From: Secundilactobacillus angelensis
GTDB lineage: Bacteria > Bacillota > Bacilli > Lactobacillales > Lactobacillaceae
DNA: 64,000 bases
Reading direction: 5' to 3'
Assembly (NCBI RefSeq): GCF_012641075.1
Contig: NZ_JAAXLJ010000009.1
Location: 1 to 64,000 of the forward strand
Under the pieces are notes generated by a model. The model worked only from the letters and a program-made list of their open reading frames with translations, was not told the origin of the DNA and did not search any database. Every line of letters starts with the position of its first letter. The first letter of the stretch is position 1. Shown here in pieces: positions 1 through 64,000 of this stretch. The position numbers were made by a program, and so were the translations under genes.

Positions 1-78
1 CTTCGAACATAAATCAACCCCCGGTATTTTTGTCCTAAGCCCCTTCCACTCCGCTCTCTAAACGCTTTCCTTCACACC

Positions 79-1374
79 TTACTTCAATCCAATCCTCCCA
101 AAAATCTCATCAACCCTGCGGATATGATAATGGTAATCAAAGGCATCGTCAATATCATCCTCTGATAGATGCGACATGATGGTTTCGTTTCCTTCCACTA
201 GTGGTCGGAACTGAACGCCTTCATCCCAAGCCTTTGCTGTTAGTGGTTGAACCAAATCATAGGCCGTTTCTCTAGTTAAACCAGCATCAATCAGCTTCAA
301 CATGACCCGCTGGCTGTAAATCAGGCCATAGGTCAAAGTCATATTATGCTTCATCCGCTCTGGGAAGACCGTCAGATTCTCAACGATTCTTGCGAAGCGA
401 TGCAACATATAATCCAACGTTGCTGTTGTGTCTGGCAAAATAATCCGTTCAGCTGATGAATGGGAAATATCACGTTCATGCCATAGGGAAACATCTTCAT
501 ATGCAGTTTGAACATGGCCCCTCAATACTCGAGCCAGTCCGGTAATATTTTCTGAGCCAATTGGGTTACGTTTATGCGGCATAGCTGATGAACCCTTCTG
601 CCCTTTATTGAAATGTTCCTCAACTTCATGAATTTCAGAACGCTGCAACGAACGAATTTCAGTGGCAAATTCTTCTAAACTTGTGCCAATCAGTGCTAAT
701 GTCGCAATGTAGTTAGCGTGCAAATCACGCGGTAGGACTTGGCTAGTGATTTCTTGAGCTCGGATCCCTAATTTATCGCAGACGTATTTTTCAACGAATG
801 GTGGCACGTTGGCAAAAGTACCCACTGCGCCACTGATCTTACCTGCTTCAACTTCCTTCGCCGCTGCGTTAAAGCGATCAATGTCGCGGTTAATTTCAGA
901 ATACCAGCGGGCTAATTTAAGTCCAAAAGTAGTTGGCTCCGCTTGAACACCGTGTGTCCGGCCAATCATCACAGTATCCTTATACTTAAGCGCTTGTTGT
1001 TTAACAACTTCTTTTAAATGTAATAAATCCTGTCGTAACAGTTCGTTGGCCTGCTTCAACCGGTAACCTTGCGCTGTATCCACAACGTCGGTACTAGTCA
1101 TGCCATAATGGATCCACTTGCGTTCTTCCCCTAGTGATTCAGAAACGTCACGGGTGAACGCCACAACATCATGATGAGTAACAGCTTCGATTTCGGCAAT
1201 TCGATCCTCATTAAAGGTAGCTTTCTCGTTAATCTTGTCAACGTCTGCTTGAGGGACGACGCCTAACTTAGCCCACGCTTCATCCACCGCAATTTCGACT
1301 TCCAGCCAAGATTGGTACTGGTTATGGAGTGACCAAATTTTCGCCATTTCTGGGCGTGTATATCTTTCGAGCAT
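79..1374 (-). CDS. purB: Adenylosuccinate lyase
   Basis: Cytosolic lyase that acts twice in purine synthesis, releasing fumarate from SAICAR and from adenylosuccinate to give AICAR and AMP. The 431-residue length from MLERYTRPEM is the usual size. Visible family features are the THHD catalytic histidine region near residue 68, GRTHG near 138-142, and the fumarase/lyase signature GSSAMPHKRNP near 261-271 with the mobile-loop serine. An in-frame ATG lies four codons further upstream (1386), but the sequence GAGG sits 7 bases before the ATG at 1374, and the family starts at MLERYT, so 1374 is preferred. It is divergent from purA-guaC, which completes AMP formation, so this is a purine interconversion locus. 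Identification is confident. Confidence 0.97.
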   Translation of the reverse strand: MLERYTRPEMAKIWSLHNQYQSWLEVEIAVDEAWAKLGVVPQADVDKINEKATFNEDRIAEIEAVTHHDVVAFTRDVSESLGEERKWIHYGMTSTDVVDTAQGYRLKQANELLRQDLLHLKEVVKQQALKYKDTVMIGRTHGVQAEPTTFGLKLARWYSEINRDIDRFNAAAKEVEAGKISGAVGTFANVPPFVEKYVCDKLGIRAQEITSQVLPRDLHANYIATLALIGTSLEEFATEIRSLQRSEIHEVEEHFNKGQKGSSAMPHKRNPIGSENITGLARVLRGHVQTAYEDVSLWHERDISHSSAERIILPDTTATLDYMLHRFARIVENLTVFPERMKHNMTLTYGLIYSQRVMLKLIDAGLTRETAYDLVQPLTAKAWDEGVQFRPLVEGNETIMSHLSEDDIDDAFDYHYHIRRVDEIFGRIGLK

Positions 1375-1386
1375 TGTAATCCTCAT

Positions 1387-1678
1387 TTCTGATTGATTTC
1401 ATTAAAAGACGAACATTATTTGAAATTCAACACTGAATTTCCACTAAAATCATAACATAATATAATCATCATTGCATGCTTAATTTAATGATATGGCGTT
1501 TAATCGTTAATAAAAACTCCACTATTAGCTATCGATACAACAAATAAGAACGTTTGCGGAATATATCTTGATATTATTCGTATTTCTCTTGCTTTTTTGT
1601 CTTCAACTTGTTAGTATATAAATTGCTGGGTTGTTCGTGTTTAACTTCCACAGCAATTTAAAGATATGAGGTGTTCTA
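1387..1678. promoter_or_regulatory. Divergent purB/purA control region
   Basis: This 292-base gap has no gene. A reasonable purA promoter is TTGCTT (1589-1594), 17 bases, TAGTAT (1612-1617). An imperfect dyad, GAATATATC-TT-GATATTATTC, spans about 1559-1579. PurBox-like sequences (consensus AWWWCCGAACWWT) occur only in weak form: GACGAACATT near 1411 and ATTATTCGTATTT at 1573-1585, each with about two mismatches. PurR control is therefore possible but not shown. No purine riboswitch aptamer was recognised. Confidence 0.4.
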
Positions 1679-2986
1679 ATGTCATCTATCGTAGTAGTAG
1701 GGAGTCAATGGGGCGACGAAGGTAAGGGTAAAATTACTGACTTTCTGAGCAAGCAGGCAGATGTTGTCGCGCGTTATCAAGGTGGCGACAATGCTGGGCA
1801 TACCATTGTCTTTAAAGGTGAAACTTACAAGTTACACTTAATTCCATCTGGGATCTTCTACTCAGACAAGTTAAGTGTCATTGGTAACGGTGTTGTACTT
1901 AACCCTAAATCATTGGTTGAAGAACTCCATTACCTACACGACCGCAACGTTTCTACGGATAATCTGCGGATTTCTAACCGGGCACACGTTATTTTGCCCT
2001 ACCACATCCTCATTGATCAATTACAAGAAGCAGCCAAGACAGCTAAAATTGGAACAACTAATAAGGGTATCGGTCCAGCTTACATGGATAAAGCTGAGCG
2101 AATCGGTATCCGGGTAGCTGATTTACTTGAAAAAGATACTTTTGAAGAAAAACTCCGTCAAAATCTCGAGGAAAAGAACGAAATGATCACGAAGCTGTAT
2201 GATCATGAACCATTGAAGTTTGAAGATATTTACGAACCCTTCTATGAATATGGTCAAGAAATTAAACAGTACGTGACTGACACATCAGTCGTCATCAACG
2301 ATGCCATTGATGCAGGTAAGCACGTTCTCTTTGAAGGTGCTCAAGGCGTCATGTTAGATATCGACCACGGAACTTATCCATTCGTCACTAGTTCCAGCCC
2401 TGTTGCCGGTGGGGTAACGATTGGTAATGGCGTTGGTCCTTCTAAAATCGACGAAGTGGTTGGTGCCTGCAAAGCCTACACTTCCCGAGTCGGTGACGGA
2501 CCATTTCCAACTGAATTGAATGACGAAACTGGCGACTTCATCCGTGAAGCTGGCCACGAATACGGGACCGTTACTAAGCGTCCTCGCCGTATAGGCTGGT
2601 TTGATTCCGTTGTTATGCGCCATGCTAAACGGGTGTCTGGTTTAACTCACCTTTCACTCAACTGCTTGGACGTACTGACCGGGCTTAAGACTTTGAAGAT
2701 TGCTTCGGCCTACGAACTTAATGGCAAAACGATTTACCACTACCCTGCTAGTCTGAAGGAACTTAGAAACTGTAAACCAGTCTACGAGGAATTTCCAGGC
2801 TGGGATGAAGATATTACCGGTGTTAAGAATTTTGAAGATTTGCCAGTTAACGCTCAAAACTATGTTAACCGTTTGGCTGAACTGGTCGGTGTCGATATTG
2901 CCACCTTCTCAGTTGGCCCTGACCGGAATCAAACCAACGTTTTAATTGACGCTTGGCAAGATACCGATACAACCGTTAAAGAATAA
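1679..2986 (+). CDS. purA: Adenylosuccinate synthetase
   Basis: Makes adenylosuccinate from IMP, aspartate and GTP, the first committed step to AMP; cytosolic. The protein is 435 residues, close to the usual 430. The N-terminal signature [11 protein letters not shown] (residues 8-18) holds the catalytic Asp13 and the phosphate-binding loop, NAGHTIVF holds the catalytic histidine near 41, and KGIGPAY near 129 belongs to the IMP site. The start has a good Shine-Dalgarno (GAGGTG, 5-6 bases before ATG). Its stop codon overlaps the AAGGAG ribosome binding site of guaC, so the two genes are co-transcribed and probably coupled. It works with PurB encoded on the other side of the shared control region. 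Confidence 0.97.
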
Positions 2987-2997
2987 GGAGACATGCA

Positions 2998-3984
2998 ATG
3001 ATGAACCCAGAAGTATTTGACTACGAAGACATTCAACTGATCCCAAATAAATGTATTATTGAGAGCCGATCCGAAGCCGATACTTCAGTCAAATTTGGTC
3101 CACGGACATTCAAGATCCCGGTGGTTCCCGCCAATATGGAAACCGTGATTAACGACGACCTGGCTGTTTGGCTGGCGCAACACGAATATTTCTATATCAT
3201 GCACCGTTTCCAACCAGAAAAGCGACACGACTTCGTTAAGATGATGCACGGTAAAGACCTCTTTGCTTCAATTAGTGTCGGCGTTAAGCAGGAAGAACTT
3301 GATTTCATTCAGGAGTTAGCAGCTGCCAACGATGTCCCAGAATATATCACCATCGACATCGCGCATGGGCATTCTAACTCCGTGATTCGAATGATTCAGC
3401 ACATCAAGAAATACCTGCCTGATAGTTTCGTCATTGCTGGTAACGTTGGTACGCCCGAAGCTGTCCGGGAACTGGAAAACGCCGGTGCCGACGCTACTAA
3501 AGTGGGCATTGGTCCAGGTAAAGCCTGCATCACCAAACTCAAAACCGGGTTCGGTACCGGTGGTTGGCAATTAGCAGCGTTACGGCTTTGCTCTAAAGCT
3601 GCTAGCAAGCCTCTCATCGCTGATGGCGGCATTCGCTATAATGGCGACATTGCCAAATCAATTCGCTTCGGTGCGACCATGGTCATGATTGGTTCACTGC
3701 TGGCCGGACATCAACAATCTCCCGGTAGCATCATCAAAATTGATGGTAAAACCTACAAACAATACTGGGGTTCTGCTTCAGAAACGCAAAAGGGCGCCTA
3801 TCGTAACGTTGAGGGTAAACAAATGCTTGTCCCTTACCGTGGTGATATTGCTGATACACTGTCAGAAATGCAACAAGACCTGCAAAGCTCGATTTCTTAT
3901 GCCGGTGGTAGCAAACTGATGGATATCCGCCTGGTTGACTACGTAGTGGTTAAAAACTCAGTTCTAAACGGCGATTCTTATTAA
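2998..3984 (+). CDS. guaC: GMP reductase
   Basis: NADPH-dependent reductive deamination of GMP to IMP, which feeds guanine nucleotides back to the adenine branch made by PurA/PurB. The 328-residue length and the N-terminus [18 protein letters not shown] fit the Firmicute GuaC family. The active-site loop [11 protein letters not shown] (near residue 170) holds the catalytic cysteine, followed by [12 protein letters not shown], and [11 protein letters not shown] lies in the TIM-barrel phosphate site. It lacks the CBS domain expected of IMP dehydrogenase, which argues for GuaC rather than GuaB. It starts 11 bases after purA with AAGGAG as ribosome binding site, and is followed at once by a strong terminator, so it ends the operon. 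Confidence 0.95.
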
Positions 3985-3993
3985 TCTATATAT

Positions 3994-4032
3994 AAAGATG
4001 ACCAACGATTTGCGAATCGTTGGTCATCTTTT
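3994..4032 (+). terminator. Intrinsic terminator of purA-guaC
   Basis: A 17-bp perfect stem with arms at 3994-4010 and 4015-4031, loop TGCG, is followed by TTTTGTTTG. It begins 10 bases after the guaC stop. Confidence 0.93.
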
Positions 4033-4148
4033 GTTTGCTAAAATATCAGTCTTCCTAATGGCTTTTCAAACTGCCAATGTTTATAATCAACGTGATTGGT
4101 AACCAGCTCTGCAAACAACACCACTAATTTAGAGAGGCGGTGGGCAGT

Positions 4149-4538
4149 ATGCCACTAATGAGAATTGATATGTTGAAGGGCCGCAATGAGGAAGAAATCA
4201 AACAAATCCTCGATATTTCCTATCGAGTGATGTTAGATGCTTTTAACGCCCCTGAAGGTGACCGTTATCAAGTCGTCGCACAACACGAACCGTATGAAAT
4301 GCAGATCCTCGATACCGGTTTAGGATTTACCCGTACCGAAAAGGTATTGGTCTTTAGCATTACTTCACGACCTAGAACGCAAGAACAAAAGGAAACTTTC
4401 TACCATAATCTAGTTAAGGAACTTTCAGATCAAGCTGGCGTTCGACCCGAGGATGTCATGGTCAACTTAACCATGAATTCAGACGCTGATTGGAGTTTTG
4501 GCAACGGCAACGCGCAATTTTTGACTGGTGAACTTTAG
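4149..4538 (+). CDS. Tautomerase family protein
   Basis: Small protein (129 residues) of the 4-oxalocrotonate tautomerase/MIF superfamily, larger-subunit type resembling the Tautomerase_2 group. An in-frame GTG three codons upstream would give MGSMPLM, but members of this superfamily use an N-terminal proline as the catalytic base after removal of Met, and starting at the ATG at 4149 gives MPLMRIDMLKGR with Pro at position 1. The upstream AGAGAGG is about 11 bases away, a little far. The rest shows the expected pattern: a long helix (NEEEIKQILDISYRVML) and a C-terminal half with SITSRPRTQEQK. The substrate is unknown. The gene stands alone between terminators. Confidence 0.8.
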   Translation: MPLMRIDMLKGRNEEEIKQILDISYRVMLDAFNAPEGDRYQVVAQHEPYEMQILDTGLGFTRTEKVLVFSITSRPRTQEQKETFYHNLVKELSDQAGVRPEDVMVNLTMNSDADWSFGNGNAQFLTGEL

Positions 4539-4651
4539 AATATGTTTGTGACATAAGTCTATCTCGACAAGGATTTAGTTCAATTTCTCAACTCACACAC
4601 ATCCTAAAATTTGCTTTAGTTCGTGACTTGCATATAGCCTTAACCTGTTCC

Positions 4652-4753
4652 ACAACTTCAGATTCCGGCCATATAACACCAAAAACGCCATCCCGATAAA
4701 ACCCATCGGAATGACGTTTTTGGTATTATATTCTGGAATCTACCGAGTTGTGT
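4652..4753. repeat. Long imperfect hairpin element, copy A
   Basis: This is a ~100-base inverted repeat between convergent genes. Nested arms pair as CACAACT (4652-4658) with AGTTGTG (4747-4753), GATTCC (4662-4667) with GGAATC (4736-4741), and a 17-bp arm from ATATAAC (4672) with one mismatch against its partner ending TTATAT (4732). The tip pairs CCGAT with ATCGG. There is no U-tract on either side, so it is not a standard terminator. Copy B at 42671-42768 shares the GGCCATATAAC and TTATATTCTGG segments. Confidence 0.75.
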
Positions 4754-4766
4754 CACAGCCTCATGA

Positions 4767-5402
4767 TTAGTGATGATATTTTGCAACCACCAACTGATTA
4801 TTTCTGAACTCTGCTAAATAGACGTCCTTGATACGTTCGATTCCTTGTCGGCGCAAGGCTTCTTCTAACCACGCCTGATCCTTTTCCATCAGGTCAAGAA
4901 CGTCCGGATCCACTGTACCATCCGTAATCACCGGGAACTTAATGTTAGCGTCACCCTGATTGACAATCGTCAGCTGACCGCTTTGCTCCAATACGGCGCG
5001 CTTGACCATGGTCACATCAGTCACGCCAGCCATTCTCAGCTTTAAAGCGACTTCTTTGGCGGGCAAGTTCGCTCGCAAACAATTTTCCACTAATATTTCG
5101 CCGTTTCGAACCACGGTTACCGGATCGCCATTTAGAAATTTTTGCATCACCTGACTATGTATCGTGACATATCGCATGATCAAAATCAGTAATGACCAGA
5201 TCAGTAAAATGATAATGAATTGAATGAGCGTAATACTTGGATTATAGAGCACACCACCAACGATGCCACCTAATACATAGTTTTGAATTTGGTCCATCGC
5301 TGAAGTTGGGGCTAAGTTACTCTTCCCAGTCAGATTAATTAAAACGGTAATGAACAAAAAGCCAATCACTAATTTGATTAACACATCACTATACGCAAAC
5401 AT
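4767..5402 (-). CDS. DUF421 (YetF-type) membrane protein
   Basis: The protein has 211 residues. The N-terminal ~80 residues carry three hydrophobic segments (about 8-22, 45-60 and 63-80), followed by a soluble C-terminal DUF421 domain. NGEILVENCLRANLPAKEV, the LRMAGV segment and the downstream VKRAVLEQSGQL are characteristic of YetF-like proteins. The family's biochemical role is not settled; some homologues affect spore or stress traits. Its start codon overlaps the stop of the DUF3290 gene (TAATG), so the two are translationally coupled, a pairing commonly seen in lactobacilli. It ends 13 bases before hairpin element A. Confidence 0.85.
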   Translation of the reverse strand: MFAYSDVLIKLVIGFLFITVLINLTGKSNLAPTSAMDQIQNYVLGGIVGGVLYNPSITLIQFIIILLIWSLLILIMRYVTIHSQVMQKFLNGDPVTVVRNGEILVENCLRANLPAKEVALKLRMAGVTDVTMVKRAVLEQSGQLTIVNQGDANIKFPVITDGTVDPDVLDLMEKDQAWLEEALRRQGIERIKDVYLAEFRNNQLVVAKYHH

Positions 5403-5866
5403 TAGTATTCCCCCACTACTTTCAGTTTTGTTTTTGTTAACTGGACGTTAATTTTCTCAGTCATAAAGCCGGATTGATCATCGTTATACAGCACCCGATA
5501 ATACTGATGGTGCTGGCTATCCCGAACCAACATTTGATCACTGGCTGTAGCTGTATTGGTTTGCAGATCTCGCGGTGAGACGTGATTTTGCTTTGCAATC
5601 CTGCTTAGGATCCCCAACACATTATTACTATTATGCTTAGTATTTTGAAGGATTGAAAAATTTTGAAACTGAAAACTAATTAACAATAGACTCGCTGTCA
5701 AAAAGATCACTAGCAAATCACGGTATTTTACTGAAGTTCGATCCCGAAAATACTTTAGAAAAACCACCGCTGCCGCAATCAACAGAATGGTTAAAATTGT
5801 GAGTCGAATATAGCTCGTGGTGAAGTTTTGATTTTTCAAGTATGAATAAGTGTAAAAAGTCATCAC
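5402..5866 (-). CDS. DUF3290 family membrane protein
   Basis: The protein has about 154 residues, with two hydrophobic segments in the first 75 (LTILTILLIAAAVVFL and LLVIFLTASLLLISF) and a soluble C-terminal domain ending in beta-rich NVQLTKTKLKVVGEY. It matches the DUF3290 family, which usually sits beside DUF421 as here. The start is ambiguous: AAGGGAGG lies 9 bases before GTG at 5866 and 12 bases before ATG at 5863. The function is unknown. The pair probably forms one membrane complex, inferred only from conserved adjacency and overlap. Confidence 0.82.
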   Translation of the reverse strand: MMTFYTYSYLKNQNFTTSYIRLTILTILLIAAAVVFLKYFRDRTSVKYRDLLVIFLTASLLLISFQFQNFSILQNTKHNSNNVLGILSRIAKQNHVSPRDLQTNTATASDQMLVRDSQHHQYYRVLYNDDQSGFMTEKINVQLTKTKLKVVGEY

Positions 5867-5945
5867 AAAATGATTCCTCCCTTGGCAAGGTTGCCCGATA
5901 TTTAGATTCTACCACGCTCGTAAAGTTACCTTGATACTCAACTAA

Positions 5946-5991
5946 ATAAAGCAGATGAACAAGATTACAAGTCTTTGACCATCTGCTTTAT
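5946..5991 (-). terminator. Terminator of nhaC
   Basis: A 12-bp stem, ATAAAGCAGATG (5946-5957) against CATCTGCTTTAT (5980-5991), separates the nhaC unit from the DUF3290/DUF421 unit. On the minus strand it is followed by TTTAGTT, a modest U-tract. Confidence 0.75.
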
Positions 5992-6010
5992 AAATTATTT
6001 TGGAATTTTT

Positions 6011-7408
6011 TTAAGACTTTGCTGCACTAGTTTGTGGTAACCTCTTCAAACCAATTCCCGTGTACCCACTCAGAATTGAGAAGACCGGCGACAAAAGGCT
6101 GAAGAAACAAAACGGTAGAAATGCTAACGTGCTGACACCTAACGTCCCAGCGGCAAAGGAACTAGCAACGCCCCACGGTACTAAGTAGTTGATAACTGTA
6201 CCACCATCTTCCAATACTCGACTCAATGCCAGGTTATCAAGGCCATGATCATTGAACGGCTTCTTAAAGGCTTTACCAGGTAAAATTGTCGATAGGTATT
6301 GCTCTCCTACGAACAGATTCACACCGATTCCAGCAAAGATTCCGGCGGTTACTAAATCCCCGTTACGATGCAGGCGTGAGACTAACGGCTTCATGGCAAT
6401 TTGAATCAAATCAAATTTCATCAGTAGGCCACCCAGTGAAAGGGTCATGAAGATCAGCGAGACGGTCCCCATCACAGACGAAATACCACCCCGACTCAGT
6501 AAAGCATCCACCGCTTGATTACCGGTGTGAGAAACAAACCCCGTCTCCATCATTTTTACCAAATCCGGAATCTTAGTTGCTGGATTTTCAATAAAAATCA
6601 TGACGACAGCCACTGTAATATTGATCAATAACGTACCAATCGCTGGAATCTTCATGAACGCACACACGAACATCAGCAAAATCGGTAATGCCGCCCACCA
6701 GGTGATGTCATAGTGACCGCTAAGGATGTTCACCGTTGAAGACACCTTAGTCAGTGCATCACTGCTGGCAGCACCGTGACCTAAAATGGCGTATAAGATC
6801 AGCGAAACTAAGAAGGCTGGAATCGTCGACCACATCAGGTTCTTAATATGCTTAAACAAATCGGCATCCGCAATCGCTGACGCCAAATTAGTTGAGTCTG
6901 ATAGAGGTGACGTTTTATCGCCAAAAATAGCACCAGAGATAATTGCCCCTGCAACCAGTGCGGGATTCAAGTTCATCGTAGTTCCCATCCCAAACAGCGC
7001 GATTCCAACGGTTGAAATCGTGGTAAAGGCGCTCCCAATCGAAGTCCCAATCAGCGCGCAAACAATAAACACTGATGGCACAAACCATTGAACACTAAGC
7101 ATATGAAAGCCAGCCACCATTAAGGATGGAATAATTCCAGCTGCGATCCAAACACTAATTAATACCCCAATCAAAATAAAGATAAAAATTGGTACGATTC
7201 CTGTCGTGACACCTTCTGTAATCCCCTTATGAATCTCATTCCAACTGAAGTGCCGAAATCTAGCCCACAGCAGTACTAGGGCAATCACCACCAGTACTGG
7301 AATCTGCGGACTAATTTTAAAGCCAATCACCCCTACCCCCATCACCACTAACATTATTAATAAAACGGCGATTGCTTCGCCAAATTTTACGTCTGATCTT
7401 TTTTCCAT
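6011..7408 (-). CDS. nhaC: NhaC-family Na+/H+ antiporter-like transporter
   Basis: Polytopic membrane protein of about 465 residues with some 11-12 hydrophobic segments. GTSIGSAFTTISTVGIAL and SGAIFGDKTSPLSDSTNLA, the latter with acidic/polar residues in the membrane, are typical of the NhaC family. Family members exchange Na+ for H+, and some exchange amino acids or organic acids. The gene is preceded by a T-box riboswitch with its own promoter, so its expression should rise when a specific tRNA is uncharged; this argues for a role in uptake of an amino acid. In-frame TTG (7417) and ATG (7408) starts are both possible. ATG is preferred because GAAGGGG lies 9 bases upstream of it. Confidence 0.85.
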   Translation of the reverse strand: MEKRSDVKFGEAIAVLLIMLVVMGVGVIGFKISPQIPVLVVIALVLLWARFRHFSWNEIHKGITEGVTTGIVPIFIFILIGVLISVWIAAGIIPSLMVAGFHMLSVQWFVPSVFIVCALIGTSIGSAFTTISTVGIALFGMGTTMNLNPALVAGAIISGAIFGDKTSPLSDSTNLASAIADADLFKHIKNLMWSTIPAFLVSLILYAILGHGAASSDALTKVSSTVNILSGHYDITWWAALPILLMFVCAFMKIPAIGTLLINITVAVVMIFIENPATKIPDLVKMMETGFVSHTGNQAVDALLSRGGISSVMGTVSLIFMTLSLGGLLMKFDLIQIAMKPLVSRLHRNGDLVTAGIFAGIGVNLFVGEQYLSTILPGKAFKKPFNDHGLDNLALSRVLEDGGTVINYLVPWGVASSFAAGTLGVSTLAFLPFCFFSLLSPVFSILSGYTGIGLKRLPQTSAAKS

Positions 7409-7430
7409 CGTTAACAACCCCTTCGAATAA

Positions 7431-7661
7431 AAAATCGTCCCTGCTACGTCAAAGACGCAACAGGGACGATTGGACTAACCGTGGTACCACCCAGCTTAGA
7501 AGTACGCAAATACTCCTCACTCACTAGATGATAACGGATCTAGAACTTTCCGTACGATACTTCTCAGTATTTGGTTACACAGCCCTGATCGGTTCGCAGC
7601 AACCACCGACTTTCTGACACCCAGACTGAGCACTACTTGAGTTGAGAAGTAATAAAGTAGA
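7431..7661 (-). promoter_or_regulatory. T-box riboswitch controlling nhaC
   Basis: On the minus strand the leader shows the canonical T-box motif GGGTGGTACCACGGTTA (about 7478-7494), a Stem I distal region with GGTGGTTGCTG and GAACC, and a competing intrinsic terminator with TTTTTT (7431-7471). The base of Stem I pairs sequences at 7643-7650 and 7559-7566. The specifier codon is uncertain: UAC (Tyr) at 7567-7569 lies directly against the lower stem, and ACC (Thr) at 7573-7575 is followed by a purine. UAC is preferred by position and because NhaC-type genes with tyrosine T-boxes are known. Uncharged tRNA should stabilise the antiterminator and switch on nhaC. Confidence 0.93.
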
Positions 7662-7664
7662 CTC

Positions 7665-7694
7665 ATGCTATCATGCTGAAAGGTAATGTGTCAA
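7665..7694 (-). promoter_or_regulatory. Promoter of the T-box/nhaC unit
   Basis: A perfect -35 TTGACA (complement of 7689-7694), an 18-base spacer and -10 TAGCAT (complement of 7665-7670) lie just upstream of the predicted leader start. Confidence 0.75.
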
Positions 7695-7765
7695 GCAAAG
7701 ACCAATTTAAATCAAACTATTGACCCGATCTACCCTTGCTCAATTCATTTCCGCGTCTACCAGCC

Positions 7766-8155
7766 CTATTTAAACGGCTTAACCCGTTCTTCTTTCGCCC
7801 GTTTTTCTAACACATCCGTTAGTCGATTAGTCACACTCAGCGGGACTTGGATAAGCGGCGTCAAAATACTCGGGTGTTCTGGATCTGGTACTTCCGCCGT
7901 ATTCTTCCGGTCTGGCATCATAGCTTCCAAGTCCACTTTCGTTAAATGAAATTGGCGCGCGTAATAAATCACTTCTTGATAAGCCATATTTTTGAAGTAA
8001 AAGTAGTACATAAAACCGGCAGCAGCAATATACCAGAAAACGGTCCATGACAAGCCGATTTTCGCTGGGTCAAGTAACTTGAATTCTACTGCACAGATGA
8101 CAAAAATCACGTAAATGATAACGGATATCGTCATCCATTTTGCTCGATGCGTCAA
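7766..8155 (-). CDS. Unknown small membrane protein with two TM segments
   Basis: The protein has 129 residues and is not assigned to a family. It has two hydrophobic helices (about residues 8-24 and 36-53), then a soluble tail with YARQFHLTKVDLEAMMPDRK and a charged C-terminus (EKRAKEERVKPFK). The start is a TTG at 8155 with AGAGGGG 7 bases upstream; the first ATG (8134) would remove the N-terminus and has no binding site. It stands alone between the T-box promoter and the aldo/keto reductase terminator. No function can be proposed. Confidence 0.7.
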   Translation of the reverse strand: MTHRAKWMTISVIIYVIFVICAVEFKLLDPAKIGLSWTVFWYIAAAGFMYYFYFKNMAYQEVIYYARQFHLTKVDLEAMMPDRKNTAEVPDPEHPSILTPLIQVPLSVTNRLTDVLEKRAKEERVKPFK

Positions 8156-8249
8156 AAAATCGCCCCTCTGCTTAGTTGCTTCAATCGTTTAAGAAACCCT
8201 ATCGTTATTCTAACGAAGCTGAGCTAGTGAAGCAAACCTAACGACAAAA

Positions 8250-8291
8250 AATAGTCTGAATATCAGTCAGACGACTGCTACTCAGACTATT
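8250..8291 (-). terminator. Terminator of the aldo/keto reductase gene
   Basis: AATAGTCTGA (8250-8259) pairs with TCAGACTATT (8282-8291), with an inner CAGTC/GACTG stem. On the minus strand it is followed by TTTTTTGTCG. Confidence 0.8.
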
Positions 8292-8302
8292 AAACTTTTT
8301 AT

Positions 8303-9166
8303 TTATTTACGGGCACCGTATTCCTGAGACTTTTTCAGCCATTCGGTGTTTTGAGGATCCGGACCAACTCGCTTACCCTGATCTAATTTAGCAATCTCAG
8401 CCATTTCAGCTTCATCAAGTCCAAAAGCGAAGATGTCGCGGTTATTTTTAACCCGGTCTTCATGAATTGACTTAGGGATCACGATTTCTTCACGTTGAAC
8501 GTGCCAACGCAGAATCACTTGTGCTGGTGTCACATTGTGGGTTTTAGCTAATTTTTCAAACAAGGGATCCTTGATGGCGCTGTTTTTACCGCCACCAAGT
8601 GGACTCCAAGCTTCATGCTGAATGCCTTGACTCTCTAAATAAGCGTGAAGTTCAGTTTGTTGGAAGTAAGGGTGCGTTTCAACTTGGTCGATTTCTGGTT
8701 TGATGTCGGTCTTACTCATTAAGTCTTCCAGTTGATTTTGTTCAAAGTTAGAAACACCGATGTTTTTAATCTTGCCATCGCGGTAAAGATCTTCCATGGC
8801 TTTCCAGCTCTCAACGTAACCCGGTGCTGGCCAGTGAATTAAATAAAGATCGAGATAATCCAGACCTAGTTTATCGAGGCTTTCTTGAAAGGCCTGCTTA
8901 GTTTCGTCGTAACCGCGAACGTTATTCCAGAGTTTTGAGGTCACAAATAAATCTTTGCGATCCAAACCACTTTCACGAATCGCTTCGCCGACCCACTGTT
9001 CATTAGCATAGTAAGCCGCAGTATCAATATGACGGTAGCCGGCTTCTAATGCCCACTTCACCGAGTTTTTAATATCACTTTCGTTATCAACTTGAAAAAC
9101 ACCTAAACCCAATTGAGGAATCGTATTACCATTTGCTAACGGAATCTGAGGAATATCATTATGCAC
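8303..9166 (-). CDS. Aldo/keto reductase (2,5-diketo-gluconate/glyoxal reductase type)
   Basis: NADPH-dependent carbonyl reductase of about 287 residues. The catalytic tetrad is visible: Asp and Tyr in HIDTAAYYANE (about residues 47-57), Lys in VTSKLW and His in LIHWPAP. IPKSIHEDRVKNN near the C-terminus is the NADP-binding signature. The physiological substrate cannot be read from sequence. The preferred start is GTG at 9166, where AAAGGTGG lies 8 bases upstream and the protein begins VHNDIPQIPLANG; the longer frame from 9178 overlaps that binding site. It is transcribed alone. A second, distinct paralogue lies at 51123-51968. Confidence 0.9.
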   Translation of the reverse strand: MHNDIPQIPLANGNTIPQLGLGVFQVDNESDIKNSVKWALEAGYRHIDTAAYYANEQWVGEAIRESGLDRKDLFVTSKLWNNVRGYDETKQAFQESLDKLGLDYLDLYLIHWPAPGYVESWKAMEDLYRDGKIKNIGVSNFEQNQLEDLMSKTDIKPEIDQVETHPYFQQTELHAYLESQGIQHEAWSPLGGGKNSAIKDPLFEKLAKTHNVTPAQVILRWHVQREEIVIPKSIHEDRVKNNRDIFAFGLDEAEMAEIAKLDQGKRVGPDPQNTEWLKKSQEYGARK

Positions 9167-9349
9167 AATTAAAACCACCTTTCGCTATACAATGCTAACT
9201 CTAATTTTACCATATTTAATCCTGAGAAATTCGCATCAAATTTTACAAAATGAGCAAAAAATAGTAAACTTTAAGCCTAAATGAGTTAAACTGTCACTAG
9301 TAGTATTTCATGGCTTGTTCGCCCGTTCTTGATATTGGAGGTATTTTAC

Positions 9350-10048
9350 GTGAATAATCAAGAACCGCAATCGCGCATGCAACGCTATAATTTCAACACC
9401 GACAAGCAATCAGCTTCAAAGCGTAAGCCACCGAAACGGCCATCGCATTTTCGGCAGATTCTCATCAGCATCCTGGTCACATTGGTGCTGGTCATCGGTG
9501 TTGGCGTTTGGCTTGCTAACCGCTCGACTAAAGTCGAAAATGGTGCTCAAAACACCGAACAATCTGTTAATGATAATAGTTCAAGTAGTAACACTGGGTC
9601 TGATAGCGCATCTGAAAACGATACGCCCAATTCAAACCCTAATAATTCTAGTGCTGGCTCGGCAAACGGGTCAACCTATGCTGATAAAGGGATCACTTCG
9701 TCTCAGCGAAGCTCTTTGCAAAGTTCGATTAATCAGGAATCAGATGCAACAATTAAGAACAGCGAACAAAAAAAGCTAGACAACACCAAGCCTAAGGGCA
9801 ACACTCAGCAGTCGTCTAGCTCCGCCAATACTACTTCTAACTCAGCTGGGTCATCTTCCAAGAAAACCGATAACAGCAACAACAACTCAGGATCCATCAC
9901 ATTCAGTCAGCCCCATACCTTCTCTTCCGTCTCAGACGCCAAGAGTTGGGCCCAAGCCACGAAATCGCAATGGCTGAAGGATGGATATTCCAACTATACG
10001 ATTACTTCAGATGCACAAGGCAACTACGTGCTTCGTTTTGTGAAGTAA
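9350..10048 (+). CDS. Membrane-anchored Ser/Asn-rich protein with small C-terminal domain
   Basis: The protein has about 232 residues. There is a short basic cytoplasmic N-terminus (KRKPPKRPSHF), one transmembrane helix (ILISILVTLVLVIGVGVWLA, about residues 38-57), then about 110 residues of Ser/Asn/Thr-rich low-complexity linker likely to lie outside the cell. It ends with a compact C-terminal segment (SDAKSWAQATKSQWLKDGY, then NYTITSDAQGNYVLRF). The start is GTG at 9350, 8 bases after GGAGG; upstream TTG at 9329 would place that GGAGG inside the coding frame. It is probably a type II membrane protein exposed at the cell surface. Function unknown. Confidence 0.8.
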   Translation: MNNQEPQSRMQRYNFNTDKQSASKRKPPKRPSHFRQILISILVTLVLVIGVGVWLANRSTKVENGAQNTEQSVNDNSSSSNTGSDSASENDTPNSNPNNSSAGSANGSTYADKGITSSQRSSLQSSINQESDATIKNSEQKKLDNTKPKGNTQQSSSSANTTSNSAGSSSKKTDNSNNNSGSITFSQPHTFSSVSDAKSWAQATKSQWLKDGYSNYTITSDAQGNYVLRFVK

Positions 10049-10078
10049 TGAGTCGCGCAATATTCAGTCGAACTTGAT

Positions 10079-10131
10079 CAAAAGCAGCGTTCACAAGCTC
10101 CCATCAGGGTGCATTGTGAACGCTGCTTTTG
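10079..10131. terminator. Bidirectional terminator
   Basis: A perfect 18-bp stem (10079-10096 with 10114-10131) lies between convergent genes, with AAAA on the left arm and TTTTG on the right. It can stop transcription from both sides. Confidence 0.9.
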
Positions 10132-10138
10132 AGTACCA

Positions 10139-11026
10139 CTATTTAACTGACTGAAACCGTGAAAAATCGAGTTGCATGATTAGAATAGCAATAATGATCA
10201 GCACACCGCCGAGTAACAAGTGCGTTGTAAAGGGTTCGAATCCGAGGACCACTGAGAAAATACTGCCAAACATGGATTCAGTCATCAAAATCAATCCGGC
10301 TGGGGTTGGATCGGTAAATCGCTGTCCCAAAATTTGAAGCGTTTGAGCACCAAACGAGGACAAGATACCCAGAACTACCACCGGCCACAGACCAGCCTGC
10401 CAATTAATAGCGCTGTAACTGGCATGTTCGAATATGAGTGACCATACCAAGCCAAAACCGCCCTGGGTGATTCCCAACATAAACGACAACGCAAACGGAC
10501 TGGTACTGGTTGTTCGCATCCCAAAGTAGACAATTTGCAAGGCGTAGAAAAAGGCCGAAATTAACGTTAATAAATCGCCGATATGTAAAGTAAACCCATT
10601 TTGAACGACATTGGTTAAAAAGCCCATGCCAATAATGGCAATAATAATTGCGGGGTAACTCTTCGCTTCTGGGCGCCGCTTATAGATAACCCAAATAATG
10701 ACAGGGATAATCACGACGTAAATCGCAGTCAAAAAAGCGTTATTCGAAGGGGTAGTAAACCGTAATCCCCAAGTCTGAAACTGGTACCCTAAAAAGTTGA
10801 TAAAGCCGGCAGTTAAACCGGTCCTCAGATCAAGTCTGGTCATTTTGAGAATCGCCTTATGGAAAAAAATAAAAGCTAGACCGGCATAAATGAATCCCCG
10901 AATCGCGTTGATCATACCCGCCTGCATATTGGCGTTAGTGGCCAGCTTAGAAAAAATGTATCCGGCGCCCCAAATCATAGCAGCGATAAGCAGCATGAAG
11001 TTGGCGTGCCCCTTTGAAATTTGCAT
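10139..11026 (-). CDS. EamA-family (DMT) transporter
   Basis: Membrane transporter of 295 residues with about ten hydrophobic helices in two repeated EamA halves. MLLIAAMIWGAGYIFSKLA at the N-terminus and TPSNNAFLTAIYVVIIPVI in the first half are typical, and LILMTESMFGSIFSVVLG in the second half is the equivalent repeat. Members export metabolites or amino acids, and the substrate is not predictable here. The start ATG has an excellent binding site (GGAGGAACAACC). It lies downstream of hairpin element C. Confidence 0.88.
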   Translation of the reverse strand: MQISKGHANFMLLIAAMIWGAGYIFSKLATNANMQAGMINAIRGFIYAGLAFIFFHKAILKMTRLDLRTGLTAGFINFLGYQFQTWGLRFTTPSNNAFLTAIYVVIIPVIIWVIYKRRPEAKSYPAIIIAIIGMGFLTNVVQNGFTLHIGDLLTLISAFFYALQIVYFGMRTTSTSPFALSFMLGITQGGFGLVWSLIFEHASYSAINWQAGLWPVVVLGILSSFGAQTLQILGQRFTDPTPAGLILMTESMFGSIFSVVLGFEPFTTHLLLGGVLIIIAILIMQLDFSRFQSVK

Positions 11027-11056
11027 GGTTGTTCCTCCAAAAAATAAGGTGCGAGG

Positions 11057-11151
11057 CCAGGCGATTAGATAGCGGAGTGTAACGGCGTGTCGACAAAGAT
11101 CCTGGTCTTAGATTTTAGTTGATACGCCGTTACATGTAGCTGTCTGCCTGG
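11057..11151. repeat. Long imperfect hairpin element, copy C
   Basis: Outer arms CCAGGC (11057-11062) and GCCTGG (11146-11151) enclose a second paired segment (AGATAGC with GCTGTCT, allowing a mismatch) and an inner perfect 10-bp stem GTAACGGCGT (11079-11088) with ACGCCGTTAC (11124-11133). It sits 25 bases downstream of the minus-strand stop at 11177. It has the same stem-internal loop-stem architecture as elements A, B and D but a different sequence, and no U-tract. Confidence 0.6.
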
Positions 11152-11176
11152 AGTAGCCCATTTAGACACCATAACC

Positions 11177-12328
11177 TCAATCTACCAAAAACGCCAAAGC
11201 CAATTGCCGATACAGCAACGTCGCCTGCAAAAACTGATTAATTTCAACATATTCATCCGCTTCGTGAGAAGTATTAGTGCCAGGCCCGTATACAATTGCG
11301 GAGAATCGCGCCTTTGATTGCAGAAATTCTGAGGCATCACTAGCTCCGCCAGCACCCACTGGAATGACCCGATTGCCAATCACTCGATGACCGATCTTTT
11401 GAGCTAACTTGACCAATGGAGCATCCGGTCGGCCTGGAATGGCCTCCTCTGGATAGCTATACGACAGCTTCAGTTGGAACCCTGGTCTATCGTTTAAGTG
11501 ATGCACAAGTCTTTCCAGCGTGTCGTATATCATCTGGTTAGGATAAGCGGGAATGGTACGAACGTTAGCCGATAAACGAGCTTTGTCAGGGATTGAGTTG
11601 ATTTGTTCGCCACCAGAGATCAGGTCAACATTATGCAGAAGACCGCCTAATACCGGATCCATCTTATCGAATTGTTTCATGATTTCAGTCACTTCGTTGT
11701 AGAACACAATCAAATTATCAATGGCGTTAATCCCCTTAGCAGACTGCGCACTATGGACAGATTTACCAATGGAATCTACGTGATAATCAATGACCCCGCG
11801 AGCGGTGTAGGCAATTTTATCTAACCCAGTGGGCTCGGCAATCACTAAGCCGGCCAAATGATCTGCGTACCCGGCCTTCGTGAGTTGTGCGGCACCGTAC
11901 TCACCAGTCTCTTCACCCACCGTCGCTAGCAGCCGAACCGAGCCATTTAAGTGGGTGCCGTTTTCCAGTAACTCCAGCATGGCAATCACAATAGCTGCCA
12001 GCCCGCTCTTCATATCAGAGGCACCACGCCCAAATAAATGACCATCAACAATTTCTCCAGCGAATGGATCGTGATGCCACGCAGCCAAATTCCCTGGATC
12101 CACCACGTCTTCGTGGCCGGATAATCCTAGCTGTTTACCTTCTGGCTGACCGATGGTGACCACCAAATTGTCCCGTCCAGGTGAATACGTCACAAGTTCC
12201 ACTTTAGCTGACTGGTGATAGGGCTCAAATAAGGACGCCAAGTAATGGGCAACTACAGCTTCATTGCCGTTGACTGACTCGATTTGAACGAGTTTTTGTA
12301 AAATTGCAATTTTATCAGTATTCTCCAC
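11177..12328 (-). CDS. M20 family metallopeptidase (ArgE/DapE type)
   Basis: Zinc-dependent amidase or deacylase of about 383 residues, most like succinyl-diaminopimelate desuccinylase/acetylornithine deacetylase proteins. Metal-site motifs are GHEDVVDPG (about residue 70; the usual GHxDVV), RGASDMKSG (Asp about 105), GEETGEYG (catalytic/ligand Glu about 139), AEPT, and HEADEYV near the C-terminus. The dimerisation domain lies about residues 175-290. It could act in lysine/peptidoglycan precursor synthesis or as a general deacylase, and no pathway neighbours settle this. The chosen start is GTG at 12328, with GGTGGAGG 5 bases upstream; GTG at 12340 would place that site inside the frame. Confidence 0.85.
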   Translation of the reverse strand: MENTDKIAILQKLVQIESVNGNEAVVAHYLASLFEPYHQSAKVELVTYSPGRDNLVVTIGQPEGKQLGLSGHEDVVDPGNLAAWHHDPFAGEIVDGHLFGRGASDMKSGLAAIVIAMLELLENGTHLNGSVRLLATVGEETGEYGAAQLTKAGYADHLAGLVIAEPTGLDKIAYTARGVIDYHVDSIGKSVHSAQSAKGINAIDNLIVFYNEVTEIMKQFDKMDPVLGGLLHNVDLISGGEQINSIPDKARLSANVRTIPAYPNQMIYDTLERLVHHLNDRPGFQLKLSYSYPEEAIPGRPDAPLVKLAQKIGHRVIGNRVIPVGAGGASDASEFLQSKARFSAIVYGPGTNTSHEADEYVEINQFLQATLLYRQLALAFLVD

Positions 12329-12444
12329 TTTTGCCTCCACCTTAACATCTTTAAAATAGCATAACCCGCCCAGAAGGCTAAATGCAATGCGAAATCTAGA
12401 CTATTAGCGATTATTTTGACTTGGTGTCCCCCGTTAAACAGTAG

Positions 12445-12475
12445 TTGTCGCGCTACAGTTAAATTGCGTTATAAT
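12445..12475 (+). promoter_or_regulatory. Promoter of the YbhB-like gene
   Basis: A perfect -10 TATAAT (12470-12475) lies 31 bases before the start codon. The best -35 is TTGTCG (12445-12450), with a rather long 19-base spacer. Confidence 0.45.
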
Positions 12476-12505
12476 AGAAACAAGTTCAACAAAGGACGTG
12501 ATACG

Positions 12506-13015
12506 ATGGAAATCAAAGTGCCAGTTACAAACGGTTACTTGCCTGATATCTACGGTAAGTACGCACCCAAGGAGTATCGAATCGATGATGGTCCCGTTCG
12601 CTCATTTCCAATTGAAATAAAAGACGCACCTGCAGGGACTGAAACCTATGCAGTTACTATGATCGATCACGACGCAATTCCAGTTGGTGGGTTCACGTGG
12701 ATTCATTGGGTAGCTGCCAACTTGCCCGGTAATCTAACTGCGATTCCTGAAAACGCCAGCCAGTCTGGCGACGTTCCTATGACTTTCGGTAATAATTCCA
12801 CTGCCGGACGCTTAGTCAATAACCAAAATCTGCAGACCAGTCAGCACTATACTGGTCCGCTGCCGCCAGATAAGGATCATCGTTATACTGTGACGGTTTA
12901 CGCTTTGGATGCTAAACTGCCTTTACACGATGGCTTCTGGCTTAACCAGTTACATGACGCGATGGCAGGTCACATACTGGCAGAAGCAACTCAAGTCGTT
13001 TTAGGTCGGGTATAG
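12506..13015 (+). CDS. YbhB/YbcL family (PEBP-like) protein
   Basis: The protein has 169 residues and belongs to the bacterial homologues of phosphatidylethanolamine-binding/Raf-kinase-inhibitor proteins. The family's ligand-binding signature is seen as MIDHDAIPVGGFTWIHWVAANLP (Asp and His of the pocket), followed by HYTGPLPPDKDHRYTVTVYAL. No signal peptide is seen, so it is cytosolic. Its cellular role is unknown. The frame is open for 30 further codons upstream, but the ATG at 12506 has AAAGGA upstream and lies just after a TATAAT box, and it matches the family N-terminus. Confidence 0.88.
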   Translation: MEIKVPVTNGYLPDIYGKYAPKEYRIDDGPVRSFPIEIKDAPAGTETYAVTMIDHDAIPVGGFTWIHWVAANLPGNLTAIPENASQSGDVPMTFGNNSTAGRLVNNQNLQTSQHYTGPLPPDKDHRYTVTVYALDAKLPLHDGFWLNQLHDAMAGHILAEATQVVLGRV

Positions 13016-13083
13016 GTCACCCAATTTAAACCTGATTCATCCAATTACAAGCCCAACCTGCTTGATATAGGGGAGTAAGACAC

Positions 13084-13593
13084 ATGTTAAAATACAATTC
13101 AATCGTTGTACCACTGGATACCTCAAAGTTTGCGGAGTTAGCACTCGCAAAAGCCATCGGTGTTGCAACTCGAAATAAATCACACCTTGATTTGCTGAGT
13201 ATCATTGATACCCACCAATCCAACTATTACGGCGGATTATCAAACGGTGCCATCGTCAACTCCTTAGTCGAGGATGCAACGGAATACTTAGCTGAATTAG
13301 CTAAGCAAGTCAAAGAGAAGTATGGTTTAACTGATATTAGTACCCACATCCGTTTCGGAAATCCTAAAACAGTGATTGCCTTTGACTTCACCAAGGATCA
13401 CCAAAACGATTTGATCATGATGGGTGCTACTGGAATGGGCGCACTGGAACGGGTAATGAACGGTTCTGTGACGGACTTTGTTACTCGAAATGCAACTTGC
13501 GACGTCCTGGTGGTTCGGACGAATCTAGCTAACGAACCTGGTCAAAAAATTGAGAGTCCTTTCCGAACAAAGATGAGTCAGGATCAAGAATAA
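13084..13593 (+). CDS. Universal stress protein (UspA family)
   Basis: Cytosolic protein of 169 residues with the Usp alpha/beta fold. It starts with SIVVPLDTSKFAELALAKAI (first beta strand and ATP-site Asp) and ends with the nucleotide-binding signature MGATGMGALERVMNGSVTDFV (G-2x-G-9x-G-S/T) near residues 118-138, so it is probably of the ATP-binding type. GGGGAG provides the ribosome binding site. It precedes an APC permease, with a terminator between them. A second Usp gene of a different subtype lies at 15899. Confidence 0.9.
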   Translation: MLKYNSIVVPLDTSKFAELALAKAIGVATRNKSHLDLLSIIDTHQSNYYGGLSNGAIVNSLVEDATEYLAELAKQVKEKYGLTDISTHIRFGNPKTVIAFDFTKDHQNDLIMMGATGMGALERVMNGSVTDFVTRNATCDVLVVRTNLANEPGQKIESPFRTKMSQDQE

Positions 13594-13603
13594 TAAGCTG
13601 GGA

Positions 13604-13640
13604 GGGTCGAATTGGCAATCTTTCAATTCGGCCCTTCTTT
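13604..13640 (+). terminator. Terminator of the usp gene
   Basis: GGGTCGAATTG pairs with CAATTCGGCCC (allowing one bulge), followed by TTCTTTC, starting 10 bases after the stop. Confidence 0.75.
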
Positions 13641-13686
13641 CATACATACTTGTAACATTTAGAATATAAAAAAGGGAGGACAGCAT

Positions 13687-15309
13687 ATGGAAGCACCAAA
13701 ATTCAAAAAAATAAACCTCTTCCAACTAGTCATGCTGGCGCTGGGTTCCTTGATTGGGTCTGGCTGGCTGTTTGGCTCGTGGGAAGCCACCAAGATTGCT
13801 GGCCCAGCTGCCATATTCTCCTGGATCATCGGGGGCTTAGTCATTGGCTCCATTGCCTATGACTACGTTGAAATCGGAGCGATGTTCCCTGAATCTGGCG
13901 GTATGAGCAAATATGCCCAATACTCCCACGGCTCCTTGTTAGGTTTCATCGCAGCCTGGGCTAACTGGGTATCTTTGATTACGTTGATACCCATCGAGGC
14001 CGTGGCAGCAGTTCAGTACATGAGCACCTGGCCATGGTCTTGGGCACGCTGGACTCACCATTTTCTCAGCAACGGCGTGATTACGACCAGCGGCTTATTC
14101 GTCGTATTTGGTTTCATCATTGTTTTTACGGCACTGAATTTCTGGTCAGTCACCATCTTGACTCGCTTCACCAGTTTAATCTCAGTGTTTAAAATTGGTA
14201 TCCCGTTATTGACCATCGTGATGCTGACCTTATCAGGCTTTCATCCTGGTAACTACGGCAGTAACCTTCATGACTTCATGCCATATGGTTCTGCCCCCAT
14301 TTTTACTGCTACTTCCGCCGCAGGGATCATCTTCTCCTTCGACGCCTTTCAAACGGTCATTAATATGGGTGGTGAAATTGAACACCCTAAGAAAAACATC
14401 GGTCGCGGAATCACCATTTCTTTACTGATCAGCGGGATCTTGTACGTGATCCTGCAAAGCACCTTCATCACGGCAATTCCACCAAAAATGATTGCAGCTA
14501 CTGGCTGGCACGGCATCGTCTTCAACTCCCCATTTGCGGACATGGCAATCTTACTGGGAATTCATTGGCTATCCGTCCTGTTGTATATGGACGCTTTTGT
14601 CTCTCCGTTTGGTACCGGCGTTTCCTTCGTTGCCAACACAGCTCGGGCACTTTTCGCTATGGAAGGTAACCGTCACGTGCCTCATTTTCTGGGGAAAATC
14701 AACTTAAAATACGGCATCCCACGTAATGCCATGATGATTAACACGCTGTTGAGTATGGTCATGGTCACCGTCTTTAGATCATGGGCTGTACTAGCAACCG
14801 TCCTCTCAACAGCCACTTTAATTGCCTACTTAACTGGACCGGTCACAGCTGTGTCCTTACGAAAAATGGGGCCGAAACTCTACCGCCCGATTCGCCTAAA
14901 ACGATTGTCGTGGATCGCGCCATTTTCATTTGTGCTCGCGTCATTAGCAACCTACTGGGCAATGTGGCCCACCACCGTTCAAGTTATTTTAATTATCCTA
15001 TTAGGATTACCCTTCTACTTCTACTATGAATGGCGTAACCACTTTGTTTCAACTCGACAGGCCTTTAAAGCCAGTGGTTGGATGATTGGTTACCTGATTT
15101 TTATTTCAATCATGTCCTACATTGGCAGTCATCAATTTAACGGCCAAAACTGGATTCCCTACCCACTAGATTTCATCGTCATTATCATCGCGTCACTAGG
15201 CTTTTATTGGTGGGGAATCCGCAGCTACGTTGTCACCGAAGACTTTGGCAAAGCCCAAAAACTCAATCAAGAAGCCAAGGAACGAGGCGAAATGGAAGAT
15301 GACCAATAA
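13687..15309 (+). CDS. APC-superfamily amino acid permease
   Basis: Polytopic permease of 540 residues with 12 or more hydrophobic helices. The unwound first helix motif GSLIGSGWLFGSW is characteristic of the APC fold, and FSFDAFQTVINMGGEIEHPKK, ending helix 6, carries the conserved E-x-PKK. The length and the C-terminal extra helices are close to YveA-type aspartate/glutamate-proton symporters, but the substrate assignment is only a suggestion. The AGGGAGG binding site is strong. The last 11 bases overlap the next gene, so translation of that gene is probably coupled. Confidence 0.87.
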   Translation: MEAPKFKKINLFQLVMLALGSLIGSGWLFGSWEATKIAGPAAIFSWIIGGLVIGSIAYDYVEIGAMFPESGGMSKYAQYSHGSLLGFIAAWANWVSLITLIPIEAVAAVQYMSTWPWSWARWTHHFLSNGVITTSGLFVVFGFIIVFTALNFWSVTILTRFTSLISVFKIGIPLLTIVMLTLSGFHPGNYGSNLHDFMPYGSAPIFTATSAAGIIFSFDAFQTVINMGGEIEHPKKNIGRGITISLLISGILYVILQSTFITAIPPKMIAATGWHGIVFNSPFADMAILLGIHWLSVLLYMDAFVSPFGTGVSFVANTARALFAMEGNRHVPHFLGKINLKYGIPRNAMMINTLLSMVMVTVFRSWAVLATVLSTATLIAYLTGPVTAVSLRKMGPKLYRPIRLKRLSWIAPFSFVLASLATYWAMWPTTVQVILIILLGLPFYFYYEWRNHFVSTRQAFKASGWMIGYLIFISIMSYIGSHQFNGQNWIPYPLDFIVIIIASLGFYWWGIRSYVVTEDFGKAQKLNQEAKERGEMEDDQ

Positions 15310-15829
15310 GCTCTTGGAAATTTATTTGGAAGACGATGATGAGTCATTTATTGTCGGTAGCGTCGTGGGCGAAAACCCTCACCAACTGCTCATTATATCC
15401 ATTGATGATAACGGACAAGTAGATAGTGTGGAAATCATTAACCATTCGCGCATTGCTAAGATTGTGACTGATTCTGCTTACCTAGATTTTTGTCAATCAA
15501 TGACCAGAGAAAACCAAGCTGCCGGTATTTTTGATCCGTTTCAGCTCGCAACACAACTCCCGCACAGCTGGCAGACAGTTGACCGATTACTGGCGGAATG
15601 CCAAGGAGAACAGCGCCTCATCAGTTTGGTCACTGCTCCAGAGGTCTATGCCGGGCGAGTCTCCATGATTAGCGAACATCAAATTGGGTTACAGTTGGTC
15701 GACTTCGAATCTGTCTCCTTTGGCGCACCTACCCTAATCGATAAGGCAGACGTCATGGTGATTGACTATGTCAGCAGACAGAATTATTACGTGACTAAGT
15801 ATTGGAAAAGTAAGGGACAAAATAAATAA
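15299..15829 (+). CDS. Unknown protein overlapping the APC permease
   Basis: The protein has about 176 residues and was not recognised. The ATG at 15299 lies inside the permease reading frame (11-base overlap) and continues beyond it for the rest of its length, so the gene is real and co-transcribed. Two halves look alike: FIVGSVVGENPHQLLIISI followed by HSRIAKIVTDSAYL near the N-terminus, and VYAGRVSMISEHQIGLQLV followed by DKADVMVIDYVSRQNYY near the C-terminus. Each half resembles a small beta-barrel, suggesting an internal duplication. It is probably soluble and cytosolic. A regulatory or accessory role to the permease is inferred only from overlap. Confidence 0.75.
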   Translation: MTNKLLEIYLEDDDESFIVGSVVGENPHQLLIISIDDNGQVDSVEIINHSRIAKIVTDSAYLDFCQSMTRENQAAGIFDPFQLATQLPHSWQTVDRLLAECQGEQRLISLVTAPEVYAGRVSMISEHQIGLQLVDFESVSFGAPTLIDKADVMVIDYVSRQNYYVTKYWKSKGQNK

Positions 15830-15871
15830 AAGAGATTGATTTTCCATTTTTTTGGAAAATCAATCTCTTTT
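15828..15871. terminator. Bidirectional terminator
   Basis: A perfect 19-bp stem (15828-15846 and 15853-15871) with a six-T loop lies between convergent genes, with A-rich and T-rich flanks serving both directions. Confidence 0.95.
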
Positions 15872-15898
15872 ATTTAACTTCTAAGAATGGTCCAAACG

Positions 15899-16342
15899 TT
15901 ACCGAATCACCAAGACAGAGATCGGGGCATACTTTGCCATATAGGCTGCTTGGGATCCAAACCGCTTCCGAATCCCTGTCTTGGACAATGATCCAATGAT
16001 CAACAAATCGGGTTTAACTTCGGGAATAATCTGCTTAACGATGGTTTCTCCAGGATCACCTTCACCAATGATGACGTTAACCTTTTTGATACCAAACCGT
16101 AGCGCTAAATCCCGATAACCCAAAACGTGCTTTTCTAATTCATCACGCTTGCCGTGTACAAAGTCTTTACTTAAGGCCTGATACACATTCATATCATCAG
16201 ATTCCAGAACTGAAGTAATGGTCATCTCCGCGTCATCTTCTTTAGCGCGGTTCATGGCATACCGGAACGCTAATTGAGCATCCGGCGAGTCATCAACCCC
16301 AACTAAAATGTGTTTAAATTTTTTCGGATCTAACTCGGCCAT
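15899..16342 (-). CDS. Universal stress protein (UspA family)
   Basis: The protein has 147 residues, starting MAELDPKKFKHILVGVDDSPDAQLAFRYA, which holds the first strand and the ATP-site Asp. The C-terminal segment is IIGSLSKTGIRKRFGSQAAYM, in which the ATP-binding glycine pattern is altered (GSLSKTGIRKRFGS), so nucleotide binding is less certain than in the 13084 gene. The ATG at 16342 has GAGGGAG 8 bases upstream; the in-frame GTG at 16351 falls inside that site. Monocistronic. Confidence 0.88.
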   Translation of the reverse strand: MAELDPKKFKHILVGVDDSPDAQLAFRYAMNRAKEDDAEMTITSVLESDDMNVYQALSKDFVHGKRDELEKHVLGYRDLALRFGIKKVNVIIGEGDPGETIVKQIIPEVKPDLLIIGSLSKTGIRKRFGSQAAYMAKYAPISVLVIR

Positions 16343-16413
16343 TTCAATCACTCCCTCATCATCGGTTAAAAAGGTTTAACGAACTTTGACTTCACTCTGC
16401 ATTGTACCAAAAC

Positions 16414-17526
16414 TTAATCCTTTGCACCAATCGAAATTTGGTTTTTACCGTTTCGTTTGGACACATAAAGCAATCGATCGGCACGTTTAAAAATATCTAG
16501 TGCGTCTTTGTCATCCTCACGTCGGTTTTCGACACCCATTGACACTGTCACTCTGATCTGCTGACCCTTTTCAGTGGTTGTCCGCAAATCATGAACGGCA
16601 GTTTGCAGAATCTCCGCTAGCTGGGTTGCAACTTCTTCAGTAACACCTGGATAAAGAATCGTAAATTCTTCTCCACCAGTCCGATAGAGTCTTGCGCCTT
16701 CAGTATTTTGAGCTAAGATTTTCTCTAGTTGATTGGAAAATTGAATTAAAGTGGTATTTCCTGCTAAATGACCATAAGTATCATTAATATGCTTAAAATT
16801 ATCAATGTCCATGGCAATAACGTTTAAAGCACTATAATTTTGAAAATAATCGTCGGCATCGGATCTAAAACTCAGCCAGTTACGGGCATGCGTCAAATTA
16901 TCGAAGAGCACGTTACGCGCTGCATCCACGTTATTAAGGTGTTCTCTTCGAATAAGTACCATGTAGTAGTAGGTTATAAATGTTACAACTAAGTATACAA
17001 CATACATCGTCAACAGCACTATAAATGACAAGTGGAGCATCGCAGTCAACCCCAACCAAGAGATTGCACCAATACACGCTTTAACGCTTAAAACCACAGC
17101 TGGATGCCTGTCAAAGGGAAAGAACCATTGACGCTCTCCCATGAGCGCAATAATGCCAATCGCCAGTGTCATGAGTAACCAGTAACTGAAAGAAGTCGTG
17201 GTCAGGAAAAACAATCCCACTGTGACTACCAATGCCAAAATTATATTTAGCCGGGTTTTTACCGCATCTGTATAACTCATCATCAACACTAACACACAAT
17301 TTACCCACATCAATCGTTCCACAGTTGTAGGACAACTGAGCGCCATCCCAAAAACGAAAGCTGTCACAGCCGTAAAATACAGCGTGTACAGTAATTCAGT
17401 CCGCCATGGTGACGTGTTTTTGCCTTCAAGATCATAATCCAGCACATGCATTAACCGTTGCAGGATGCTGATAAAGCCAATATTGATAAAGCTGAGTAAA
17501 AAAATAGCTATTACCATTTCCATCAC
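16414..17526 (-). CDS. Membrane GGDEF protein (probable diguanylate cyclase)
   Basis: The protein has 370 residues. The first ~190 are hydrophobic with about six or seven membrane helices, and the rest is a GGDEF domain. The substrate-site motif is MDIDNFKHINDTYGH (about 240) and the catalytic motif is GGEEF (about 285), an accepted active variant. The residues five before GGEEF are TEGA rather than RxxD, so the inhibitory I-site is missing. It probably makes cyclic di-GMP from two GTP at the membrane, perhaps sensing a signal in the membrane part. No EAL or PilZ gene is seen in the window. GTG (17526) and ATG (17523) starts are both plausible. Confidence 0.87.
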   Translation of the reverse strand: MMEMVIAIFLLSFINIGFISILQRLMHVLDYDLEGKNTSPWRTELLYTLYFTAVTAFVFGMALSCPTTVERLMWVNCVLVLMMSYTDAVKTRLNIILALVVTVGLFFLTTTSFSYWLLMTLAIGIIALMGERQWFFPFDRHPAVVLSVKACIGAISWLGLTAMLHLSFIVLLTMYVVYLVVTFITYYYMVLIRREHLNNVDAARNVLFDNLTHARNWLSFRSDADDYFQNYSALNVIAMDIDNFKHINDTYGHLAGNTTLIQFSNQLEKILAQNTEGARLYRTGGEEFTILYPGVTEEVATQLAEILQTAVHDLRTTTEKGQQIRVTVSMGVENRREDDKDALDIFKRADRLLYVSKRNGKNQISIGAKD

Positions 17527-17777
17527 GGTATCATCCCCTGACGACGCGTTTCCTTAATTATAGAAGTTTTAAGTTCAATGGTAAACAAATTAGTTGTCAT
17601 GTTGCCCCGACAACTCTCCAAATTCAAAATAATCTAAAAAGTTAACGAATTAATTGCAAGAAATTATTGAACATCACACAAAGAACACCATATTGCAACA
17701 AATAGATTTGGTTAAAAGCCTCTACCTAGGGCTATATCACTATTCATTCCCGAATATTTCATTATCGGAATAAATCC

Positions 17778-17806
17778 TTGCAATTTTAATATTAACCTGT
17801 CATAAT
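17778..17806 (+). promoter_or_regulatory. Promoter of the secreted protein gene
   Basis: TTGCAA (17778-17783), 17 bases, CATAAT (17801-17806). It gives a leader of about 110 bases that contains two inverted repeats. The rest of the 395-base gap (17527-17921) holds only a small hairpin, AGTTGTC (17592-17598) with GACAACT (17609-17615). Confidence 0.6.
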
Positions 17807-17811
17807 GAGCA

Positions 17812-17877
17812 GTCTTATACAGTCTCTGTATATTAAGACCGTCTTTACGATGTGTAGAGATTGTGATATCATCACAA
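17812..17877 (+). promoter_or_regulatory. Leader dyads before the secreted protein gene
   Basis: GTCTTATACAG pairs with CTGTAT..TAAGAC (17812-17839), right at the expected transcription start. TTGTGAT (17861-17867), 3 bases, ATCACAA (17871-17877) is a compact 17-base operator-like inverted repeat, 44 bases before the start codon. The cognate regulator is not known. Confidence 0.5.
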
Positions 17878-17921
17878 ATAATTGTTATTCCACATATCAC
17901 GTTTATCTCAAAGGAGAATGC

Positions 17922-18536
17922 ATGCAAAAATTACTGTTTACTTTCAGCCTGCTAATTGCCCTTCTTGGAGGAGCATTGGTCACTTCTACATCAGCTTCCG
18001 CAAAATCCTTGCCCAAGCTCAAAACGGAAAAAGTCACGTATGCCTCATCTCGATTAAATACGAAGGTTACAGCGCCAAAGTCTGTAAAACTACTGGCTGT
18101 GAAGTACAATCACCATACTACCTACTATAAATTAAAAAATAAAGCTTACAAGTTAAACTATAAATTCTCTGGGTACAAAACTTTTGAACTATACGGTACA
18201 ACCAGTAAACATCAACGTGTTACCCAGATCAAAAAATTATCAAGTTCAACTTACGCAACTACTGATGTCATCGATCTTGGCGAAATTCGTACCTCTTCAG
18301 ATGCGACCATCGTCGTCCACACATTAGGTACCCACCGCACTGTTCGGGTATATAGCGGACATAAACTACTCCAGGCTCAAAACACTGGTAGCAGTAAACA
18401 AGCTACGTTCAAAATCGCATTAAACCAATACAAGCCTAAGCTAACTTATACAGTTGCTGCAGCTAACAAAAAAGCCACCCGGAATATTTACATTCCATAC
18501 TTAACTAAGCCTAGCAACCTTGACGTTATCGCTTAG
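17922..18536 (+). CDS. Secreted protein of unknown function
   Basis: The protein has 204 residues. A clear signal peptide (MQKLLFTFSLLIALLGGALV, then TSTSASA) is followed by a likely cleavage site before KSLPKL. The mature part is rich in Lys, Tyr and Thr with predicted beta character (YNHHTTYYKLKNKAYKLNY; YKTFELYGTTSKHQRV) and has no cysteine, LPxTG motif or anchor, so it is probably released or held by charge. The frame opens 39 codons earlier, but ATG at 17922 follows AAGGAG by 5 bases and begins the signal peptide. The family was not recognised. Confidence 0.82.
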   Translation: MQKLLFTFSLLIALLGGALVTSTSASAKSLPKLKTEKVTYASSRLNTKVTAPKSVKLLAVKYNHHTTYYKLKNKAYKLNYKFSGYKTFELYGTTSKHQRVTQIKKLSSSTYATTDVIDLGEIRTSSDATIVVHTLGTHRTVRVYSGHKLLQAQNTGSSKQATFKIALNQYKPKLTYTVAAANKKATRNIYIPYLTKPSNLDVIA

Positions 18537-18580
18537 ATAAAGGAAATATTTTAACATCCATCTATATGCATCTTAAGCAA

Positions 18581-18630
18581 ACAAGAAGGTCAAACTTTGA
18601 GAATACCTCAAAGTCGAACCTTCTTGTTTT
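18581..18630. terminator. Bidirectional terminator
   Basis: A 21-bp stem with one mismatch (18581-18601 and 18607-18627), ending in TGTTTTG, separates the secreted protein gene from the start of the cyclitol region. Confidence 0.9.
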
Positions 18631-18673
18631 GTATTACTCGATTACCTTAAATTCAGAAAATATTCATGTCGCA

Positions 18674-19522
18674 TTACTCACGCACCATATCTATACTTTT
18701 CATTAATTCATCTTTTACTTTTTCAGTATCCCATTTCTTCAGGTCGTCCGAAAATGGCTCAAAAGCATACAGACCCTTATAACCGGCAGCTTCAAATCTT
18801 TTTGCCCACTGTGCAGATTCCATAATATCATTTTTATCTAGCATATATCGATCTTGGTCATCCAAAACGTTACGTGCTTTTTTGTCGATAACTGAACTAA
18901 GGTGTACTAAACCAATATAATTAACGTCAACTTTTTCTTCAAATTCCTTTGGTGTCACAGATGCTAAGTAATAATGAAAAGTATCGGCTACTAATTTAAA
19001 ATTATCAACGCCCGACGCTTTAATAACATTCTGCCCTTCCCAAGGGGTTCTTAAGGTACTGTCTTCGAAACCTAAAGGTTCCAGCAATCCACTAACGCTA
19101 TACTTTGCTAATAATTTTGAATATTCTTTAATATTAGCGATTGCCTCTTTTTGTCGTTGTTCAGAACTGCGTGTATCATCCTTTGATCGTACTGGACAAA
19201 AGATAATGTTTTTTAATGAAAAGTCTTTACTCATCTCCAGCATCTCTGTCAAGCTTCGCAAATTATCCTCAATTAAATCACGCTTATCCATGTTACCAAT
19301 AGCGTTAATAGTTTCTACACTTACGTGATTTTCCTTTAATAAGTCAGCCACCTGTTTACCTGAGAGATGATCTAAGATTGTGTTGTTATCAGCACTTCCA
19401 TACAGATCATTACGCAACTCAATATTAGTCACTCCAACACCTGCCACAAGCGGAATTGTTTTCTCCAAAGAAATTCCAGGTGCTGCCTTACGATTTAAAC
19501 AAAATCTATTTAATTCAATCAT
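18674..19522 (-). CDS. IolI-like sugar phosphate/inosose isomerase
   Basis: TIM-barrel protein of 282 residues in the xylose isomerase-like (AP endonuclease 2) superfamily. The order of motifs follows 2-keto-myo-inositol isomerase IolI: IELRNDLYG near residue 35, LLEPLGFED near 148 (metal Glu), LVADTFHYY near 180 (Asp and His), LVHLSSV near 210 and FEPFSDDL near 260. It would interconvert inosose isomers, but the exact substrate is inferred. It is the last gene of a three-gene unit, 12 bases after iolH, and is followed by a strong terminator. Its similarity to IolI is moderate. Confidence 0.75.
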   Translation of the reverse strand: MIELNRFCLNRKAAPGISLEKTIPLVAGVGVTNIELRNDLYGSADNNTILDHLSGKQVADLLKENHVSVETINAIGNMDKRDLIEDNLRSLTEMLEMSKDFSLKNIIFCPVRSKDDTRSSEQRQKEAIANIKEYSKLLAKYSVSGLLEPLGFEDSTLRTPWEGQNVIKASGVDNFKLVADTFHYYLASVTPKEFEEKVDVNYIGLVHLSSVIDKKARNVLDDQDRYMLDKNDIMESAQWAKRFEAAGYKGLYAFEPFSDDLKKWDTEKVKDELMKSIDMVRE

Positions 19523-19534
19523 TTTAGATCTCCT

Positions 19535-20398
19535 TTACAATCCTAAACCCTTTTTAATATTTGGTAGAGTTTGATTATTCGACCAAACCACACGATCAGG
19601 CCAAGCAAATACATTATTTGTAACAATCCCATTAAATTTGATTTCCTTCAGCGCTTGATACATAGCTTCAAAATCCACTTCCCCTTCTCCAGGGTTCAAG
19701 TGTTGATGAATGGTAACTGGTGCTTCTGGAGGATTAATAATATATCTAAGACCAAAATTACTCTTATAGTTCAACGTATCTGCAATTAAAACATGAGTAA
19801 GGACATCTTTACTGCCTAAAATTTGTTTTCGAACATCTCCAACACCACCATCAGAATAAAACGCATGAGCTGAACACCATACTTGGGAAACCCAATCTTT
19901 ATCCAATGACCGAATCAATTTGGCTGCTTCGTCACTAGATTCGATAAAATCGTTGGGATGAGCTTGAATTTCAAGCTTAATATGATTCCTTTCAAAATCT
20001 GGAATTAACTCTTCCATTGATTTGTACCATTGTCCCTCAGACGCCACTGGATTCTGCTTATCACCCGAAAATTCAGTGTTTAGCGTATCAACGCCTAATT
20101 CAGACGTGATTTCAATGGTCCTTCGCATATTTCGAACAGCCGCCTGACGTTCTTGTTCATCAGGGGATGACCACTGTTGAACAGGCAAAACGGAAGATAA
20201 TGCCACGCCAGCGTCATTCAACCACTTCTTAACGTTTTTAATCATTGAAGAATTCACTTTAGGATATTGATAGAACCAAATAAAGTCTTGCCGTGGCGAT
20301 AATTCTATATACTTGTAACCGAGTTTTGCGGTTTTCTCAATCATGTCATGAAATGATGTGTTATCGCGAAACATCGATGGATCATATGCTAATTTCAT
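19535..20398 (-). CDS. iolH: IolH-like TIM-barrel protein (copy 1)
   Basis: The protein has 287 residues, beginning MKLAYDPSMFRDNTSFHDM and continuing YIELSPRQDFIWF, which match the IolH family of inositol operons. Metal-site candidates are NTEFSGD (about 105), EIQAHPNDFIE (about 143), HVLIADTLNY (about 210) and TIHQHLNPGEGEVDF (about 230). IolH has no firmly established reaction; it is a putative sugar-phosphate or inosose isomerase. It lies between a dehydrogenase and an IolI-like gene on one transcript. A close paralogue lies at 26239, with most positions identical by eye. Confidence 0.85.
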   Translation of the reverse strand: MKLAYDPSMFRDNTSFHDMIEKTAKLGYKYIELSPRQDFIWFYQYPKVNSSMIKNVKKWLNDAGVALSSVLPVQQWSSPDEQERQAAVRNMRRTIEITSELGVDTLNTEFSGDKQNPVASEGQWYKSMEELIPDFERNHIKLEIQAHPNDFIESSDEAAKLIRSLDKDWVSQVWCSAHAFYSDGGVGDVRKQILGSKDVLTHVLIADTLNYKSNFGLRYIINPPEAPVTIHQHLNPGEGEVDFEAMYQALKEIKFNGIVTNNVFAWPDRVVWSNNQTLPNIKKGLGL

Positions 20399-20426
20399 TA
20401 AATCTTCTCTTCCTTTCTGTAATAAA

Positions 20427-21440
20427 TTAATAAAGACTTGGCTTCTTGTCAGGCAGAACTATAGCTACTCGTTCGGCATCATTATCACGTGATTTGGCTA
20501 ATGCATCACAAGTTACCATGGCTACCAAACCATCCCAAGAACTTGGCCCCGTAACCTTATCTGCTTCTACGCCGTTAACCCATTCTTGAATTTCATTATC
20601 GTAAGCGGTTGCAAAACGTTCCGTACAATCTTTTGGAATATAGGTCTGGTCATACAAGCCCTTTTTAACCGATGAGTTAAATGGAGAACGTAAGCTAATG
20701 ATACCGTTTTCACAAACAACACTACAATTAATATCGTAGCCAATCTGATCGTTAACAAAGACTTCTAGATCTATATGCACACCGGACTTTGTGTCTAGAG
20801 TAATAATTTGAGGATCATGTAACTTAGAATGAGTATATTTTGTCTGTTTCTTCGGTAGGAAAGTAGTCCCTGATTCATAATCCTCACCCAGCAACCAGTG
20901 TAACACGTCGGCTTCATGGATGGCAGTTTCTATGATTGACATCGAAGTATCATACGTTTCATCAACTGAACAATTACGATGAGTCGCATGGATTAATAAT
21001 GGCTCACCATATACATGGTCGTCGATTGCCTTTTTAATTTCAATATAACCAGGATCAAAACGTCTCATAAATCCAACTTGAACTAGCCGTTTCCCACCTT
21101 TCACTTCAGCATCTACAATTTTTTTACATCCAGCTGCAGTTAAAGTCAATGGCTTTTCACAGAACACATACTTTCCAATTTCAATGGCATGCAGCACAAA
21201 TTGCTCATGTGTCTCATGTGGCCGCGTTACAACCATTACTGCATCAATATCTGGTGAATCAATTAAATCAATACCACTCTTGTAAATCTTGGCTCCATAT
21301 TCCTTAGCATATTTTTCTGCTAAGTCTTGTTTTAAATCCGCTACACCAGCCAACCTTGCCCCGTTAATTTTAGTGGCAACGCGTTTAACATGATCCGATC
21401 CCATAAATCCTAAGCCAATAATACCAATATTCAACGTCAT
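20427..21440 (-). CDS. Gfo/Idh/MocA oxidoreductase, inositol dehydrogenase type (copy 1)
   Basis: NAD(P)-dependent oxidoreductase of 337 residues. The Rossmann motif GIIGLGFMGSDH is at residues 6-17. FCEKPLT near 97 gives the catalytic Lys, and IHEADVLHWL near 172 gives the Asp and His of the inositol dehydrogenase triad, as in IolG. VGFMRRFDPGY is another IolG-type signature. It probably oxidises myo-inositol or an epimer to a ketoinositol. It is the first gene of a unit with iolH and an IolI-like gene, divergent from an AraC regulator. It is paralogous to 24208 and more distant from the canonical IolG at 34016. Confidence 0.85.
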   Translation of the reverse strand: MTLNIGIIGLGFMGSDHVKRVATKINGARLAGVADLKQDLAEKYAKEYGAKIYKSGIDLIDSPDIDAVMVVTRPHETHEQFVLHAIEIGKYVFCEKPLTLTAAGCKKIVDAEVKGGKRLVQVGFMRRFDPGYIEIKKAIDDHVYGEPLLIHATHRNCSVDETYDTSMSIIETAIHEADVLHWLLGEDYESGTTFLPKKQTKYTHSKLHDPQIITLDTKSGVHIDLEVFVNDQIGYDINCSVVCENGIISLRSPFNSSVKKGLYDQTYIPKDCTERFATAYDNEIQEWVNGVEADKVTGPSSWDGLVAMVTCDALAKSRDNDAERVAIVLPDKKPSLY

Positions 21441-21728
21441 AATGAATACCTCCTCAAGGTTAGTTTAAATTATATTTCACAATTAAATTAACATTGATTT
21501 TAGCTATTTTCCATGTACAAAAGTTCCAATTATTTGTAAAAAACAACACTTTGTATATTTATTATTAATGTATATTTTAAATAATATAACTAATAATAAC
21601 GGTTTCATAAGCTCTTTTTATACGAAGGTATTATTGGTGCTTGTAAAATAACACTTCCCTAATATCTTATTAATATTACAGTAGAATTCGATATTTTGTG
21701 ATAATATGAATTTATAGAGGTGACAACC
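21441..21728. promoter_or_regulatory. Divergent control region with a candidate cre site
   Basis: This 288-base, very AT-rich gap lies between the dehydrogenase unit (minus) and the AraC gene (plus). A cre-like sequence at 21594-21607 reads, on the minus strand, TGAAACCGTTATTA, matching TGWAANCGNTNWCA at all but one position. A possible AraC-gene promoter is TTACAG (21676-21681), 18 bases, GATAAT (21700-21705). The layout suggests CcpA repression plus control by the adjacent regulator. Confidence 0.6.
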
Positions 21729-22607
21729 ATGGAAGACTATTCTGCATACATACCGAAAAATGAAGAAGGCAAAACTACACTGCAGGGGCTTTTTTTCAAT
21801 AACCCCTCAAATACTGCAAAAGAGCTATACCTATACCCTCTCTGGGGCGCTGAATATGAAGTCAATTATACTTATCATATCGATCGTCACTATATGAATT
21901 CTTATATCCTTTTTCTGATTGAAAAAGGCAAATTATACTTTACCTTCGATAATAATCAACGTTTTACTGCATCTGAGAATTCTATTGTATTGATGGATTG
22001 CAGAAAACGGAACCAATATCACGCAGAATCAAATTGCCGATTTATGTTTTTTCATTTTAATGGCGTGCAAGTTCAAACCCTGTATGACTATCTCACTCAA
22101 AATCAACAACATCTTTTTACAAGTACAAACCACTTAACAAACCTTTTCATTCAATTAATGAACTTGCTTTCCAAGAACGAATTTACAGGAAACGACTTAC
22201 ATTACTCCGAACTGCTTTATGAAATTCTTATTAACATGACAGCTACCGACATCACAGAACTAGATCGTTCAATATTACATCAGACACCTGAAATAATAAA
22301 ACGAGCTATTGCGTACTTAGACACTCATTACAATGATAGTGTCACAATCGAAGAATTGTGTCGTAAACTAAATATTAGTGCAACACGATTGTCAAAAGAA
22401 TTCAAGACTTATACATCCACAAGTATTCACCACTATCTAATGTTAGTACGACTATCACATGCACAACAACTGCTAACCAGTCGACCGGATCTTAGTATTT
22501 CTGAGATTGCACCTATGTGCGGATTTCATGATTCATCACATTTAAATAAAACTTTTGATAAAGAAATTGAAATGACTCCTAGCAAATTTCGTAAGCTGTG
22601 TTTCTAA
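21729..22607 (+). CDS. AraC-family transcriptional regulator
   Basis: The protein has 292 residues. The N-terminal half looks like a cupin-type sensor (residues about 45-110: ILFLIEKGKLYFTFDN, then NSIVLMDCRKRNQYH). The C-terminal ~100 residues carry two helix-turn-helix motifs: VTIEELCRKLNISATRLSKEF and LSISEIAPMCGFHDSSHLNK, with the typical MTPSKFRK ending. It probably senses a sugar or cyclitol and activates the divergent dehydrogenase-iolH-iolI unit. The ATG at 21729 has AGAGGTG 6 bases upstream; GTG at 21720 lies inside that site. Confidence 0.88.
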   Translation: MEDYSAYIPKNEEGKTTLQGLFFNNPSNTAKELYLYPLWGAEYEVNYTYHIDRHYMNSYILFLIEKGKLYFTFDNNQRFTASENSIVLMDCRKRNQYHAESNCRFMFFHFNGVQVQTLYDYLTQNQQHLFTSTNHLTNLFIQLMNLLSKNEFTGNDLHYSELLYEILINMTATDITELDRSILHQTPEIIKRAIAYLDTHYNDSVTIEELCRKLNISATRLSKEFKTYTSTSIHHYLMLVRLSHAQQLLTSRPDLSISEIAPMCGFHDSSHLNKTFDKEIEMTPSKFRKLCF

Positions 22608-22691
22608 ATATATTATTACGTTGATATAACAAAAGAGTTAAGAAATAGCGACCTAATGACCCTCAAAACTGATGTTCAGCTTTTAGTAAAA

Positions 22692-23876
22692 CTAGCGTAC
22701 TTTTCTTGTCTGCTGATGTGCCTTAATTGCCTGATTGAGTGCGATAATCAGCACCAGTGCAAGAATAGCAAAAAATGCCGAACCTAACCCAATATTTTTC
22801 AAACCAATCGCACCAGCTAGAATCGATGAAGTAGCAGATCCTAGCGAAATACCAAAGTTAAAGAAAATTGAATTGAGAGAAGAGGCTAAAACAAGAGACT
22901 GTGGATATTCTCGTTCAGCCGTATTTAGAAAATGGATTTGAATTGGGGAGTTAACCAAAGTCACAATAAGGGATAAAATCAGCAAAACGAGTAATCCAGA
23001 AGCTTTCGTAGCAAGTGCTAGTGGGAATGACAGCAATAGTATAATATCGGCAACGTAGTACTTTGGCATAGCCCGTAAGCCATTGTGCTCACTGACAGCA
23101 CCTGACCAGCGATTACTGATAATATTCATAATACCAATAGCAAAAAGTATCATATTAAGATAGTCATTACTGAATCCAAGGACGGTAGTTAGCAATGGCC
23201 GAATATAGGTGTAATACCCATACATAGTTGCTGCAGTGAAAAGCACCAAAAGAATACCCAGATAAATTCGATTATCCTTCAATAAACTCAATTGCCCTTT
23301 AATTGACCCTTGGACCTGTTCAACATGTTTTGGTAGTAGCCATATTAGAAGAAAAAAAGTGATGATGGTGATCCCTGAAACAGCAAAAAAAGCGTATTGC
23401 CACCCATAATTCGTACTAATCATAGTTCCAATTGGGACTCCAAAAACAGAAGCAATACTAAATCCTGCAAAAACCCATGAAACTAGGCTGGCTCGTTTTT
23501 CAATGGGTGCGATAGCTGTCGTAAAAGTCATAATCAGCGAAATAATTGAACCTGCGACTGAAGCAGAAATTATTCTTGATAATAACATCCACCCGTAATT
23601 TGTAGCAAAACCACTTAAGGTATTACCAATCAAAAAAATCACCATTAATACCAAAAGTGTCTTATACCGACTATATTTACTAGTTAATATTGTAATAAAC
23701 GGCGTGCTAACAGCGTATACAGTCGCAAAAATCGTCACCAAATACCCCGTTAGCGCAACTGAAACGTGAAGATGTAAAGCAATGTCTGACAAAATCCCAA
23801 TAACCATAAACTCATTGCAACCTAACATAAATGCAACCAGCACAAATATAATGGTCTGTAATCGATACTTTCTCAT
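22692..23876 (-). CDS. MFS transporter, DHA1 type
   Basis: The protein has 394 residues with 12 hydrophobic helices. FMLGCNEFMVIGILSDIA in helix 1 and the motif-A region FITILTSKYSRYKTL between helices 2 and 3 fit the DHA1 drug or metabolite efflux group (AraJ/PbuE/NepI-like), not the sugar porter group. Such proteins often export sugars, nucleosides or drugs. It is convergent with the AraC gene and ends near it without an obvious terminator, so its link to the cyclitol genes is only positional. The ATG at 23876 has GAGGGTG upstream; GTG at 23885 overlaps that site. Confidence 0.85.
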   Translation of the reverse strand: MRKYRLQTIIFVLVAFMLGCNEFMVIGILSDIALHLHVSVALTGYLVTIFATVYAVSTPFITILTSKYSRYKTLLVLMVIFLIGNTLSGFATNYGWMLLSRIISASVAGSIISLIMTFTTAIAPIEKRASLVSWVFAGFSIASVFGVPIGTMISTNYGWQYAFFAVSGITIITFFLLIWLLPKHVEQVQGSIKGQLSLLKDNRIYLGILLVLFTAATMYGYYTYIRPLLTTVLGFSNDYLNMILFAIGIMNIISNRWSGAVSEHNGLRAMPKYYVADIILLLSFPLALATKASGLLVLLILSLIVTLVNSPIQIHFLNTAEREYPQSLVLASSLNSIFFNFGISLGSATSSILAGAIGLKNIGLGSAFFAILALVLIIALNQAIKAHQQTRKVR

Positions 23877-23912
23877 ATTAGTCACCCTCTAATTATATCA
23901 GGGTCTAGAATA

Positions 23913-24149
23913 CTACAATTTTGATGGCAACATAAGTTTTTTTGAGATTTTGCGTACTTTTGTGTGTAAGGAGGTAAAAAATTCTTCAGGATATTTGATT
24001 TCCCTATCGTAATGATGCAACAAGTAAGGCCTAGTCATAATTTGATGTCTCTCGTAGACTCTATAACTTGTATTCTGATGATCATCATTGGTTATAAAAC
24101 GATATCCAAAGAAAAAGGATACCAAGATTTGATAATCTGTGGCATCCCA
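23913..24149 (-). pseudogene. Possible remnant of a broken gene
   Basis: The 331-base gap 23877-24207 has no clear gene. On the minus strand an open stretch (from a stop near 24150 to the stop at 23913) reads YQILVSFFFGYRFITNDDH, then VYERHQIMTRPYLLHHYDRE and KYPEEFFTSL. This has normal protein composition but no ribosome binding site, and only a TTG could start it. It looks like the 3' end of a decayed gene, of family not recognised. It could also be a short orphan frame. Confidence 0.35.
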
Positions 24150-24207
24150 TTATTTAAACCTTTGAGAATTAAACATTTGTATATAAATATTAATCAGTGT
24201 TTATAAC

Positions 24208-25224
24208 TTAGTCCTTATATAGTGCGGGCTTTTCAGGCAGGGTGATAGGCTCGCGAACTCCCCCCTCGTCTCTAGATTTACCAAGGGCATCACAGGTCAC
24301 CATCGCAACTAAACCATCCCAAGAGCTTGGACCAGTGATTTGATTTTTTTGTACACCATTTGCCCATTGCTGAATTTCATTATCATAGGCATCTTTAAAC
24401 CGCTCTGTAAATTCTTCAGGAATTGGATCTTCATGCTGAAATTTAGTCTTCACAGACATGTTGGTAGGTGTTTTGAGAGCAATAGTACCTTCTTCACAAA
24501 CAATTTCACAGTTGATATCGTACCCCATGTGATTGTTAACAAAGACCTCTAAGTCAATGTGCACGCCAGATTTAGTATCTAACATTACGATTTGTGGATC
24601 GTGAAGGTTGTCATGAGTGTATTTGGTTTGTTTTTTAGGTAAAAAGGTGATACCTGATTCATAATCTTCTCCGAGTAACCAATGCAATAAATCAGCTTCG
24701 TGGACAGCTGTATTGGATACAGACATTGTTGTGTCATAAGAAGTTGGAACCTCGTAGTTACGATGAGTAGCGTGTACCAGCAAAGGTTCACCATATTTAC
24801 GAGAATCAATCGCCTTTTTCATTTCAATGTAGCCTTCGCCATAACGACGCATGAAACCTACCTGGACTAATCGTTTTCCGTGGTTCAATTCCGCATCAAT
24901 AATTTTTTGGCATTCAGCAACCGTCGGCATCAATGGTTTTTCACAAAAAACGTACTTTCCAGCCTCAATTGCCTGCAATACAAATTGAGAATGTTGATCA
25001 TCAGGAGAAGTAACAACCATAACAGCATCAATATCTGGTGATGCAACTAAAGCTGCTCCACTCTCAAAAGCCTTTGCACCATATTTTTTTGAATATTTTT
25101 CAACTAATTCTGGTTTTAAATCTGCGACACCAGCTAGTTTTACGCCAGAGGTTCTTTCTGCAATTCGCTTTGCATGATCTGATCCCATTGCACCTAAACC
25201 GATAATTCCAACATTTAAAGTCAT
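24208..25224 (-). CDS. Gfo/Idh/MocA oxidoreductase, inositol dehydrogenase type (copy 2)
   Basis: The protein has 338 residues and is closely paralogous to the protein at 20427 (shared VGFMRR, LLHWLLGEDYESG, FLPKKQTKYTH, and GPSSWDGLVAMVTCDAL). The Rossmann motif is GIIGLGAMGSDH, the catalytic Lys is in FCEKPLM and the Asp/His in VHEADLLHWL. It is probably a ketoinositol-forming dehydrogenase with a related but different substrate. It is the last gene of an iolH-isomerase-dehydrogenase unit. The ATG at 25224 has AAGGGG 8 bases upstream; GTG at 25233 overlaps that site. Confidence 0.85.
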   Translation of the reverse strand: MTLNVGIIGLGAMGSDHAKRIAERTSGVKLAGVADLKPELVEKYSKKYGAKAFESGAALVASPDIDAVMVVTSPDDQHSQFVLQAIEAGKYVFCEKPLMPTVAECQKIIDAELNHGKRLVQVGFMRRYGEGYIEMKKAIDSRKYGEPLLVHATHRNYEVPTSYDTTMSVSNTAVHEADLLHWLLGEDYESGITFLPKKQTKYTHDNLHDPQIVMLDTKSGVHIDLEVFVNNHMGYDINCEIVCEEGTIALKTPTNMSVKTKFQHEDPIPEEFTERFKDAYDNEIQQWANGVQKNQITGPSSWDGLVAMVTCDALGKSRDEGGVREPITLPEKPALYKD

Positions 25225-25251
25225 TTGTAACACCCCTTCTAAGATTGTTAA

Positions 25252-26202
25252 TTATTTAATGATTGAATTTTTTAGTGTGTCAATTGAAGTTCTAAGACCT
25301 GCGTCTACGCTCATAGTGAGGTCTTCCATTTCTAGCGAAACAAAGTCGTTATTATAACCTGCCATCCCTAGAACAGAGAAAAATTCACGCCAATATTGCA
25401 GATCATGTCCACAGCCGACACCGACGTAATTCCAAGTACGATTGTAGGAATCAGTGACTGGTTTAGTTTCCATTAAACCATTGACCTTAGCTAGATCCTT
25501 TTCGATTCGTGCATCTTTACCATGGACATGATAAATGGCACCCTTTAAATCTCGAATTGTCGAAATTGGATCAATACCCATGACGAAAAAGTGTGAGGGG
25601 TCTAAATTAATACCGATCGTATCACCAGCGGCCCTCCGTAACTTCAACAAAGTACGCGGATTATAAACCAATTGGCTTGGAAACGCCTCCAACGCAATCT
25701 TTTCAACGCCGTGTTCTTTCGCTAGCTTGCCGGTGTCTTTCCACCACGGAATTGCCACATCCTCCCATTGATACCTGAGAGCTTCAGGCATATAATCTGG
25801 CCACGAAATTGTGGAGCAAATCCAGTTAGGTATAGTGTCGTGAGGCCCACCCGCGGGAAGACCGCTCATTGTGACGATCTTTTTAACGCCCAATTTTTCT
25901 GCCAGTAAGATGGTTTCCCGAATTGTTTTTGTGTGTAATTCCCCAAGTTCACCAGGCGCTAAGGGATTACCTGAGCAGTTTAATGCAGCTAGCTCCATAC
26001 CACGAGCTTCGAGCTCTTTCTTGAATGCTTTCACTTTTCCATTATCTTTTAAAAGAGCCTCACGATCGATATGTGGAGTAGGTTGCCAGCCACCGGCCGA
26101 AATTTCGACTGCATTCAGACCATATTTTTTCTGAACAGTATCAAGCATCTCAGTGTAACTTAAGTCTTTTAAAACGTCTGTCACTAATGATAGTTTCATC
26201 AT
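25252..26202 (-). CDS. Sugar phosphate isomerase/epimerase (TIM barrel)
   Basis: The protein has 316 residues in the xylose isomerase-like superfamily. Putative metal ligands are Glu in VEISAGGWQP (about 35), Glu in ALEAFPSQLVY (about 172), Asp and His in GINLDPSHFFVMGIDP (about 205), His in IYHVHGKDA (about 232) and Glu in SLEMEDLTM near the end. The WQPTPHID and HGKDARI elements resemble proteins annotated as IolE/hydroxypyruvate isomerase relatives, but it is neither IolE, IolH nor IolI. The reaction is unknown; context implies cyclitol or ketose isomerisation. AAGGAGG lies 8 bases before the ATG at 26202. Confidence 0.8.
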   Translation of the reverse strand: MMKLSLVTDVLKDLSYTEMLDTVQKKYGLNAVEISAGGWQPTPHIDREALLKDNGKVKAFKKELEARGMELAALNCSGNPLAPGELGELHTKTIRETILLAEKLGVKKIVTMSGLPAGGPHDTIPNWICSTISWPDYMPEALRYQWEDVAIPWWKDTGKLAKEHGVEKIALEAFPSQLVYNPRTLLKLRRAAGDTIGINLDPSHFFVMGIDPISTIRDLKGAIYHVHGKDARIEKDLAKVNGLMETKPVTDSYNRTWNYVGVGCGHDLQYWREFFSVLGMAGYNNDFVSLEMEDLTMSVDAGLRTSIDTLKNSIIK

Positions 26203-26238
26203 TTGCAAAACCTCCTTGTAAATACATTTAGGCTCAAA

Positions 26239-27105
26239 TCAGTCTATGTTTAACCCCTTTTTGATGGTTGGTAGCGTTTTCTCATTCGACCATTCTACTT
26301 TATCGGGCCAGGCAAATACATTATTGGTGACAATTCCGTCAAACCCAATTTCGTTCAAAGTGCGGTACATGGCTTCAAAATCGACCTCACCTTCTCCTGG
26401 ATTTAGGTGTTGATGAATGGTTACAGGTGCTGCAGGAGGATTAATAATGTAACGCAGGCCAAAGTTACTAGCGTAATTCATGGTGTCTGCAATTAAGACA
26501 TGGGTTAAGGTATCTTTCATACCTAAAATTTGTTTACGAACGTCTCCAACACCTTTGTCCGAATAAAAAGCATGAGCTGAACACCAAACCTGAGAAACCC
26601 AGTCAAGATCCAGTGATCGGATCAATTTGGCTGCCTCTTCGCTGGTTTCAATAAAGTCATTAGGGTGGGCCTGAATTTCAAGTTTAATGTGGTTTCTCTC
26701 GAAGTCAGGGACGAGTTCTTCCATAGACTTATACCACTGACCTTCTGAAGTTACAGAGTTATATTTGTCACCGGAAAATTCGGTATTAAGTGTATCAACT
26801 CCCAATTCAGAGGTGATTTCAATGGTACGTCGCATATTGCGAACGGCTGATTGACGTTCTTGTTCATTAGGTGATGACCACTGTTGAACTGGCAATACCG
26901 ATGATAAGGAAACACCAGCATCACTAAGCCAATGTTTGACCTGTTTAATCATAGTTGAATTTACCTTGGGGTATTGATAAAACCAAATGAAGTCCTGCCG
27001 AGGCGACAACTCAATATATTTATAACCAAGACGTGCAGTTTTTTCTATCATATCGTGAAATGAGGTATTATCACGAAACATAGATGGATCGTATGCTAAT
27101 TTCAA
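26239..27105 (-). CDS. iolH: IolH-like TIM-barrel protein (copy 2)
   Basis: The protein has 288 residues and is near-identical in layout to the 19535 protein (same start KLAYDPSMFRDNTSFHDM, same NTEFSGD, QAHPNDFIE and HQHLNPGEGEVDFEAMY motifs). The start is uncertain. An ATG at 27111 is only 2 bases from GGGAGG, whereas the TTG at 27105 is 8 bases away and gives exactly the N-terminus of copy 1, so TTG is chosen. It is the first gene of the second minus-strand unit, divergent from a sugar porter gene. Two IolH copies in one cluster suggest two parallel substrates. Confidence 0.85.
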   Translation of the reverse strand: MKLAYDPSMFRDNTSFHDMIEKTARLGYKYIELSPRQDFIWFYQYPKVNSTMIKQVKHWLSDAGVSLSSVLPVQQWSSPNEQERQSAVRNMRRTIEITSELGVDTLNTEFSGDKYNSVTSEGQWYKSMEELVPDFERNHIKLEIQAHPNDFIETSEEAAKLIRSLDLDWVSQVWCSAHAFYSDKGVGDVRKQILGMKDTLTHVLIADTMNYASNFGLRYIINPPAAPVTIHQHLNPGEGEVDFEAMYRTLNEIGFDGIVTNNVFAWPDKVEWSNEKTLPTIKKGLNID

Positions 27106-27471
27106 TTTCATTACCTCCCAAAATGTTAATCATGAACACATGTTCAATGTAGCACATGAAACCGCTCCCATGTTTGCAATAAAAAGACTGAAATTTACAA
27201 AAAAGTGCCACAGAGTTTTAAATAAATAGTAACCAAACCATCAATATACGCTTGGTATCGCTGATTTAATGGGGAATTAGGAATAGCACTTATTTTTGTG
27301 GTACAAAATGAAGATTTTAAAAGCGCTTTCATAATTTAGATAACTGGTTATAATGAACCTGTAAATTAATTTACAAAAGAATAAACAACCGAATTTAAGG
27401 GCTTAGTCTCTGAATATACATCAAGTTCCATTCAACGAGGTTTTGCGCTTACGTGGAAACTTTAACAGGCG
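27106..27471. promoter_or_regulatory. Divergent control region with two cre-like sites
   Basis: In this 366-base gap, cre 1 at 27157-27170 reads TGAAACCGCTCCCA (one mismatch to TGWAANCGNTNWCA) and lies in the probable iolH promoter area. Cre 2 at 27318-27331 reads TAAAAGCGCTTTCA (one mismatch). It overlaps the -35 of a plus-strand promoter whose -10 is TATAAT (27349-27354). An inverted repeat TGAACA-CA-TGTTCA (27133-27146) near the iolH start may bind the AraC regulator or another factor. CcpA repression in both directions is predicted. Confidence 0.65.
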
Positions 27472-28911
27472 GTGGATGTTGTGGATAATCCAAAAGTGGT
27501 TCATACGCAGCATAATCAACGCAAGTATTTGACTTTGGTTTCATGGATTACTGGAATGGGAGCGCTGTCTTTTGGTTATAATACGTCTGTTGTGAACGGG
27601 TCACTGGACTTTATGTCTAAACCAAGTCAGTTAGGTTTAAGTTCTTGGGCCCAAGGAGTGGTTTCAAGCGGATTAACGCTAGGAGCTGCTTTTGGTGCCG
27701 TCTTCGGTGGCCCAATCAGTGATAGAGTTGGACGGAAAAAGACTTTGACTTTCTTGGGCGTTATTTTTACAGTTTTTGCATTAATTTGTGGGTTCGCCCC
27801 CAACACGACAGTTATGATCATAAGTCGATTTATATTAGGTTTAGCTGTGGGCGCGGCTTCAGGCACTGTACCAGTGTATTTAGCCGAAATTTCACCGACT
27901 AAAAAACGTGGCAAAATGGTTGCTATGAATCAACTACTAATTGTGTTCGGGCAATTCTTAGTTTTCGTAGTTAATGCTATATTGGGTAATTTATTTGGAA
28001 ATAATGCAGGTATTTGGAGGGTAATGATTTCGCTTGCTAGTGTTCCTGGAATTGCATTGTGGATTGGCATGTATGCAATGCCAGAGAGCCCTCGTTGGTT
28101 AACGTCAAAGAATCGTTTTGCAGACGCTTTGCAAGTTTTGTACAAGATTAGAAGTAAAGCACAAGCAGAGTCGGAAATTAATGAGATAAAAACAGTCACG
28201 AAGCAAGAACAGCAAAATGCTAAAGCCTCTTGGCGAGATTTTAAAAAACCATGGATTATTCAAATTTGTATCACAGGTGGTATGTTAGGCGTGATTCAGC
28301 AATTCGCCGGTATCAATTCAGTGATGTATTATGGCACTAAAATTTTAGAGGCAAGCGGCTTTAGAGCTCAAGCTGCATTAATCTCAAATGTTGCAAATGG
28401 TGTCTTTTCAGTGTTGGGTGCTATTATTGGAATGTACACAGTTGACAAATTGGGGCGTAAATTTTTGGAATACTGTGGATTAATTGTGTGTGCTACGTGC
28501 TTAGTATCGGTGGGATTAATAAAAACTTTTCTGAGCGGATTATCGTGGATAGGAATTGCCGTCATGCTGATTGTTTTAGTCTACATTATCTTTTTCCAAG
28601 GGACAGTGGGTGCAGTTACATGGATTATTATTTCTGAAATTTTTCCGTCGAGATATCGTGGTTTAGGAACCGGCATCGCAATATTTACCTTATGGTTCGC
28701 AAACTTTATTGTTGGTTTGTGTTTTCCAACGATGCTAGAATATCTTGGGTTGGCGAACTCATTTTATATTTTTGCCGCTTGTTGTGTCTTAGGTATCTTT
28801 TTTGTAAAGGCGCGTGTTCCAGAAACAAAAGGTGTGGAACTTGAAAAAATTGAGACATTTTTCCGAGCTAAATATGACCACAGCTATAAGGGGCAAAGTC
28901 ACTTGAATTAG
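27472..28911 (+). CDS. Sugar porter family MFS transporter, IolT-like (copy 1)
   Basis: The protein has 479 residues with 12 membrane helices. Sugar porter signatures are present: GGPISDRVGRKK after helix 2, PESPRWL after helix 6, QQFAGINSVMYYG in helix 7 (sugar binding) and VPETKGVELE at the end. It is very similar to the 32464 protein along its length and belongs to the proton-coupled myo-inositol/sugar importers (IolT type). Its promoter overlaps a cre-like site. It is followed after 30 bases by an AraC gene on the same strand. The start is unclear: GTG at 27472 and GTG at 27481 both have G-rich sequences nearby. Confidence 0.88.
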   Translation: MDVVDNPKVVHTQHNQRKYLTLVSWITGMGALSFGYNTSVVNGSLDFMSKPSQLGLSSWAQGVVSSGLTLGAAFGAVFGGPISDRVGRKKTLTFLGVIFTVFALICGFAPNTTVMIISRFILGLAVGAASGTVPVYLAEISPTKKRGKMVAMNQLLIVFGQFLVFVVNAILGNLFGNNAGIWRVMISLASVPGIALWIGMYAMPESPRWLTSKNRFADALQVLYKIRSKAQAESEINEIKTVTKQEQQNAKASWRDFKKPWIIQICITGGMLGVIQQFAGINSVMYYGTKILEASGFRAQAALISNVANGVFSVLGAIIGMYTVDKLGRKFLEYCGLIVCATCLVSVGLIKTFLSGLSWIGIAVMLIVLVYIIFFQGTVGAVTWIIISEIFPSRYRGLGTGIAIFTLWFANFIVGLCFPTMLEYLGLANSFYIFAACCVLGIFFVKARVPETKGVELEKIETFFRAKYDHSYKGQSHLN

Positions 28912-28941
28912 GTTAGAGTTTTTATGCGTGGAGGTGACAAT

Positions 28942-29826
28942 ATGTTTTATAGCGAAATAGTTTCAGCAAAGGTTATTCTTAATAAACTGGTGACGGCCGT
29001 TGAATTAAACGGGAATCGTTTTGATATTTCTTATTGGGGAGCTTTTGACCAACATTTTGGCACCAAACCACATTCACATGCCTTTTTTGAGATTACTTTA
29101 ATCACTAAAGGTGACGGCCAATATATTGAGAACGGTGAAGAATTTATTTTGAAGAAAAATTCATTAATTGTCACCAAGCCAGGACAAATCCACCAGATAG
29201 TTAGCAAAAGCGGACTTGAAATGATCTATTTTGCATTTTCTTCGGATGAGGTTCAAGTTAAATTAGGTGAACCAGTTATTAATTTGTCGAGTAAGGACCC
29301 ATTAGTATTAACGTGGCAATCACTTATTTATACAGCATTGATTTTTCAAGAATCTAATAGTGAGGAACCCTTGTCGGTAATTCAACTGGCTAAAAGCTTA
29401 ATTCAATTAGTGTTAGATCGTTCCAATAGTACACGTGAAACCAGTCAAATGTTGGTGGCGATTACTGAACAAACTGAATTATTAAATAAAATCAAAAAAT
29501 ATATTCGTGAAAATATTGAAAAAAAATTATCCATAGAATCAATTGCTGATCATTTCTTTATATCTAAAAGGCAGGTTTTCAGACTGTTTCAAAAGTATGA
29601 ATCTTATACGTGCAATAATTATATAAAACAGGTAAGAATTAATGACGCCGCTGATCTTATTAAAACTACTAAGATGTCAATTACGGATATTTCGGACAAA
29701 GTTGGTTTTAGTTCTGTACATTATTTTTCAAAGGTATTTAAAGATGAGATGCGTGATACACCACAAAAATTTCGTCTTCTATATAGTAATGCAACTGTTA
29801 ATAAATTTAATTTCAAAAAGGTCTAG
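28942..29826 (+). CDS. AraC-family transcriptional regulator
   Basis: The protein has 294 residues. The N-terminal cupin-like sensor has HSHAFFEITLITKGDG (about 45-60) and KPGQIHQI, the pattern seen in sugar-responsive AraC proteins. The C-terminal HTH pair is LSIESIADHFFISKRQVFRLF and MSITDISDKVGFSSVHYFSKV, ending in TPQKFRLLY. It sits directly behind the IolT-like gene and opposite the iolH2 unit, so it likely controls one or both. The ATG at 28942 has GGAGGTG 5 bases upstream; the earlier ATG at 28924 has that site inside its frame. Confidence 0.88.
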   Translation: MFYSEIVSAKVILNKLVTAVELNGNRFDISYWGAFDQHFGTKPHSHAFFEITLITKGDGQYIENGEEFILKKNSLIVTKPGQIHQIVSKSGLEMIYFAFSSDEVQVKLGEPVINLSSKDPLVLTWQSLIYTALIFQESNSEEPLSVIQLAKSLIQLVLDRSNSTRETSQMLVAITEQTELLNKIKKYIRENIEKKLSIESIADHFFISKRQVFRLFQKYESYTCNNYIKQVRINDAADLIKTTKMSITDISDKVGFSSVHYFSKVFKDEMRDTPQKFRLLYSNATVNKFNFKKV

Positions 29827-29845
29827 TGGTCTGCCGTTTAACATA

Positions 29846-29894
29846 AAATATCCCATAATAGTTAGATTTCTTGTCTAACTACTATGGGATATTT
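29846..29894 (+). terminator. Terminator after the AraC gene
   Basis: A 21-bp stem with one mismatch (29846-29866 and 29874-29894), loop TTTCTTG, begins 19 bases after the stop. Confidence 0.85.
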
Positions 29895-29954
29895 AAAATT
29901 TTGGACCTTTACCTGGTTACCTTTTGACCTTTTTCACCGTGCAAAGTACTAAAA

Positions 29955-30004
29955 GTCAAGGGGGTCAGAAAATATCAGTATGAGCATTTTCTGCCCCCCT
30001 TGAC
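29955..30004. repeat. G/C-tract hairpin in the gap 29895-30172
   Basis: GTCAAGGGGG plus CAGAAAAT (29955-29973) pairs with ATTTTCTG plus CCCCCTTGAC (29986-30004), a 19-bp stem with one mismatch. On the minus strand it is followed by TTTTAG. It is distinct from the two adjacent terminators and its purpose is unclear. Apart from these hairpins, nothing else is seen in this 346-base gap. Confidence 0.6.
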
Positions 30005-30035
30005 ATCTGTGTTTGATTCGTTTAATAACTGAAAA

Positions 30036-30068
30036 CAAAAAGCTACGTTTCCACAATAGAAACGTAGC
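30036..30068 (-). terminator. Terminator of the AEC/dehydrogenase unit
   Basis: GCTACGTTTC (30042-30051) pairs perfectly with GAAACGTAGC (30059-30068). On the minus strand it is followed by TTTTTG. Confidence 0.85.
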
Positions 30069-30172
30069 CAATAAGTTTAACTAACCGATTATCAGACCCA
30101 CCAGGAACGTTGCATCCACTACTTATCCACATAAACAAAATATTCGACTCTCGAATGCAAAAAAGTTTTAAA

Positions 30173-31138
30173 TTAAACTAACAACATTATGACTACAACT
30201 GCTACTGGAAAAATCAATATACTTTCAGTTAAGATACGAGTAGAGAATGGTATATCCATCTTAGCCTGGTCCGCCAGTATAGGAAGCACGTTAAGCATGG
30301 GTGTTGCAGCCTGAACCACCATAGTCTTAATGAATATTGAACCCAGAGAGACTATTTGCATTCGTTGTGCCGCTACAATTACCAGCAACATCACAAACGG
30401 TGAAACAACGAATTTACCAAACTGAGCCATTAAATCTAAGCGTTCGACCTTCATTTCCGAAAATTTTGTTTTGCCTAATTGCAGTCCTAAGAACATCAGC
30501 GAAAGAGGCGTCACTAGATTTCCAATATAAGAAAAAGATTCCTTCAAAAAACCTGTGACTTCAAAACTGGTTGCAAAGAAGATAAGCCCTAAAATAAACC
30601 CCCACATGGGTGGCGTAAATAAATTGACTAATCGTTTTAAAGGTTTTCTCGAGCTTGTGCTTCTATTTTGTGGACCATCCTTGTAAACTATCTTTACACC
30701 AATGCCCCAAGTAGCTATTGTATTGGCAACAAAATAACACAGAAAATATGGCATACTTTTAATGCCAAAAAGGGCAATATTCAAAGGCATTCCAACAAAA
30801 AGTGTGTTTGAATTTACAAAACCATTTATAAAAATGCTCCGTCTGCTCTTGTCTAATTTCAATCCACGACTAATTAAATATGCGATAAAAAAGCATATTA
30901 ATATAGCCACCATAATCAGTATGGTACCAACTGTCAATATTTTGAAATTGTTCTTTGTCACATAACGCTGAGTTAAGAGCATTATAGAAAGCGGTAATGC
31001 AACATCAATGAGTACATTGGAAATATCGGTTGAGAATTGGTCACTGACAATATGCATATTTCTAATTATGATCCCAATAACAATTATGGTGATAATAATC
31101 AACACACTATTCATTGATACCAAAAAAACTGAAAGCAT
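30173..31138 (-). CDS. AEC (auxin efflux carrier) family transporter
   Basis: Membrane protein of 321 residues with about ten helices. Features of the AEC family include ALPLSIMLL early, GFVNSNTLFVGMPLNIALFG in the first half and FLGLQLGK and TPMLNVLPILA in the second. In lactic acid bacteria such proteins include malate and other organic-acid carriers. It lies 48 bases downstream of an inositol-dehydrogenase-type gene, on the same strand, so it may carry a cyclitol-derived acid or keto product. That is inference. GGGGGGAG lies 8 bases before the ATG. Confidence 0.85.
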   Translation of the reverse strand: MLSVFLVSMNSVLIIITIIVIGIIIRNMHIVSDQFSTDISNVLIDVALPLSIMLLTQRYVTKNNFKILTVGTILIMVAILICFFIAYLISRGLKLDKSRRSIFINGFVNSNTLFVGMPLNIALFGIKSMPYFLCYFVANTIATWGIGVKIVYKDGPQNRSTSSRKPLKRLVNLFTPPMWGFILGLIFFATSFEVTGFLKESFSYIGNLVTPLSLMFLGLQLGKTKFSEMKVERLDLMAQFGKFVVSPFVMLLVIVAAQRMQIVSLGSIFIKTMVVQAATPMLNVLPILADQAKMDIPFSTRILTESILIFPVAVVVIMLLV

Positions 31139-31186
31139 CTGAATATCTCCCCCCTTATTTATCCGGTTTAGGCTGTGTGATTGTGC

Positions 31187-32209
31187 CTATACTTCAAACT
31201 CAGTATCAAGCTTTACCGGTTTCCCTGTTTTAATTGATTCGTCCGTCGCAATAGCTGCTCGTTGTGCAAATACCGCATCAACACCATCAGCTACCACGGG
31301 AGCATCGTTTTGTACTGAATTAATAAAACTCTTCACTTCGTCAACATAAGCTTCGTGGTAACGTTCATTAAATATAGGCAAAGGATTTTTCTTGGACTCA
31401 GATGTTGAATTATACAGTTCCACAGTTGATTTAGAAACATTTTCGGCCTTCAGCATACCTTCAGACCCAAACACCTCAAGCCGCTGATCATAACCAAAAA
31501 CAGCTTGCCGTGAGTTATCAATTAAACCAAATGCGCCATTTTCAAACTCCAAAACTAGTGCGATAGTATCAACGTCGCCTATCGACTTTAACGTTGGGTC
31601 AATTAGAGTTCCACCCTTTGCATAAATCTCTTTAATGTTTGAACCCATCATGTAGCGCGCCAAATCCAAGTCATGAATTGTAAAATCATATGGAAGAGTC
31701 CCAATACGTTGTATCAATTCCTTCTTCAATACAAATGGATCTCTGGATGTTGTTTTGACAACTTGAGGGGTCCCTATATTTCCATCTTGGATTTGCTTAT
31801 AGATATCTCTGAATTGAGGATCCATCCGCCGGTTAAAGCCCATTTGTAATTTAACATTATTTTCTTTAACCGTTCTCAAGATATTAGCAATCTCTCCATC
31901 TGAAACAGTTAAACTAAATGGCTTTTCGCAAAAAATATGTTTTTTTGCTTTTGCAGCATCTAAAACAACCTGTGCATGCGCATCAGTTGAGGTTGCAATT
32001 AAAACAGCGTCAATAGATGGATCCTCTAAGATTTCATGATAATCTTTAACCACGTGTGGTATATTACTGTATTTTTCTTTCCAAGATTGATCAACTTTCA
32101 AGTCACAAATGTATTGTAAATCAACCTGATTAATTGATAATAAGTTGTTATAATGATTTGATCCTTGACGACCAACACCAATTAATCCCATTTTTAATTT
32201 TTTTGTCAT
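31187..32209 (-). CDS. Gfo/Idh/MocA oxidoreductase, scyllo-inositol dehydrogenase-like (copy 3)
   Basis: The protein has 340 residues. The Rossmann motif is GLIGVGRQGSNH, the catalytic Lys is in FCEKPFS near 95 and the signature GFNRRMDPQF follows near 123. The active-site segment TIHDLDLARYM has Asp but Arg where IolG has His, the pattern of the IolX-like branch rather than IolG. IGDVDTIALVLEFENGA and DNSRQAVFGYDQRLEVFG are shared with the 36000 and 39066 proteins. It probably oxidises scyllo-inositol or another epimer. It is followed by the AEC gene. The binding site is AAAGG 12-13 bases from ATG, rather distant. Confidence 0.82.
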   Translation of the reverse strand: MTKKLKMGLIGVGRQGSNHYNNLLSINQVDLQYICDLKVDQSWKEKYSNIPHVVKDYHEILEDPSIDAVLIATSTDAHAQVVLDAAKAKKHIFCEKPFSLTVSDGEIANILRTVKENNVKLQMGFNRRMDPQFRDIYKQIQDGNIGTPQVVKTTSRDPFVLKKELIQRIGTLPYDFTIHDLDLARYMMGSNIKEIYAKGGTLIDPTLKSIGDVDTIALVLEFENGAFGLIDNSRQAVFGYDQRLEVFGSEGMLKAENVSKSTVELYNSTSESKKNPLPIFNERYHEAYVDEVKSFINSVQNDAPVVADGVDAVFAQRAAIATDESIKTGKPVKLDTEFEV

Positions 32210-32273
32210 GACAAAAATACCAACCTTTCAATTTACGAGCGCAAATATTTAACTTTTGGCAAAAGCATCAAAA

Positions 32274-32312
32274 AAGCGCGTCAATTCTCTAATTAAGAAA
32301 ATTAACGCGCTT
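32274..32312 (-). terminator. Terminator after the minus-strand iol unit
   Basis: AAGCGCGTCAATT (32274-32286) pairs with AATTAACGCGCTT (32300-32312), one mismatch, followed on the minus strand by TTTTTTGATG. It separates iolT from the copy 3 dehydrogenase. Between it and iolT lies an inverted repeat ATTCAG-8 bases-CTGAAT (32325-32344). Confidence 0.8.
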
Positions 32313-32463
32313 CTGAATAAGAGAATTCAGTACCGTATCTGAATACTCACTTTCAAAGGAGAACCGTATCCATTCCGTACCGCAAACGATGTTAAGGGCT
32401 TTAACAACAATCTAAGAAAGATTTACATAGCTTTGAAAACTCCTTAAATTGGGAAAACCTTTA

Positions 32464-33897
32464 TTAAATCTTTGACTCGCCAGTGTAGTTCTTATCATAG
32501 CGAGAACGGAAGAATGATTCAATATCCTCCAGATTTACACCCTTGGTTTCAGGAACACGGACAACAACAAACCATGCCCCCAGTAGACAGCAAGCAGCAA
32601 AAATGTAAAAGACATTTGCTAGCCCAATGGCCGCCATCAGAGGTGGGAAGAGTAATCCAACAAAGAAGTTTGCAATCCATAATGTGAAGATTGTAATTCC
32701 TGTACCCAATCCACGATACCGGTTAGGAAAGATTTCTGAGTTCAACAACCAAGTAACAGGTCCAAGAGTACCCTGATCAATAACGATATAAACCAGAATA
32801 ATGATCATAATAGCATATGGTGTCCATGATGCTGTACCAGCATATGTTTTAATAAGACCAACTGTGACTAACGCTATTCCACAGAAAATCAAACCTGTTA
32901 ATTCAAGCTTCTTTCGACCAAGTTTGTCAACAGTGTACATACCTACAATGGCACCAATACATGAAAAGACACCATTGGCAACATTCGCAATAAGGGCAGC
33001 ATTGGAACCGAACCCTGCATTGACAAGAACTTGGGAACCATAATACATGATTGAGTTAATCCCAGCAAATTGCTGAATAACACCCAGCATTCCACCAGTA
33101 ATACAAATTTGAATAATCCAATTCTGTTTAAAGTCTCTAAAGGAAGCTGCTTGTTCTTGTTCTTCTTCTTCCTTTTTGTTATTAGCTTTAATCTCTTCAA
33201 GTTCTAGTTCAGCCTGCGCCTTGCTACGAATTCTATAAAGCACCTTTAAAGCCTCGGCAAACTTATTCTTCGAGGTTAACCAACGAGGGCTTTCTGGCAT
33301 AGCATACATACCAATCCAAAGGGCAATACCTGGAATACTTGCTAAGGAAACCATAACTCTCCAGATCCCTGCATTGCTACCAAACAAGTTACCCAGCAAA
33401 GCATTAATACCAAACACTAAGAATTGACCGAAGACAATCAAAAATTGGTTCATTGAAACCATTCGCCCACGGCGGGCAGCAGGAGCGATTTCAGCAAGAT
33501 AAACCGGAACCGTACCTGAAGCAGCACCAACTGCTAGGCCTAAAATAAATCGAAAAGTAATAAGTGTCCCAGTGTTGGGTGCAAGACCACAACCAACACC
33601 AAAGATTGTGAATATTACACCTAACCAAATTAACATTTTTTTACGACCAATTTTATCACTAATTGGTCCACCAAAAACTGCACCAAAAGCGGCACCTAAG
33701 GTCAAACCACTGGATACAACACCTTGGGCCCATGGCGACAACCCTAATTGACTAGGCTTAGCCATAAATCCTAAAGCACCATTGACAACTGCTGTGTTAT
33801 ATCCAAATAGTAGGGAACCCATACCGGTAATCCAAGAAACTAATGTCAGATATCCGCTATGCTCATTTTTTGATTTTACATCTGAATTCTGCATCAT
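32464..33897 (-). CDS. iolT: Myo-inositol/sugar porter, IolT-like (copy 2)
   Basis: The protein has 477 residues and 12 helices. Sugar porter motifs are GGPISDKIGRKK, PESPRWLTSKN, QQFAGINSIMYYG and VPETKGVNLEDIE. Being transcribed after iolG2-iolE-iolG, it is the best candidate for the main myo-inositol importer (proton symport). It is closely related to the 27472 protein and less so to 37568. The ATG at 33897 has GGAGG 5 bases upstream; the in-frame GTG at 33903 falls within this site. The 118-base gap to iolG contains a hairpin TGCAGG (33952-33957)/CCTGCA (33980-33985), perhaps modulating expression within the unit. Confidence 0.9.
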   Translation of the reverse strand: MMQNSDVKSKNEHSGYLTLVSWITGMGSLLFGYNTAVVNGALGFMAKPSQLGLSPWAQGVVSSGLTLGAAFGAVFGGPISDKIGRKKMLIWLGVIFTIFGVGCGLAPNTGTLITFRFILGLAVGAASGTVPVYLAEIAPAARRGRMVSMNQFLIVFGQFLVFGINALLGNLFGSNAGIWRVMVSLASIPGIALWIGMYAMPESPRWLTSKNKFAEALKVLYRIRSKAQAELELEEIKANNKKEEEEQEQAASFRDFKQNWIIQICITGGMLGVIQQFAGINSIMYYGSQVLVNAGFGSNAALIANVANGVFSCIGAIVGMYTVDKLGRKKLELTGLIFCGIALVTVGLIKTYAGTASWTPYAIMIIILVYIVIDQGTLGPVTWLLNSEIFPNRYRGLGTGITIFTLWIANFFVGLLFPPLMAAIGLANVFYIFAACCLLGAWFVVVRVPETKGVNLEDIESFFRSRYDKNYTGESKI

Positions 33898-34015
33898 TTT
33901 CACCTCCGAATATTCAATGATATAGAATAACTATTTTAAATAATTGCTATTTGCAGGCCCTATCTAATTGGAAGGAAGACCTGCATAATCTACATCATCT
34001 TAAGAAACTAACCAA

Positions 34016-35053
34016 CTATTTTGCTGCGTAAAATGCAGGCGTTTCTGGGAAGTCAAGATTTTGTGTTTCACCTTTTTGATCAATAGACTTCAGCGCTGCA
34101 TCAGCGGTAACAGCTGCAATATATCCATCCCAAGATGAAGGACCAACTGGTGATTCATTCTTTGAAACATGATTAATAAAATCACGGAATTCAATATCAT
34201 AAGCACTTTCAAAGCGTGCCTTCCAATCGGTTAAAATAGCTGTGCTATATTGAGCATTCAAACGCGTAGCAACTTGTGGCACAGTTGGCAGTTCAAGTAC
34301 CCCTTCTTCACCGATGACATCGCACTTAATATCATAACCATACTGACAACGAACAAAGACTTCAATACTGATATTAATTCCCGTCTTAGTCTCCATCATA
34401 ACAATCATTGGATCCATGATATCTTTATTCTGAGCATGGCGTGTTTGCTTAGCAGCAAATACCCGAATGTTCTTATAATCATCGTTAATCAACCAGTGAT
34501 CCAAATCAATTTCATGAATAGCAGTTTCAATAATTGAACGAGATGTATCGTATTCCTCAGGTTGAGTCTGGTTATAATGACGTTCATCAATCATTAATGG
34601 ATTACCAATAACACCATCATCAATCATTTTCTTCATTTGTACATATTCAGGAGCATAGTGACGCATGAATCCAACTTGTAGCATACGACGACCAAGCTTC
34701 TTTTCAGAGTCAATGATATCCAAACATTGTTGTGCATCAAGTGCTAATGGCTTTTCACAGAATGTGAATTTCCCTGCAGCTAATGCAGCCATCACGATTT
34801 CATAGTGTGCCTCATTGCTTGCAGTACATACAACCACTTCTACATCTGGATCATTAACAAGATCATGATAATCAGAATAATCTTTTGCTTTTAATCCTAA
34901 TTTATCAAGTTGCTTCTGTGCCTTACCTGGCACAATATCACAGACTGCTGTGACATCAACGTTTGCAACGACCTTTGATAAACGATGCAGATGATCTGAA
35001 CCAATAAAACCAATACCAACAATACCTACTTTTGTTACATGTGTTTCAGCCAT
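34016..35053 (-). CDS. iolG: Inositol 2-dehydrogenase
   Basis: NAD-dependent oxidation of myo-inositol to 2-keto-myo-inositol (scyllo-inosose), the first catabolic step. The protein has 345 residues. The Rossmann motif is GIVGIGFIGSDHLHR, the catalytic Lys is in FCEKPLAL (about 100) and the Asp/His pair is in AIHEIDLDHWL (about 178-184). VGFMRHYAPEYVQMKK and GPSSWDGYIAAVTADA follow Bacillus IolG closely, more so than the other five family members in this window. It lies directly between iolE and iolT. The binding site AGAGG precedes ATG by 9 bases. Confidence 0.92.
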   Translation of the reverse strand: MAETHVTKVGIVGIGFIGSDHLHRLSKVVANVDVTAVCDIVPGKAQKQLDKLGLKAKDYSDYHDLVNDPDVEVVVCTASNEAHYEIVMAALAAGKFTFCEKPLALDAQQCLDIIDSEKKLGRRMLQVGFMRHYAPEYVQMKKMIDDGVIGNPLMIDERHYNQTQPEEYDTSRSIIETAIHEIDLDHWLINDDYKNIRVFAAKQTRHAQNKDIMDPMIVMMETKTGINISIEVFVRCQYGYDIKCDVIGEEGVLELPTVPQVATRLNAQYSTAILTDWKARFESAYDIEFRDFINHVSKNESPVGPSSWDGYIAAVTADAALKSIDQKGETQNLDFPETPAFYAAK

Positions 35054-35074
35054 AATGCATACCTCTTTCTTTTT

Positions 35075-35980
35075 TTAGTTTTTACCCAATAATTCTTGAT
35101 CGATATACTTTTTAGCTTTCAAAGCATATTCCAAAGGATTTGCCTTGTCAGGATCTTGTTCGGCTTCGACAACAATCCATCCTTTATAACCATGGTCAAT
35201 TAATTCTTTGTAAACTGGCTTAAAGTCAAGATTACCATCACCTGGAACCGTAAACATACCATTTAAGAATGAACCTTGGAATGTCAAGCCTCTTTCACGG
35301 CTGTCCTTTTCCTTATCAAAACGGACATCCTTAAAGTGAACATGCACAACACGATCAATATGTGCTTTTAATAAGCTCATGTAGTCACCATCGGAAACAG
35401 CAATATGACCTGTATCATACAATAAACCAACCTTCTTAGGATCAGTGTTTGCCATTAAGCGGTCGGTTTCTTCCTTAGTCTGAATAACAGTACCCATATG
35501 ATGATGATAAGCTACCTTGATACCATACTTAGCTGCAATGTCACCATAGTGATTAAGACCTTCGCAAACCTTATCCCACTCTTCGTCGTTCATGTGATAC
35601 TTGTCAGTGAAAATATTCTTCGAGTCAGATTGTTGAATTGTATGGGTTTGTTCAGAAACAACTGCCACTGGAGCGTGAACCGCTTTCAAAAATTGGCAAT
35701 GTTTTTCGAATGCTTCACTAGCTTTGTCAATACCGTCGCGCAGAATGAAGCTACTAAACCACTGACCGGCAATCTGTAAATTACGAAGCTTAAGTTCATA
35801 GTTTAACTTATCAGGGCCTGGGAAAAAGCCACCAACTTCGGTACCTTGAAATCCTGCTACTACAATATCACTTAATAATTGCTGTAAATTATTATCTTTA
35901 CCGATTGAAGGAATGTCATCATTACGCCAACCAATTGGAGCAATACCCCATTTAATATCTTTACTTGGATCATATGCCAT
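35075..35980 (-). CDS. iolE: Inosose dehydratase (2-keto-myo-inositol dehydratase)
   Basis: Metal-dependent TIM-barrel dehydratase that turns 2-keto-myo-inositol into a diketone (3D-trihydroxycyclohexane-1,2-dione), the second step of inositol catabolism. The protein has 301 residues. [54 protein letters not shown] and [15 protein letters not shown] are diagnostic for Iol[11 protein letters not shown] and [11 protein letters not shown] complete the metal and substrate sites. It is 21 bases from iolG. The next enzyme, IolD, is not encoded in the window. AGGAGG provides the binding site. Confidence 0.94.
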
Positions 35981-35999
35981 AACTAAAGACCTCCTAAAA

Positions 36000-37028
36000 T
36001 TAAATATCTTGAACCTTCACTTTTTGACCTGTTTCCAAAGACTTTTTAGCCGCCTGAGCTAGCCTAATTGCCTTTATGCCATCCTCAAATGAACACTCAA
36101 CTGGTGTATCATTCAAAACCGCATTGAAGAAGGACACTAATTCATTAAAGTATGCATCCACATACCTTTGAAGGAAAAATAACATTGGCTTATCACCACG
36201 AGTTGACTCGCTACCCGAATAGGTAGTTGTACTATTCAGCACGTTGTCCGCGTGTGCCATACCCTTAGAACCAAACAACTCAATTCGTTGGTCGTACCCG
36301 TAAACAGCTTTCCGACTATTATCTATTGATCCAACCATGCCATTCTTGAAAAACAATGTGGTAAGCGCTGTATCAATATCTCCAGCTTCACCAATCTTTG
36401 GGTCAATCATCACTCCACCAGCGACAAACACAGAATCAACTTCCTCACCGGAAACGAATCGCGCAATGTCAAAATCATGAATTGTCATATCCATGAAAAT
36501 GCCGCCAGACCGCTTAACATAATCCATCGACGGTGGTTCTGGATCTCGTGACGTAATCTTCAGAATTTGTTCATCACCAATTTGTCCTTGATTACGATAA
36601 TCAACAATCCTTCTAAAGTTTTTATCAAATCGTCTATTAAATCCTACTTGAAATTTAACGTGCGATTCCTTCACAACTTTAAAAGCCTTCAAAATTTCAT
36701 TGTCATCAAATCCTACAGGCTTTTCACAAAAAATATTTTTTCCTGCTCGAGCCGCATCAATAGTCATTTGCGGATGAAGATCAGTAGGCACACACAACAT
36801 CACAGCTTGTACATTGGCATCCGCAAGAACCTCATGATAATCTTTAACTATTTTTCCTGCCAGTGGATATTTTTTGTTCCACTCGTTAGTTGCGACAATG
36901 TCACAAATATAAGCAATTTCAACATTAGGCATTTTTTGTAGGTTTTTATAATGAACATTACCAATACGACCCATGCCAATAATACCGATTGTGATTTTTT
37001 TCTTTGTGAATAATGAGCTATCAGCCAT
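36000..37028 (-). CDS. Gfo/Idh/MocA oxidoreductase, scyllo-inositol dehydrogenase-like (copy 4)
   Basis: The protein has 342 residues. The Rossmann motif [15 protein letters not shown] is near residue 14, FCEKPVGF near 102 and [10 protein letters not shown] near 130. The active-site segment is [18 protein letters not shown], with Arg in place of the IolG His. It is the first gene of the iolE-iolG-iolT unit and probably lets the cell feed scyllo- or another inositol epimer into the same ketoinositol. It has its own strong promoter. AAAGGGGTG lies 5 bases before the ATG. Confidence 0.85.
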
Positions 37029-37141
37029 CGTATCACCCCTTTCTATCAGTATTTTGAACTGAGCAAGCTATTGTGAAATTTAGTTCTAACTCAGGAAATA
37101 TTATTATTTTGGTTAATGTATCGCTTGCTTTGTTCTACCTC

Positions 37142-37169
37142 AGAATAGCACGATTAAAGCCATTGTCAA
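37142..37169 (-). promoter_or_regulatory. Promoter of the iolG2-iolE-iolG-iolT unit
   Basis: On the minus strand TTGACA (complement of 37164-37169), 16 bases, TATTCT (complement of 37142-37147), about 110 bases before the first start codon. Confidence 0.65.
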
Positions 37170-37196
37170 TAGCATTTTTTGAAAAAACAAGAAAAA

Positions 37197-37248
37197 TGTA
37201 AGCGATTTATAAGTGCGTGTTGACATTCACAAGTTGTCGTGAAATAAT
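37197..37248 (+). promoter_or_regulatory. Strong promoter with embedded operator dyad and cre-like site
   Basis: TTGACA (37220-37225), 17 bases, AATAAT (37243-37248). The spacer holds an inverted repeat, TTCAC (37226-37230) with GTGAA (37239-37243), which fills it almost exactly, so a bound protein would block RNA polymerase. A weak cre-like sequence, TGTAAGCGATTTAT (37197-37210, two mismatches), lies just upstream. The promoter reads toward the 37568 transporter, giving a long leader of about 310 bases that contains a direct repeat of CGTTCTGATTA near 37310-37333. A TATAAT at 37548-37553 lies too close to the start codon to be a normal -10. Confidence 0.65.
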
Positions 37249-37567
37249 CTAAGCAGAAGCTTTTAAATACTTTGTGTTTTTTTTAATTTACATTCGACTA
37301 CTTCTCGGTCGTTCTGATTACGTTCTGATTATGATGAAAGTTGCTACATTTTAACCAGTCACACTGACTTTATAGTTAGACTCTTTTTTTTAAATCATTT
37401 TACTATAGCTGTGTTGATATGGTTTCTATGACACGAAGCATAATGGTTCGCATCTACATTTGATGTACCGCTGAATAGTGTTTTTACCTTGATTGACGTT
37501 TGATTTATGTTTGTTTTTCGTTATCTGACGGGAATGTGACTTGTATATATAATATGGAGATGAAAAT

Positions 37568-39037
37568 ATGATGACCAAACTAAGCGCGGAAAATCAGCTG
37601 GGTAGTTCTAGTGATCAGCAGACTAATTCTGTTGCTGAAAAACGTGCAAAATATCATTTACAAAGAACAGCGCTAATATCAACCCTTGGTGGGTTGCTAT
37701 TTGGTGTCGATACTGGAGTAATTAATGGTGCAATTGGTTATATGGCAACTCCCTCTGAGTTAAATCTAACACCTGGTGATGAAGGCTTGGTGACTAGTGG
37801 AATTACACTTGGAGCTGCTGTAGGGGCAGTTTTTGCTGGTAAAGTTTCCGACTTAATTGGTAGAAGACGTCTATTAAAGTATCTTGCAATTGTATTTTTC
37901 ATTTGCACGCTTGCATGTTCCATTGCTCCCAATGCTATTTTTATGATTATTTTCAGAACTTTACTTGGCCTTGCCGTTGGAGGAGCCTCAGTAATAGTGC
38001 CAACCTATTTATCTGAAATTTCAACGCCTTCCATTCGTGGCCGCCTTGTAACACAAAACGAATTAATGATTGTAACGGGACAGCTATTGGCATTCGTTGT
38101 TAATGCAATTTTAGGAAATGTGTTTGGCTATGTTTCCCACATTTGGAGATATATGATTGGGTTTGGTATGATCCCAGCTATACTACTATTTATTGGTATG
38201 TTCTTCGTTCCAGAATCTCCAAGATGGCTCGTAATGAAGGGCAAAGTTCAAGAGGCTTTTAAATCCTTATCAACACTTCGAGCACAACCTGAATCATGCA
38301 AAACTGAAATCAGTCAAATCCAAAATGCACTTGATCAGGAAAAGGAAATTAAGCAAGCAACACTAAAGGACTTAACTACACCTTGGGTACGTCGACTTGT
38401 CTTTATTGGTATTGGTCTCGGTGTGATGCAACAATTCATCGGCATAAACATTATGATGTATTATGGAACAACTATTCTGACTCAATCTGGCTTTGCACAC
38501 AATGCCGCCCTCATCGCTAATATTTTTAATGGCATAGTTTCTGTCGCAGCCACGATTATTGGCATGTCTTTGATGAACAAGGTTAATCGGCGCAAGATGC
38601 TAACGTCTGGAATAATTGGTACCACAACCTCATTGGTTTTAATTGTTATAGTTTCAGAAACTATGTCAAAATCACCGATTTTACCAATTCTAGTTGTGGC
38701 ATGTACGATGATGTTCCTTGGCTTTTTCCAAGGATTCATTTCTCCACTTGTATGGCTTCTTCTATCTGAAATTTTCCCACAGAATTTACGAGGTCTCGGT
38801 ATGGGTGTGTCAACGTTTTTCCTTTGGTTCTCAAACTTTTTAGTTGGGTACTTTTTCCCGATTCTTTTATCAGGTCTTGGAATGTCGTACACATTCATGG
38901 TCTTCGTTTTCTTCAACATTTTATCTTTCTTCTTTGCCTACAAATTTACCCCGGAAACACGAGGCAAATCGCTAGAGCAGATCCAAATGGAATTTCAATA
39001 TGGTGACAAATCTGGAGTCAATCCAGAATCAAAATAA
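37568..39037 (+). CDS. Sugar porter family MFS transporter, IolT-like (copy 3)
   Basis: The protein has 489 residues and 12 helices. Motifs: AGKVSDLIGRRR, PESPRWLVMKG, MQQFIGINIMMYYG and TPETRGKSLEQIQ. It is clearly in the sugar porter family but diverged from the two other copies; for instance LVTQNELMIVTGQLLAF stands where they have MNQ. It heads a plus-strand unit with a dehydrogenase, UPF0303 protein, MDR oxidoreductase and nucleoside hydrolase, so its substrate may differ (another cyclitol, or a sugar/nucleoside-derived compound). The ATG has GGAGATG upstream. Confidence 0.87.
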   Translation: MMTKLSAENQLGSSSDQQTNSVAEKRAKYHLQRTALISTLGGLLFGVDTGVINGAIGYMATPSELNLTPGDEGLVTSGITLGAAVGAVFAGKVSDLIGRRRLLKYLAIVFFICTLACSIAPNAIFMIIFRTLLGLAVGGASVIVPTYLSEISTPSIRGRLVTQNELMIVTGQLLAFVVNAILGNVFGYVSHIWRYMIGFGMIPAILLFIGMFFVPESPRWLVMKGKVQEAFKSLSTLRAQPESCKTEISQIQNALDQEKEIKQATLKDLTTPWVRRLVFIGIGLGVMQQFIGINIMMYYGTTILTQSGFAHNAALIANIFNGIVSVAATIIGMSLMNKVNRRKMLTSGIIGTTTSLVLIVIVSETMSKSPILPILVVACTMMFLGFFQGFISPLVWLLLSEIFPQNLRGLGMGVSTFFLWFSNFLVGYFFPILLSGLGMSYTFMVFVFFNILSFFFAYKFTPETRGKSLEQIQMEFQYGDKSGVNPESK

Positions 39038-39065
39038 TTTTTTTCACGAAAGGGAGTTTTTTATT

Positions 39066-40091
39066 ATGAAACAGATCCATGCAGGTATTATTGGTTTAGG
39101 CAGAGCTGGGCAAATGCATCTAAATAATTTGTTAATGATGCCCGAAATCAAAATTGTTGAAGTAGCCGATGTTTTTATTGAAAACATCTCTGAAAAATTA
39201 AATAACCTGGGGTTAACCAATCAGACTCGGGATTATCATGAGTTGTTAAACAACCCTGAAATCGATACTGTATTCATTTTTACATCAACTGATACACATG
39301 AGGAGATTGTTACAGCAGCTGCTAAAGCTGGTAAGAATATTTTCTGTGAGAAGCCTCTAAGTATGAACTTACACGAAGAAGCCAGCTTAAATGTCTTAAA
39401 GGCAGTCAAAGAAGCGGGAGTAAAGTTACAAATTGGCTTTAATCGTCGAATGGATCCTCAATTCAGAAATATTTACGAAAATGTCCGGAATGGAAAAATT
39501 GGGACTCCACAAGTTGTAAAAATTACTTCTCGGGATCCTGACTTGTTGCCTCATGACCTAATCCAGCGTATTGGTGGGTTGCTTTTCGATTTCACGATGC
39601 ATGATTTTGATATGGCTCGCTACATGATGAATAGCAATATTTCTGAGGTATACGCTAAAGGAGGCACTCTTATTGATCCAACGTTAAAAGATATCAATGA
39701 TATTGATACTCTAGCCTTAGTTCTCCAGTTTGAAAACGGAGCGTATGGATTAATCGATAACAGCCGAAAAGCTGTCTACGGATACGATCAACGGGTTGAA
39801 GTGTTTGGATCTGAAGGTATGTTAAAAGCCGAAAACGTTAGTGACAGTACGGTGGAATTGTATAACGATAAGCGAATTGAATTGCAAAAGCCACTACCAA
39901 TGTTCCAAGAACGTTATAAGCCAGCATATATCGCTGAAATGAAAGCATTTGTAAACTCCATCTTAAATAATGAACCAGTAGTCGCCGAAGGCCGTGATGT
40001 TGTTATGGCTCAACGAGCTGCTGTTGCCGCACAAAAATCAATTGAAACTGGGGAACCTCAAAAGGTTGATACGAGTTACCCACTAGAATAA
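39066..40091 (+). CDS. Gfo/Idh/MocA oxidoreductase, scyllo-inositol dehydrogenase-like (copy 5)
   Basis: The protein has 341 residues. The Rossmann motif is AGIIGLGRAGQMHLNN, the catalytic Lys is in FCEKPLSM, the signature is GFNRRMDPQFRNIY and the active-site segment is TMHDFDMARYM with Arg in place of the IolG His. It is closest by eye to the 31187 protein (shared TSRDPxLLxxxLIQRIG, YAKGGTLIDPTLK and EVFGSEGMLKAENVS). It probably oxidises an inositol or sugar delivered by the 37568 transporter. The frame is open 22 codons upstream, but ATG at 39066 has AAAGGGAG 9 bases before it and starts at the expected N-terminus. Confidence 0.85.
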   Translation: MKQIHAGIIGLGRAGQMHLNNLLMMPEIKIVEVADVFIENISEKLNNLGLTNQTRDYHELLNNPEIDTVFIFTSTDTHEEIVTAAAKAGKNIFCEKPLSMNLHEEASLNVLKAVKEAGVKLQIGFNRRMDPQFRNIYENVRNGKIGTPQVVKITSRDPDLLPHDLIQRIGGLLFDFTMHDFDMARYMMNSNISEVYAKGGTLIDPTLKDINDIDTLALVLQFENGAYGLIDNSRKAVYGYDQRVEVFGSEGMLKAENVSDSTVELYNDKRIELQKPLPMFQERYKPAYIAEMKAFVNSILNNEPVVAEGRDVVMAQRAAVAAQKSIETGEPQKVDTSYPLE

Positions 40092-40112
40092 TTTTATTAT
40101 GGAGGATTAATT

Positions 40113-40577
40113 ATGTTGAGTGCTGAAGAAATTCTAAATCAAGAAACTGAAACTACACTGCCCCACTTTGGACTATCAGATTTAAACGATTTTGTTGATT
40201 GTTTACAAAAAGTTGGTAAAGATGACTACGAAAAAGTATGTGTTTTAATTAAATTAAACAAGCGTCCTGTCTTCTTTCACGCTGGAAAATTTACTACGAA
40301 CGAAAACAACATCTGGATCAGTAAAAAAGAAAAGGCCGTTGATTTATTCGACCATTCGTCACTCTATGAGAAAGCAATCAATCTTAACAATGAATCAGAG
40401 TTCTTTACGTCTAGTGGATTATCACCAAAAGATGTGGCCATTGTTGGTGGCGGTCTTCCAATCTTTGTTGCTGATACTGGTATTGTTGGCAGCTTGATAA
40501 TCTCTGGTTTAACAGACGAAGGCGACCACAATCTTGGCTATCAAACGCTCGTAACATTCAAAAAAAGTTTGCAGTAG
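40113..40577 (+). CDS. UPF0303/HbpS-like (GlcG-type) domain protein
   Basis: The protein has 154 residues and matches the UPF0303 group of the heme-degrading/GlcG-like superfamily (PF03928). The main signature is IVGGGLPIFVADTGIVGSLI followed by SGLTDEGDHNL (about residues 111-142). The biochemical function of the group is uncertain; relatives bind small ligands or heme. It lies between a dehydrogenase and an MDR oxidoreductase with short gaps, so it is part of the operon, perhaps as a binding or chaperone-like helper. GGAGG is 7 bases before ATG. Confidence 0.8.
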   Translation: MLSAEEILNQETETTLPHFGLSDLNDFVDCLQKVGKDDYEKVCVLIKLNKRPVFFHAGKFTTNENNIWISKKEKAVDLFDHSSLYEKAINLNNESEFFTSSGLSPKDVAIVGGGLPIFVADTGIVGSLIISGLTDEGDHNLGYQTLVTFKKSLQ

Positions 40578-40592
40578 AAAGTAGGCATGTCA

Positions 40593-41528
40593 ATGAAAGC
40601 ATTTGGAATAAATCAATACGGTAATTCACATGTTATGCAGGAATATGAATTACCGACTCCCAAAATTGGTGCGGATGAAGTTTTGATTAAAACTGCTGCT
40701 TTCGCCATCAACGCTTTTGACATTTCTGTTCGAAATGGTACTTTCAGAGATAGAGTGACACTTCTGTTCCCATTTATTCTAGGCTCAGACGCGATTGGAC
40801 GAATCGTGAAAGTGGGCAGAAATGTTAATAATTATCATGTAGGCGACGATGTAATGGCACATCCCGGTTTAGGAACCTATGCTGAATATTTTAAAGTTTC
40901 ATCAACTCATTTAGGACTGGTACCCAATAACGCTGATCCGAATACAGTTGCTGGTCTCCCACTGTCAGGAATAACGGCTTATAATGTGCTTGTTCATGCA
41001 GCCCAAGTTCAATCGGGTCAGACCATTGCGATTCTTGGAGCAGCTGGCGGAGTCGGATCGTTACTTGTACAAATGGCAAAGGCTATGGGACTCTATGTAA
41101 TTGGAACCGATATTTCAAGTACAAAAAACCGAGTGCTCGCAAATGGTGCTGATGAATTTGGTGGTTATGATAACGAGACCGTCAGACAGAAATTTTCTCG
41201 TGTTGCAGATGTCTTAATCGATGCCACCAATAACGGTGTCGGTGGAAAAGCTGGCATCGAGATAATCAAAGACAACGGCACATATGTCTCTTTAACAACG
41301 CTACCAGCGGAGAAGTATACAAGACCTAATGTATTCTTTAAACAAGTCGTTCCCAATCCAAAATATCTTGACAGTGACGCATTTTTTGCAATTTCTCTAA
41401 TGATTAGAAACAACCAGCTTCATGTCCCAATTGATCGGATTAAAGCCTTCACTCTAAATGGCATCATCGAAGGACAGGAGATCGTTGAGAATAACCTTTC
41501 AGATGGAAAGGTTATTATTAAAATCTGA
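40593..41528 (+). CDS. MDR-superfamily oxidoreductase (quinone reductase-like)
   Basis: Zinc-independent medium-chain dehydrogenase/reductase of 311 residues. The N-terminal GroES-like part has FILGSDAIGRIVKVG (about 58-72), and the Rossmann motif ILGAAGGVGSLLVQMAKAMG lies near 150. It lacks the catalytic zinc cysteine/histidine pattern of alcohol dehydrogenases, fitting NADPH:quinone or enone reductases. In this operon it could reduce an unsaturated or diketone intermediate formed from a cyclitol (inference). The ATG at 40593 has AGTAGG 7 bases upstream; the ATG at 40587 is too close to that site. Confidence 0.84.
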   Translation: MKAFGINQYGNSHVMQEYELPTPKIGADEVLIKTAAFAINAFDISVRNGTFRDRVTLLFPFILGSDAIGRIVKVGRNVNNYHVGDDVMAHPGLGTYAEYFKVSSTHLGLVPNNADPNTVAGLPLSGITAYNVLVHAAQVQSGQTIAILGAAGGVGSLLVQMAKAMGLYVIGTDISSTKNRVLANGADEFGGYDNETVRQKFSRVADVLIDATNNGVGGKAGIEIIKDNGTYVSLTTLPAEKYTRPNVFFKQVVPNPKYLDSDAFFAISLMIRNNQLHVPIDRIKAFTLNGIIEGQEIVENNLSDGKVIIKI

Positions 41529-41615
41529 TTTCATTAAACGTAAATATCTTGCCATAAAACCTTAAATTAACTATTATTAATGTTAAAACATTATAATATT
41601 TCGGGGGATTGTGTT

Positions 41616-42545
41616 ATGGAGGATGTTATTATTGATTGTGATCCGGGCCATGATGATGCTATTGCATTAATTTTAGCTGTTTACTCCAAAAAGATTAATT
41701 TGCTTGGGGTCACGACTTCTGCAGGGAATCAAAAACATAGCCAAACACTTAGAAACGCCATGTCGTTACTAACTTTAATGAAGGTTCACTCTGTACCGGT
41801 CGCTTCCGGGAATCGAACGCCATTATTAAGGACATTAGTATCTGGTGTTGCAATGCACGGAATTACTGGTCTAGATGGTGCTGAATTGCCTAATCCTGAC
41901 TTTCAAGCAGAAAATTTACCTGCAATCGAACTAATTGCGAAACTTGTTTCTGAGAATCCGAATGAGATTACATTAGTTATTACCGGTCCATGTACCAATA
42001 TCGCATTATTTTTAGCAGTTCATCCGGATTTAAAATCCAAGATTAAACAGTTAGTTATTCTTGGCGGCGGCATGGGAGTTGGAAATTGGGGACCAACAAC
42101 TGAATTTAATTTTAAAGTTGACCCTGAGGCCGCAAAGATTGTCATTAATTCTGGAATTCCAATCGTCCTGGCACCATTAAATGTGGGCTTTGAAGCACAA
42201 CTTCTGGATGAAGATTTAAAAAGAATCCATAAAGTCAAAAACCCTGTTGGCAAAACTGTCGCTGGCCTGACTGACTTTTACGGGATGACCTTTGATCTTC
42301 ATTGGAATTTTGAAGGGCTACCAATGTATGATCCATGTACCATTGCATGGTTGATTGATCCGACAAAGTTTACTAGCAAAAAATGCAATGTTGATATTGA
42401 AACAAAGGGTGAATTAACTGCCGGCGAATCCTTAATTGATTATTACAATATCACTAAAGACAAACCCAATTGCAAGGTCCTCTTTCATATTGATAGAGAG
42501 TGGTTCGCTGATTTGGTTCTCCAAGCAGTGAAATCCTTTGATTAA
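41616..42545 (+). CDS. Nucleoside hydrolase family protein with altered active site
   Basis: The protein has 309 residues in the inosine-uridine nucleoside hydrolase family. Calcium-site motif DCDPGHDDAIAL is at residues 6-17, and ITGPCTNIALFL and TTEFNFKVDPEAAKI carry the ribose-binding Asn/Glu/Asn/Asp. The family's C-terminal HDP motif (catalytic His) reads YDPCTIAW here (about residue 235), so the His is replaced by Tyr. It may use a different leaving group or a different glycoside. It ends the plus-strand unit, 87 bases after the MDR gene. The ATG at 41616 has GGGGGA upstream; the frame opens 12 codons earlier without one. Confidence 0.83.
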   Translation: MEDVIIDCDPGHDDAIALILAVYSKKINLLGVTTSAGNQKHSQTLRNAMSLLTLMKVHSVPVASGNRTPLLRTLVSGVAMHGITGLDGAELPNPDFQAENLPAIELIAKLVSENPNEITLVITGPCTNIALFLAVHPDLKSKIKQLVILGGGMGVGNWGPTTEFNFKVDPEAAKIVINSGIPIVLAPLNVGFEAQLLDEDLKRIHKVKNPVGKTVAGLTDFYGMTFDLHWNFEGLPMYDPCTIAWLIDPTKFTSKKCNVDIETKGELTAGESLIDYYNITKDKPNCKVLFHIDREWFADLVLQAVKSFD

Positions 42546-42670
42546 AGTCTAACTTTTAAAATTTTGGGAACAAAAATTCACATATGTACAGCAAAAAGGA
42601 GTACTTCACAATGAAGCGCTCCTTTTATCGTGCGTAAATTTTTCACTCTTACCCCGCCGAAACGCGCTCC

Positions 42671-42768
42671 GCAACACTGACTCCGGCCATATAACGACAG
42701 TAAGGCGAGTCCCCAAGTTCGGGGAACCCGCCTTACTGTCGTTATATTCTGGAGTCAACCCGTGTTGC
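42671..42768. repeat. Long imperfect hairpin element, copy B
   Basis: GCAACAC (42671-42677) pairs with GTGTTGC (42762-42768), GACTCC (42679-42684) with GGAGTC (42751-42756), and a perfect 19-bp arm runs 42689-42707 with 42729-42747. The tip is CCCC/GGGG. It shares GGCCATATAAC and TTATATTCTGG with copy A, while paired positions differ in both arms together. It lies between convergent genes, 8 bases downstream of the nrdG stop, with no U-tract. Confidence 0.78.
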
Positions 42769-42776
42769 TCCACGCT

Positions 42777-43361
42777 CTACTTTACTAACTTATCCCAAAT
42801 CACAACTTTGCCACTCTTTAATGATTCAGGAACATTAATGATGCGTTGGTTACTACTGCCACGGAACTGTAGCGTGAGATCTTTTTGCGCCTGCAAGAAC
42901 CTGCCATCCACAAGAATGTCGATTAAACTCAGCAGTTCTTTTTTATCGTCAGATTCCTTCATCAGTTCGTCCCACGTATACCCAGTCCAACTCCAGATAT
43001 CCTTATCGTGCCCAAATTCTTTACGGATTCGGTGACAAAGATGGTTGCAAACCTGCGTATTCAAAAACGGTTCGCCACCCAGTAAGGTCAATCCCTGTAC
43101 ATAGGATTGGCTCAGATCTTCAATGATTTGATCCTCAAGCTCTTGCGTATAGGGCGTTCCAAAATGAAAATTTTGAGCAACTTTGTTATAGCAGCCTGGG
43201 CAGCTAAACTTACAACCGCTCACGTACAGACTGCAGCGCACACCTTCACCATCCACAAAGTTAAACGGCTTATAGCTCGCGATTCGCTGTTCACTTAAGT
43301 CATCCGCCAGCCATTCTTTGGGTTGGGGATTCTTTGGTAATCTCACTTTTTTAGTCTGCAT
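42777..43361 (-). CDS. nrdG: Anaerobic ribonucleotide reductase activating protein
   Basis: Radical SAM enzyme that installs the glycyl radical on NrdD; cytosolic. The protein has 194 residues. The iron-sulphur cluster motif CKFSCPGC (CxxxCxxC, about residues 50-57) is followed by GLTLLGGEPFLN (SAM-binding GGEP) and WTGYTWDELM. It starts 9 bases after nrdD on the same strand with AAGGTG as binding site, the usual nrdDG order. The cysteines are all present, so the enzyme should be active. Confidence 0.95.
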   Translation of the reverse strand: MQTKKVRLPKNPQPKEWLADDLSEQRIASYKPFNFVDGEGVRCSLYVSGCKFSCPGCYNKVAQNFHFGTPYTQELEDQIIEDLSQSYVQGLTLLGGEPFLNTQVCNHLCHRIRKEFGHDKDIWSWTGYTWDELMKESDDKKELLSLIDILVDGRFLQAQKDLTLQFRGSSNQRIINVPESLKSGKVVIWDKLVK

Positions 43362-43370
43362 ACTGTCACC

Positions 43371-45569
43371 TTACTGTCTCGCAATATTGTTATTATCGTT
43401 ACCTAAAGTCATGTGCTTGACTCGACTAGCAATTTCAACGTGCCGCCCGTGAACCATTGGCCGCTGATTAGGGTTACCGAGATAACCGCAAGTCCGCTTG
43501 ACCACGTCACAAGTTGCTGGATCAGTATTACCACATTGTGGACATTCAAATCCACGAGCCGTTGGTTTAAATTCACCTTTGAAACCGCACTTGAAGCACT
43601 GGTCAATTGGCGTGTTGGTGCCTAAATAACCGATTCGATCATAAGCGTAGTCCCAAACAGCTTCCAAAGCCTTGGGATTCTGCTTCAAGTTAGGATATTC
43701 GCAGTAGTGGATGAAGCCACCAGCACTGTATGGCGGGTAATCCTTTTCAAAATCAATTTTCTCAAATGGGGTTGGTGCTTTACGGACATCGTAGTGGAAA
43801 CTGTTCGTATAGTATTCCTTATCCGTAACGTCTTTAACCCGGCCAAACTTCTTAATATCAGCTTGGCAGAAGGTATTGGTCAGACTTTCAGCCGGCGTTG
43901 CGTAAACACTAAAGTGATAACCATACTGATTCTCCCAGTCGTTGCAGCTGTTATACAACTTCTTAACCACGTCAACCGTAAACTGCTTAGCTTCGGGATT
44001 GTGTTCCCAAGTAGGCCCATAAAAGACTGTTCCCACTTCGTATAGCCCGATGTAGCCAAGCGAAACGGTGGCACGACGGTTCTTAAAGAGTTCGTCCACA
44101 GAATCTTCTGGCTTTAATCGTTTGCCAAAAGCCCCATATTCATAAAGAATCGGTGCGTTTTGGGGCGTCGCTTGCTTAGCGCGGTTGACCTTGAATACTA
44201 AGGCTTCTTTACAAATATCAAGCCGTTCCTTTAGGATTGACCAGAATTTGTCCTTATCACCCTTCGATTCAAGCGCGATTCGCGGCAAGTTCAGGGTCAC
44301 AACCCCTAAATTCATCCGCCCAGCGTTAACTTCCTTTCCATTCTCGTCTTTCCAGCCCTGCAAGAAACTACGGCAACCCATTGGTGCTTTGAATGAACCA
44401 GTGAGTTCAACGATTTTATCGTACATTAAAACATCAGGATACATCCGCTTGGTGGCACATTCCACAGCCAATTCCTTGATATCATAGTTTGGATCTTCGG
44501 GTTTTAAATTCAATCCACGTTTAATGGTAAAGACAAGCTTAGGAAAAATAGCAGTCCGCTTTTCCTTACCCAAACCGGCAATTCGAACATTGAGAATCGC
44601 CTTTTGAATTTCACGTTCAACCCAGCTCGTACCCAGGCCAAACCCAAGCGTTGTAAATGGCGTTTGTCCTTGAGATGAATATAGCGTGTTAATTTCGTAT
44701 TCCAACGCCTGCATGGCATCATCGATATCTTTAATGGTCTTTTGTTTGGCGAAGTCTTCTTGGCGGTCTTTGCCTTCGATCCACTTCTTAGCATCTACCA
44801 TGTGCTTATCATAGTTCTTCATGGCAAATGGTGCTAAAAGTTCGTCAACCCGGTCTGCTGAACAGCCACCGTACTGGCTAGAAGCCACGTTGGCGATAAT
44901 TTGTGACATTTGTGCCGTAGCGGTTTGAATTGAGTGAGGCGGTTCAACCTCGGCGTTACCAATCTTAAAACCGTGATTCAGCATCTCTTTAAAATCAATC
45001 AAGCAACAGTTGGTCATTGGACTGTATGGTTGGTAGTCCAAGTCATGCCAGTGAATATCACCCTTCAAATGTGCGTTAGCAACCTTTGGCGGCAACATCT
45101 TCAGTCCCATCGTTCTGGCAACTGTTCCGGCAGTTAAATCACGCTGCGTATTAAAAACGTTACTATCTTTATTGGCATTTTCGTTGACCACTGTCTCATC
45201 TTTATGTAGCAACTTCTGAATCGTAAAGTTAATATCAGTGGCTTGGTTGCGCTTAAGATCTTTTTGGGCACGATAATTAATGTAAGCTTGTGCCCAGTCG
45301 AGCTGCTGACGTTCCATTAATTCGTGTTCAACGATGCTTTGAATCTCGTAGATCTTGACGTTTTCTTTGAACCGACTGCTAATTTCAGTCAAAACAGCCT
45401 CCACCACGTCATCAATGGCGTGCTGGTCTTCATCCGTTAATTCGGGTTCAACTGAAATGGCAGCCCGTTTAATTGCACGTTCGATCTTTTTGGTGTCGAA
45501 CTTAACGGCCCTGCCATCACGTTTAAGAACAGTTAACGTTTCTATTGTTAATTCTTTGGGTTCCTGCAT
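43371..45569 (-). CDS. nrdD: Anaerobic ribonucleoside-triphosphate reductase
   Basis: Reduces ribonucleoside triphosphates to deoxy forms without oxygen, using a glycyl radical. The protein has 732 residues. An N-terminal ATP-cone domain (VLKRDGRAVKFDTKKIERAI, residues about 14-33) controls activity. The zinc site is CFKCGFKG and CPQCGN near 660-680, and the radical glycine lies in RTCGYLGNPNQRP near 700. The ATG at 45569 has GGAG 9 bases upstream; the in-frame ATG at 45584 has none. Three NrdR boxes precede it. It forms an operon with nrdG. Confidence 0.95.
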   Translation of the reverse strand: MQEPKELTIETLTVLKRDGRAVKFDTKKIERAIKRAAISVEPELTDEDQHAIDDVVEAVLTEISSRFKENVKIYEIQSIVEHELMERQQLDWAQAYINYRAQKDLKRNQATDINFTIQKLLHKDETVVNENANKDSNVFNTQRDLTAGTVARTMGLKMLPPKVANAHLKGDIHWHDLDYQPYSPMTNCCLIDFKEMLNHGFKIGNAEVEPPHSIQTATAQMSQIIANVASSQYGGCSADRVDELLAPFAMKNYDKHMVDAKKWIEGKDRQEDFAKQKTIKDIDDAMQALEYEINTLYSSQGQTPFTTLGFGLGTSWVEREIQKAILNVRIAGLGKEKRTAIFPKLVFTIKRGLNLKPEDPNYDIKELAVECATKRMYPDVLMYDKIVELTGSFKAPMGCRSFLQGWKDENGKEVNAGRMNLGVVTLNLPRIALESKGDKDKFWSILKERLDICKEALVFKVNRAKQATPQNAPILYEYGAFGKRLKPEDSVDELFKNRRATVSLGYIGLYEVGTVFYGPTWEHNPEAKQFTVDVVKKLYNSCNDWENQYGYHFSVYATPAESLTNTFCQADIKKFGRVKDVTDKEYYTNSFHYDVRKAPTPFEKIDFEKDYPPYSAGGFIHYCEYPNLKQNPKALEAVWDYAYDRIGYLGTNTPIDQCFKCGFKGEFKPTARGFECPQCGNTDPATCDVVKRTCGYLGNPNQRPMVHGRHVEIASRVKHMTLGNDNNNIARQ

Positions 45570-45608
45570 TCCAATCAACTCCATATATGGTACTTTATTT
45601 GCTCACAA

Positions 45609-45697
45609 ATACATAATATAGTGTTGCCTTCGTCACTTCAACCATATATTGTGTACAATCTGAAAGAATTTCCAATTATTACCACAATATATAGTAA
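45609..45697 (-). promoter_or_regulatory. Three NrdR boxes upstream of nrdD
   Basis: Matches to the NrdR consensus ACACWATATATWGTGT: ATACATAATATAGTGT (45609-45624), CAACCATATATTGTGT (45639-45654) and CCACAATATATAGTAA (45682-45697). The first two are 30 bases apart (about three helical turns) and the third is 43 further on. NrdR represses ribonucleotide reductase genes when dATP is high. The rest of the 467-base gap to 46036 holds no convincing gene. Confidence 0.82.
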
Positions 45698-46036
45698 TCA
45701 CCGTTAAAGTATTCTAGAAATGTATCTGGGAACGATTTGGTCACACAATATGTCTAAAACTCATTTTTCAGTAATATACTTAACATCCATCGAGGATATA
45801 TTAGATTTTGAAACCGTAACCGTTACACGACCTCACCGTGTTTATACTAGCTGCTTTAAAATTTCTTTATTATTTCAAATATTACGAAAGTTCAATTTAT
45901 TGTTGCATAGTGACTTATTTTCTTAAATTCAGTGATACGCCCAGGTAACACCTAGCATGTAAACTCAGTCCTGTTGATTGATATGAATCGACACATTGAT
46001 GGACCTCACAGGTTTAAATTATAGGAGTGTATATAC

Positions 46037-46651
46037 TTGAAAAAATTTGTTACTTCAATCTTAGCAACATCAGCAGCAGCTATCGGTTTGTTCTTTGCAG
46101 GTGCAGGTAGCGCCAGCGCATCTACGACTTACACCGTTAAGTCAGGTGACTCAGTATGGGCGATTTCACAAACCTTCCATACCACTATCAATTCAATCGA
46201 ACAAGCAAACCACATCAGCAACCACTTAATCTTGCCAGGTGACAAGTTAACGATTCCTGATGGCTCAACGACTCATCAAGCAACTGCTACTACGAGCCAT
46301 GCAACCACAGCCTACAACAGCAATAACCAAGCTCAAACAAACAACTACAACGGTTCAACCAACACAACTGCTACTCAAACTAGCAACAACGCTAGCTCAT
46401 CAAGCTACACTGGTAGCAACATGAAGAGCTACGTCTTGAACCAAATGGCTTCACGGACTGGTGTTTCTGCTTCTACTTGGAACGCAATCATCACTCGTGA
46501 ATCAGGCTGGAACGCTGGTATCCGTAACAGTTCAAGCGGTGCTTACGGTCTGTTCCAAAACATGCACATCAACGGTGGCGATGTTACTGCCCAAGTGAAT
46601 GCTGCAGTTTCACTGTACAAGGCACAAGGTATGGGTGCCTGGGCTTTATAA
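46037..46651 (+). CDS. Secreted LysM protein with transglycosylase-like domain
   Basis: Cell-wall protein of 204 residues. A signal peptide ([20 protein letters not shown], ending SASA) is followed by one LysM peptidoglycan-binding module ([18 protein letters not shown], about residues 34-78). A Thr/Asn/Ser-rich linker leads to a C-terminal lysozyme-like domain ([14 protein letters not shown] type, with a putative catalytic Glu in ITRESGWN, about residue 156, and [12 protein letters not shown]). It is probably a muralytic enzyme or surface protein common in lactobacilli. The start is TTG at 46037, 9 bases after AGGAG. Confidence 0.88.
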
Positions 46652-46674
46652 GATAAACCCACTCACCATAGTAT

Positions 46675-46706
46675 AAAAAATGACGGCAACTTTGCCGTCA
46701 TTTTTT
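46675..46706. terminator. Bidirectional terminator overlapping the brnQ stop
   Basis: AAAAAATGACGGCA pairs with TGCCGTCATTTTTT around a 4-base loop. The stem includes the brnQ stop codon (46698-46700), so the two convergent genes share it. Confidence 0.92.
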
Positions 46707-48047
46707 GTGCTCAATTTTTTGTTCAAACATTTGTGCCAAACCCCATCCGATCACTAGCCCAATCAACGCAGGTACCGTCCAACCAAGACCAACGCTGAAT
46801 CCCGGTAACAAGTGGCCCAGCGATAGCAGATCCGCAATCCAGCCATGATGTAAACCAGCTGGTAATGCATTTAACCCATCAAGTACCGCCGGAATCAAAG
46901 TAAATACCGTTACGGTGCCAAACAGCCACCGTGACTCACCAAGAATCGGTGTCAATAAACTCATCAATATCAAGGTAATCGCTAGCGGATATATAAAGTA
47001 AAGTAACGGTGTGGAAAATAACAGTAAGCGATTTAGGCCAATGTTGGCAAAAATCAGCGGTACTGCGCTGGCCAAAATGATCAGCACCGCATAGGGAATA
47101 CGAGGAAATAGTTCTTTAAAGGTATCCCCAAACGCAGTGATCAGTCCAATAGCAGTTTTCAAACAAGCTAAAATCACCAAAACAGCTAAAAGTAGATTTC
47201 CGAAATCACCAAAATAATAATTGGCAACATTGGCTAATACTGGCCCCCCATTAGCAGCCCGGCTGAATTGCCCCAGTGCGTTACGACCTAACAGACCCAG
47301 CAAACTGTAAATCACAGCCATGAAGATCACCGCAATGCTGCCAGCCCGAATAGTATCGCTGGCCACCCGAGTTGGTTCCGTCACCCCTAGCTCACGAATT
47401 GCGTTGACGACAATAATGCCAAACGCCAATCCTGCTAAGGCATCCATAGTGGAATAACCCGCGGTAAAGCCCGCGGCGACAGGTGACTTCACATAATCAT
47501 CCACTGGCAGTTGACCACTGCCCATCGGCTTAATCACCACCATGATCAATAGTGCTGCTAGTAAAATTAAAAAAGCTGGCGTCAAAAACTTACCAACGTA
47601 AACCATGATTTTACTGGGCTTTCGGGCAAACCACCAAGCCGCTAAAAAGAATAGGCAGGAATATACCAATAAGCCACTACTTTGATGCCTTTGAACCACA
47701 AATGGACTCAACCCAACTTCGAAGGAAATCGATGCCAATCGTGGCAGTGCAAATAACGGCCCGATACAGAGATAAAGTAAAACGGTGAAGGCATAGGCGT
47801 AAAACCGGTTGACCTTTTGGGACAGCTGAAAAACGCCATCTGATTTGGTAATTCCGATTGCTGCTACACCCAGCAGGGGTAGACCAACACCAGAAATCAG
47901 AAAACCAATTAAGGCAGGCAAAAAATTGGTGCCAGCCTGTTGACCAACAAACACTGGAAAAATCAGATTACCAGCACCGAAAAAGAGGCCGAATAACATC
48001 ATGCCGATAAAAATGAGGTTGCGGGTACTTAATTTTTGTGTTGCCAT
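46698..48047 (-). CDS. brnQ: Branched-chain amino acid transporter (LIVCS family)
   Basis: Sodium-coupled importer of leucine, isoleucine and valine, with 449 residues and 12 helices. The first helix region MMLFGLFFGAGNLIFPVFVGQ is diagnostic of BrnQ, as are GLPLLGVAAIGI and YSTMDALAGLAFGIIVVNAI. The ATG at 48047 has GGGAGAG 6 bases upstream; the ATG at 48062 is followed by that site within its frame. It stands alone; hairpin element D lies 134 bases upstream of its start. Confidence 0.93.
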   Translation of the reverse strand: MATQKLSTRNLIFIGMMLFGLFFGAGNLIFPVFVGQQAGTNFLPALIGFLISGVGLPLLGVAAIGITKSDGVFQLSQKVNRFYAYAFTVLLYLCIGPLFALPRLASISFEVGLSPFVVQRHQSSGLLVYSCLFFLAAWWFARKPSKIMVYVGKFLTPAFLILLAALLIMVVIKPMGSGQLPVDDYVKSPVAAGFTAGYSTMDALAGLAFGIIVVNAIRELGVTEPTRVASDTIRAGSIAVIFMAVIYSLLGLLGRNALGQFSRAANGGPVLANVANYYFGDFGNLLLAVLVILACLKTAIGLITAFGDTFKELFPRIPYAVLIILASAVPLIFANIGLNRLLLFSTPLLYFIYPLAITLILMSLLTPILGESRWLFGTVTVFTLIPAVLDGLNALPAGLHHGWIADLLSLGHLLPGFSVGLGWTVPALIGLVIGWGLAQMFEQKIEHKK

Positions 48048-48180
48048 GAAATTCTCTCCCATATGTCACATTCTGTCTTTATTTTACTGTGGGTTGAGAT
48101 TGTTTTGGGGAGAAAATGGTGAAAATTTGGTCTATGTTGGTTTTATTTCTGCTATTTAGATTAAACGTGCTCAAGCAGGC

Positions 48181-48265
48181 AGAGACTTGCACGTAAGCCA
48201 AGGAAAACGGCGATCAGACAAAAAACGCCTAATCACCGTTTTCCTTGGCTTACGCTCCAGTCTCT
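48181..48265. repeat. Long imperfect hairpin element, copy D
   Basis: AGAGACT (48181-48187) pairs with AGTCTCT (48259-48265). After a 4-base internal loop on each side, a perfect 19-bp arm, CGTAAGCC...ACGG (48192-48210), pairs with 48236-48254. It lies 12 bases downstream of the GNAT stop, without a U-tract. The architecture matches copies A and B, but the sequence differs. Confidence 0.65.
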
Positions 48266-48277
48266 AAGCGCCGGCTT

Positions 48278-48799
48278 TCACACTCTCAACTCTTTTCTCA
48301 TCAACACATCCCTCTGCCTTGCGCCCCCTAAAGTAAACAGATGATCATCAAATTGAGTGAAGCCTAACGCTTCGTAGAATTTTTGCGCAGCATGGTTATA
48401 TTCCCAGACCCCCAACCACACGAACTTTTTATCTAATTGGTATGCCCGCTTGATGGCGAAATCCATCAACTGCCGACCATAGCCCAATCGCTTATAGTCC
48501 GGCCGCACATAGATGCGTTCAACTTCTAACGCATCACCGCCCTGATCCTCGGATTGAGCGTCGTTAATATTTAGCTTTAAATAACCCACAACTTGACCAT
48601 TCTGTTTTAAAAAATAAAAGAATGAATGTGCATTTTCCAGCTGCCCTTGGAGTCGTTTAAGACTCAACTCATTGTTAAGGTACCACTCCATATCGTCATC
48701 GGTATTATACGCGCCGAACGTATCCTGAAACGTTTCGCGACTGATTGTCTGCAGTTTCTCAGTGTCAGCCACCGTTAACTGCACAATTGAATCTGCCAT
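48278..48799 (-). CDS. GNAT family N-acetyltransferase
   Basis: Acetyl-CoA-dependent transferase of 173 residues. The acetyl-CoA binding motif A is VERIYVRPDYKRLGYGRQLMDFAI (Q/RxxGxG/A seen as RLGYGR, about residue 105), and motif B is WEYNHAAQKFYEALGF (about 135-150). The N-terminal segment LQTISRETFQDTFGAYNTDDD resembles spermidine/PaiA-like acetyltransferases, but the substrate is not certain. The ATG at 48799 has GTGAGG 6 bases upstream; the longer frame from 48814 contains it. Confidence 0.87.
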   Translation of the reverse strand: MADSIVQLTVADTEKLQTISRETFQDTFGAYNTDDDMEWYLNNELSLKRLQGQLENAHSFFYFLKQNGQVVGYLKLNINDAQSEDQGGDALEVERIYVRPDYKRLGYGRQLMDFAIKRAYQLDKKFVWLGVWEYNHAAQKFYEALGFTQFDDHLFTLGGARQRDVLMRKELRV

Positions 48800-48980
48800 G
48801 ATTGACCTCACCATACCTTCACCCTATATTGTGTAAATAATCACTAAGTATATTCTACGATAGGCAGGGCTATCTTTTCAAGCGGTTATACCATCTAAAA
48901 TTGGTCAATGATTCCGCCAACAGCGCACAATCAGTAGTACAATCAACTATGAAACCATATTGCAAAGGGGATTGATTAGA

Positions 48981-49859
48981 ATGAAAATTCAAGAAGGCTA
49001 CATGCCATTTCGGGACTATAAAACCTATTATCGAATCGTGGGCGAAAAAACGCCGGGTAAAGCACCGCTATTATTGATTCATGGCGGCCCCGGTTCATCT
49101 CACAACTATTTTGAATTACTAGACGACTACGCAGAAACCGGCCGTCAGCTGATTATGTACGATCAAGTTGGCTGCGGCAAGTCTTCGCTACCCGAAGACG
49201 AAAGTGTCTACGTCAAGGAAACTTGGGCGGAAGAGCTGATTGCCTTAAGAAAATACCTGCACCTCGACCAGATCCATATGTTGGGTCAGTCTTGGGGTGG
49301 TATGCTGGAAATGCTTTACCTGACTCAATACGACCAGACCGGCGTGAAGAGTGTCATGATCGATGGTTCCCCTGCTTCAATTAAGCTATGGACGCAAGAG
49401 CAGCACCGGCTAATTTCCTACCTAAGTTATGAAGACCGGCAAGCCATTGCGGAAGCAGAACGAACCGGTAACTTCACTGGTCCTAAGTATCTGGCCGCCA
49501 ATGACCGCTACATGGAACGCTATTGCTGGGATGACCCAGATGAAAATTCACCAGAGCCTTTGCGACGTGAAACGAATGGTAAACGGGCCAGCCTCATTGC
49601 GGAAGGACCTAACGAATTCACCGAAAATGGCACCATCAGCGATTATGATGTGACTGATGATCTGCATAAGATCCACGTACCCGTCTTAGTGACCAACGGT
49701 ACTGATGATCTATGTACCCCACTGATTGCTAAATCCGTTTACGATCATATTCCGGGTGCAAAGTGGCACTTATTTGCCAACAGCCGACACTTGGCCTTAT
49801 TAGACCAGCATGACGAGTTCATTCAAGTTCTGGATAACTGGCTGAAAGCTAACGATTAG
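48981..49859 (+). CDS. Proline iminopeptidase-type alpha/beta hydrolase
   Basis: Serine peptidase of 292 residues that removes N-terminal proline from peptides. The oxyanion region HGGPGSSHNYF is near residue 35-45, the nucleophile elbow GQSWGGML near 105, the acid in TNGTDDLCTP near 240 and the catalytic His in SRHLALLD near 270. The family (PepI/PIP, S33) fits by length and cap-domain motifs. Proline-rich peptide use is common in lactobacilli. The ATG at 48981 has AAAGGGG 10 bases upstream. Confidence 0.9.
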   Translation: MKIQEGYMPFRDYKTYYRIVGEKTPGKAPLLLIHGGPGSSHNYFELLDDYAETGRQLIMYDQVGCGKSSLPEDESVYVKETWAEELIALRKYLHLDQIHMLGQSWGGMLEMLYLTQYDQTGVKSVMIDGSPASIKLWTQEQHRLISYLSYEDRQAIAEAERTGNFTGPKYLAANDRYMERYCWDDPDENSPEPLRRETNGKRASLIAEGPNEFTENGTISDYDVTDDLHKIHVPVLVTNGTDDLCTPLIAKSVYDHIPGAKWHLFANSRHLALLDQHDEFIQVLDNWLKAND

Positions 49860-49957
49860 CATAATCTGATTACGACAAACATCATGCAAGCGATGAACCG
49901 TCTGAATTGTAAGCACGTTATTCGTCGTGCTAAACTGAAACAAAAGGAGTGACCGTT

Positions 49958-50485
49958 TTGGATACAATGAAAGCATTATTGGAACGCAAGTCTGTCCGTA
50001 GTTATACAGGGACACCCGTTACGATTGAACAGCGTAATCAGTTATTGAAGGCAGCCTATGCCTCACCCGTTTCAATGGGTCAATATGACACAGTTGAACT
50101 GACCGTCGTGCAAAATCCTGAGCTGTTGGCGCAAATCGATGACACAGCGGCCAAACGCTTTGGTCGGGAGAAGATGCTTTATGGTGCACCGATGTTGATT
50201 ATTGCTTCAACTCAATTAAAGGGCGATGCCACTGACAACGCGGCGTATTCCAACACTGCAACTATCATTGAGAACTTAAACCTGGCAGCAGTGGACCTCG
50301 ACCTTGGTGCCTGCCATATTTGGGGCGCCATTGTCGCTGTCGCTGGTGATGATGGCTTGAAACGGTCATTGAAAATTAGTGAAGGTTTCACCCCAGTCGC
50401 TGGCTTAGTAGTTGGGCAAACTGCCGATGGATACACAGATCGTGATATTCCTGAAGGCCGAATCAAAACCGAAATTTTGGACTAA
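49958..50485 (+). CDS. Nitroreductase family protein
   Basis: FMN-dependent oxidoreductase of 175 residues. ERKSVRSYTGTPV at the N-terminus carries the FMN phosphate-binding R(K)SxR pattern, the middle has ASPVSMGQYD, and the C-terminal half has DLGACHIWGAI and FTPVAGLVVGQ. It probably reduces nitro, quinone or enone compounds with NAD(P)H; the substrate is unknown. The start is TTG at 49958, 8 bases after AAAGGAG; GTG at 49949 overlaps that site. It lies 98 bases after the peptidase gene. Confidence 0.88.
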   Translation: MDTMKALLERKSVRSYTGTPVTIEQRNQLLKAAYASPVSMGQYDTVELTVVQNPELLAQIDDTAAKRFGREKMLYGAPMLIIASTQLKGDATDNAAYSNTATIIENLNLAAVDLDLGACHIWGAIVAVAGDDGLKRSLKISEGFTPVAGLVVGQTADGYTDRDIPEGRIKTEILD

Positions 50486-50500
50486 CACCACGGCAATTTC

Positions 50501-50537
50501 AAAGGGATCTGACGCGCCACAGTGTCAGATCCCTTTT
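50501..50537 (+). terminator. Terminator of the nitroreductase gene
   Basis: AAAGGGATCTGAC (50501-50513) pairs perfectly with GTCAGATCCCTTT (50524-50536), followed by TG. Confidence 0.85.
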
Positions 50538-51122
50538 GCGTACAATTAATTTGCCCAAACAAAAAGCTCCGAACTGGGGAGGTTCGAAGCTCTTCGACGC
50601 TATAATCAATACTCACGCGATCATCCTTGTACGGGAACTAATTGGTTATCTATTATGGGGGAAATAACACTTAGTTTACTAAAATTTACAGGGAGAAGTT
50701 TATTTTATCCCGTTAGGACTTATAGCGATCGGTTTTCTCAATTATAGTGGATCTTTAAAAAGACACATCTTTGTCAAACAGCTGAATAACAATAAATAGT
50801 TAAGTTGATTAATCAACTCGCCTACAACTGTATCCGCTGCTTGACGGTAATTCAGCAAATTTGATTTATCATCAGATTACTGAATGCCCAACACACGAAT
50901 GTTTTGGGTACATTTAGTTTAACACTTTTAATTCAAAAATTAAATTTAATTCCTTAATTTTTTAACAAAATGCTTGATTTGTTTAAGTAATTGTGACGGA
51001 TACAGTGAGGAACAAAACTCGGTAGATTTCAGAGTGTAATGTAATCTGAGTTTTGGCGCTCGATTAGACTATATCAAAGTATAGAACCATGTCCAATCAA
51101 AACCAGGTTAACTCCACAGAAA
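50538..51122. other. Gene-free gap with minus-strand terminator-like hairpins
   Basis: This 585-base AT-rich stretch has no credible gene. A hairpin near 50563-50593 (AGCTCCGAAC with GTTCGAAGCT, one bulge) reads as a terminator on the minus strand, followed by TTTTTG, although no minus-strand gene lies within 500 bases. A perfect 16-bp palindrome AGTTGATTAATCAACT is at 50803-50818. CAAAACTC...GAGTTTTG (about 51013-51055) may terminate the aldo/keto reductase gene. A small RNA on the minus strand is possible. Confidence 0.4.
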
Positions 51123-51968
51123 TTAATCACCAACCGGATGAATATGATCCACAGCAGCAACTTGATTTAAAACGGCCATGTCGTTATCACTGATTTCAAA
51201 ATCAAGTTCGGCATTTGCCTTAACGTGTGCCATTGACCGCGCTTTTGGCAGTGGTGCAATATCATTTTGAATCACAAAGCGTAAGGCTAGTTGTGGTACC
51301 GAAACCTGATAAGATGCCGCAATCCGTTGCAAATCGGGATCATTAACTAGGTCACCTGTTGCTAATGGTGAATACGCCTGAACGACAATCCCGTTGTCCT
51401 TAGCTGTTTTCACAATCGAATCTTGCGTGTAGCCGACGTAGTATTGAATCTGGTCCACAGCGGGTGTAACTGACAAACCATCCCAATTTAATAAGTTTTC
51501 CAAGTCATGGGTATTGAAGTTTGAAACCCCAACTGACTTTGCTCGACCACTGTTGTAGATATCCTGCATGGCTCGCCAAACATCACGATTTTCAGCATCG
51601 TGGTTGGTACCTTCCTGTGCCCATGGCCATGGTGCGTGAATGATATAAGAATCAACGTAATCAAGGTTCAAAGCCTTTAAACTACTTTCAAAATCAGCTA
51701 TGGCAGCATCATATGTTTTTGACTCTGCTGGCAATTTAGTTTGGACGAATAAATCTTCCCTTGCCACATCACCATCGGCAATTGCTTCGCCAACACTCTT
51801 TTCATTGCGGTAAGCCTTCGCTGTATCAATAAACCGGTAGCCAGCCTTCAATGCATTACTAACGGCATCATAAGTCTCCTTGCCAGGCTTGGTTTGCCAG
51901 GTACCAAAACCCACTTTGGGCATCTTTAACCCATTATTTAATTCAAATGTATCTGTAATTGTGGTCAT
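51123..51968 (-). CDS. Aldo/keto reductase
   Basis: NADPH-dependent reductase of 281 residues. Catalytic residues: Asp and Tyr in FIDTAKAYRNE (about 48-58), Lys in VQTKLP and His in SYIIHAPWPWAQ. LPKARSMAHVKANAELDF is the cofactor-binding end. It differs clearly from the 8303 protein (LIHWPAP there). It may reduce aldehydes or sugars; the substrate is unknown. The ATG at 51968 has GGGAGG 8 bases upstream, and the frame opens 24 codons earlier without support. It is 80 bases downstream of the acetyltransferase start on the same strand. Confidence 0.88.
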   Translation of the reverse strand: MTTITDTFELNNGLKMPKVGFGTWQTKPGKETYDAVSNALKAGYRFIDTAKAYRNEKSVGEAIADGDVAREDLFVQTKLPAESKTYDAAIADFESSLKALNLDYVDSYIIHAPWPWAQEGTNHDAENRDVWRAMQDIYNSGRAKSVGVSNFNTHDLENLLNWDGLSVTPAVDQIQYYVGYTQDSIVKTAKDNGIVVQAYSPLATGDLVNDPDLQRIAASYQVSVPQLALRFVIQNDIAPLPKARSMAHVKANAELDFEISDNDMAVLNQVAAVDHIHPVGD

Positions 51969-52048
51969 GAAAAATTCCTCCCTATCCGTTCTACAGTATA
52001 TTGTATGACCTTCTAGTAGGTCTAAGGCAACTAAGAACACTCACCAAG

Positions 52049-52657
52049 TTAACTATTTCCTGCCGAGAAGTCCTGACCGTTAAAACCAGTTCGATCATCA
52101 TCAGTAATTTTCCGCAGCACACGACACGGATTTCCAGCCGCAATGACATTATCCGGAATATCCTTAGTCACAACGCTACCAGCGCCGACGATAACGTTGC
52201 TACCGATAGTCACTCCTGGCAAAACCGTCACGTTAGCTGCCAGCCAAACGTCATTGCCTATAGTGATAGGCTTAGCAATACAACCACCTGTGCGCCGTTC
52301 ACTCGGATCAAAAAGATGATTACTGGTATAAAGCCCCACTTTGGGCCCGAAAAGGACGTGTGAGCCAATGGTAATAGGCGCACCATCCAACATCACGCAA
52401 TCATAGTTGGCATAGAAGTGGTCGCCGACAGTAATATTACGACCAAATTCACATCTAAAATTAGGTTCAACAAATGGCGCCTCACCAGCATTCCCAATCA
52501 ACTGAGAAAACAATTCATTCCGCGCCGCCGGATCAACCGTACCATTCAGCCTTTGAGTAAACGTCGTCGCTGTTTCTCGAACCTTCACTAATTTTGGATC
52601 TAAATCATCGTATGGTTGCCCGGTTGCCATGTACGCAAATTTTTCGTCAAGATTCAT
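52049..52657 (-). CDS. Sugar O-acetyltransferase (maltose/galactoside type)
   Basis: Acetyl-CoA-dependent acetyltransferase of 202 residues with a left-handed beta helix of hexapeptide repeats (ITIGSHVLFGPKVGLYTSNH, ITIGNDVWLAANVTVLPGV, TIGSNVIVGAGSVVTKDI). The N-terminal Mac domain (KFAYMATGQPYDDLDPKLV) is typical of Maa/LacA/NodL. The catalytic His lies in TSNHLFDP (about residue 112). It may detoxify or mark sugars. AGGGGGA lies 4-6 bases before ATG. It sits between the aldo/keto reductase and the aminotransferase on the same strand. Confidence 0.9.
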   Translation of the reverse strand: MNLDEKFAYMATGQPYDDLDPKLVKVRETATTFTQRLNGTVDPAARNELFSQLIGNAGEAPFVEPNFRCEFGRNITVGDHFYANYDCVMLDGAPITIGSHVLFGPKVGLYTSNHLFDPSERRTGGCIAKPITIGNDVWLAANVTVLPGVTIGSNVIVGAGSVVTKDIPDNVIAAGNPCRVLRKITDDDRTGFNGQDFSAGNS

Positions 52658-52705
52658 GTTAATCCCCCTGCTTCACGAATTTTAATTGATTCCAGTATAA
52701 CGCAA

Positions 52706-52762
52706 GAATCCCGTTATCGCTGAATGATACAGGCATGCACCATCCAATTCATAACGGGATTC
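52706..52762 (-). terminator. Hairpin downstream of the aminotransferase
   Basis: GAATCCCGTTAT (52706-52717) pairs perfectly with ATAACGGGATTC (52751-52762) across a 33-base loop. The U-tract on the minus strand is weak (TTGCGTTAT), so termination efficiency is uncertain. Confidence 0.6.
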
Positions 52763-52782
52763 ACTATTCATTTTAACTAAAC

Positions 52783-53982
52783 TTACTTGGTGGCTGGTTC
52801 GGACATCACTTCATCCAATGCCTCAGCTAACTGCTTGACGCCATCCACAATACCATCTTCAGGCGTGTTGGAGTAGTTCATTCGAAACGTCCCTGGTTCT
52901 GGTTGGTTCCCATAGAATGGGTCGCCTGGAACCACGGCTACGTTACGTTTCATGGCTGCATCAAACAACTGTTGCGAACTCTTAACGCCAGGAACCGTAA
53001 CCCATAAGAACATCCCACCTTCAGGATAACTGTGTGAAACACCCTTTGGGAAGTACTTATCGATTGCTTCCATCATGAGTTGCTCGCGCTTATGGTACAG
53101 TGCAGTGATTTTTTTGACGTGTTCATTAATATCATTATCGGTAAAGTACTGCGCACAAACATATTGTGAGAAGCTGTCAGTATGCAAATCAGCAGACTGC
53201 TTCATCATGGTGTACTTCTTCATTAATTTTGGTTCTGCAACTACCCAGCCGATCCGTAAACCGGGTGAGAAGATTTTTGACATGGTTCCCATGTAAATGA
53301 CATGACCAGTCTTGTCTAACGACTTTAATGAAGGCAGGTTTTCACCTTCCCAACGAATTGCACCGTATGGATTATCTTCTAGAACCATTACGTCGTACTT
53401 GTCAGCTAATTCAACTAACTTCTTACGCCGTTCCATGGTCATCGTTCGACCAGTCGGGTTTTGGAAAGTGGGTACAGTGTAGATTAATCGGGCATCCGGA
53501 TTGTTCTTTAACGCTTCTTCAAGAGAATCCATCTTCATCCCGTCTTCATCCATGTCAACGCCAACAAAGTGGGCACCGTATGAACGGAAAACGTCAACAG
53601 CAGTTAAGTAAGTTGGGTCTTCAACAATCACTGCGCTGCCTTCATCTAGAAACATTTTCGCAGTCAAATCAATGGATTGTTGTGAACCAGTCGCAATCAT
53701 GACATGGTCAGCAGTGGTATGAATCCCTTCAACTTCAAGTCGTTTACAAACGACATTCCGTAACTCAGGCACGCCTTGTGCAGAACTGTACTGTAACGCT
53801 GCGGCACCCTTTTCATCTAACACCTTATCAGCTGCAGCCTTAACTTGCTTGACTGGGAATAATTCTGGTGCCGGTAAGCCTCCAGCAAACGAAGTGACTT
53901 TAGGATCCGCTGCAGCCTTTAAAATGTCGCCAACGGGGTCGTTATCAGTCTTAGGGACACGGTTAGAAAATTTATAGTTCAT
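52783..53982 (-). CDS. PLP-dependent aminotransferase (class I/II, 2-aminoadipate/aromatic type)
   Basis: Cytosolic transaminase of 399 residues. FAGGLPAPELFPVKQV near residue 33 and LQYSSAQGVPELRNVV near 65 fit the LysN/AraT/MocR-catalytic branch. PTFQNPTGRTM (about 178) and the Lys-containing MGTMSKIFSPGLRIGW (about 238-253) form the cofactor site, and FRMNYSN near the C-terminus holds the carboxylate-binding Arg. Likely substrates are aromatic or branched amino acids with 2-oxoglutarate. The ATG at 53982 has GGAG 8 bases upstream; an upstream 25-codon frame has no support. A TATAAT (complement of 54057-54062) lies about 75 bases upstream. Confidence 0.88.
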   Translation of the reverse strand: MNYKFSNRVPKTDNDPVGDILKAAADPKVTSFAGGLPAPELFPVKQVKAAADKVLDEKGAAALQYSSAQGVPELRNVVCKRLEVEGIHTTADHVMIATGSQQSIDLTAKMFLDEGSAVIVEDPTYLTAVDVFRSYGAHFVGVDMDEDGMKMDSLEEALKNNPDARLIYTVPTFQNPTGRTMTMERRKKLVELADKYDVMVLEDNPYGAIRWEGENLPSLKSLDKTGHVIYMGTMSKIFSPGLRIGWVVAEPKLMKKYTMMKQSADLHTDSFSQYVCAQYFTDNDINEHVKKITALYHKREQLMMEAIDKYFPKGVSHSYPEGGMFLWVTVPGVKSSQQLFDAAMKRNVAVVPGDPFYGNQPEPGTFRMNYSNTPEDGIVDGVKQLAEALDEVMSEPATK

Positions 53983-54116
53983 TTGAAACACTCCTCTATG
54001 TATGTTGTCTTTAGTATCATATGTTAACCACTGAACATGTAGTAGTTTAGAACACATTATATCACAAAAATTAAAGTATGATTAGGAAATTCATGATAAT
54101 ACCACTCTCAATCCAG

Positions 54117-54149
54117 AAAAAAAGTGATGCACCTTTCCGTGCATCACTC
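54117..54149 (-). terminator. Terminator of the APC permease gene
   Basis: GTGATGCAC (54124-54132) pairs with GTGCATCAC (54139-54147), followed on the minus strand by seven T. Confidence 0.93.
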
Positions 54150-54157
54150 CATAAGTA

Positions 54158-55546
54158 TTAATCTAATCGCCCTTTACGATGCCGAACGAGATAAAACAGC
54201 GTCGCGACAATCAGTACTGCCGCGCCAACTATAACAGAGATTCTAGTATCGGGATTCACAAACATGAACCCAACAATGACCAGTAACATCACGATTGCAA
54301 AGTAATCAGAGAATGGGTATAACGGTAATTTGAATGGATGATCCTTCATCACCATGGCATTATTTCTCCGAAAACGCAGCTCAGCCAATAGGATGACGAA
54401 CCACGGAATCATGCCTGGAAGAACTGATGAACTGAAGACCACCACGAATAGATTCGACGTGGACTTGTTATAAGCAGAGAAAACTATATCAAGAATGAAC
54501 CCAAGTAAGATCCCACCAGAAATTCCTAGAATTGACGCGCTAGGAACGACCCGCTTTGACAAATGGCCAAAGACCTTTGGGGCATCATTTTCATGTGCTA
54601 ATTTAAACAGCATCCGACTGGAAGAGTAGATTCCGGAGTTGGCACTGGATAAAGCAGCAGTCAAAACCACGAAGTTGATGACCGATGCCGCGGCAGTTAT
54701 CCCAACTTTTGCGAACGTCGAGACGAATGGCGATCCAATGGCACTAAGTTGATTCCACGGATAAATGGTCACGATAACGAAGATGGCACCCACGTAGAAA
54801 ATCAGGATTCGGAGTAGAACCGATTTTACCGATTTAACGATTGCTTTTTGCGGATTGGCAACTTCTCCAGCAGTGATACCCAGCAACTCGATACCTTCAT
54901 AAGAACCGACAATGATTGACATTGAGAAAAAGAACCCTTTAACCCCACCGGTGAAGAAACCACCGTGAGACCAAAGATTACTGAATCCTGTTGGGTGACC
55001 ACCATTACCAAAACCAAAGAAGATGACCAATAGGCCCAGAATAATCATCAAAATAATCGTAATGACTTTGATCATGGCGAACCAAAATTCCAGTGAGCCA
55101 TATGCTTTCGCGCTAGCAAGGTTAGCGACGACTAAGAAAGCAATGATGATGACCCCAACGGTGAAAGTATTAATATGCGGCCACCAATACTGCAGATACT
55201 GAGTCGCAGCCACGACTTCGGACATACCGACAACGATATACTCAAACACGTTGGCCCATTTTGCCAAATAACCGGCTAAGGGGTGTACGTATTCGGTAGC
55301 GTAGTCTGCGAAAGAACCCGTTCCGGGATTAATGTAGATCATTTCCCCCAGCGCCCGCATGACAATGTACAAAATCAAACCGACGAACATATACGCCAAC
55401 AATACGGAAGGTCCGGTCCACTTAATGGTTGAAGTGGAACCCATGAACAGGCCAACACCGATTGCGCCCCCCAAGGAAATCATTTCCATCTGTCCGGCTG
55501 TCATTGACCGACGTAACGCAGGTGACTCTTTTACTTTTCGCTTCAT
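54158..55546 (-). CDS. Amino acid permease (APC superfamily, AAT family)
   Basis: Membrane symporter of 462 residues with 12 helices. MEMISLGGAIGVGLFMGSTS (helix 1), INPGTGSFADYATEYVHPLA and SYEGIELLGITAGEVANPQK are signatures of the amino acid transporter (AAT) family that includes CycA, GabP and AnsP. The substrate is undecided; a D-serine/alanine/glycine-type role is possible. The ATG at 55546 has GGAGAGG 10 bases upstream; a TTG at 55573 precedes that site. It is followed closely by a terminator. Confidence 0.9.
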   Translation of the reverse strand: MKRKVKESPALRRSMTAGQMEMISLGGAIGVGLFMGSTSTIKWTGPSVLLAYMFVGLILYIVMRALGEMIYINPGTGSFADYATEYVHPLAGYLAKWANVFEYIVVGMSEVVAATQYLQYWWPHINTFTVGVIIIAFLVVANLASAKAYGSLEFWFAMIKVITIILMIILGLLVIFFGFGNGGHPTGFSNLWSHGGFFTGGVKGFFFSMSIIVGSYEGIELLGITAGEVANPQKAIVKSVKSVLLRILIFYVGAIFVIVTIYPWNQLSAIGSPFVSTFAKVGITAAASVINFVVLTAALSSANSGIYSSSRMLFKLAHENDAPKVFGHLSKRVVPSASILGISGGILLGFILDIVFSAYNKSTSNLFVVVFSSSVLPGMIPWFVILLAELRFRRNNAMVMKDHPFKLPLYPFSDYFAIVMLLVIVGFMFVNPDTRISVIVGAAVLIVATLFYLVRHRKGRLD

Positions 55547-55721
55547 TACAAAATTGCCTCTCCAACTAATCAATTTATTGATCCCATTAAAATGAGCGTA
55601 ATGTCGGTTAGCACCGGATCATTACGCCCGAAGTTAAATACTGCCATCTGTGTTACAGGGATGCTACAACACATTTACTCTTAATATATTAGCACCAACA
55701 GATAGTCAAACAAAATAATCT

Positions 55722-56594
55722 TTAATAGATAATATCGTGGCTTGAAAATCGTGGCTTATTATCCCTCACAAATTCAGCAAAGGATGTCGCTGGCCGATTC
55801 AAAACAGTTGCAATCGTCTGGGTAACCTTTTTAGCGGTCCCCAATTGCGTCATCACATACAGCATCACCATAACGTTCACAAATTCTTTCTTGATTCCCC
55901 GTTGAATCATGGTACGGCGGAACTTCAGCAGACTGGGTTTGCTGTAAGTGATTGTTACCCCTAACTCTTGCGTCATAATGTCAGCTGCTTGTTGATAAGT
56001 AATCGCCGCAGGTCCCGTAATTTCTAGTGCTTGACCCAGATACTTTGAATCCTGCATCACTGCTACAACGACCGCCGCAATGTCTCTGGTATCAATAAAA
56101 CTAGTTTTGGAACGACCAGCAGGCACGAATAAGTCGTGATTTTGCTGGATGTCCTGCAAGTGAGTGCTAGTTAAATTCTGCATGAAGAAACTTGGCCGAA
56201 TAAAGGTATGTGGCAAGTCCATGTCGGTGATCATCCGTTCAATCTTACGGTGCGGTACCATGGGATTCTTCTCCACACCAATCAACGACACAAACACCAC
56301 CTGAGCAATTCCGTGTCGTTTTACTGCCGCCAAGAATGGCTTCATATCTTCCTCTGGTTTCGCTAACTCTGGTGGTCGAACGAAGAAAACTTTGTTGACA
56401 CCTTTTAACACTGGTTCGAAGGTCTCGCTGTCCAAGAAGTCGAAATGTCGAGTCTCCACCCCCAACCGTTTCATCTGATCTGACTCAGCGTGATAAATTC
56501 CTGCGACCACAGTCACATCATCAATAGCAGCTAGTTGTTGTACTACCGGCCAGCCAATATTACCGGTACTGCCTAAAACCAGAATTTTATCCAA
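55722..56594 (-). CDS. NAD(P)-binding NmrA-like (atypical SDR) protein
   Basis: The protein has 290 residues. The N-terminal dinucleotide motif ILVLGSTGNIGWPVVQQL (residues 4-21) is the GxxGxxG form of NmrA/azoreductase-like atypical SDRs. FVRPPEL, FVSLIGVEKNP and TFIRPSFFMQNLTS follow family order. It may sense redox cofactors or reduce quinones. It starts at TTG 56594 (GAGGGG 7 bases upstream), overlapping the marR stop by 8 bases, so translation is coupled and the pair is likely autoregulated. Confidence 0.87.
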   Translation of the reverse strand: MDKILVLGSTGNIGWPVVQQLAAIDDVTVVAGIYHAESDQMKRLGVETRHFDFLDSETFEPVLKGVNKVFFVRPPELAKPEEDMKPFLAAVKRHGIAQVVFVSLIGVEKNPMVPHRKIERMITDMDLPHTFIRPSFFMQNLTSTHLQDIQQNHDLFVPAGRSKTSFIDTRDIAAVVVAVMQDSKYLGQALEITGPAAITYQQAADIMTQELGVTITYSKPSLLKFRRTMIQRGIKKEFVNVMVMLYVMTQLGTAKKVTQTIATVLNRPATSFAEFVRDNKPRFSSHDIIY

Positions 56595-57006
56595 CGTGAT
56601 GCCCCTCTTCCAATTTAACCAACAAACTGACTAGTGTCGCTTGTTCTTTTGGTGCCAGTGGGGCTGCAAAGTCTGACATCTGAACGTTAGCGATCCGCTT
56701 GCAGCGCTTGAAGGCTTTCTCACCGTCAGCAGTTAAAGTAAGGACCCGTGCCCGACGATCCTCGCTGGAAGGCTGAATGGTAATCATTTCTTTTGCTTCA
56801 AGCCGTTTAACGATCCCAGAAATAGTCGCTCGATCCATCCCGACAATGGCTGCAATTCGTGCTGCAGTGAGCGGCACCTTAGAAATTTCAATTTGAGCAA
56901 TGACGGCCCACTGAGCGCTGGTGATCCCTTCTTTTTCTAACGCAGTGTTCATTTGATAGCGTAGTTCCTTAGCGACATCCATTATGAGGTAACCGAAGTT
57001 ATTCAT
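56587..57006 (-). CDS. MarR-family transcriptional regulator
   Basis: Winged-helix repressor of 139 residues. The DNA-binding part is ITSAQWAVIAQIEISKVPLT, then AARIAAIVGMDRATISGIVKRL (recognition helix about 60-75), and the wing is SSEDRRARVLTLTADGE. It probably represses its own gene and the overlapping NmrA-like gene through the perfect 30-bp palindrome at 57021-57050, which covers the promoter -10. The inducer is unknown, possibly a quinone or phenolic compound. AAGGAAGA gives the binding site. Confidence 0.92.
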   Translation of the reverse strand: MNNFGYLIMDVAKELRYQMNTALEKEGITSAQWAVIAQIEISKVPLTAARIAAIVGMDRATISGIVKRLEAKEMITIQPSSEDRRARVLTLTADGEKAFKRCKRIANVQMSDFAAPLAPKEQATLVSLLVKLEEGHHVG

Positions 57007-57020
57007 GGTGATTCTTCCTT

Positions 57021-57069
57021 CTTATATAGTTAGTATACTAACTATATAAGATTGACTGATTAAAGTCAA
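57021..57069 (-). promoter_or_regulatory. marR promoter with perfect 30-bp palindromic operator
   Basis: On the minus strand -35 TTGACT (complement of 57064-57069), 17 bases, -10 TATAGT (complement of 57041-57046). The palindrome 57021-57050 is perfect over 30 bases with half-site TATAGTTAG and centre TATA. It covers the -10 and the transcription start, the expected layout for MarR autorepression. Confidence 0.88.
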
Positions 57070-57107
57070 AACGAGGTAGGACAACATCTTGCCCTACCTC
57101 ATTTTGT
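57069..57107 (-). terminator. Terminator of gldA abutting the marR promoter
   Basis: GAGGTAGG pairs with CCTACCTC across a ~13-base loop. On the minus strand it is followed by GTTTTGACTTT, which is also the marR -35 region, so terminator and promoter overlap. Confidence 0.7.
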
Positions 57108-57153
57108 ATATTCTTCCTTAGTCTTGAACCAGTTGACATTTAGCTCTCTCTGT

Positions 57154-58269
57154 CTATTTCTCATGAATTTTCTGATAAGCTTTCGAGAACAAGTCCACCG
57201 CTTTAATTCCTTCAAACACATCTTGCGGCGTTACTTTAAAGCCCATATTATTAATGGTTTCACCCGTTTGCGTGGTCAATTCAGCAACCTTCATCAAGTC
57301 GGCATCACTGGCATCCGCCAAGTGTAAGTCAGCTAGAGTCGTTGGCAAACCGAATTTCAATTCGAACTTCAAATAGCGTTCAAGTGTAGCGTCGTCTGCA
57401 CCTTCCAGTACGAGATTCAACAGTGTACCGAAAGCAACCTTTTGACCGTGAGACATCTTGTGCACATCCCCAGTCAAAGCGGTCAGTCCATTTTGAAAAC
57501 TATGCGCCGCTGCTAAACCAGAGCTTTCAGCCCCAACACCACTTAACAAAATATTAGCCTCAACAATGTGTTCCAAGGCGGGTGTCACCACGTGGTCGTT
57601 AGCTGCATCTACTGCTTGTTTACCATATTTAAATAATAGCTCTTCGCACTTTTCTGCCAGCGCTAATCCAGCAGATGTCTGCTGAGTTTGCAGAGGCAAT
57701 AATGTCACTTCGCGCGCACGTGCCACAGTCTGAGCTTCCACATTTGTGGATAAGGCATCCGCCATACCGTCAATCAGGAACTTAACCGGTGCGTTAGCAA
57801 TCACCGACGAATCCACTAGAACCAAATCCGGATTTTTATCATAAAACATATACTTCATAAATTCACCAGTTTCCGAGTAAATCACGCTTAATCGCGTACA
57901 TGGCGAATCGTTTGAAGCTAGCGTTGGGACAATAACCACGGGAATCTTCAATTGGTCGCCAACTGCCTTTGTTGTATCGTTGGTCTTACCACCGCCTAAG
58001 GAAATGATGAAGGCGGCGTCAGTTTTTGACCCAATTTCCTTAACCCGATCAATTTCCTCTGGTGAACTTTCACCATTAAATGCAACATGTTCAATGTTTA
58101 AACCTGCACTAACCAGATCTGTATAAAATGTCTCGCCAATCAATTTCCAAACAATATCGTCTGTCAGCAAAATACCATGGTCCCCATATACCTTGATGTA
58201 CTTCGCGGCATCTTTCAGCAATCCTTTGCCTTGAATAAAGGTCGAAGGACTAGCAAAAGCTGTTGTCAT
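57154..58269 (-). CDS. gldA: Glycerol dehydrogenase
   Basis: Zinc-dependent, NAD-linked oxidation of glycerol to dihydroxyacetone (or reverse). The protein has 371 residues in the iron-type alcohol dehydrogenase fold. ISLGGGKTNDTTKAVGDQL near residue 90-108 binds NAD, and metal ligands are Asp in DGMADALST (about 171), His in AAAHSFQNG (about 254) and His in HKMSHGQKVAFG (about 271). The N-terminus FASPSTFIQGKGLL matches GldA. It is transcribed alone. The gene could also serve diacetyl/acetoin-like reductions reported for the family. Confidence 0.92.
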   Translation of the reverse strand: MTTAFASPSTFIQGKGLLKDAAKYIKVYGDHGILLTDDIVWKLIGETFYTDLVSAGLNIEHVAFNGESSPEEIDRVKEIGSKTDAAFIISLGGGKTNDTTKAVGDQLKIPVVIVPTLASNDSPCTRLSVIYSETGEFMKYMFYDKNPDLVLVDSSVIANAPVKFLIDGMADALSTNVEAQTVARAREVTLLPLQTQQTSAGLALAEKCEELLFKYGKQAVDAANDHVVTPALEHIVEANILLSGVGAESSGLAAAHSFQNGLTALTGDVHKMSHGQKVAFGTLLNLVLEGADDATLERYLKFELKFGLPTTLADLHLADASDADLMKVAELTTQTGETINNMGFKVTPQDVFEGIKAVDLFSKAYQKIHEK

Positions 58270-58498
58270 AAGATGATACCTCCAAAAGTAAGATTTTTAT
58301 TACGTCAAGATTGTAACCGCTACCCTTACTGGGTACAAATAAGTTGTCTTGCTATTTTTCGAACAAAATAATGAGTTGGGGGAACCTGGATCACCAGACT
58401 ATGGTAATATAAAAAAATCTACTGAGCACTATTTTGAAACAGTCTGCTAATTGTGGTTTAATAGTACTATTGTGCTGAAAATTAGGAGACATGAAATC

Positions 58499-59311
58499 AT
58501 GAAAAAACAGTTATTACTTATGATTACCACACTGTGCATGGCAATCGCTGGAAGCGCGTTGTTCACGACTGGCGCACACGCTTTATCCATTAAACAATAT
58601 AACGTTGAGCACCCGCTCATTATCAGTCATCGGGGCAGCCCTTTGAAATTTCCAGAGCATAGTTATGCAGGCTATAACTATGCAATGAAGCATGGCAGTC
58701 ATTTTATCGAGCAAGACATCGTGCTTTCAAAGGATAAAAAGTTGGTCGACTCCCACGACAATAACCTTAAACGAACCCTTCACCATAACGTCAATATCAC
58801 GTCGTCTAAGTTCCATAAAATCAAGCGGTACAAGTTTAAGAACGGTGAGTCCCTTCATACCTTACCTGAGCTATTTAAAAAGTACGGTAAATCCACCAAT
58901 TATGTGATTGAATCTAAAAAATCAACGGCTGGCGGTCACAAGCTAGAAAAAGGAATTATCGCGGCTATTAAGCACTACCACGTTTCTAACCACGTCATTC
59001 TCCAATCGTTCAACCAGAAAAGTCTGGCTTACATGCACCACCGTTTGCCTAAAGCGCCTACGATGTTGCTGTTGTCTGGCAACGAGTCGAAAGATATTTT
59101 TCAGATTGCCAGAGAAGTCCCCAGGTACGTCAGTTTCACAACGGTCTACACGAACGCGATGAAGCCTGGTCAAATCGCAGCAATTCACGCTACCCACAAA
59201 AAGGCCGCTGCTTACACCATCGATTTCCGATCACAAGTCGAAATGGCAAAACGAGCTAAGGTAGACGGTTTCTTTACAGATGACTCGTACTATACCGAAA
59301 AATTATTCTAA
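58499..59311 (+). CDS. Secreted glycerophosphodiester phosphodiesterase
   Basis: The protein has 270 residues. A signal peptide (MKKQLLLMITTLCMAIAGSA, ending GAHA) is followed by a GDPD TIM-barrel. Catalytic and metal residues: His-Arg in IISHRGSPLKFPEHS (about 44-58), Glu/Asp in FIEQDIVLSKDKKLVDSHD (about 75-93) and Glu in NYVIESKK (about 138). It would cleave glycerophosphodiesters to glycerol-3-phosphate outside the cell, and might act on teichoic acid. It is divergent from gldA, which uses glycerol. The ATG at 58499 has AGGAG about 10 bases upstream. Confidence 0.9.
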   Translation: MKKQLLLMITTLCMAIAGSALFTTGAHALSIKQYNVEHPLIISHRGSPLKFPEHSYAGYNYAMKHGSHFIEQDIVLSKDKKLVDSHDNNLKRTLHHNVNITSSKFHKIKRYKFKNGESLHTLPELFKKYGKSTNYVIESKKSTAGGHKLEKGIIAAIKHYHVSNHVILQSFNQKSLAYMHHRLPKAPTMLLLSGNESKDIFQIAREVPRYVSFTTVYTNAMKPGQIAAIHATHKKAAAYTIDFRSQVEMAKRAKVDGFFTDDSYYTEKLF

Positions 59312-59317
59312 AAACTC

Positions 59318-59359
59318 AAAAATGGTTAGCCTTTCAATTGCGAAGGACTAACCATTTTT
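59318..59359. terminator. Bidirectional terminator
   Basis: AAAAATGGTTAG (59318-59329) pairs with CTAACCATTTTT (59348-59359), with an inner CTT/AAG stem, between convergent genes. Confidence 0.9.
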
Positions 59360-59375
59360 ATTTTGGGTAATGAAC

Positions 59376-59912
59376 TTAACTCATCCGTTCCTCAATCATC
59401 CGCGCCAACTTCAACGTCGTATTCCGATTTCGAATTGAAACCACAGGATAGAACGGCTCCGACAACATCTTCGCGAAAAAAGATCGTGAGTAATTGATTT
59501 GCGTTGGTGTTCGCCAAAAGATGACGTGAGAAGTAAACACAACTTCGTCATAATCAGAACGTTTATCCTCAATTAATTGATCGTACTCAGGTTGATAACC
59601 TGGCAACTTGAATAACGCATTATAGCGCCCTTCCTTATCGGTGCGCCACCATTCAGGCGCAGCGTTCACTTCCGCCAAATAGTCTTGCGCTGCAATAACG
59701 GCGTGAGTGATTTCAAAATCGTAATGTTGAGCCAAGACTTGGTCAACCATTTCATGGGCGTCACCCTGATAGCTAAATAACAGATTGCCACTGTTAATAT
59801 AACTTTTGACGTTCTCAGCGCTAGCAGCCGTCAGCCAATCACGCAGCTCGGCCATCACTACGCGTCGATTACCACCGACGTTGATTCCACGCATTAGCAA
59901 TACGTACTCCAT
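59376..59912 (-). CDS. DUF1697 family protein
   Basis: The protein has 178 residues. The family signature is LLMRGINVGGNRRVVMAELR at residues 5-24, followed by YINSGNLLFSY, and ends with IRNRNTTLKLARM. DUF1697 proteins are cytosolic and of unknown function. It lies 15 bases downstream of the B3/B4 gene on the same strand, so the two are co-transcribed. Confidence 0.9.
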   Translation of the reverse strand: MEYVLLMRGINVGGNRRVVMAELRDWLTAASAENVKSYINSGNLLFSYQGDAHEMVDQVLAQHYDFEITHAVIAAQDYLAEVNAAPEWWRTDKEGRYNALFKLPGYQPEYDQLIEDKRSDYDEVVFTSHVIFWRTPTQINYSRSFFAKMLSEPFYPVVSIRNRNTTLKLARMIEERMS

Positions 59913-59927
59913 CTGAACCCTCCAGAT

Positions 59928-60620
59928 TTAATCAGCGGTAAACGCATCAACTTGTGCTTCGACGCTAAATTCAGCTTGCAGCCGTTGTTGCATAGTCGCT
60001 ACCGCCTCAGCTTGACGTTCACGCTGCTCCGCATTGATTGCCTCAATCACCAGAATGGCATCCGTAGTTTTCTCAGTTAACATCGTCCGCTCACCATCTC
60101 GCCAGTTAAAACAACGGCAGACAGCGCCAATTTTGTCGTAGTAAATCACTTCACCTGGTAAAGCTGGTTCATCTTCATCAACACCGAGTGGCTTGAAGGC
60201 TTCACCGCCCTTGGCAACACCCAGGTGCATAGGACCATCTATTGCGGCGAGATCTTCACCACCGCAAGGAACACCGAACTCTAACGAAACACTATTGTAC
60301 ACATCCACCAAAGGATTAATGGGCGACAAGTGCTTACCTTGATCGACCCGTTTCAGTAACGCTTCGATGGACGAACGAGCGCCCTTCTTTTTCTTGAATT
60401 TGCTATAAGCCTCACGCCACTGTGCCACGATGGGATTTTCGCGAAAAACGTCGGCGGTTAAATACTGGTGCGACTTTTCCATGGCTTCATCCAATAGCGC
60501 CTGAAAATGCGGATCCTGTGACTCATCCACGGTGTTATCTAATCCATGAACGGTTAGCGTATTAATTTGTGCCTCCGGGAAAAGCTCCCAGAAAGCGGAA
60601 TCGACAACTAAATTTGTCAT
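59928..60620 (-). CDS. B3/B4 tRNA-binding domain protein
   Basis: The protein has about 230 residues and resembles the free-standing B3/B4 (PheT editing-like) domain proteins. WELFPEAQINTLTVHGLDN at the start, then WREAYSKFKKKKGARSSIEA, NPLVDVYNSVSLEFGVPCGG and DGPMHLGVAKGGEAF follow the family order. Such proteins may edit mischarged tRNA or amino acids; this is not proven here. Starts at 60635 (MGRAVM) and 60620 (MTNLVV) are both possible, and the family N-terminus favours 60620. Confidence 0.85.
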   Translation of the reverse strand: MTNLVVDSAFWELFPEAQINTLTVHGLDNTVDESQDPHFQALLDEAMEKSHQYLTADVFRENPIVAQWREAYSKFKKKKGARSSIEALLKRVDQGKHLSPINPLVDVYNSVSLEFGVPCGGEDLAAIDGPMHLGVAKGGEAFKPLGVDEDEPALPGEVIYYDKIGAVCRCFNWRDGERTMLTEKTTDAILVIEAINAEQRERQAEAVATMQQRLQAEFSVEAQVDAFTAD

Positions 60621-60751
60621 AACAGCACGTCCCATCCCAATTTACTGAGTATTGATATTTTAAATCAACTATCACTACCCTGACTGTTTCTCAAATAAAA
60701 GCTGATTCGATAGGCAATACTTGTCCTCAAATCAGCTCAATAAACTCAATT

Positions 60752-61678
60752 TTAAAATAAATCTGACAAGCTACTCAATGCACTTACGCCAATAATACCA
60801 CCTAGCAAGCCCATCACAATTGCCATTCCAATTACTAATATAATACTCCCAACAAAATATGCGTATACACGGTCAAAATGATTTTCAGTGTGTGCTCTGA
60901 AGACCAATGCGATGTAACCCATTGAAACCATACTATAATAAAACATCAAGCACATTGCCGCCAATATAATTGCAAAAGAACCAATGATGGAGAGGACAAA
61001 ACCAATAAACGCGACTAACAATCCCACGCTTGAAATATGAAAATAGCGGGTCATATCTTCCATATAATTAGCAGACTTATCACCCAAGAAACCACGAGTT
61101 ACTAAGTGAGTAACACTGAAAACCAAAAATAAGAAGAGGATACAAACCAGTAGCACCCCAAAGAATGTTCCAAAGCTAGCGGTGGCTGAAGTATTACTGC
61201 CTGCATAACTGTCTAGTTCAGACAAAGCACCACTGGCCAAATGAACCTCCGTCATCAAAAACGTTAGTGCAACAATCAACGACCCAGCGAACAATGAAAT
61301 CAGACCAAAGTACTTATTGAATTTCGTATCGATATCTGAAGGATGCCTAACACCATGCATCAGGTAAGCCCAGTAATTCTTAGCATAAGCTGAGGTTTGA
61401 TCCATGTTGATATTAATGTTCACGCCACCTTGACCCGTTTGATTAGACTGATTGAAACCTTGTTGCTGGTTCATCCCTTGGTTGAAGTTAGGCTGACCAT
61501 TGTTAAATTGGTTGTTATTAAATTGGTTAGGCTGACCTTGACCGTACTGTGGTTGTGGACCAGGCTGCGTGCCTTGTGCCTGAGCACCCGTAGCGGCAAC
61601 TTGTGGAATTTTAAACCCACAGTACGTACAGAACTTTGAATTGGCAGGAATTTCGTTGTGACAATTTGGACATTTCAT
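60752..61678 (-). CDS. Zinc-ribbon membrane protein
   Basis: The protein has 308 residues. An N-terminal zinc ribbon (CPNCHNEIPANSKFCTYCG, four cysteines, residues 3-21) is followed by a Gln/Asn/Gly-rich linker with repeated NQFNN/NFNQ units (about 35-90). Four or five membrane helices follow (about 120-305), with acidic segments between. It resembles lactobacillar zinc-ribbon proteins of the DUF6574 kind. The function is unknown. It is the last gene of a three-gene unit, all with zinc-ribbon or membrane-anchored extracytoplasmic parts. Confidence 0.82.
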   Translation of the reverse strand: MKCPNCHNEIPANSKFCTYCGFKIPQVAATGAQAQGTQPGPQPQYGQGQPNQFNNNQFNNGQPNFNQGMNQQQGFNQSNQTGQGGVNININMDQTSAYAKNYWAYLMHGVRHPSDIDTKFNKYFGLISLFAGSLIVALTFLMTEVHLASGALSELDSYAGSNTSATASFGTFFGVLLVCILFLFLVFSVTHLVTRGFLGDKSANYMEDMTRYFHISSVGLLVAFIGFVLSIIGSFAIILAAMCLMFYYSMVSMGYIALVFRAHTENHFDRVYAYFVGSIILVIGMAIVMGLLGGIIGVSALSSLSDLF

Positions 61679-61693
61679 ATTAATTCACTCCTT

Positions 61694-62710
61694 TTATTGA
61701 TGAGTAATAGCTGTTTGATTGTAGGTGCGCGTGCCAGAGGTTGGTAACACATCCTTGCTGTGATTGGGACCAACAAACCGGTACGAAACGATATTGTAGT
61801 TAGTGGTCTTTTGCTTCAACGAGTATGTGTAATCGTTGACGTTGCCATGATAAGTGGCAACCATGTCGCGAATATCGTGCTGAGTCGTGTTGGGCAGCGC
61901 ATTGAAGCTTCTGGCATTGCTACCACGTTGCGCCATTACTTGAGTCCTCAGCGCGCTAACCGTATGCGCGTGGTATGCGTATCCGCCACCGATAATGACG
62001 AGGATGACTACCACAATACTTGCAATAATTGCGATCCGTTTCGTCCGCTTGCTAGCGCTTGCCTTCTTAGCTTTTTCAGCTGCCAACATGGCGGGTAACT
62101 TAGCTTGCAACGCTGCGCTCTGTTGACGAGCATCCTTATAATCGCCAAATTGTGCCAAATCATTCAGCGCAATTTGAACATCAACTGAACGACTAGCTTG
62201 GTTCGCACGGACTAATGTTGCCTGGTAAGCCTGCTCATAGTTTTGTGCTTGTACCCGCTTTTGATTGTCAGCCAATGCTTTTTGAACTAAGCCTAGCTTG
62301 TCTTGAGCATCCTGGTAGTTGCCAAGTTGCGCAAACATGTTAGCTGCATTGGTCAAATCACCCTGAGTGAACGCTGACATGGCGTTGTCGTAAAGCTGTT
62401 GTTGCTGAGCTTCTAACTGTTTTTTCTCTTGCGCAGCAGCTAAAGTCTGGTTGGCAACCGCCTTCTCATGGGCATCTTGATAATCACCAAGCTGTTCGAA
62501 TAAGGTTGCTGCTTGACGAGCATTACCCTTATCTGCCAGCTCAACTGCTTGCCGATAAATAGCTTCTTGATTCGCCTTAGTTTGTGCTTCAACCCTTGCT
62601 TGAACCTGTGCCTTCGCCTGAGTTAAATCCGCGCCGCAGTTTTGACAAAAAGCAGCTGACATCGGGTTTTCAGTGCCACAGTTAGGGCAGAATAACTTTG
62701 CATTTTCCAT
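61694..62710 (-). CDS. Zinc-ribbon protein with repeats and one TM helix
   Basis: The protein has 338 residues. The zinc ribbon is CPNCGTENPMSAAFCQNCG (residues 8-26). Three related helical repeats follow: AATLFEQLGDYQDAHEK (about 68), AANMFAQLGNYQDAQDK (about 121) and ALNDLAQFGDYKDARQQ (about 182), like TPR/Sel1-type units, set in a long coiled, Gln/Ala-rich region. A single transmembrane helix (IAIIASIVVVILVIIGGGY, about 226-244) leads to an external C-terminal domain of about 90 residues. It is probably an intracellular scaffold linked to an external sensor. The ATG at 62710 has GGGGGGA upstream. Confidence 0.82.
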   Translation of the reverse strand: MENAKLFCPNCGTENPMSAAFCQNCGADLTQAKAQVQARVEAQTKANQEAIYRQAVELADKGNARQAATLFEQLGDYQDAHEKAVANQTLAAAQEKKQLEAQQQQLYDNAMSAFTQGDLTNAANMFAQLGNYQDAQDKLGLVQKALADNQKRVQAQNYEQAYQATLVRANQASRSVDVQIALNDLAQFGDYKDARQQSAALQAKLPAMLAAEKAKKASASKRTKRIAIIASIVVVILVIIGGGYAYHAHTVSALRTQVMAQRGSNARSFNALPNTTQHDIRDMVATYHGNVNDYTYSLKQKTTNYNIVSYRFVGPNHSKDVLPTSGTRTYNQTAITHQ

Positions 62711-62722
62711 CAATAATCCCCC

Positions 62723-63949
62723 CTAGTATTCAACCAATGACACGTCGGTACTCTTCAAATGACCGCTCTTAGTCACATAATCAACCGTGACAGAATCGCC
62801 ATCCGAATAATCGCTGGTAATCTGGTCGATGCTATGCTCGGTACCAACCGTTTCGTCATCGATCCGGCAAATGACATCACCCGGTTTAAGATCACTATCG
62901 CTGGCCGAACTGTCGTCTTCGATGCTGGTGATCACCATACCGATTTCCTTATCGTTATTGTGAGTTCGGATACTATAACCCTTAACCCCAAAGTCAATAT
63001 CAGTATCGCCATCGCCTGATGGATTCTTAAAGTCTTGCATATCACCTGTGTTGACATCGTTATGGGACAAGTTCAGCTTGATACGATGAGTGGATCCATC
63101 CTTCATCTTGACTGTTGCCTCGGAACCTAACTCGATTTGTTTCATAGCGTTATCCATGCTGTCATTACCAATAACTGATGATTTAACAGGATATTGGTCA
63201 ATCCCGACAATCACGTTACTGTCGTCCCAACCGCCATCATCAACGGTACTCAACCCGGCTTTGGCTGCAGGACCATCATCCATTTCATCAATCAAAATCA
63301 CTCCGGCACCGTATGGTAAATCACCACGTAGGGCACCGATGGAAGGATAATTGCCAGAAGTAGCAGCCTTAGCCAAGGCATTAGCTTTAGCCGTCTTCTT
63401 TTGAATCAAAGTAGCCGTTTGACCCGCCAATGATTGCAGACCAGCAACCGAAACGTTCAAGCCAACGGCATCTTTTTGCTGATAGTAGGTCTGACTCAGT
63501 TGCGTCAATGAATCAGCATCCTTCTTTGAAGTAGCCGGGAAGCTAGATTTATTTTTCAAGCCATCCAGCTTCTTTTCGGTTTGACCTGCCAACTTGTTTT
63601 GCTTATCGAGCTCCGACTGATTAGTTTTGGCTAGCTGCGTTTTAGCTTGCTTAAGCAACCTTTCAAACTGTTTGCGATTAAGTCGTTTTTCAAGCTGAGC
63701 ATCCGTTGTTTTATCCCCTGTACCAGGTAACTCATCTTGTAATTTTTGCGCCGCACCAGTTTTAACCAGTGGATTATATAACACCAGTTTCCGTGCTTGC
63801 GCAATATCGCTTGCGAAGGCTTTTTTCGTTTGTTGATGTTGGTAAAAGACGAAGCCACCCGCAACAACAACGATGACGATGAGTGCTGAAATCCCCCACG
63901 TCATTAATGCGTTCTTAGATGATTTTTGACTGTTTGATCGATTTGGCAT
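62723..63949 (-). CDS. Membrane-anchored PDZ-domain protein
   Basis: The protein has 408 residues. A short basic N-terminus and one transmembrane helix (about 15-38) are followed by a coiled-coil-rich region (about 50-190, Lys/Gln/Ala-rich). Then come two PDZ-like segments: about 210-290 (GAGVILIDEMDDGPAAKAGL) and about 315-400 (SYSIRTHNNDKEIGMVITSI type, then SDSDLKPGDVICRIDD). No protease domain is present, so it is not HtrA. It may bind C-terminal tails outside the cell and act with the next two gene products. ATG at 63949 is preferred (AGGGGGGA 8 bases upstream). Confidence 0.8.
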   Translation of the reverse strand: MPNRSNSQKSSKNALMTWGISALIVIVVVAGGFVFYQHQQTKKAFASDIAQARKLVLYNPLVKTGAAQKLQDELPGTGDKTTDAQLEKRLNRKQFERLLKQAKTQLAKTNQSELDKQNKLAGQTEKKLDGLKNKSSFPATSKKDADSLTQLSQTYYQQKDAVGLNVSVAGLQSLAGQTATLIQKKTAKANALAKAATSGNYPSIGALRGDLPYGAGVILIDEMDDGPAAKAGLSTVDDGGWDDSNVIVGIDQYPVKSSVIGNDSMDNAMKQIELGSEATVKMKDGSTHRIKLNLSHNDVNTGDMQDFKNPSGDGDTDIDFGVKGYSIRTHNNDKEIGMVITSIEDDSSASDSDLKPGDVICRIDDETVGTEHSIDQITSDYSDGDSVTVDYVTKSGHLKSTDVSLVEY

Positions 63950-64000
63950 AGCCATATTCCCCCCTAAACTTTCTAAATTATTGTTGAACCATCCAATTTG

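Follow-up and report, generated by a model that had tools for sequence, protein, structure and literature searches.

A mobile cyclitol gene cluster of Lactobacillaceae that may leave the Bacillus inositol route after its first two steps

Inositol catabolism of the Bacillus type (iolA–J), and the form of it found in Lactobacillus casei, relies on porters, IolG-type dehydrogenases, IolE and accessory TIM barrels, all of which recur in the locus described here; in Thermotoga, inositol is degraded without IolD through the IolM–IolN–IolO route. According to the available text of PMC9430895, an inositol catabolic gene cluster is defined by at least three of iolB, iolC, iolD and iolE in one cluster, and a Ligilactobacillus salivarius strain with iolA, B, D, E, G and I appears in the portion of PMC7752859 consulted. 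The closest described locus is lp_3604–3615 of Lactiplantibacillus plantarum WCFS1, annotated with iolT1, IolG, IolE and more dehydrogenases (excerpt of PMC11066574). It is probably the same cluster as ours, because the neighbours of the cluster in Lactiplantibacillus genome G589 look, by eye, like rhamnose and sorbitol genes. In the excerpts available, lp_3604–3615 figures as annotation, proteomics and a preliminary correlation, and H, Q and N (below) are not described as its partners.

We analysed a window of 64,000 nucleotides from Secundilactobacillus angelensis, in which the genes between 18674 and 42545 had been predicted to form a cyclitol cluster. Profile scores bore out the gene types and coordinates of this original prediction, with six Gfo/Idh/MocA dehydrogenases, five AP_endonuc_2 TIM barrels, three sugar porters, one AEC carrier and two AraC regulators, as follows.

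18674..19522, reverse: T1, TIM barrel related to PDB 2q02/4hgx (177 bits)
19535..20398, reverse: T2, TIM barrel with ketose-3-epimerase-like fold, 88% identical to T4
20427..21440, reverse: D1, IolG-type dehydrogenase with Glu where B. subtilis IolG has Asp172
21720..22607, forward: R1, AraC-family regulator
22692..23885, reverse: drug/sugar efflux-type MFS transporter, uncertain whether part of the system
24208..25233, reverse: D2, IolG-type dehydrogenase, 69% identical to D1, with Asn in place of Asp172
25252..26208, reverse: T3, TIM barrel whose closest solved folds are SCO6571 (2zds) and 2-hydroxy-3-keto-glucal hydratase (8ro4)
26239..27111, reverse: T4, TIM barrel, T2 paralogue
27472..28911, forward: P1, sugar porter, passes TIGR00879
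28924..29826, forward: R2, AraC-family regulator
30173..31138, reverse: A, AEC-type carrier, passes PF03547 and not TIGR00946
31187..32209, reverse: D3, predicted inositol 2-dehydrogenase, above the TIGR04380 cut-off
32464..33903, reverse: P2, sugar porter, 71% identical to P1, passes TIGR00879
34016..35053, reverse: D4, conserved-core dehydrogenase of IolG type
35075..35980, reverse: E, IolE, putative myo-inosose-2 dehydratase, above the TIGR04379 cut-off
36000..37028, reverse: D5, predicted inositol 2-dehydrogenase, above the TIGR04380 cut-off
37220..37248, forward: promoter-like element with inverted repeat, upstream of P3
37568..39037, forward: P3, sugar porter, passes TIGR00879
39000..40091, forward: D6, predicted inositol 2-dehydrogenase, above the TIGR04380 cut-off, true start probably about 39066
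40113..40577, forward: H, UPF0303/HbpS-like protein
40587..41528, forward: Q, MDR-family (quinone-oxidoreductase-like) oxidoreductase
41580..42545, forward: N, RihA-like nucleoside hydrolase homologue, HDPC changed to YDPC

T2 and T4, D1 and D2, and P1 and P2 mark a paralogous module pair within the window. The right-end genes H, Q and N and the efflux-type MFS gene at 22692 were absent from the original prediction.

That iolG and iolE are recognisable was upheld by curated cut-offs (355 bits for TIGR04380 IolG, 540 for NF052679 and 290 for TIGR04379 IolE): D3, D5 and D6 scored 360.7, 421.2 and 380.8 bits on TIGR04380, and E scored 374.5 bits on TIGR04379. D1, D2 and D4 fell below the TIGR04380 cut-off (174.7, 181.4 and 176.4 bits); their closest model was NF052679, yet here too they stayed under the cut-off (388.7, 389.7 and 410.9 bits). 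Lys, Asp (Asp172) and His of B. subtilis IolG, which we take to be its catalytic residues, are all kept in D3, D5 and D6; the Asp is replaced by Glu in D1 and D4 and by Asn in D2. E is a near match (572.8 bits) of PDB 3cny, presumably the IolE of L. plantarum WCFS1, and retains the motifs that are invariant in IolE of IolD operons, namely HHHMGT (HHHLGT in B. mellis), DTGH, HFKD and EAEQDP. Homology thus supports E as a putative myo-inosose-2 dehydratase. The B. mellis homologue of E, 82% identical, sits in an IolD–IolJ operon, so E itself carries no sign of a new function; the tree places this homologue inside the group, and we rejected the idea that E forms a clade of its own for IolD-less clusters.

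The substrates of the dehydrogenases, E and the porters might instead be other sugar alcohols or aldoses, such as D-arabitol, and not inositol, a reading that we consider unlikely. It could draw on the sub-cut-off NF052679 scores of D1, D2 and D4 and their Glu or Asn in place of an Asp that we assume to be catalytic, and on a study of 42 L. plantarum strains in which lp_3604–3615 correlated with growth on D-arabitol (PMC3271238, in a passage silent on inositol testing). However, the same passage shows that the correlation equally spans the nearby sorbitol cluster lp_3619–3622, so linkage could explain it. Moreover, E, D3, D5 and D6 exceed equivalog cut-offs for inositol enzymes, the IolE-invariant residues and the B. 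mellis operon context speak for E, and PDB 3ec7 (titled putative dehydrogenase) likewise has Glu at the Asp172 position.

For three core enzymes of the Bacillus route, IolB, IolC and IolD, the whole genome yields no match over cut-off. In the genome of S. angelensis (completeness 99.98%) and in 14 genus-mates IolB had no match, and the best scores in the own genome were 174 bits for IolD (cut-off 715) and 170 bits for IolC (cut-off 300). The gene behind the latter value scored higher on the IolC model (170.7 bits) than on the KDG/KDGal kinase model (144.7 bits), both below cut-off; despite this order we read it as a KDG kinase because it adjoins uxuA. The predicted loss of iolB, C, D, J and A therefore stands genome-wide for IolB, IolC and IolD, and for IolA and IolJ among the scanned cluster genes, none of which matched. 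The original prediction had proposed to look for a full set of iol genes in the rest of the genome; a complete operon of this kind is ruled out in respect of IolB, IolC and IolD, the three covered genome-wide. Unlike Bacillus-type systems, the cluster thus has no IolB, only sub-cut-off IolC and IolD, no conserved kinase or aldolase, and H, Q and N in addition; with E alone of iolB, C, D and E, it falls outside the definition as given in the available text of PMC9430895. The Thermotoga route was also rejected among the cluster genes, where Q reached 38.5 bits on IolM (cut-off 450) and T4 49.6 bits on IolO (cut-off 300); PDB 3ezy, presumably the Thermotoga IolG, is the closest structure to D3 and D5.

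Could the cluster simply feed a housekeeping route elsewhere, either classical iol or hexuronate breakdown through mannonate and KDG? The own genome does encode uxuA, uxaC and the PfkB kinase read as KDG kinase, and Lactiplantibacillus modestisalitolerans has uxaC, uxuB and uxuA near its cluster. Yet UxuA is present in only 2 of 13 cluster genomes, the own genome included, and missing from the other 11, so that the hexuronate exit cannot be general and was rejected as such; the classical exit is opposed by the unmatched IolB and the lack of any IolC or IolD over cut-off. We regard this explanation as very improbable. Of the original inference, the funnelling of cyclitols is consistent with the company the genes keep and their handling elsewhere lost its footing on these same results, whereas its other option, a different route, is now favoured, and H, Q and N are candidates for components of it.

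To survey these families we used 251 Lactobacillaceae genomes, in which IolE exceeded its cut-off in 14, IolD in 5 and both in 4, leaving ten genomes with IolE and no IolD. H was present in all ten, versus 2 of the 241 others; N, at 62% identity or more, occurred in exactly these ten, all other matches being at most 58%; and Q, read in a gene window in these ten genomes, adjoined H or N in every one. These counts are not independent and partly reflect one inherited block, because the E proteins are one family that has moved between genera. Beyond these 251 genomes, which the IolD search covered, H–Q–N also recurred in all three further E-bearing Lactiplantibacillus genomes. H was found without IolE in genome G233, and a weak H (42%) lies away from the iol genes in the IolD-bearing genome G180. 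An order-wide draw of 395 genomes gave three N matches at E ≤ 1e-115 (own, G126 and G105, the last at 57% identity and reading HDPC), and says little on rare N carriers because it holds fewer close relatives than the 251-genome set. N exceeds the curated RihA cut-off (440.7 versus 433 bits), but it differs from this pyrimidine ribonucleoside hydrolase in forming a separate orthologue group, at most 58% identical to the others. The His of HDPC, which we take to be an active-site residue in RihA, is absent from all 14 cluster copies of N, which read YDPC, versus HDPC in 20 of 20 other RihA homologues read. At 40% identity, the families common to at least three of six genera were the dehydrogenases, porters, E, H, Q, N, T2, T1, D7 and R1, and no kinase, aldolase or aldehyde dehydrogenase family was common to at least three. 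A strain–gene table in the consulted part of PMC11263657 lists iolE, four iolG, two iolT and rihA_1 for a lactobacillus, unlinked to one another.

The TIM barrels recur beside complete pathways. In genome G158 (locus L093), iolA, iolB, iolC (over cut-off), IolD, IolE and IolJ share an operon with two dehydrogenases, in what we take to be the gene order of L. casei, and relatives of T1 (37%) and T2 (70%) come after it. Further complete-iol cases with T relatives are found in B. mellis and on a Peribacillus plasmid, the T1 relative of the latter being weak (21%). Structure models of T3 and T2 (mean pLDDT 73.7 and 72.3) were compared with the PDB. The T3 model matched SCO6571 first and 8ro4, the 2-hydroxy-3-keto-glucal hydratase, second (TM 0.72, 18% identity), with many TIM barrels of the superfamily matching nearly as well; the T2 model matched D-tagatose/D-psicose 3-epimerases best, with IolI (1i60) at rank 27 and the 3-keto-glucoside 4-epimerase YcjR at rank 35. 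E matched 8ro4 weakly (41 bits). Such fold matches settle no substrate for T2 or T3. They do bring up a 3-keto-glycoside route involving D2, T3 and T2, in keeping with the usual set of such systems, one dehydrogenase and two TIM barrels, and with the 8ro4 and YcjR matches. Still, the nearest match of D2 is B. subtilis IolG (311 bits), complete iol operons contain T and D genes of related types, T2 folds best as the 3-epimerases and the T3 match is unspecific; among the cluster genes, the glycoside 3-dehydrogenase equivalogs BT_2158 and BT_2159 drew at most 65.8 bits (cut-off 750) and 88.8 bits (cut-off 650). We therefore hold this route to be doubtful.

Together, these results allow us to propose a mobile cyclitol system of Lactobacillaceae that would carry out the first two inositol steps and then depart from the Bacillus route, for which we see a little less than an even chance. 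More specifically, at a probability of roughly 0.4, it would be an undescribed IolD-independent inositol pathway that plasmids have spread through lactobacilli of food and gut. Here the IolE product would pass to three proteins, one of the UPF0303 family, one an MDR reductase and one an enzyme of nucleoside-hydrolase fold without the leaving-group His. By homology, P1–P3 would import the polyol, the IolG-type dehydrogenases would make inososes and E would dehydrate 2-keto-myo-inositol to the cyclic diketone; the cassettes D1–T2–T1 and T4–T3–D2, of kinds that accompany complete iol operons, presumably feed in stereoisomers. H, Q and N may then take over the diketone unphosphorylated, with no ring-opening by IolD, phosphorylation or cleavage. 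In the simplest version, dehydration is followed by reduction: Q, a role suggested by its family, and one spare dehydrogenase would reduce the enolised diketone, a deoxy-cyclitol or related product would exit the cell, and the cyclitol would therefore serve mainly as an electron sink. If true, a common plant polyol would have a new fate, H and N (a re-tooled nucleoside hydrolase) would gain their first metabolic functions, and the criterion of three of iolB, C, D and E, as worded in the text available from PMC9430895, would pass over such clusters. What had been remarked on as 'incomplete' can now be described as a transferable block of defined genes, its candidate enzymes named, and inositol fate in lactobacilli becomes testable.

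Where IolE occurs without IolD, the core D5–E–D4–P is paired with P3–D6–H, and with Q and N too in 13 of 13 cluster genomes read; when both arms lie on one contig, they diverge from a single intergenic region. The '24-kb supercluster' of the original prediction holds as a gene set, but it is a local assembly of modules found apart elsewhere. At 80% identity or more, E is found on 12 plasmid records (eight L. plantarum, four L. salivarius); H is on the same 12 and on one Comamonas-labelled record, and N, at 60% or more, is on the eight L. plantarum records and the Comamonas-labelled one, with no match on the four L. salivarius plasmids, though H is present. On the L. salivarius plasmid read (L146), an aldo/keto reductase takes the place of Q. 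Q and N are thus not obligatory.

The promoter-like element upstream of P3 consists of TTGACA, a 17-bp spacer and AATAAT, with the inverted repeat TTCAC-N8-GTGAA (37226–37243) inside the spacer, a putative conserved operator. It is kept in most relatives compared, its exact form not being found in Furfurilactobacillus and L. salivarius; with one mismatch allowed, the pattern shows no enrichment in the window (2 matches against 3.02 expected), so its weight lies in conservation between genomes. Last, the cluster might be the remnant of a decaying iol operon that persists by chance, H, Q and N being its passengers. The classical core is indeed gone, and the passages seen of two L. plantarum papers speak of an 'incomplete' inositol pathway or operon (PMC6459948, PMC9159523). 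However, gene content and open frames are largely alike across six genera and on plasmids, and the operator persists in most relatives; we therefore consider a remnant highly unlikely. Expression argues in the same direction: in the excerpts consulted, the proteins encoded by the L. plantarum locus increase jointly in flow biofilm (PMC11066574) and decrease jointly under cadmium (PMC5430759).

The S. angelensis cluster (18674-42545) lies in a genome of 2.6 Mb that is 99.98% complete, and all gene types listed in the original prediction were found in the window. The cluster comprises IolG-type Gfo/Idh/MocA dehydrogenases (D1–D6), TIM-barrel proteins (T1–T4), IolE (E), sugar porters (P1–P3), an AEC carrier (A), AraC regulators (R1 and R2), a UPF0303 protein (H), an MDR oxidoreductase (Q) and a RihA-like hydrolase homologue (N), arranged as follows.

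18674-21440, minus strand: T1-T2-D1
24208-27111, minus strand: D2-T3-T4
30173-37028, minus strand: A-D3-P2-D4-E-D5
37226-37243, upstream of P3: TTCAC-N8-GTGAA, in the spacer of a promoter-like TTGACA-17-AATAAT
37568-42545, plus strand: P3-D6-H-Q-N
plus strand: R1; P1-R2

Because T2 and T4 share 88% identity, P1 and P2 71%, D1 and D2 69%, and D3 and D6 59%, the proposed 24-kb supercluster is better described as a core accompanied by partly duplicated peripheral cassettes.

A genome search for iolB, iolC and iolD confirmed and extended the earlier observation that the cluster lacks these classical genes. IolB was matched neither in this genome nor in its 14 genus-mates (41 genomes searched), and the best scores in the S. 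angelensis genome stayed below cut-off for IolD (174 versus 715 bits) and IolC (170 versus 300 bits). The best IolC match adjoins uxuA and is read from this position as a KDG kinase, although the IolC model scores higher than the KDG/KDGal kinase model (170.7 versus 144.7 bits, both sub-cut-off). Therefore, the genome lacks recognizable enzymes of the 5-deoxyglucuronate route. In a hexuronate locus (G000:C1 ~91900-100600; L094), uxuA and uxaC lie with a PfkB kinase and a further gene that resembles a sugar kinase by eye. The mirror image of the window cluster was seen in a Bombilactobacillus genome (G132, locus L113), which has iolB, iolC, IolD, an IolJ-like gene and iolA without an above-cut-off IolE.

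Across 251 Lactobacillaceae genomes, IolE scored above cut-off in 14 and IolD in 5, with both in 4; the ten IolE+/IolD− genomes are spread over five genera (Secundilactobacillus, Furfurilactobacillus, Loigolactobacillus, Lactiplantibacillus and genus g44). H was present in 12 of the 251, namely all ten IolE+/IolD− genomes plus a Bombilactobacillus genome (G180), where it has 42% identity and lies elsewhere in the genome, and G233, which has no above-cut-off IolE. N at at least 62% identity was exclusive to the same ten among the 251; homologues at no more than 58% occurred in 54 other genomes, and four of the ten carry such a second copy (47–55%). Q, examined in those ten only, adjoins H or N in every one. 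In two draft assemblies (G189 and the Loigolactobacillus genome G231), the two arms of the cluster sit on separate contigs. Fisher tests of co-occurrence gave very small values, but they take no account of relatedness and should not be read as probabilities. E was found in 4 of 21 Lactiplantibacillus genomes, and the three of these outside the 251 all carry P3-D6-H-Q-N; this count covered E and its neighbouring genes. Within Secundilactobacillus its distribution is patchy (2 of 15 genomes).

Gene clustering at 40% identity and 60% coverage, applied to 23 loci and window positions 8001-54000 from six genera, recovered dehydrogenases, porters, E and H in all six, Q and N in five, T2 and T1 in four, and R1 and D7, a gene of relatives' clusters, in three. 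Among kinases, aldolases and aldehyde dehydrogenases, no family reached three of the six genera at 40% identity, a level at which more divergent replacements go undetected, and some loci end near the cluster. Of the 13 cluster genomes, of which one is only 87% complete, two carry the hexuronate-pathway marker UxuA. Thus, the usual routes from an inositol product to glycolytic carbon lie outside the conserved set.

E scores above cut-off for IolE and shares 64% identity with the IolE encoded on a Peribacillus plasmid whose annotation includes iolB, iolC, iolD and iolE. It also retains the residues that are constant across IolE proteins from IolD operons (for example, DTGH, HFKD and EAEQDP). For D3, D5 and D6, scores exceed the IolG cut-off and the Lys, Asp and His of Bacillus subtilis IolG are present; the Asp position is Glu in D1 and D4 and Asn in D2. 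Relatives of T1 (37%), T2 (70%), D4 (40%) and D7 (48%) lie in a complete operon of genome G158 (L093), whose iolA, iolB and iolC score above cut-offs. In Bombilactobacillus mellis, IolD and IolJ share one run of genes with relatives of T3, T4, T1, D5, E and A; iolB, iolC and iolA come before it. These gene neighbourhoods thus support cyclitols as the substrates. The original interpretation is partly supported: cyclitol interconversion fits these neighbours, and the further suggestion of an intermediate handled elsewhere was not upheld by the IolB, IolC, IolD and UxuA results. In Oceanobacillus oncorhynchi (L025) and B. mellis (L023 and L092), T3 is accompanied by an additional IolE-like protein, distantly related, and by a Gfo/Idh/MocA gene of its own, which may point to a further substrate route.

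The cluster is likely a new variant of inositol metabolism, with predicted chemistry. Import, oxidation and dehydration of a polyol to a diketone are supported by homology, and the diketone would then pass to H, Q and N without phosphorylation. Several cluster-bearing genera are heterofermentative and benefit from electron sinks. For this reason, and because oxidoreductases are plentiful and no energy-yielding step is conserved, we favour a version in which dehydration would be followed by reduction, the cyclitol serving as electron sink; ring opening by N or H would be a bolder alternative. All cluster copies of N read (10/10 and 4/4) have YDPC where 20/20 non-cluster RihA homologues whose DNA sequence was available have HDPC, the His of which we take to be the leaving-group residue of RihA-type hydrolases. 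All ten aligned cluster copies retain the Asp-rich DCDPGHDD motif, so N appears to be a functional hydrolase in which the leaving-group chemistry has changed. Ketose 3-epimerases are the best structural matches of the T2 model (TM 0.72–0.75; IolI ranks 27), a fold in keeping with inosose isomerization. For T3, the nearest characterized fold is 2-hydroxy-3-keto-glucal hydratase (18% identity), and T4-T3-D2 may serve a related substrate.

The exact candidate operator TTCAC-N8-GTGAA occurs once in the window, with no excess of one-mismatch copies there. A 12-mer from this element recurs in 7 of the 9 gaps compared (at most 3 after shuffling), and the exact operator in 24 of 158 loci. In the 12 longer loci placed (L020, L022, L077, L078, L087, L090, L108, L145, L148, L155, L157 and L158), one copy is located in the D5–P3 interval or directly upstream of P3; S. 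odoratitofui carries an additional copy, at the 5′ end of the D3 frame. The operator in its exact form is absent from the Furfurilactobacillus and Ligilactobacillus salivarius loci.

In the excerpts available, lp_3604-3615 of L. plantarum WCFS1 is annotated for myo-inositol and correlated with D-arabitol growth in 42 strains (PMC3271238); in flow biofilms, five of its proteins in one table rose 3.4 to 5.1-fold (PMC11066574), and under cadmium four fell 2.2 to 6.9-fold (PMC5430759). Passages of PMC6459948 and PMC9159523 call the inositol pathway or operon incomplete, one gene table lists iolE, iolG, iolT and rihA unlinked (PMC11263657), and a survey counts clusters only if three of iolB, C, D and E are present (PMC9430895). 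The open-access text searched, available in part, yielded no description of an H-Q-N partnership.

A screen of 72,556 plasmid records found E at at least 80% identity in 12, eight of them from L. plantarum and four from L. salivarius. All 12 carry H and the eight from L. plantarum carry N, which had no match in the four L. salivarius plasmid sequences. On a mobilizable plasmid of 38 kb from L. plantarum X7022, T2′-T1-T2-D1-R1-(DMT)-P2-D7-D4-E-D5-P3-D6-H-Q-N (T2′ being a further gene of relatives' clusters) is flanked by IS256 and IS30 elements. IolD occurs in eleven L. salivarius plasmid records, none among the four with E and H; an excerpt reports iolA, B, D, E, G and I in one strain (PMC7752859). 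In the E tree, the S. angelensis protein does not join that of the genus-mate S. odoratitofui but groups with B. mellis and Companilactobacillus baiquanensis (support 0.913; several of the deeper nodes are weak), as expected for horizontal transfer. Plasmid NZ_CP101749.1 (22,995 bp, mixed culture, labelled Comamonas sp. C11) holds relatives of E, T2, H and N at 53–76%, with T2 and N fragmented, and looks like an error-rich Lactobacillaceae plasmid under a wrong organism label. A small protein is encoded beside N in loci L108 and L110, from Loigolactobacillus and one Furfurilactobacillus genome, the L108 copy matching the LsrG family weakly (31 bits versus a cut-off of 135). A small DMT-type transporter adjoins P2 in Lactiplantibacillus and Furfurilactobacillus clusters (L155, L158, L083 and L145).
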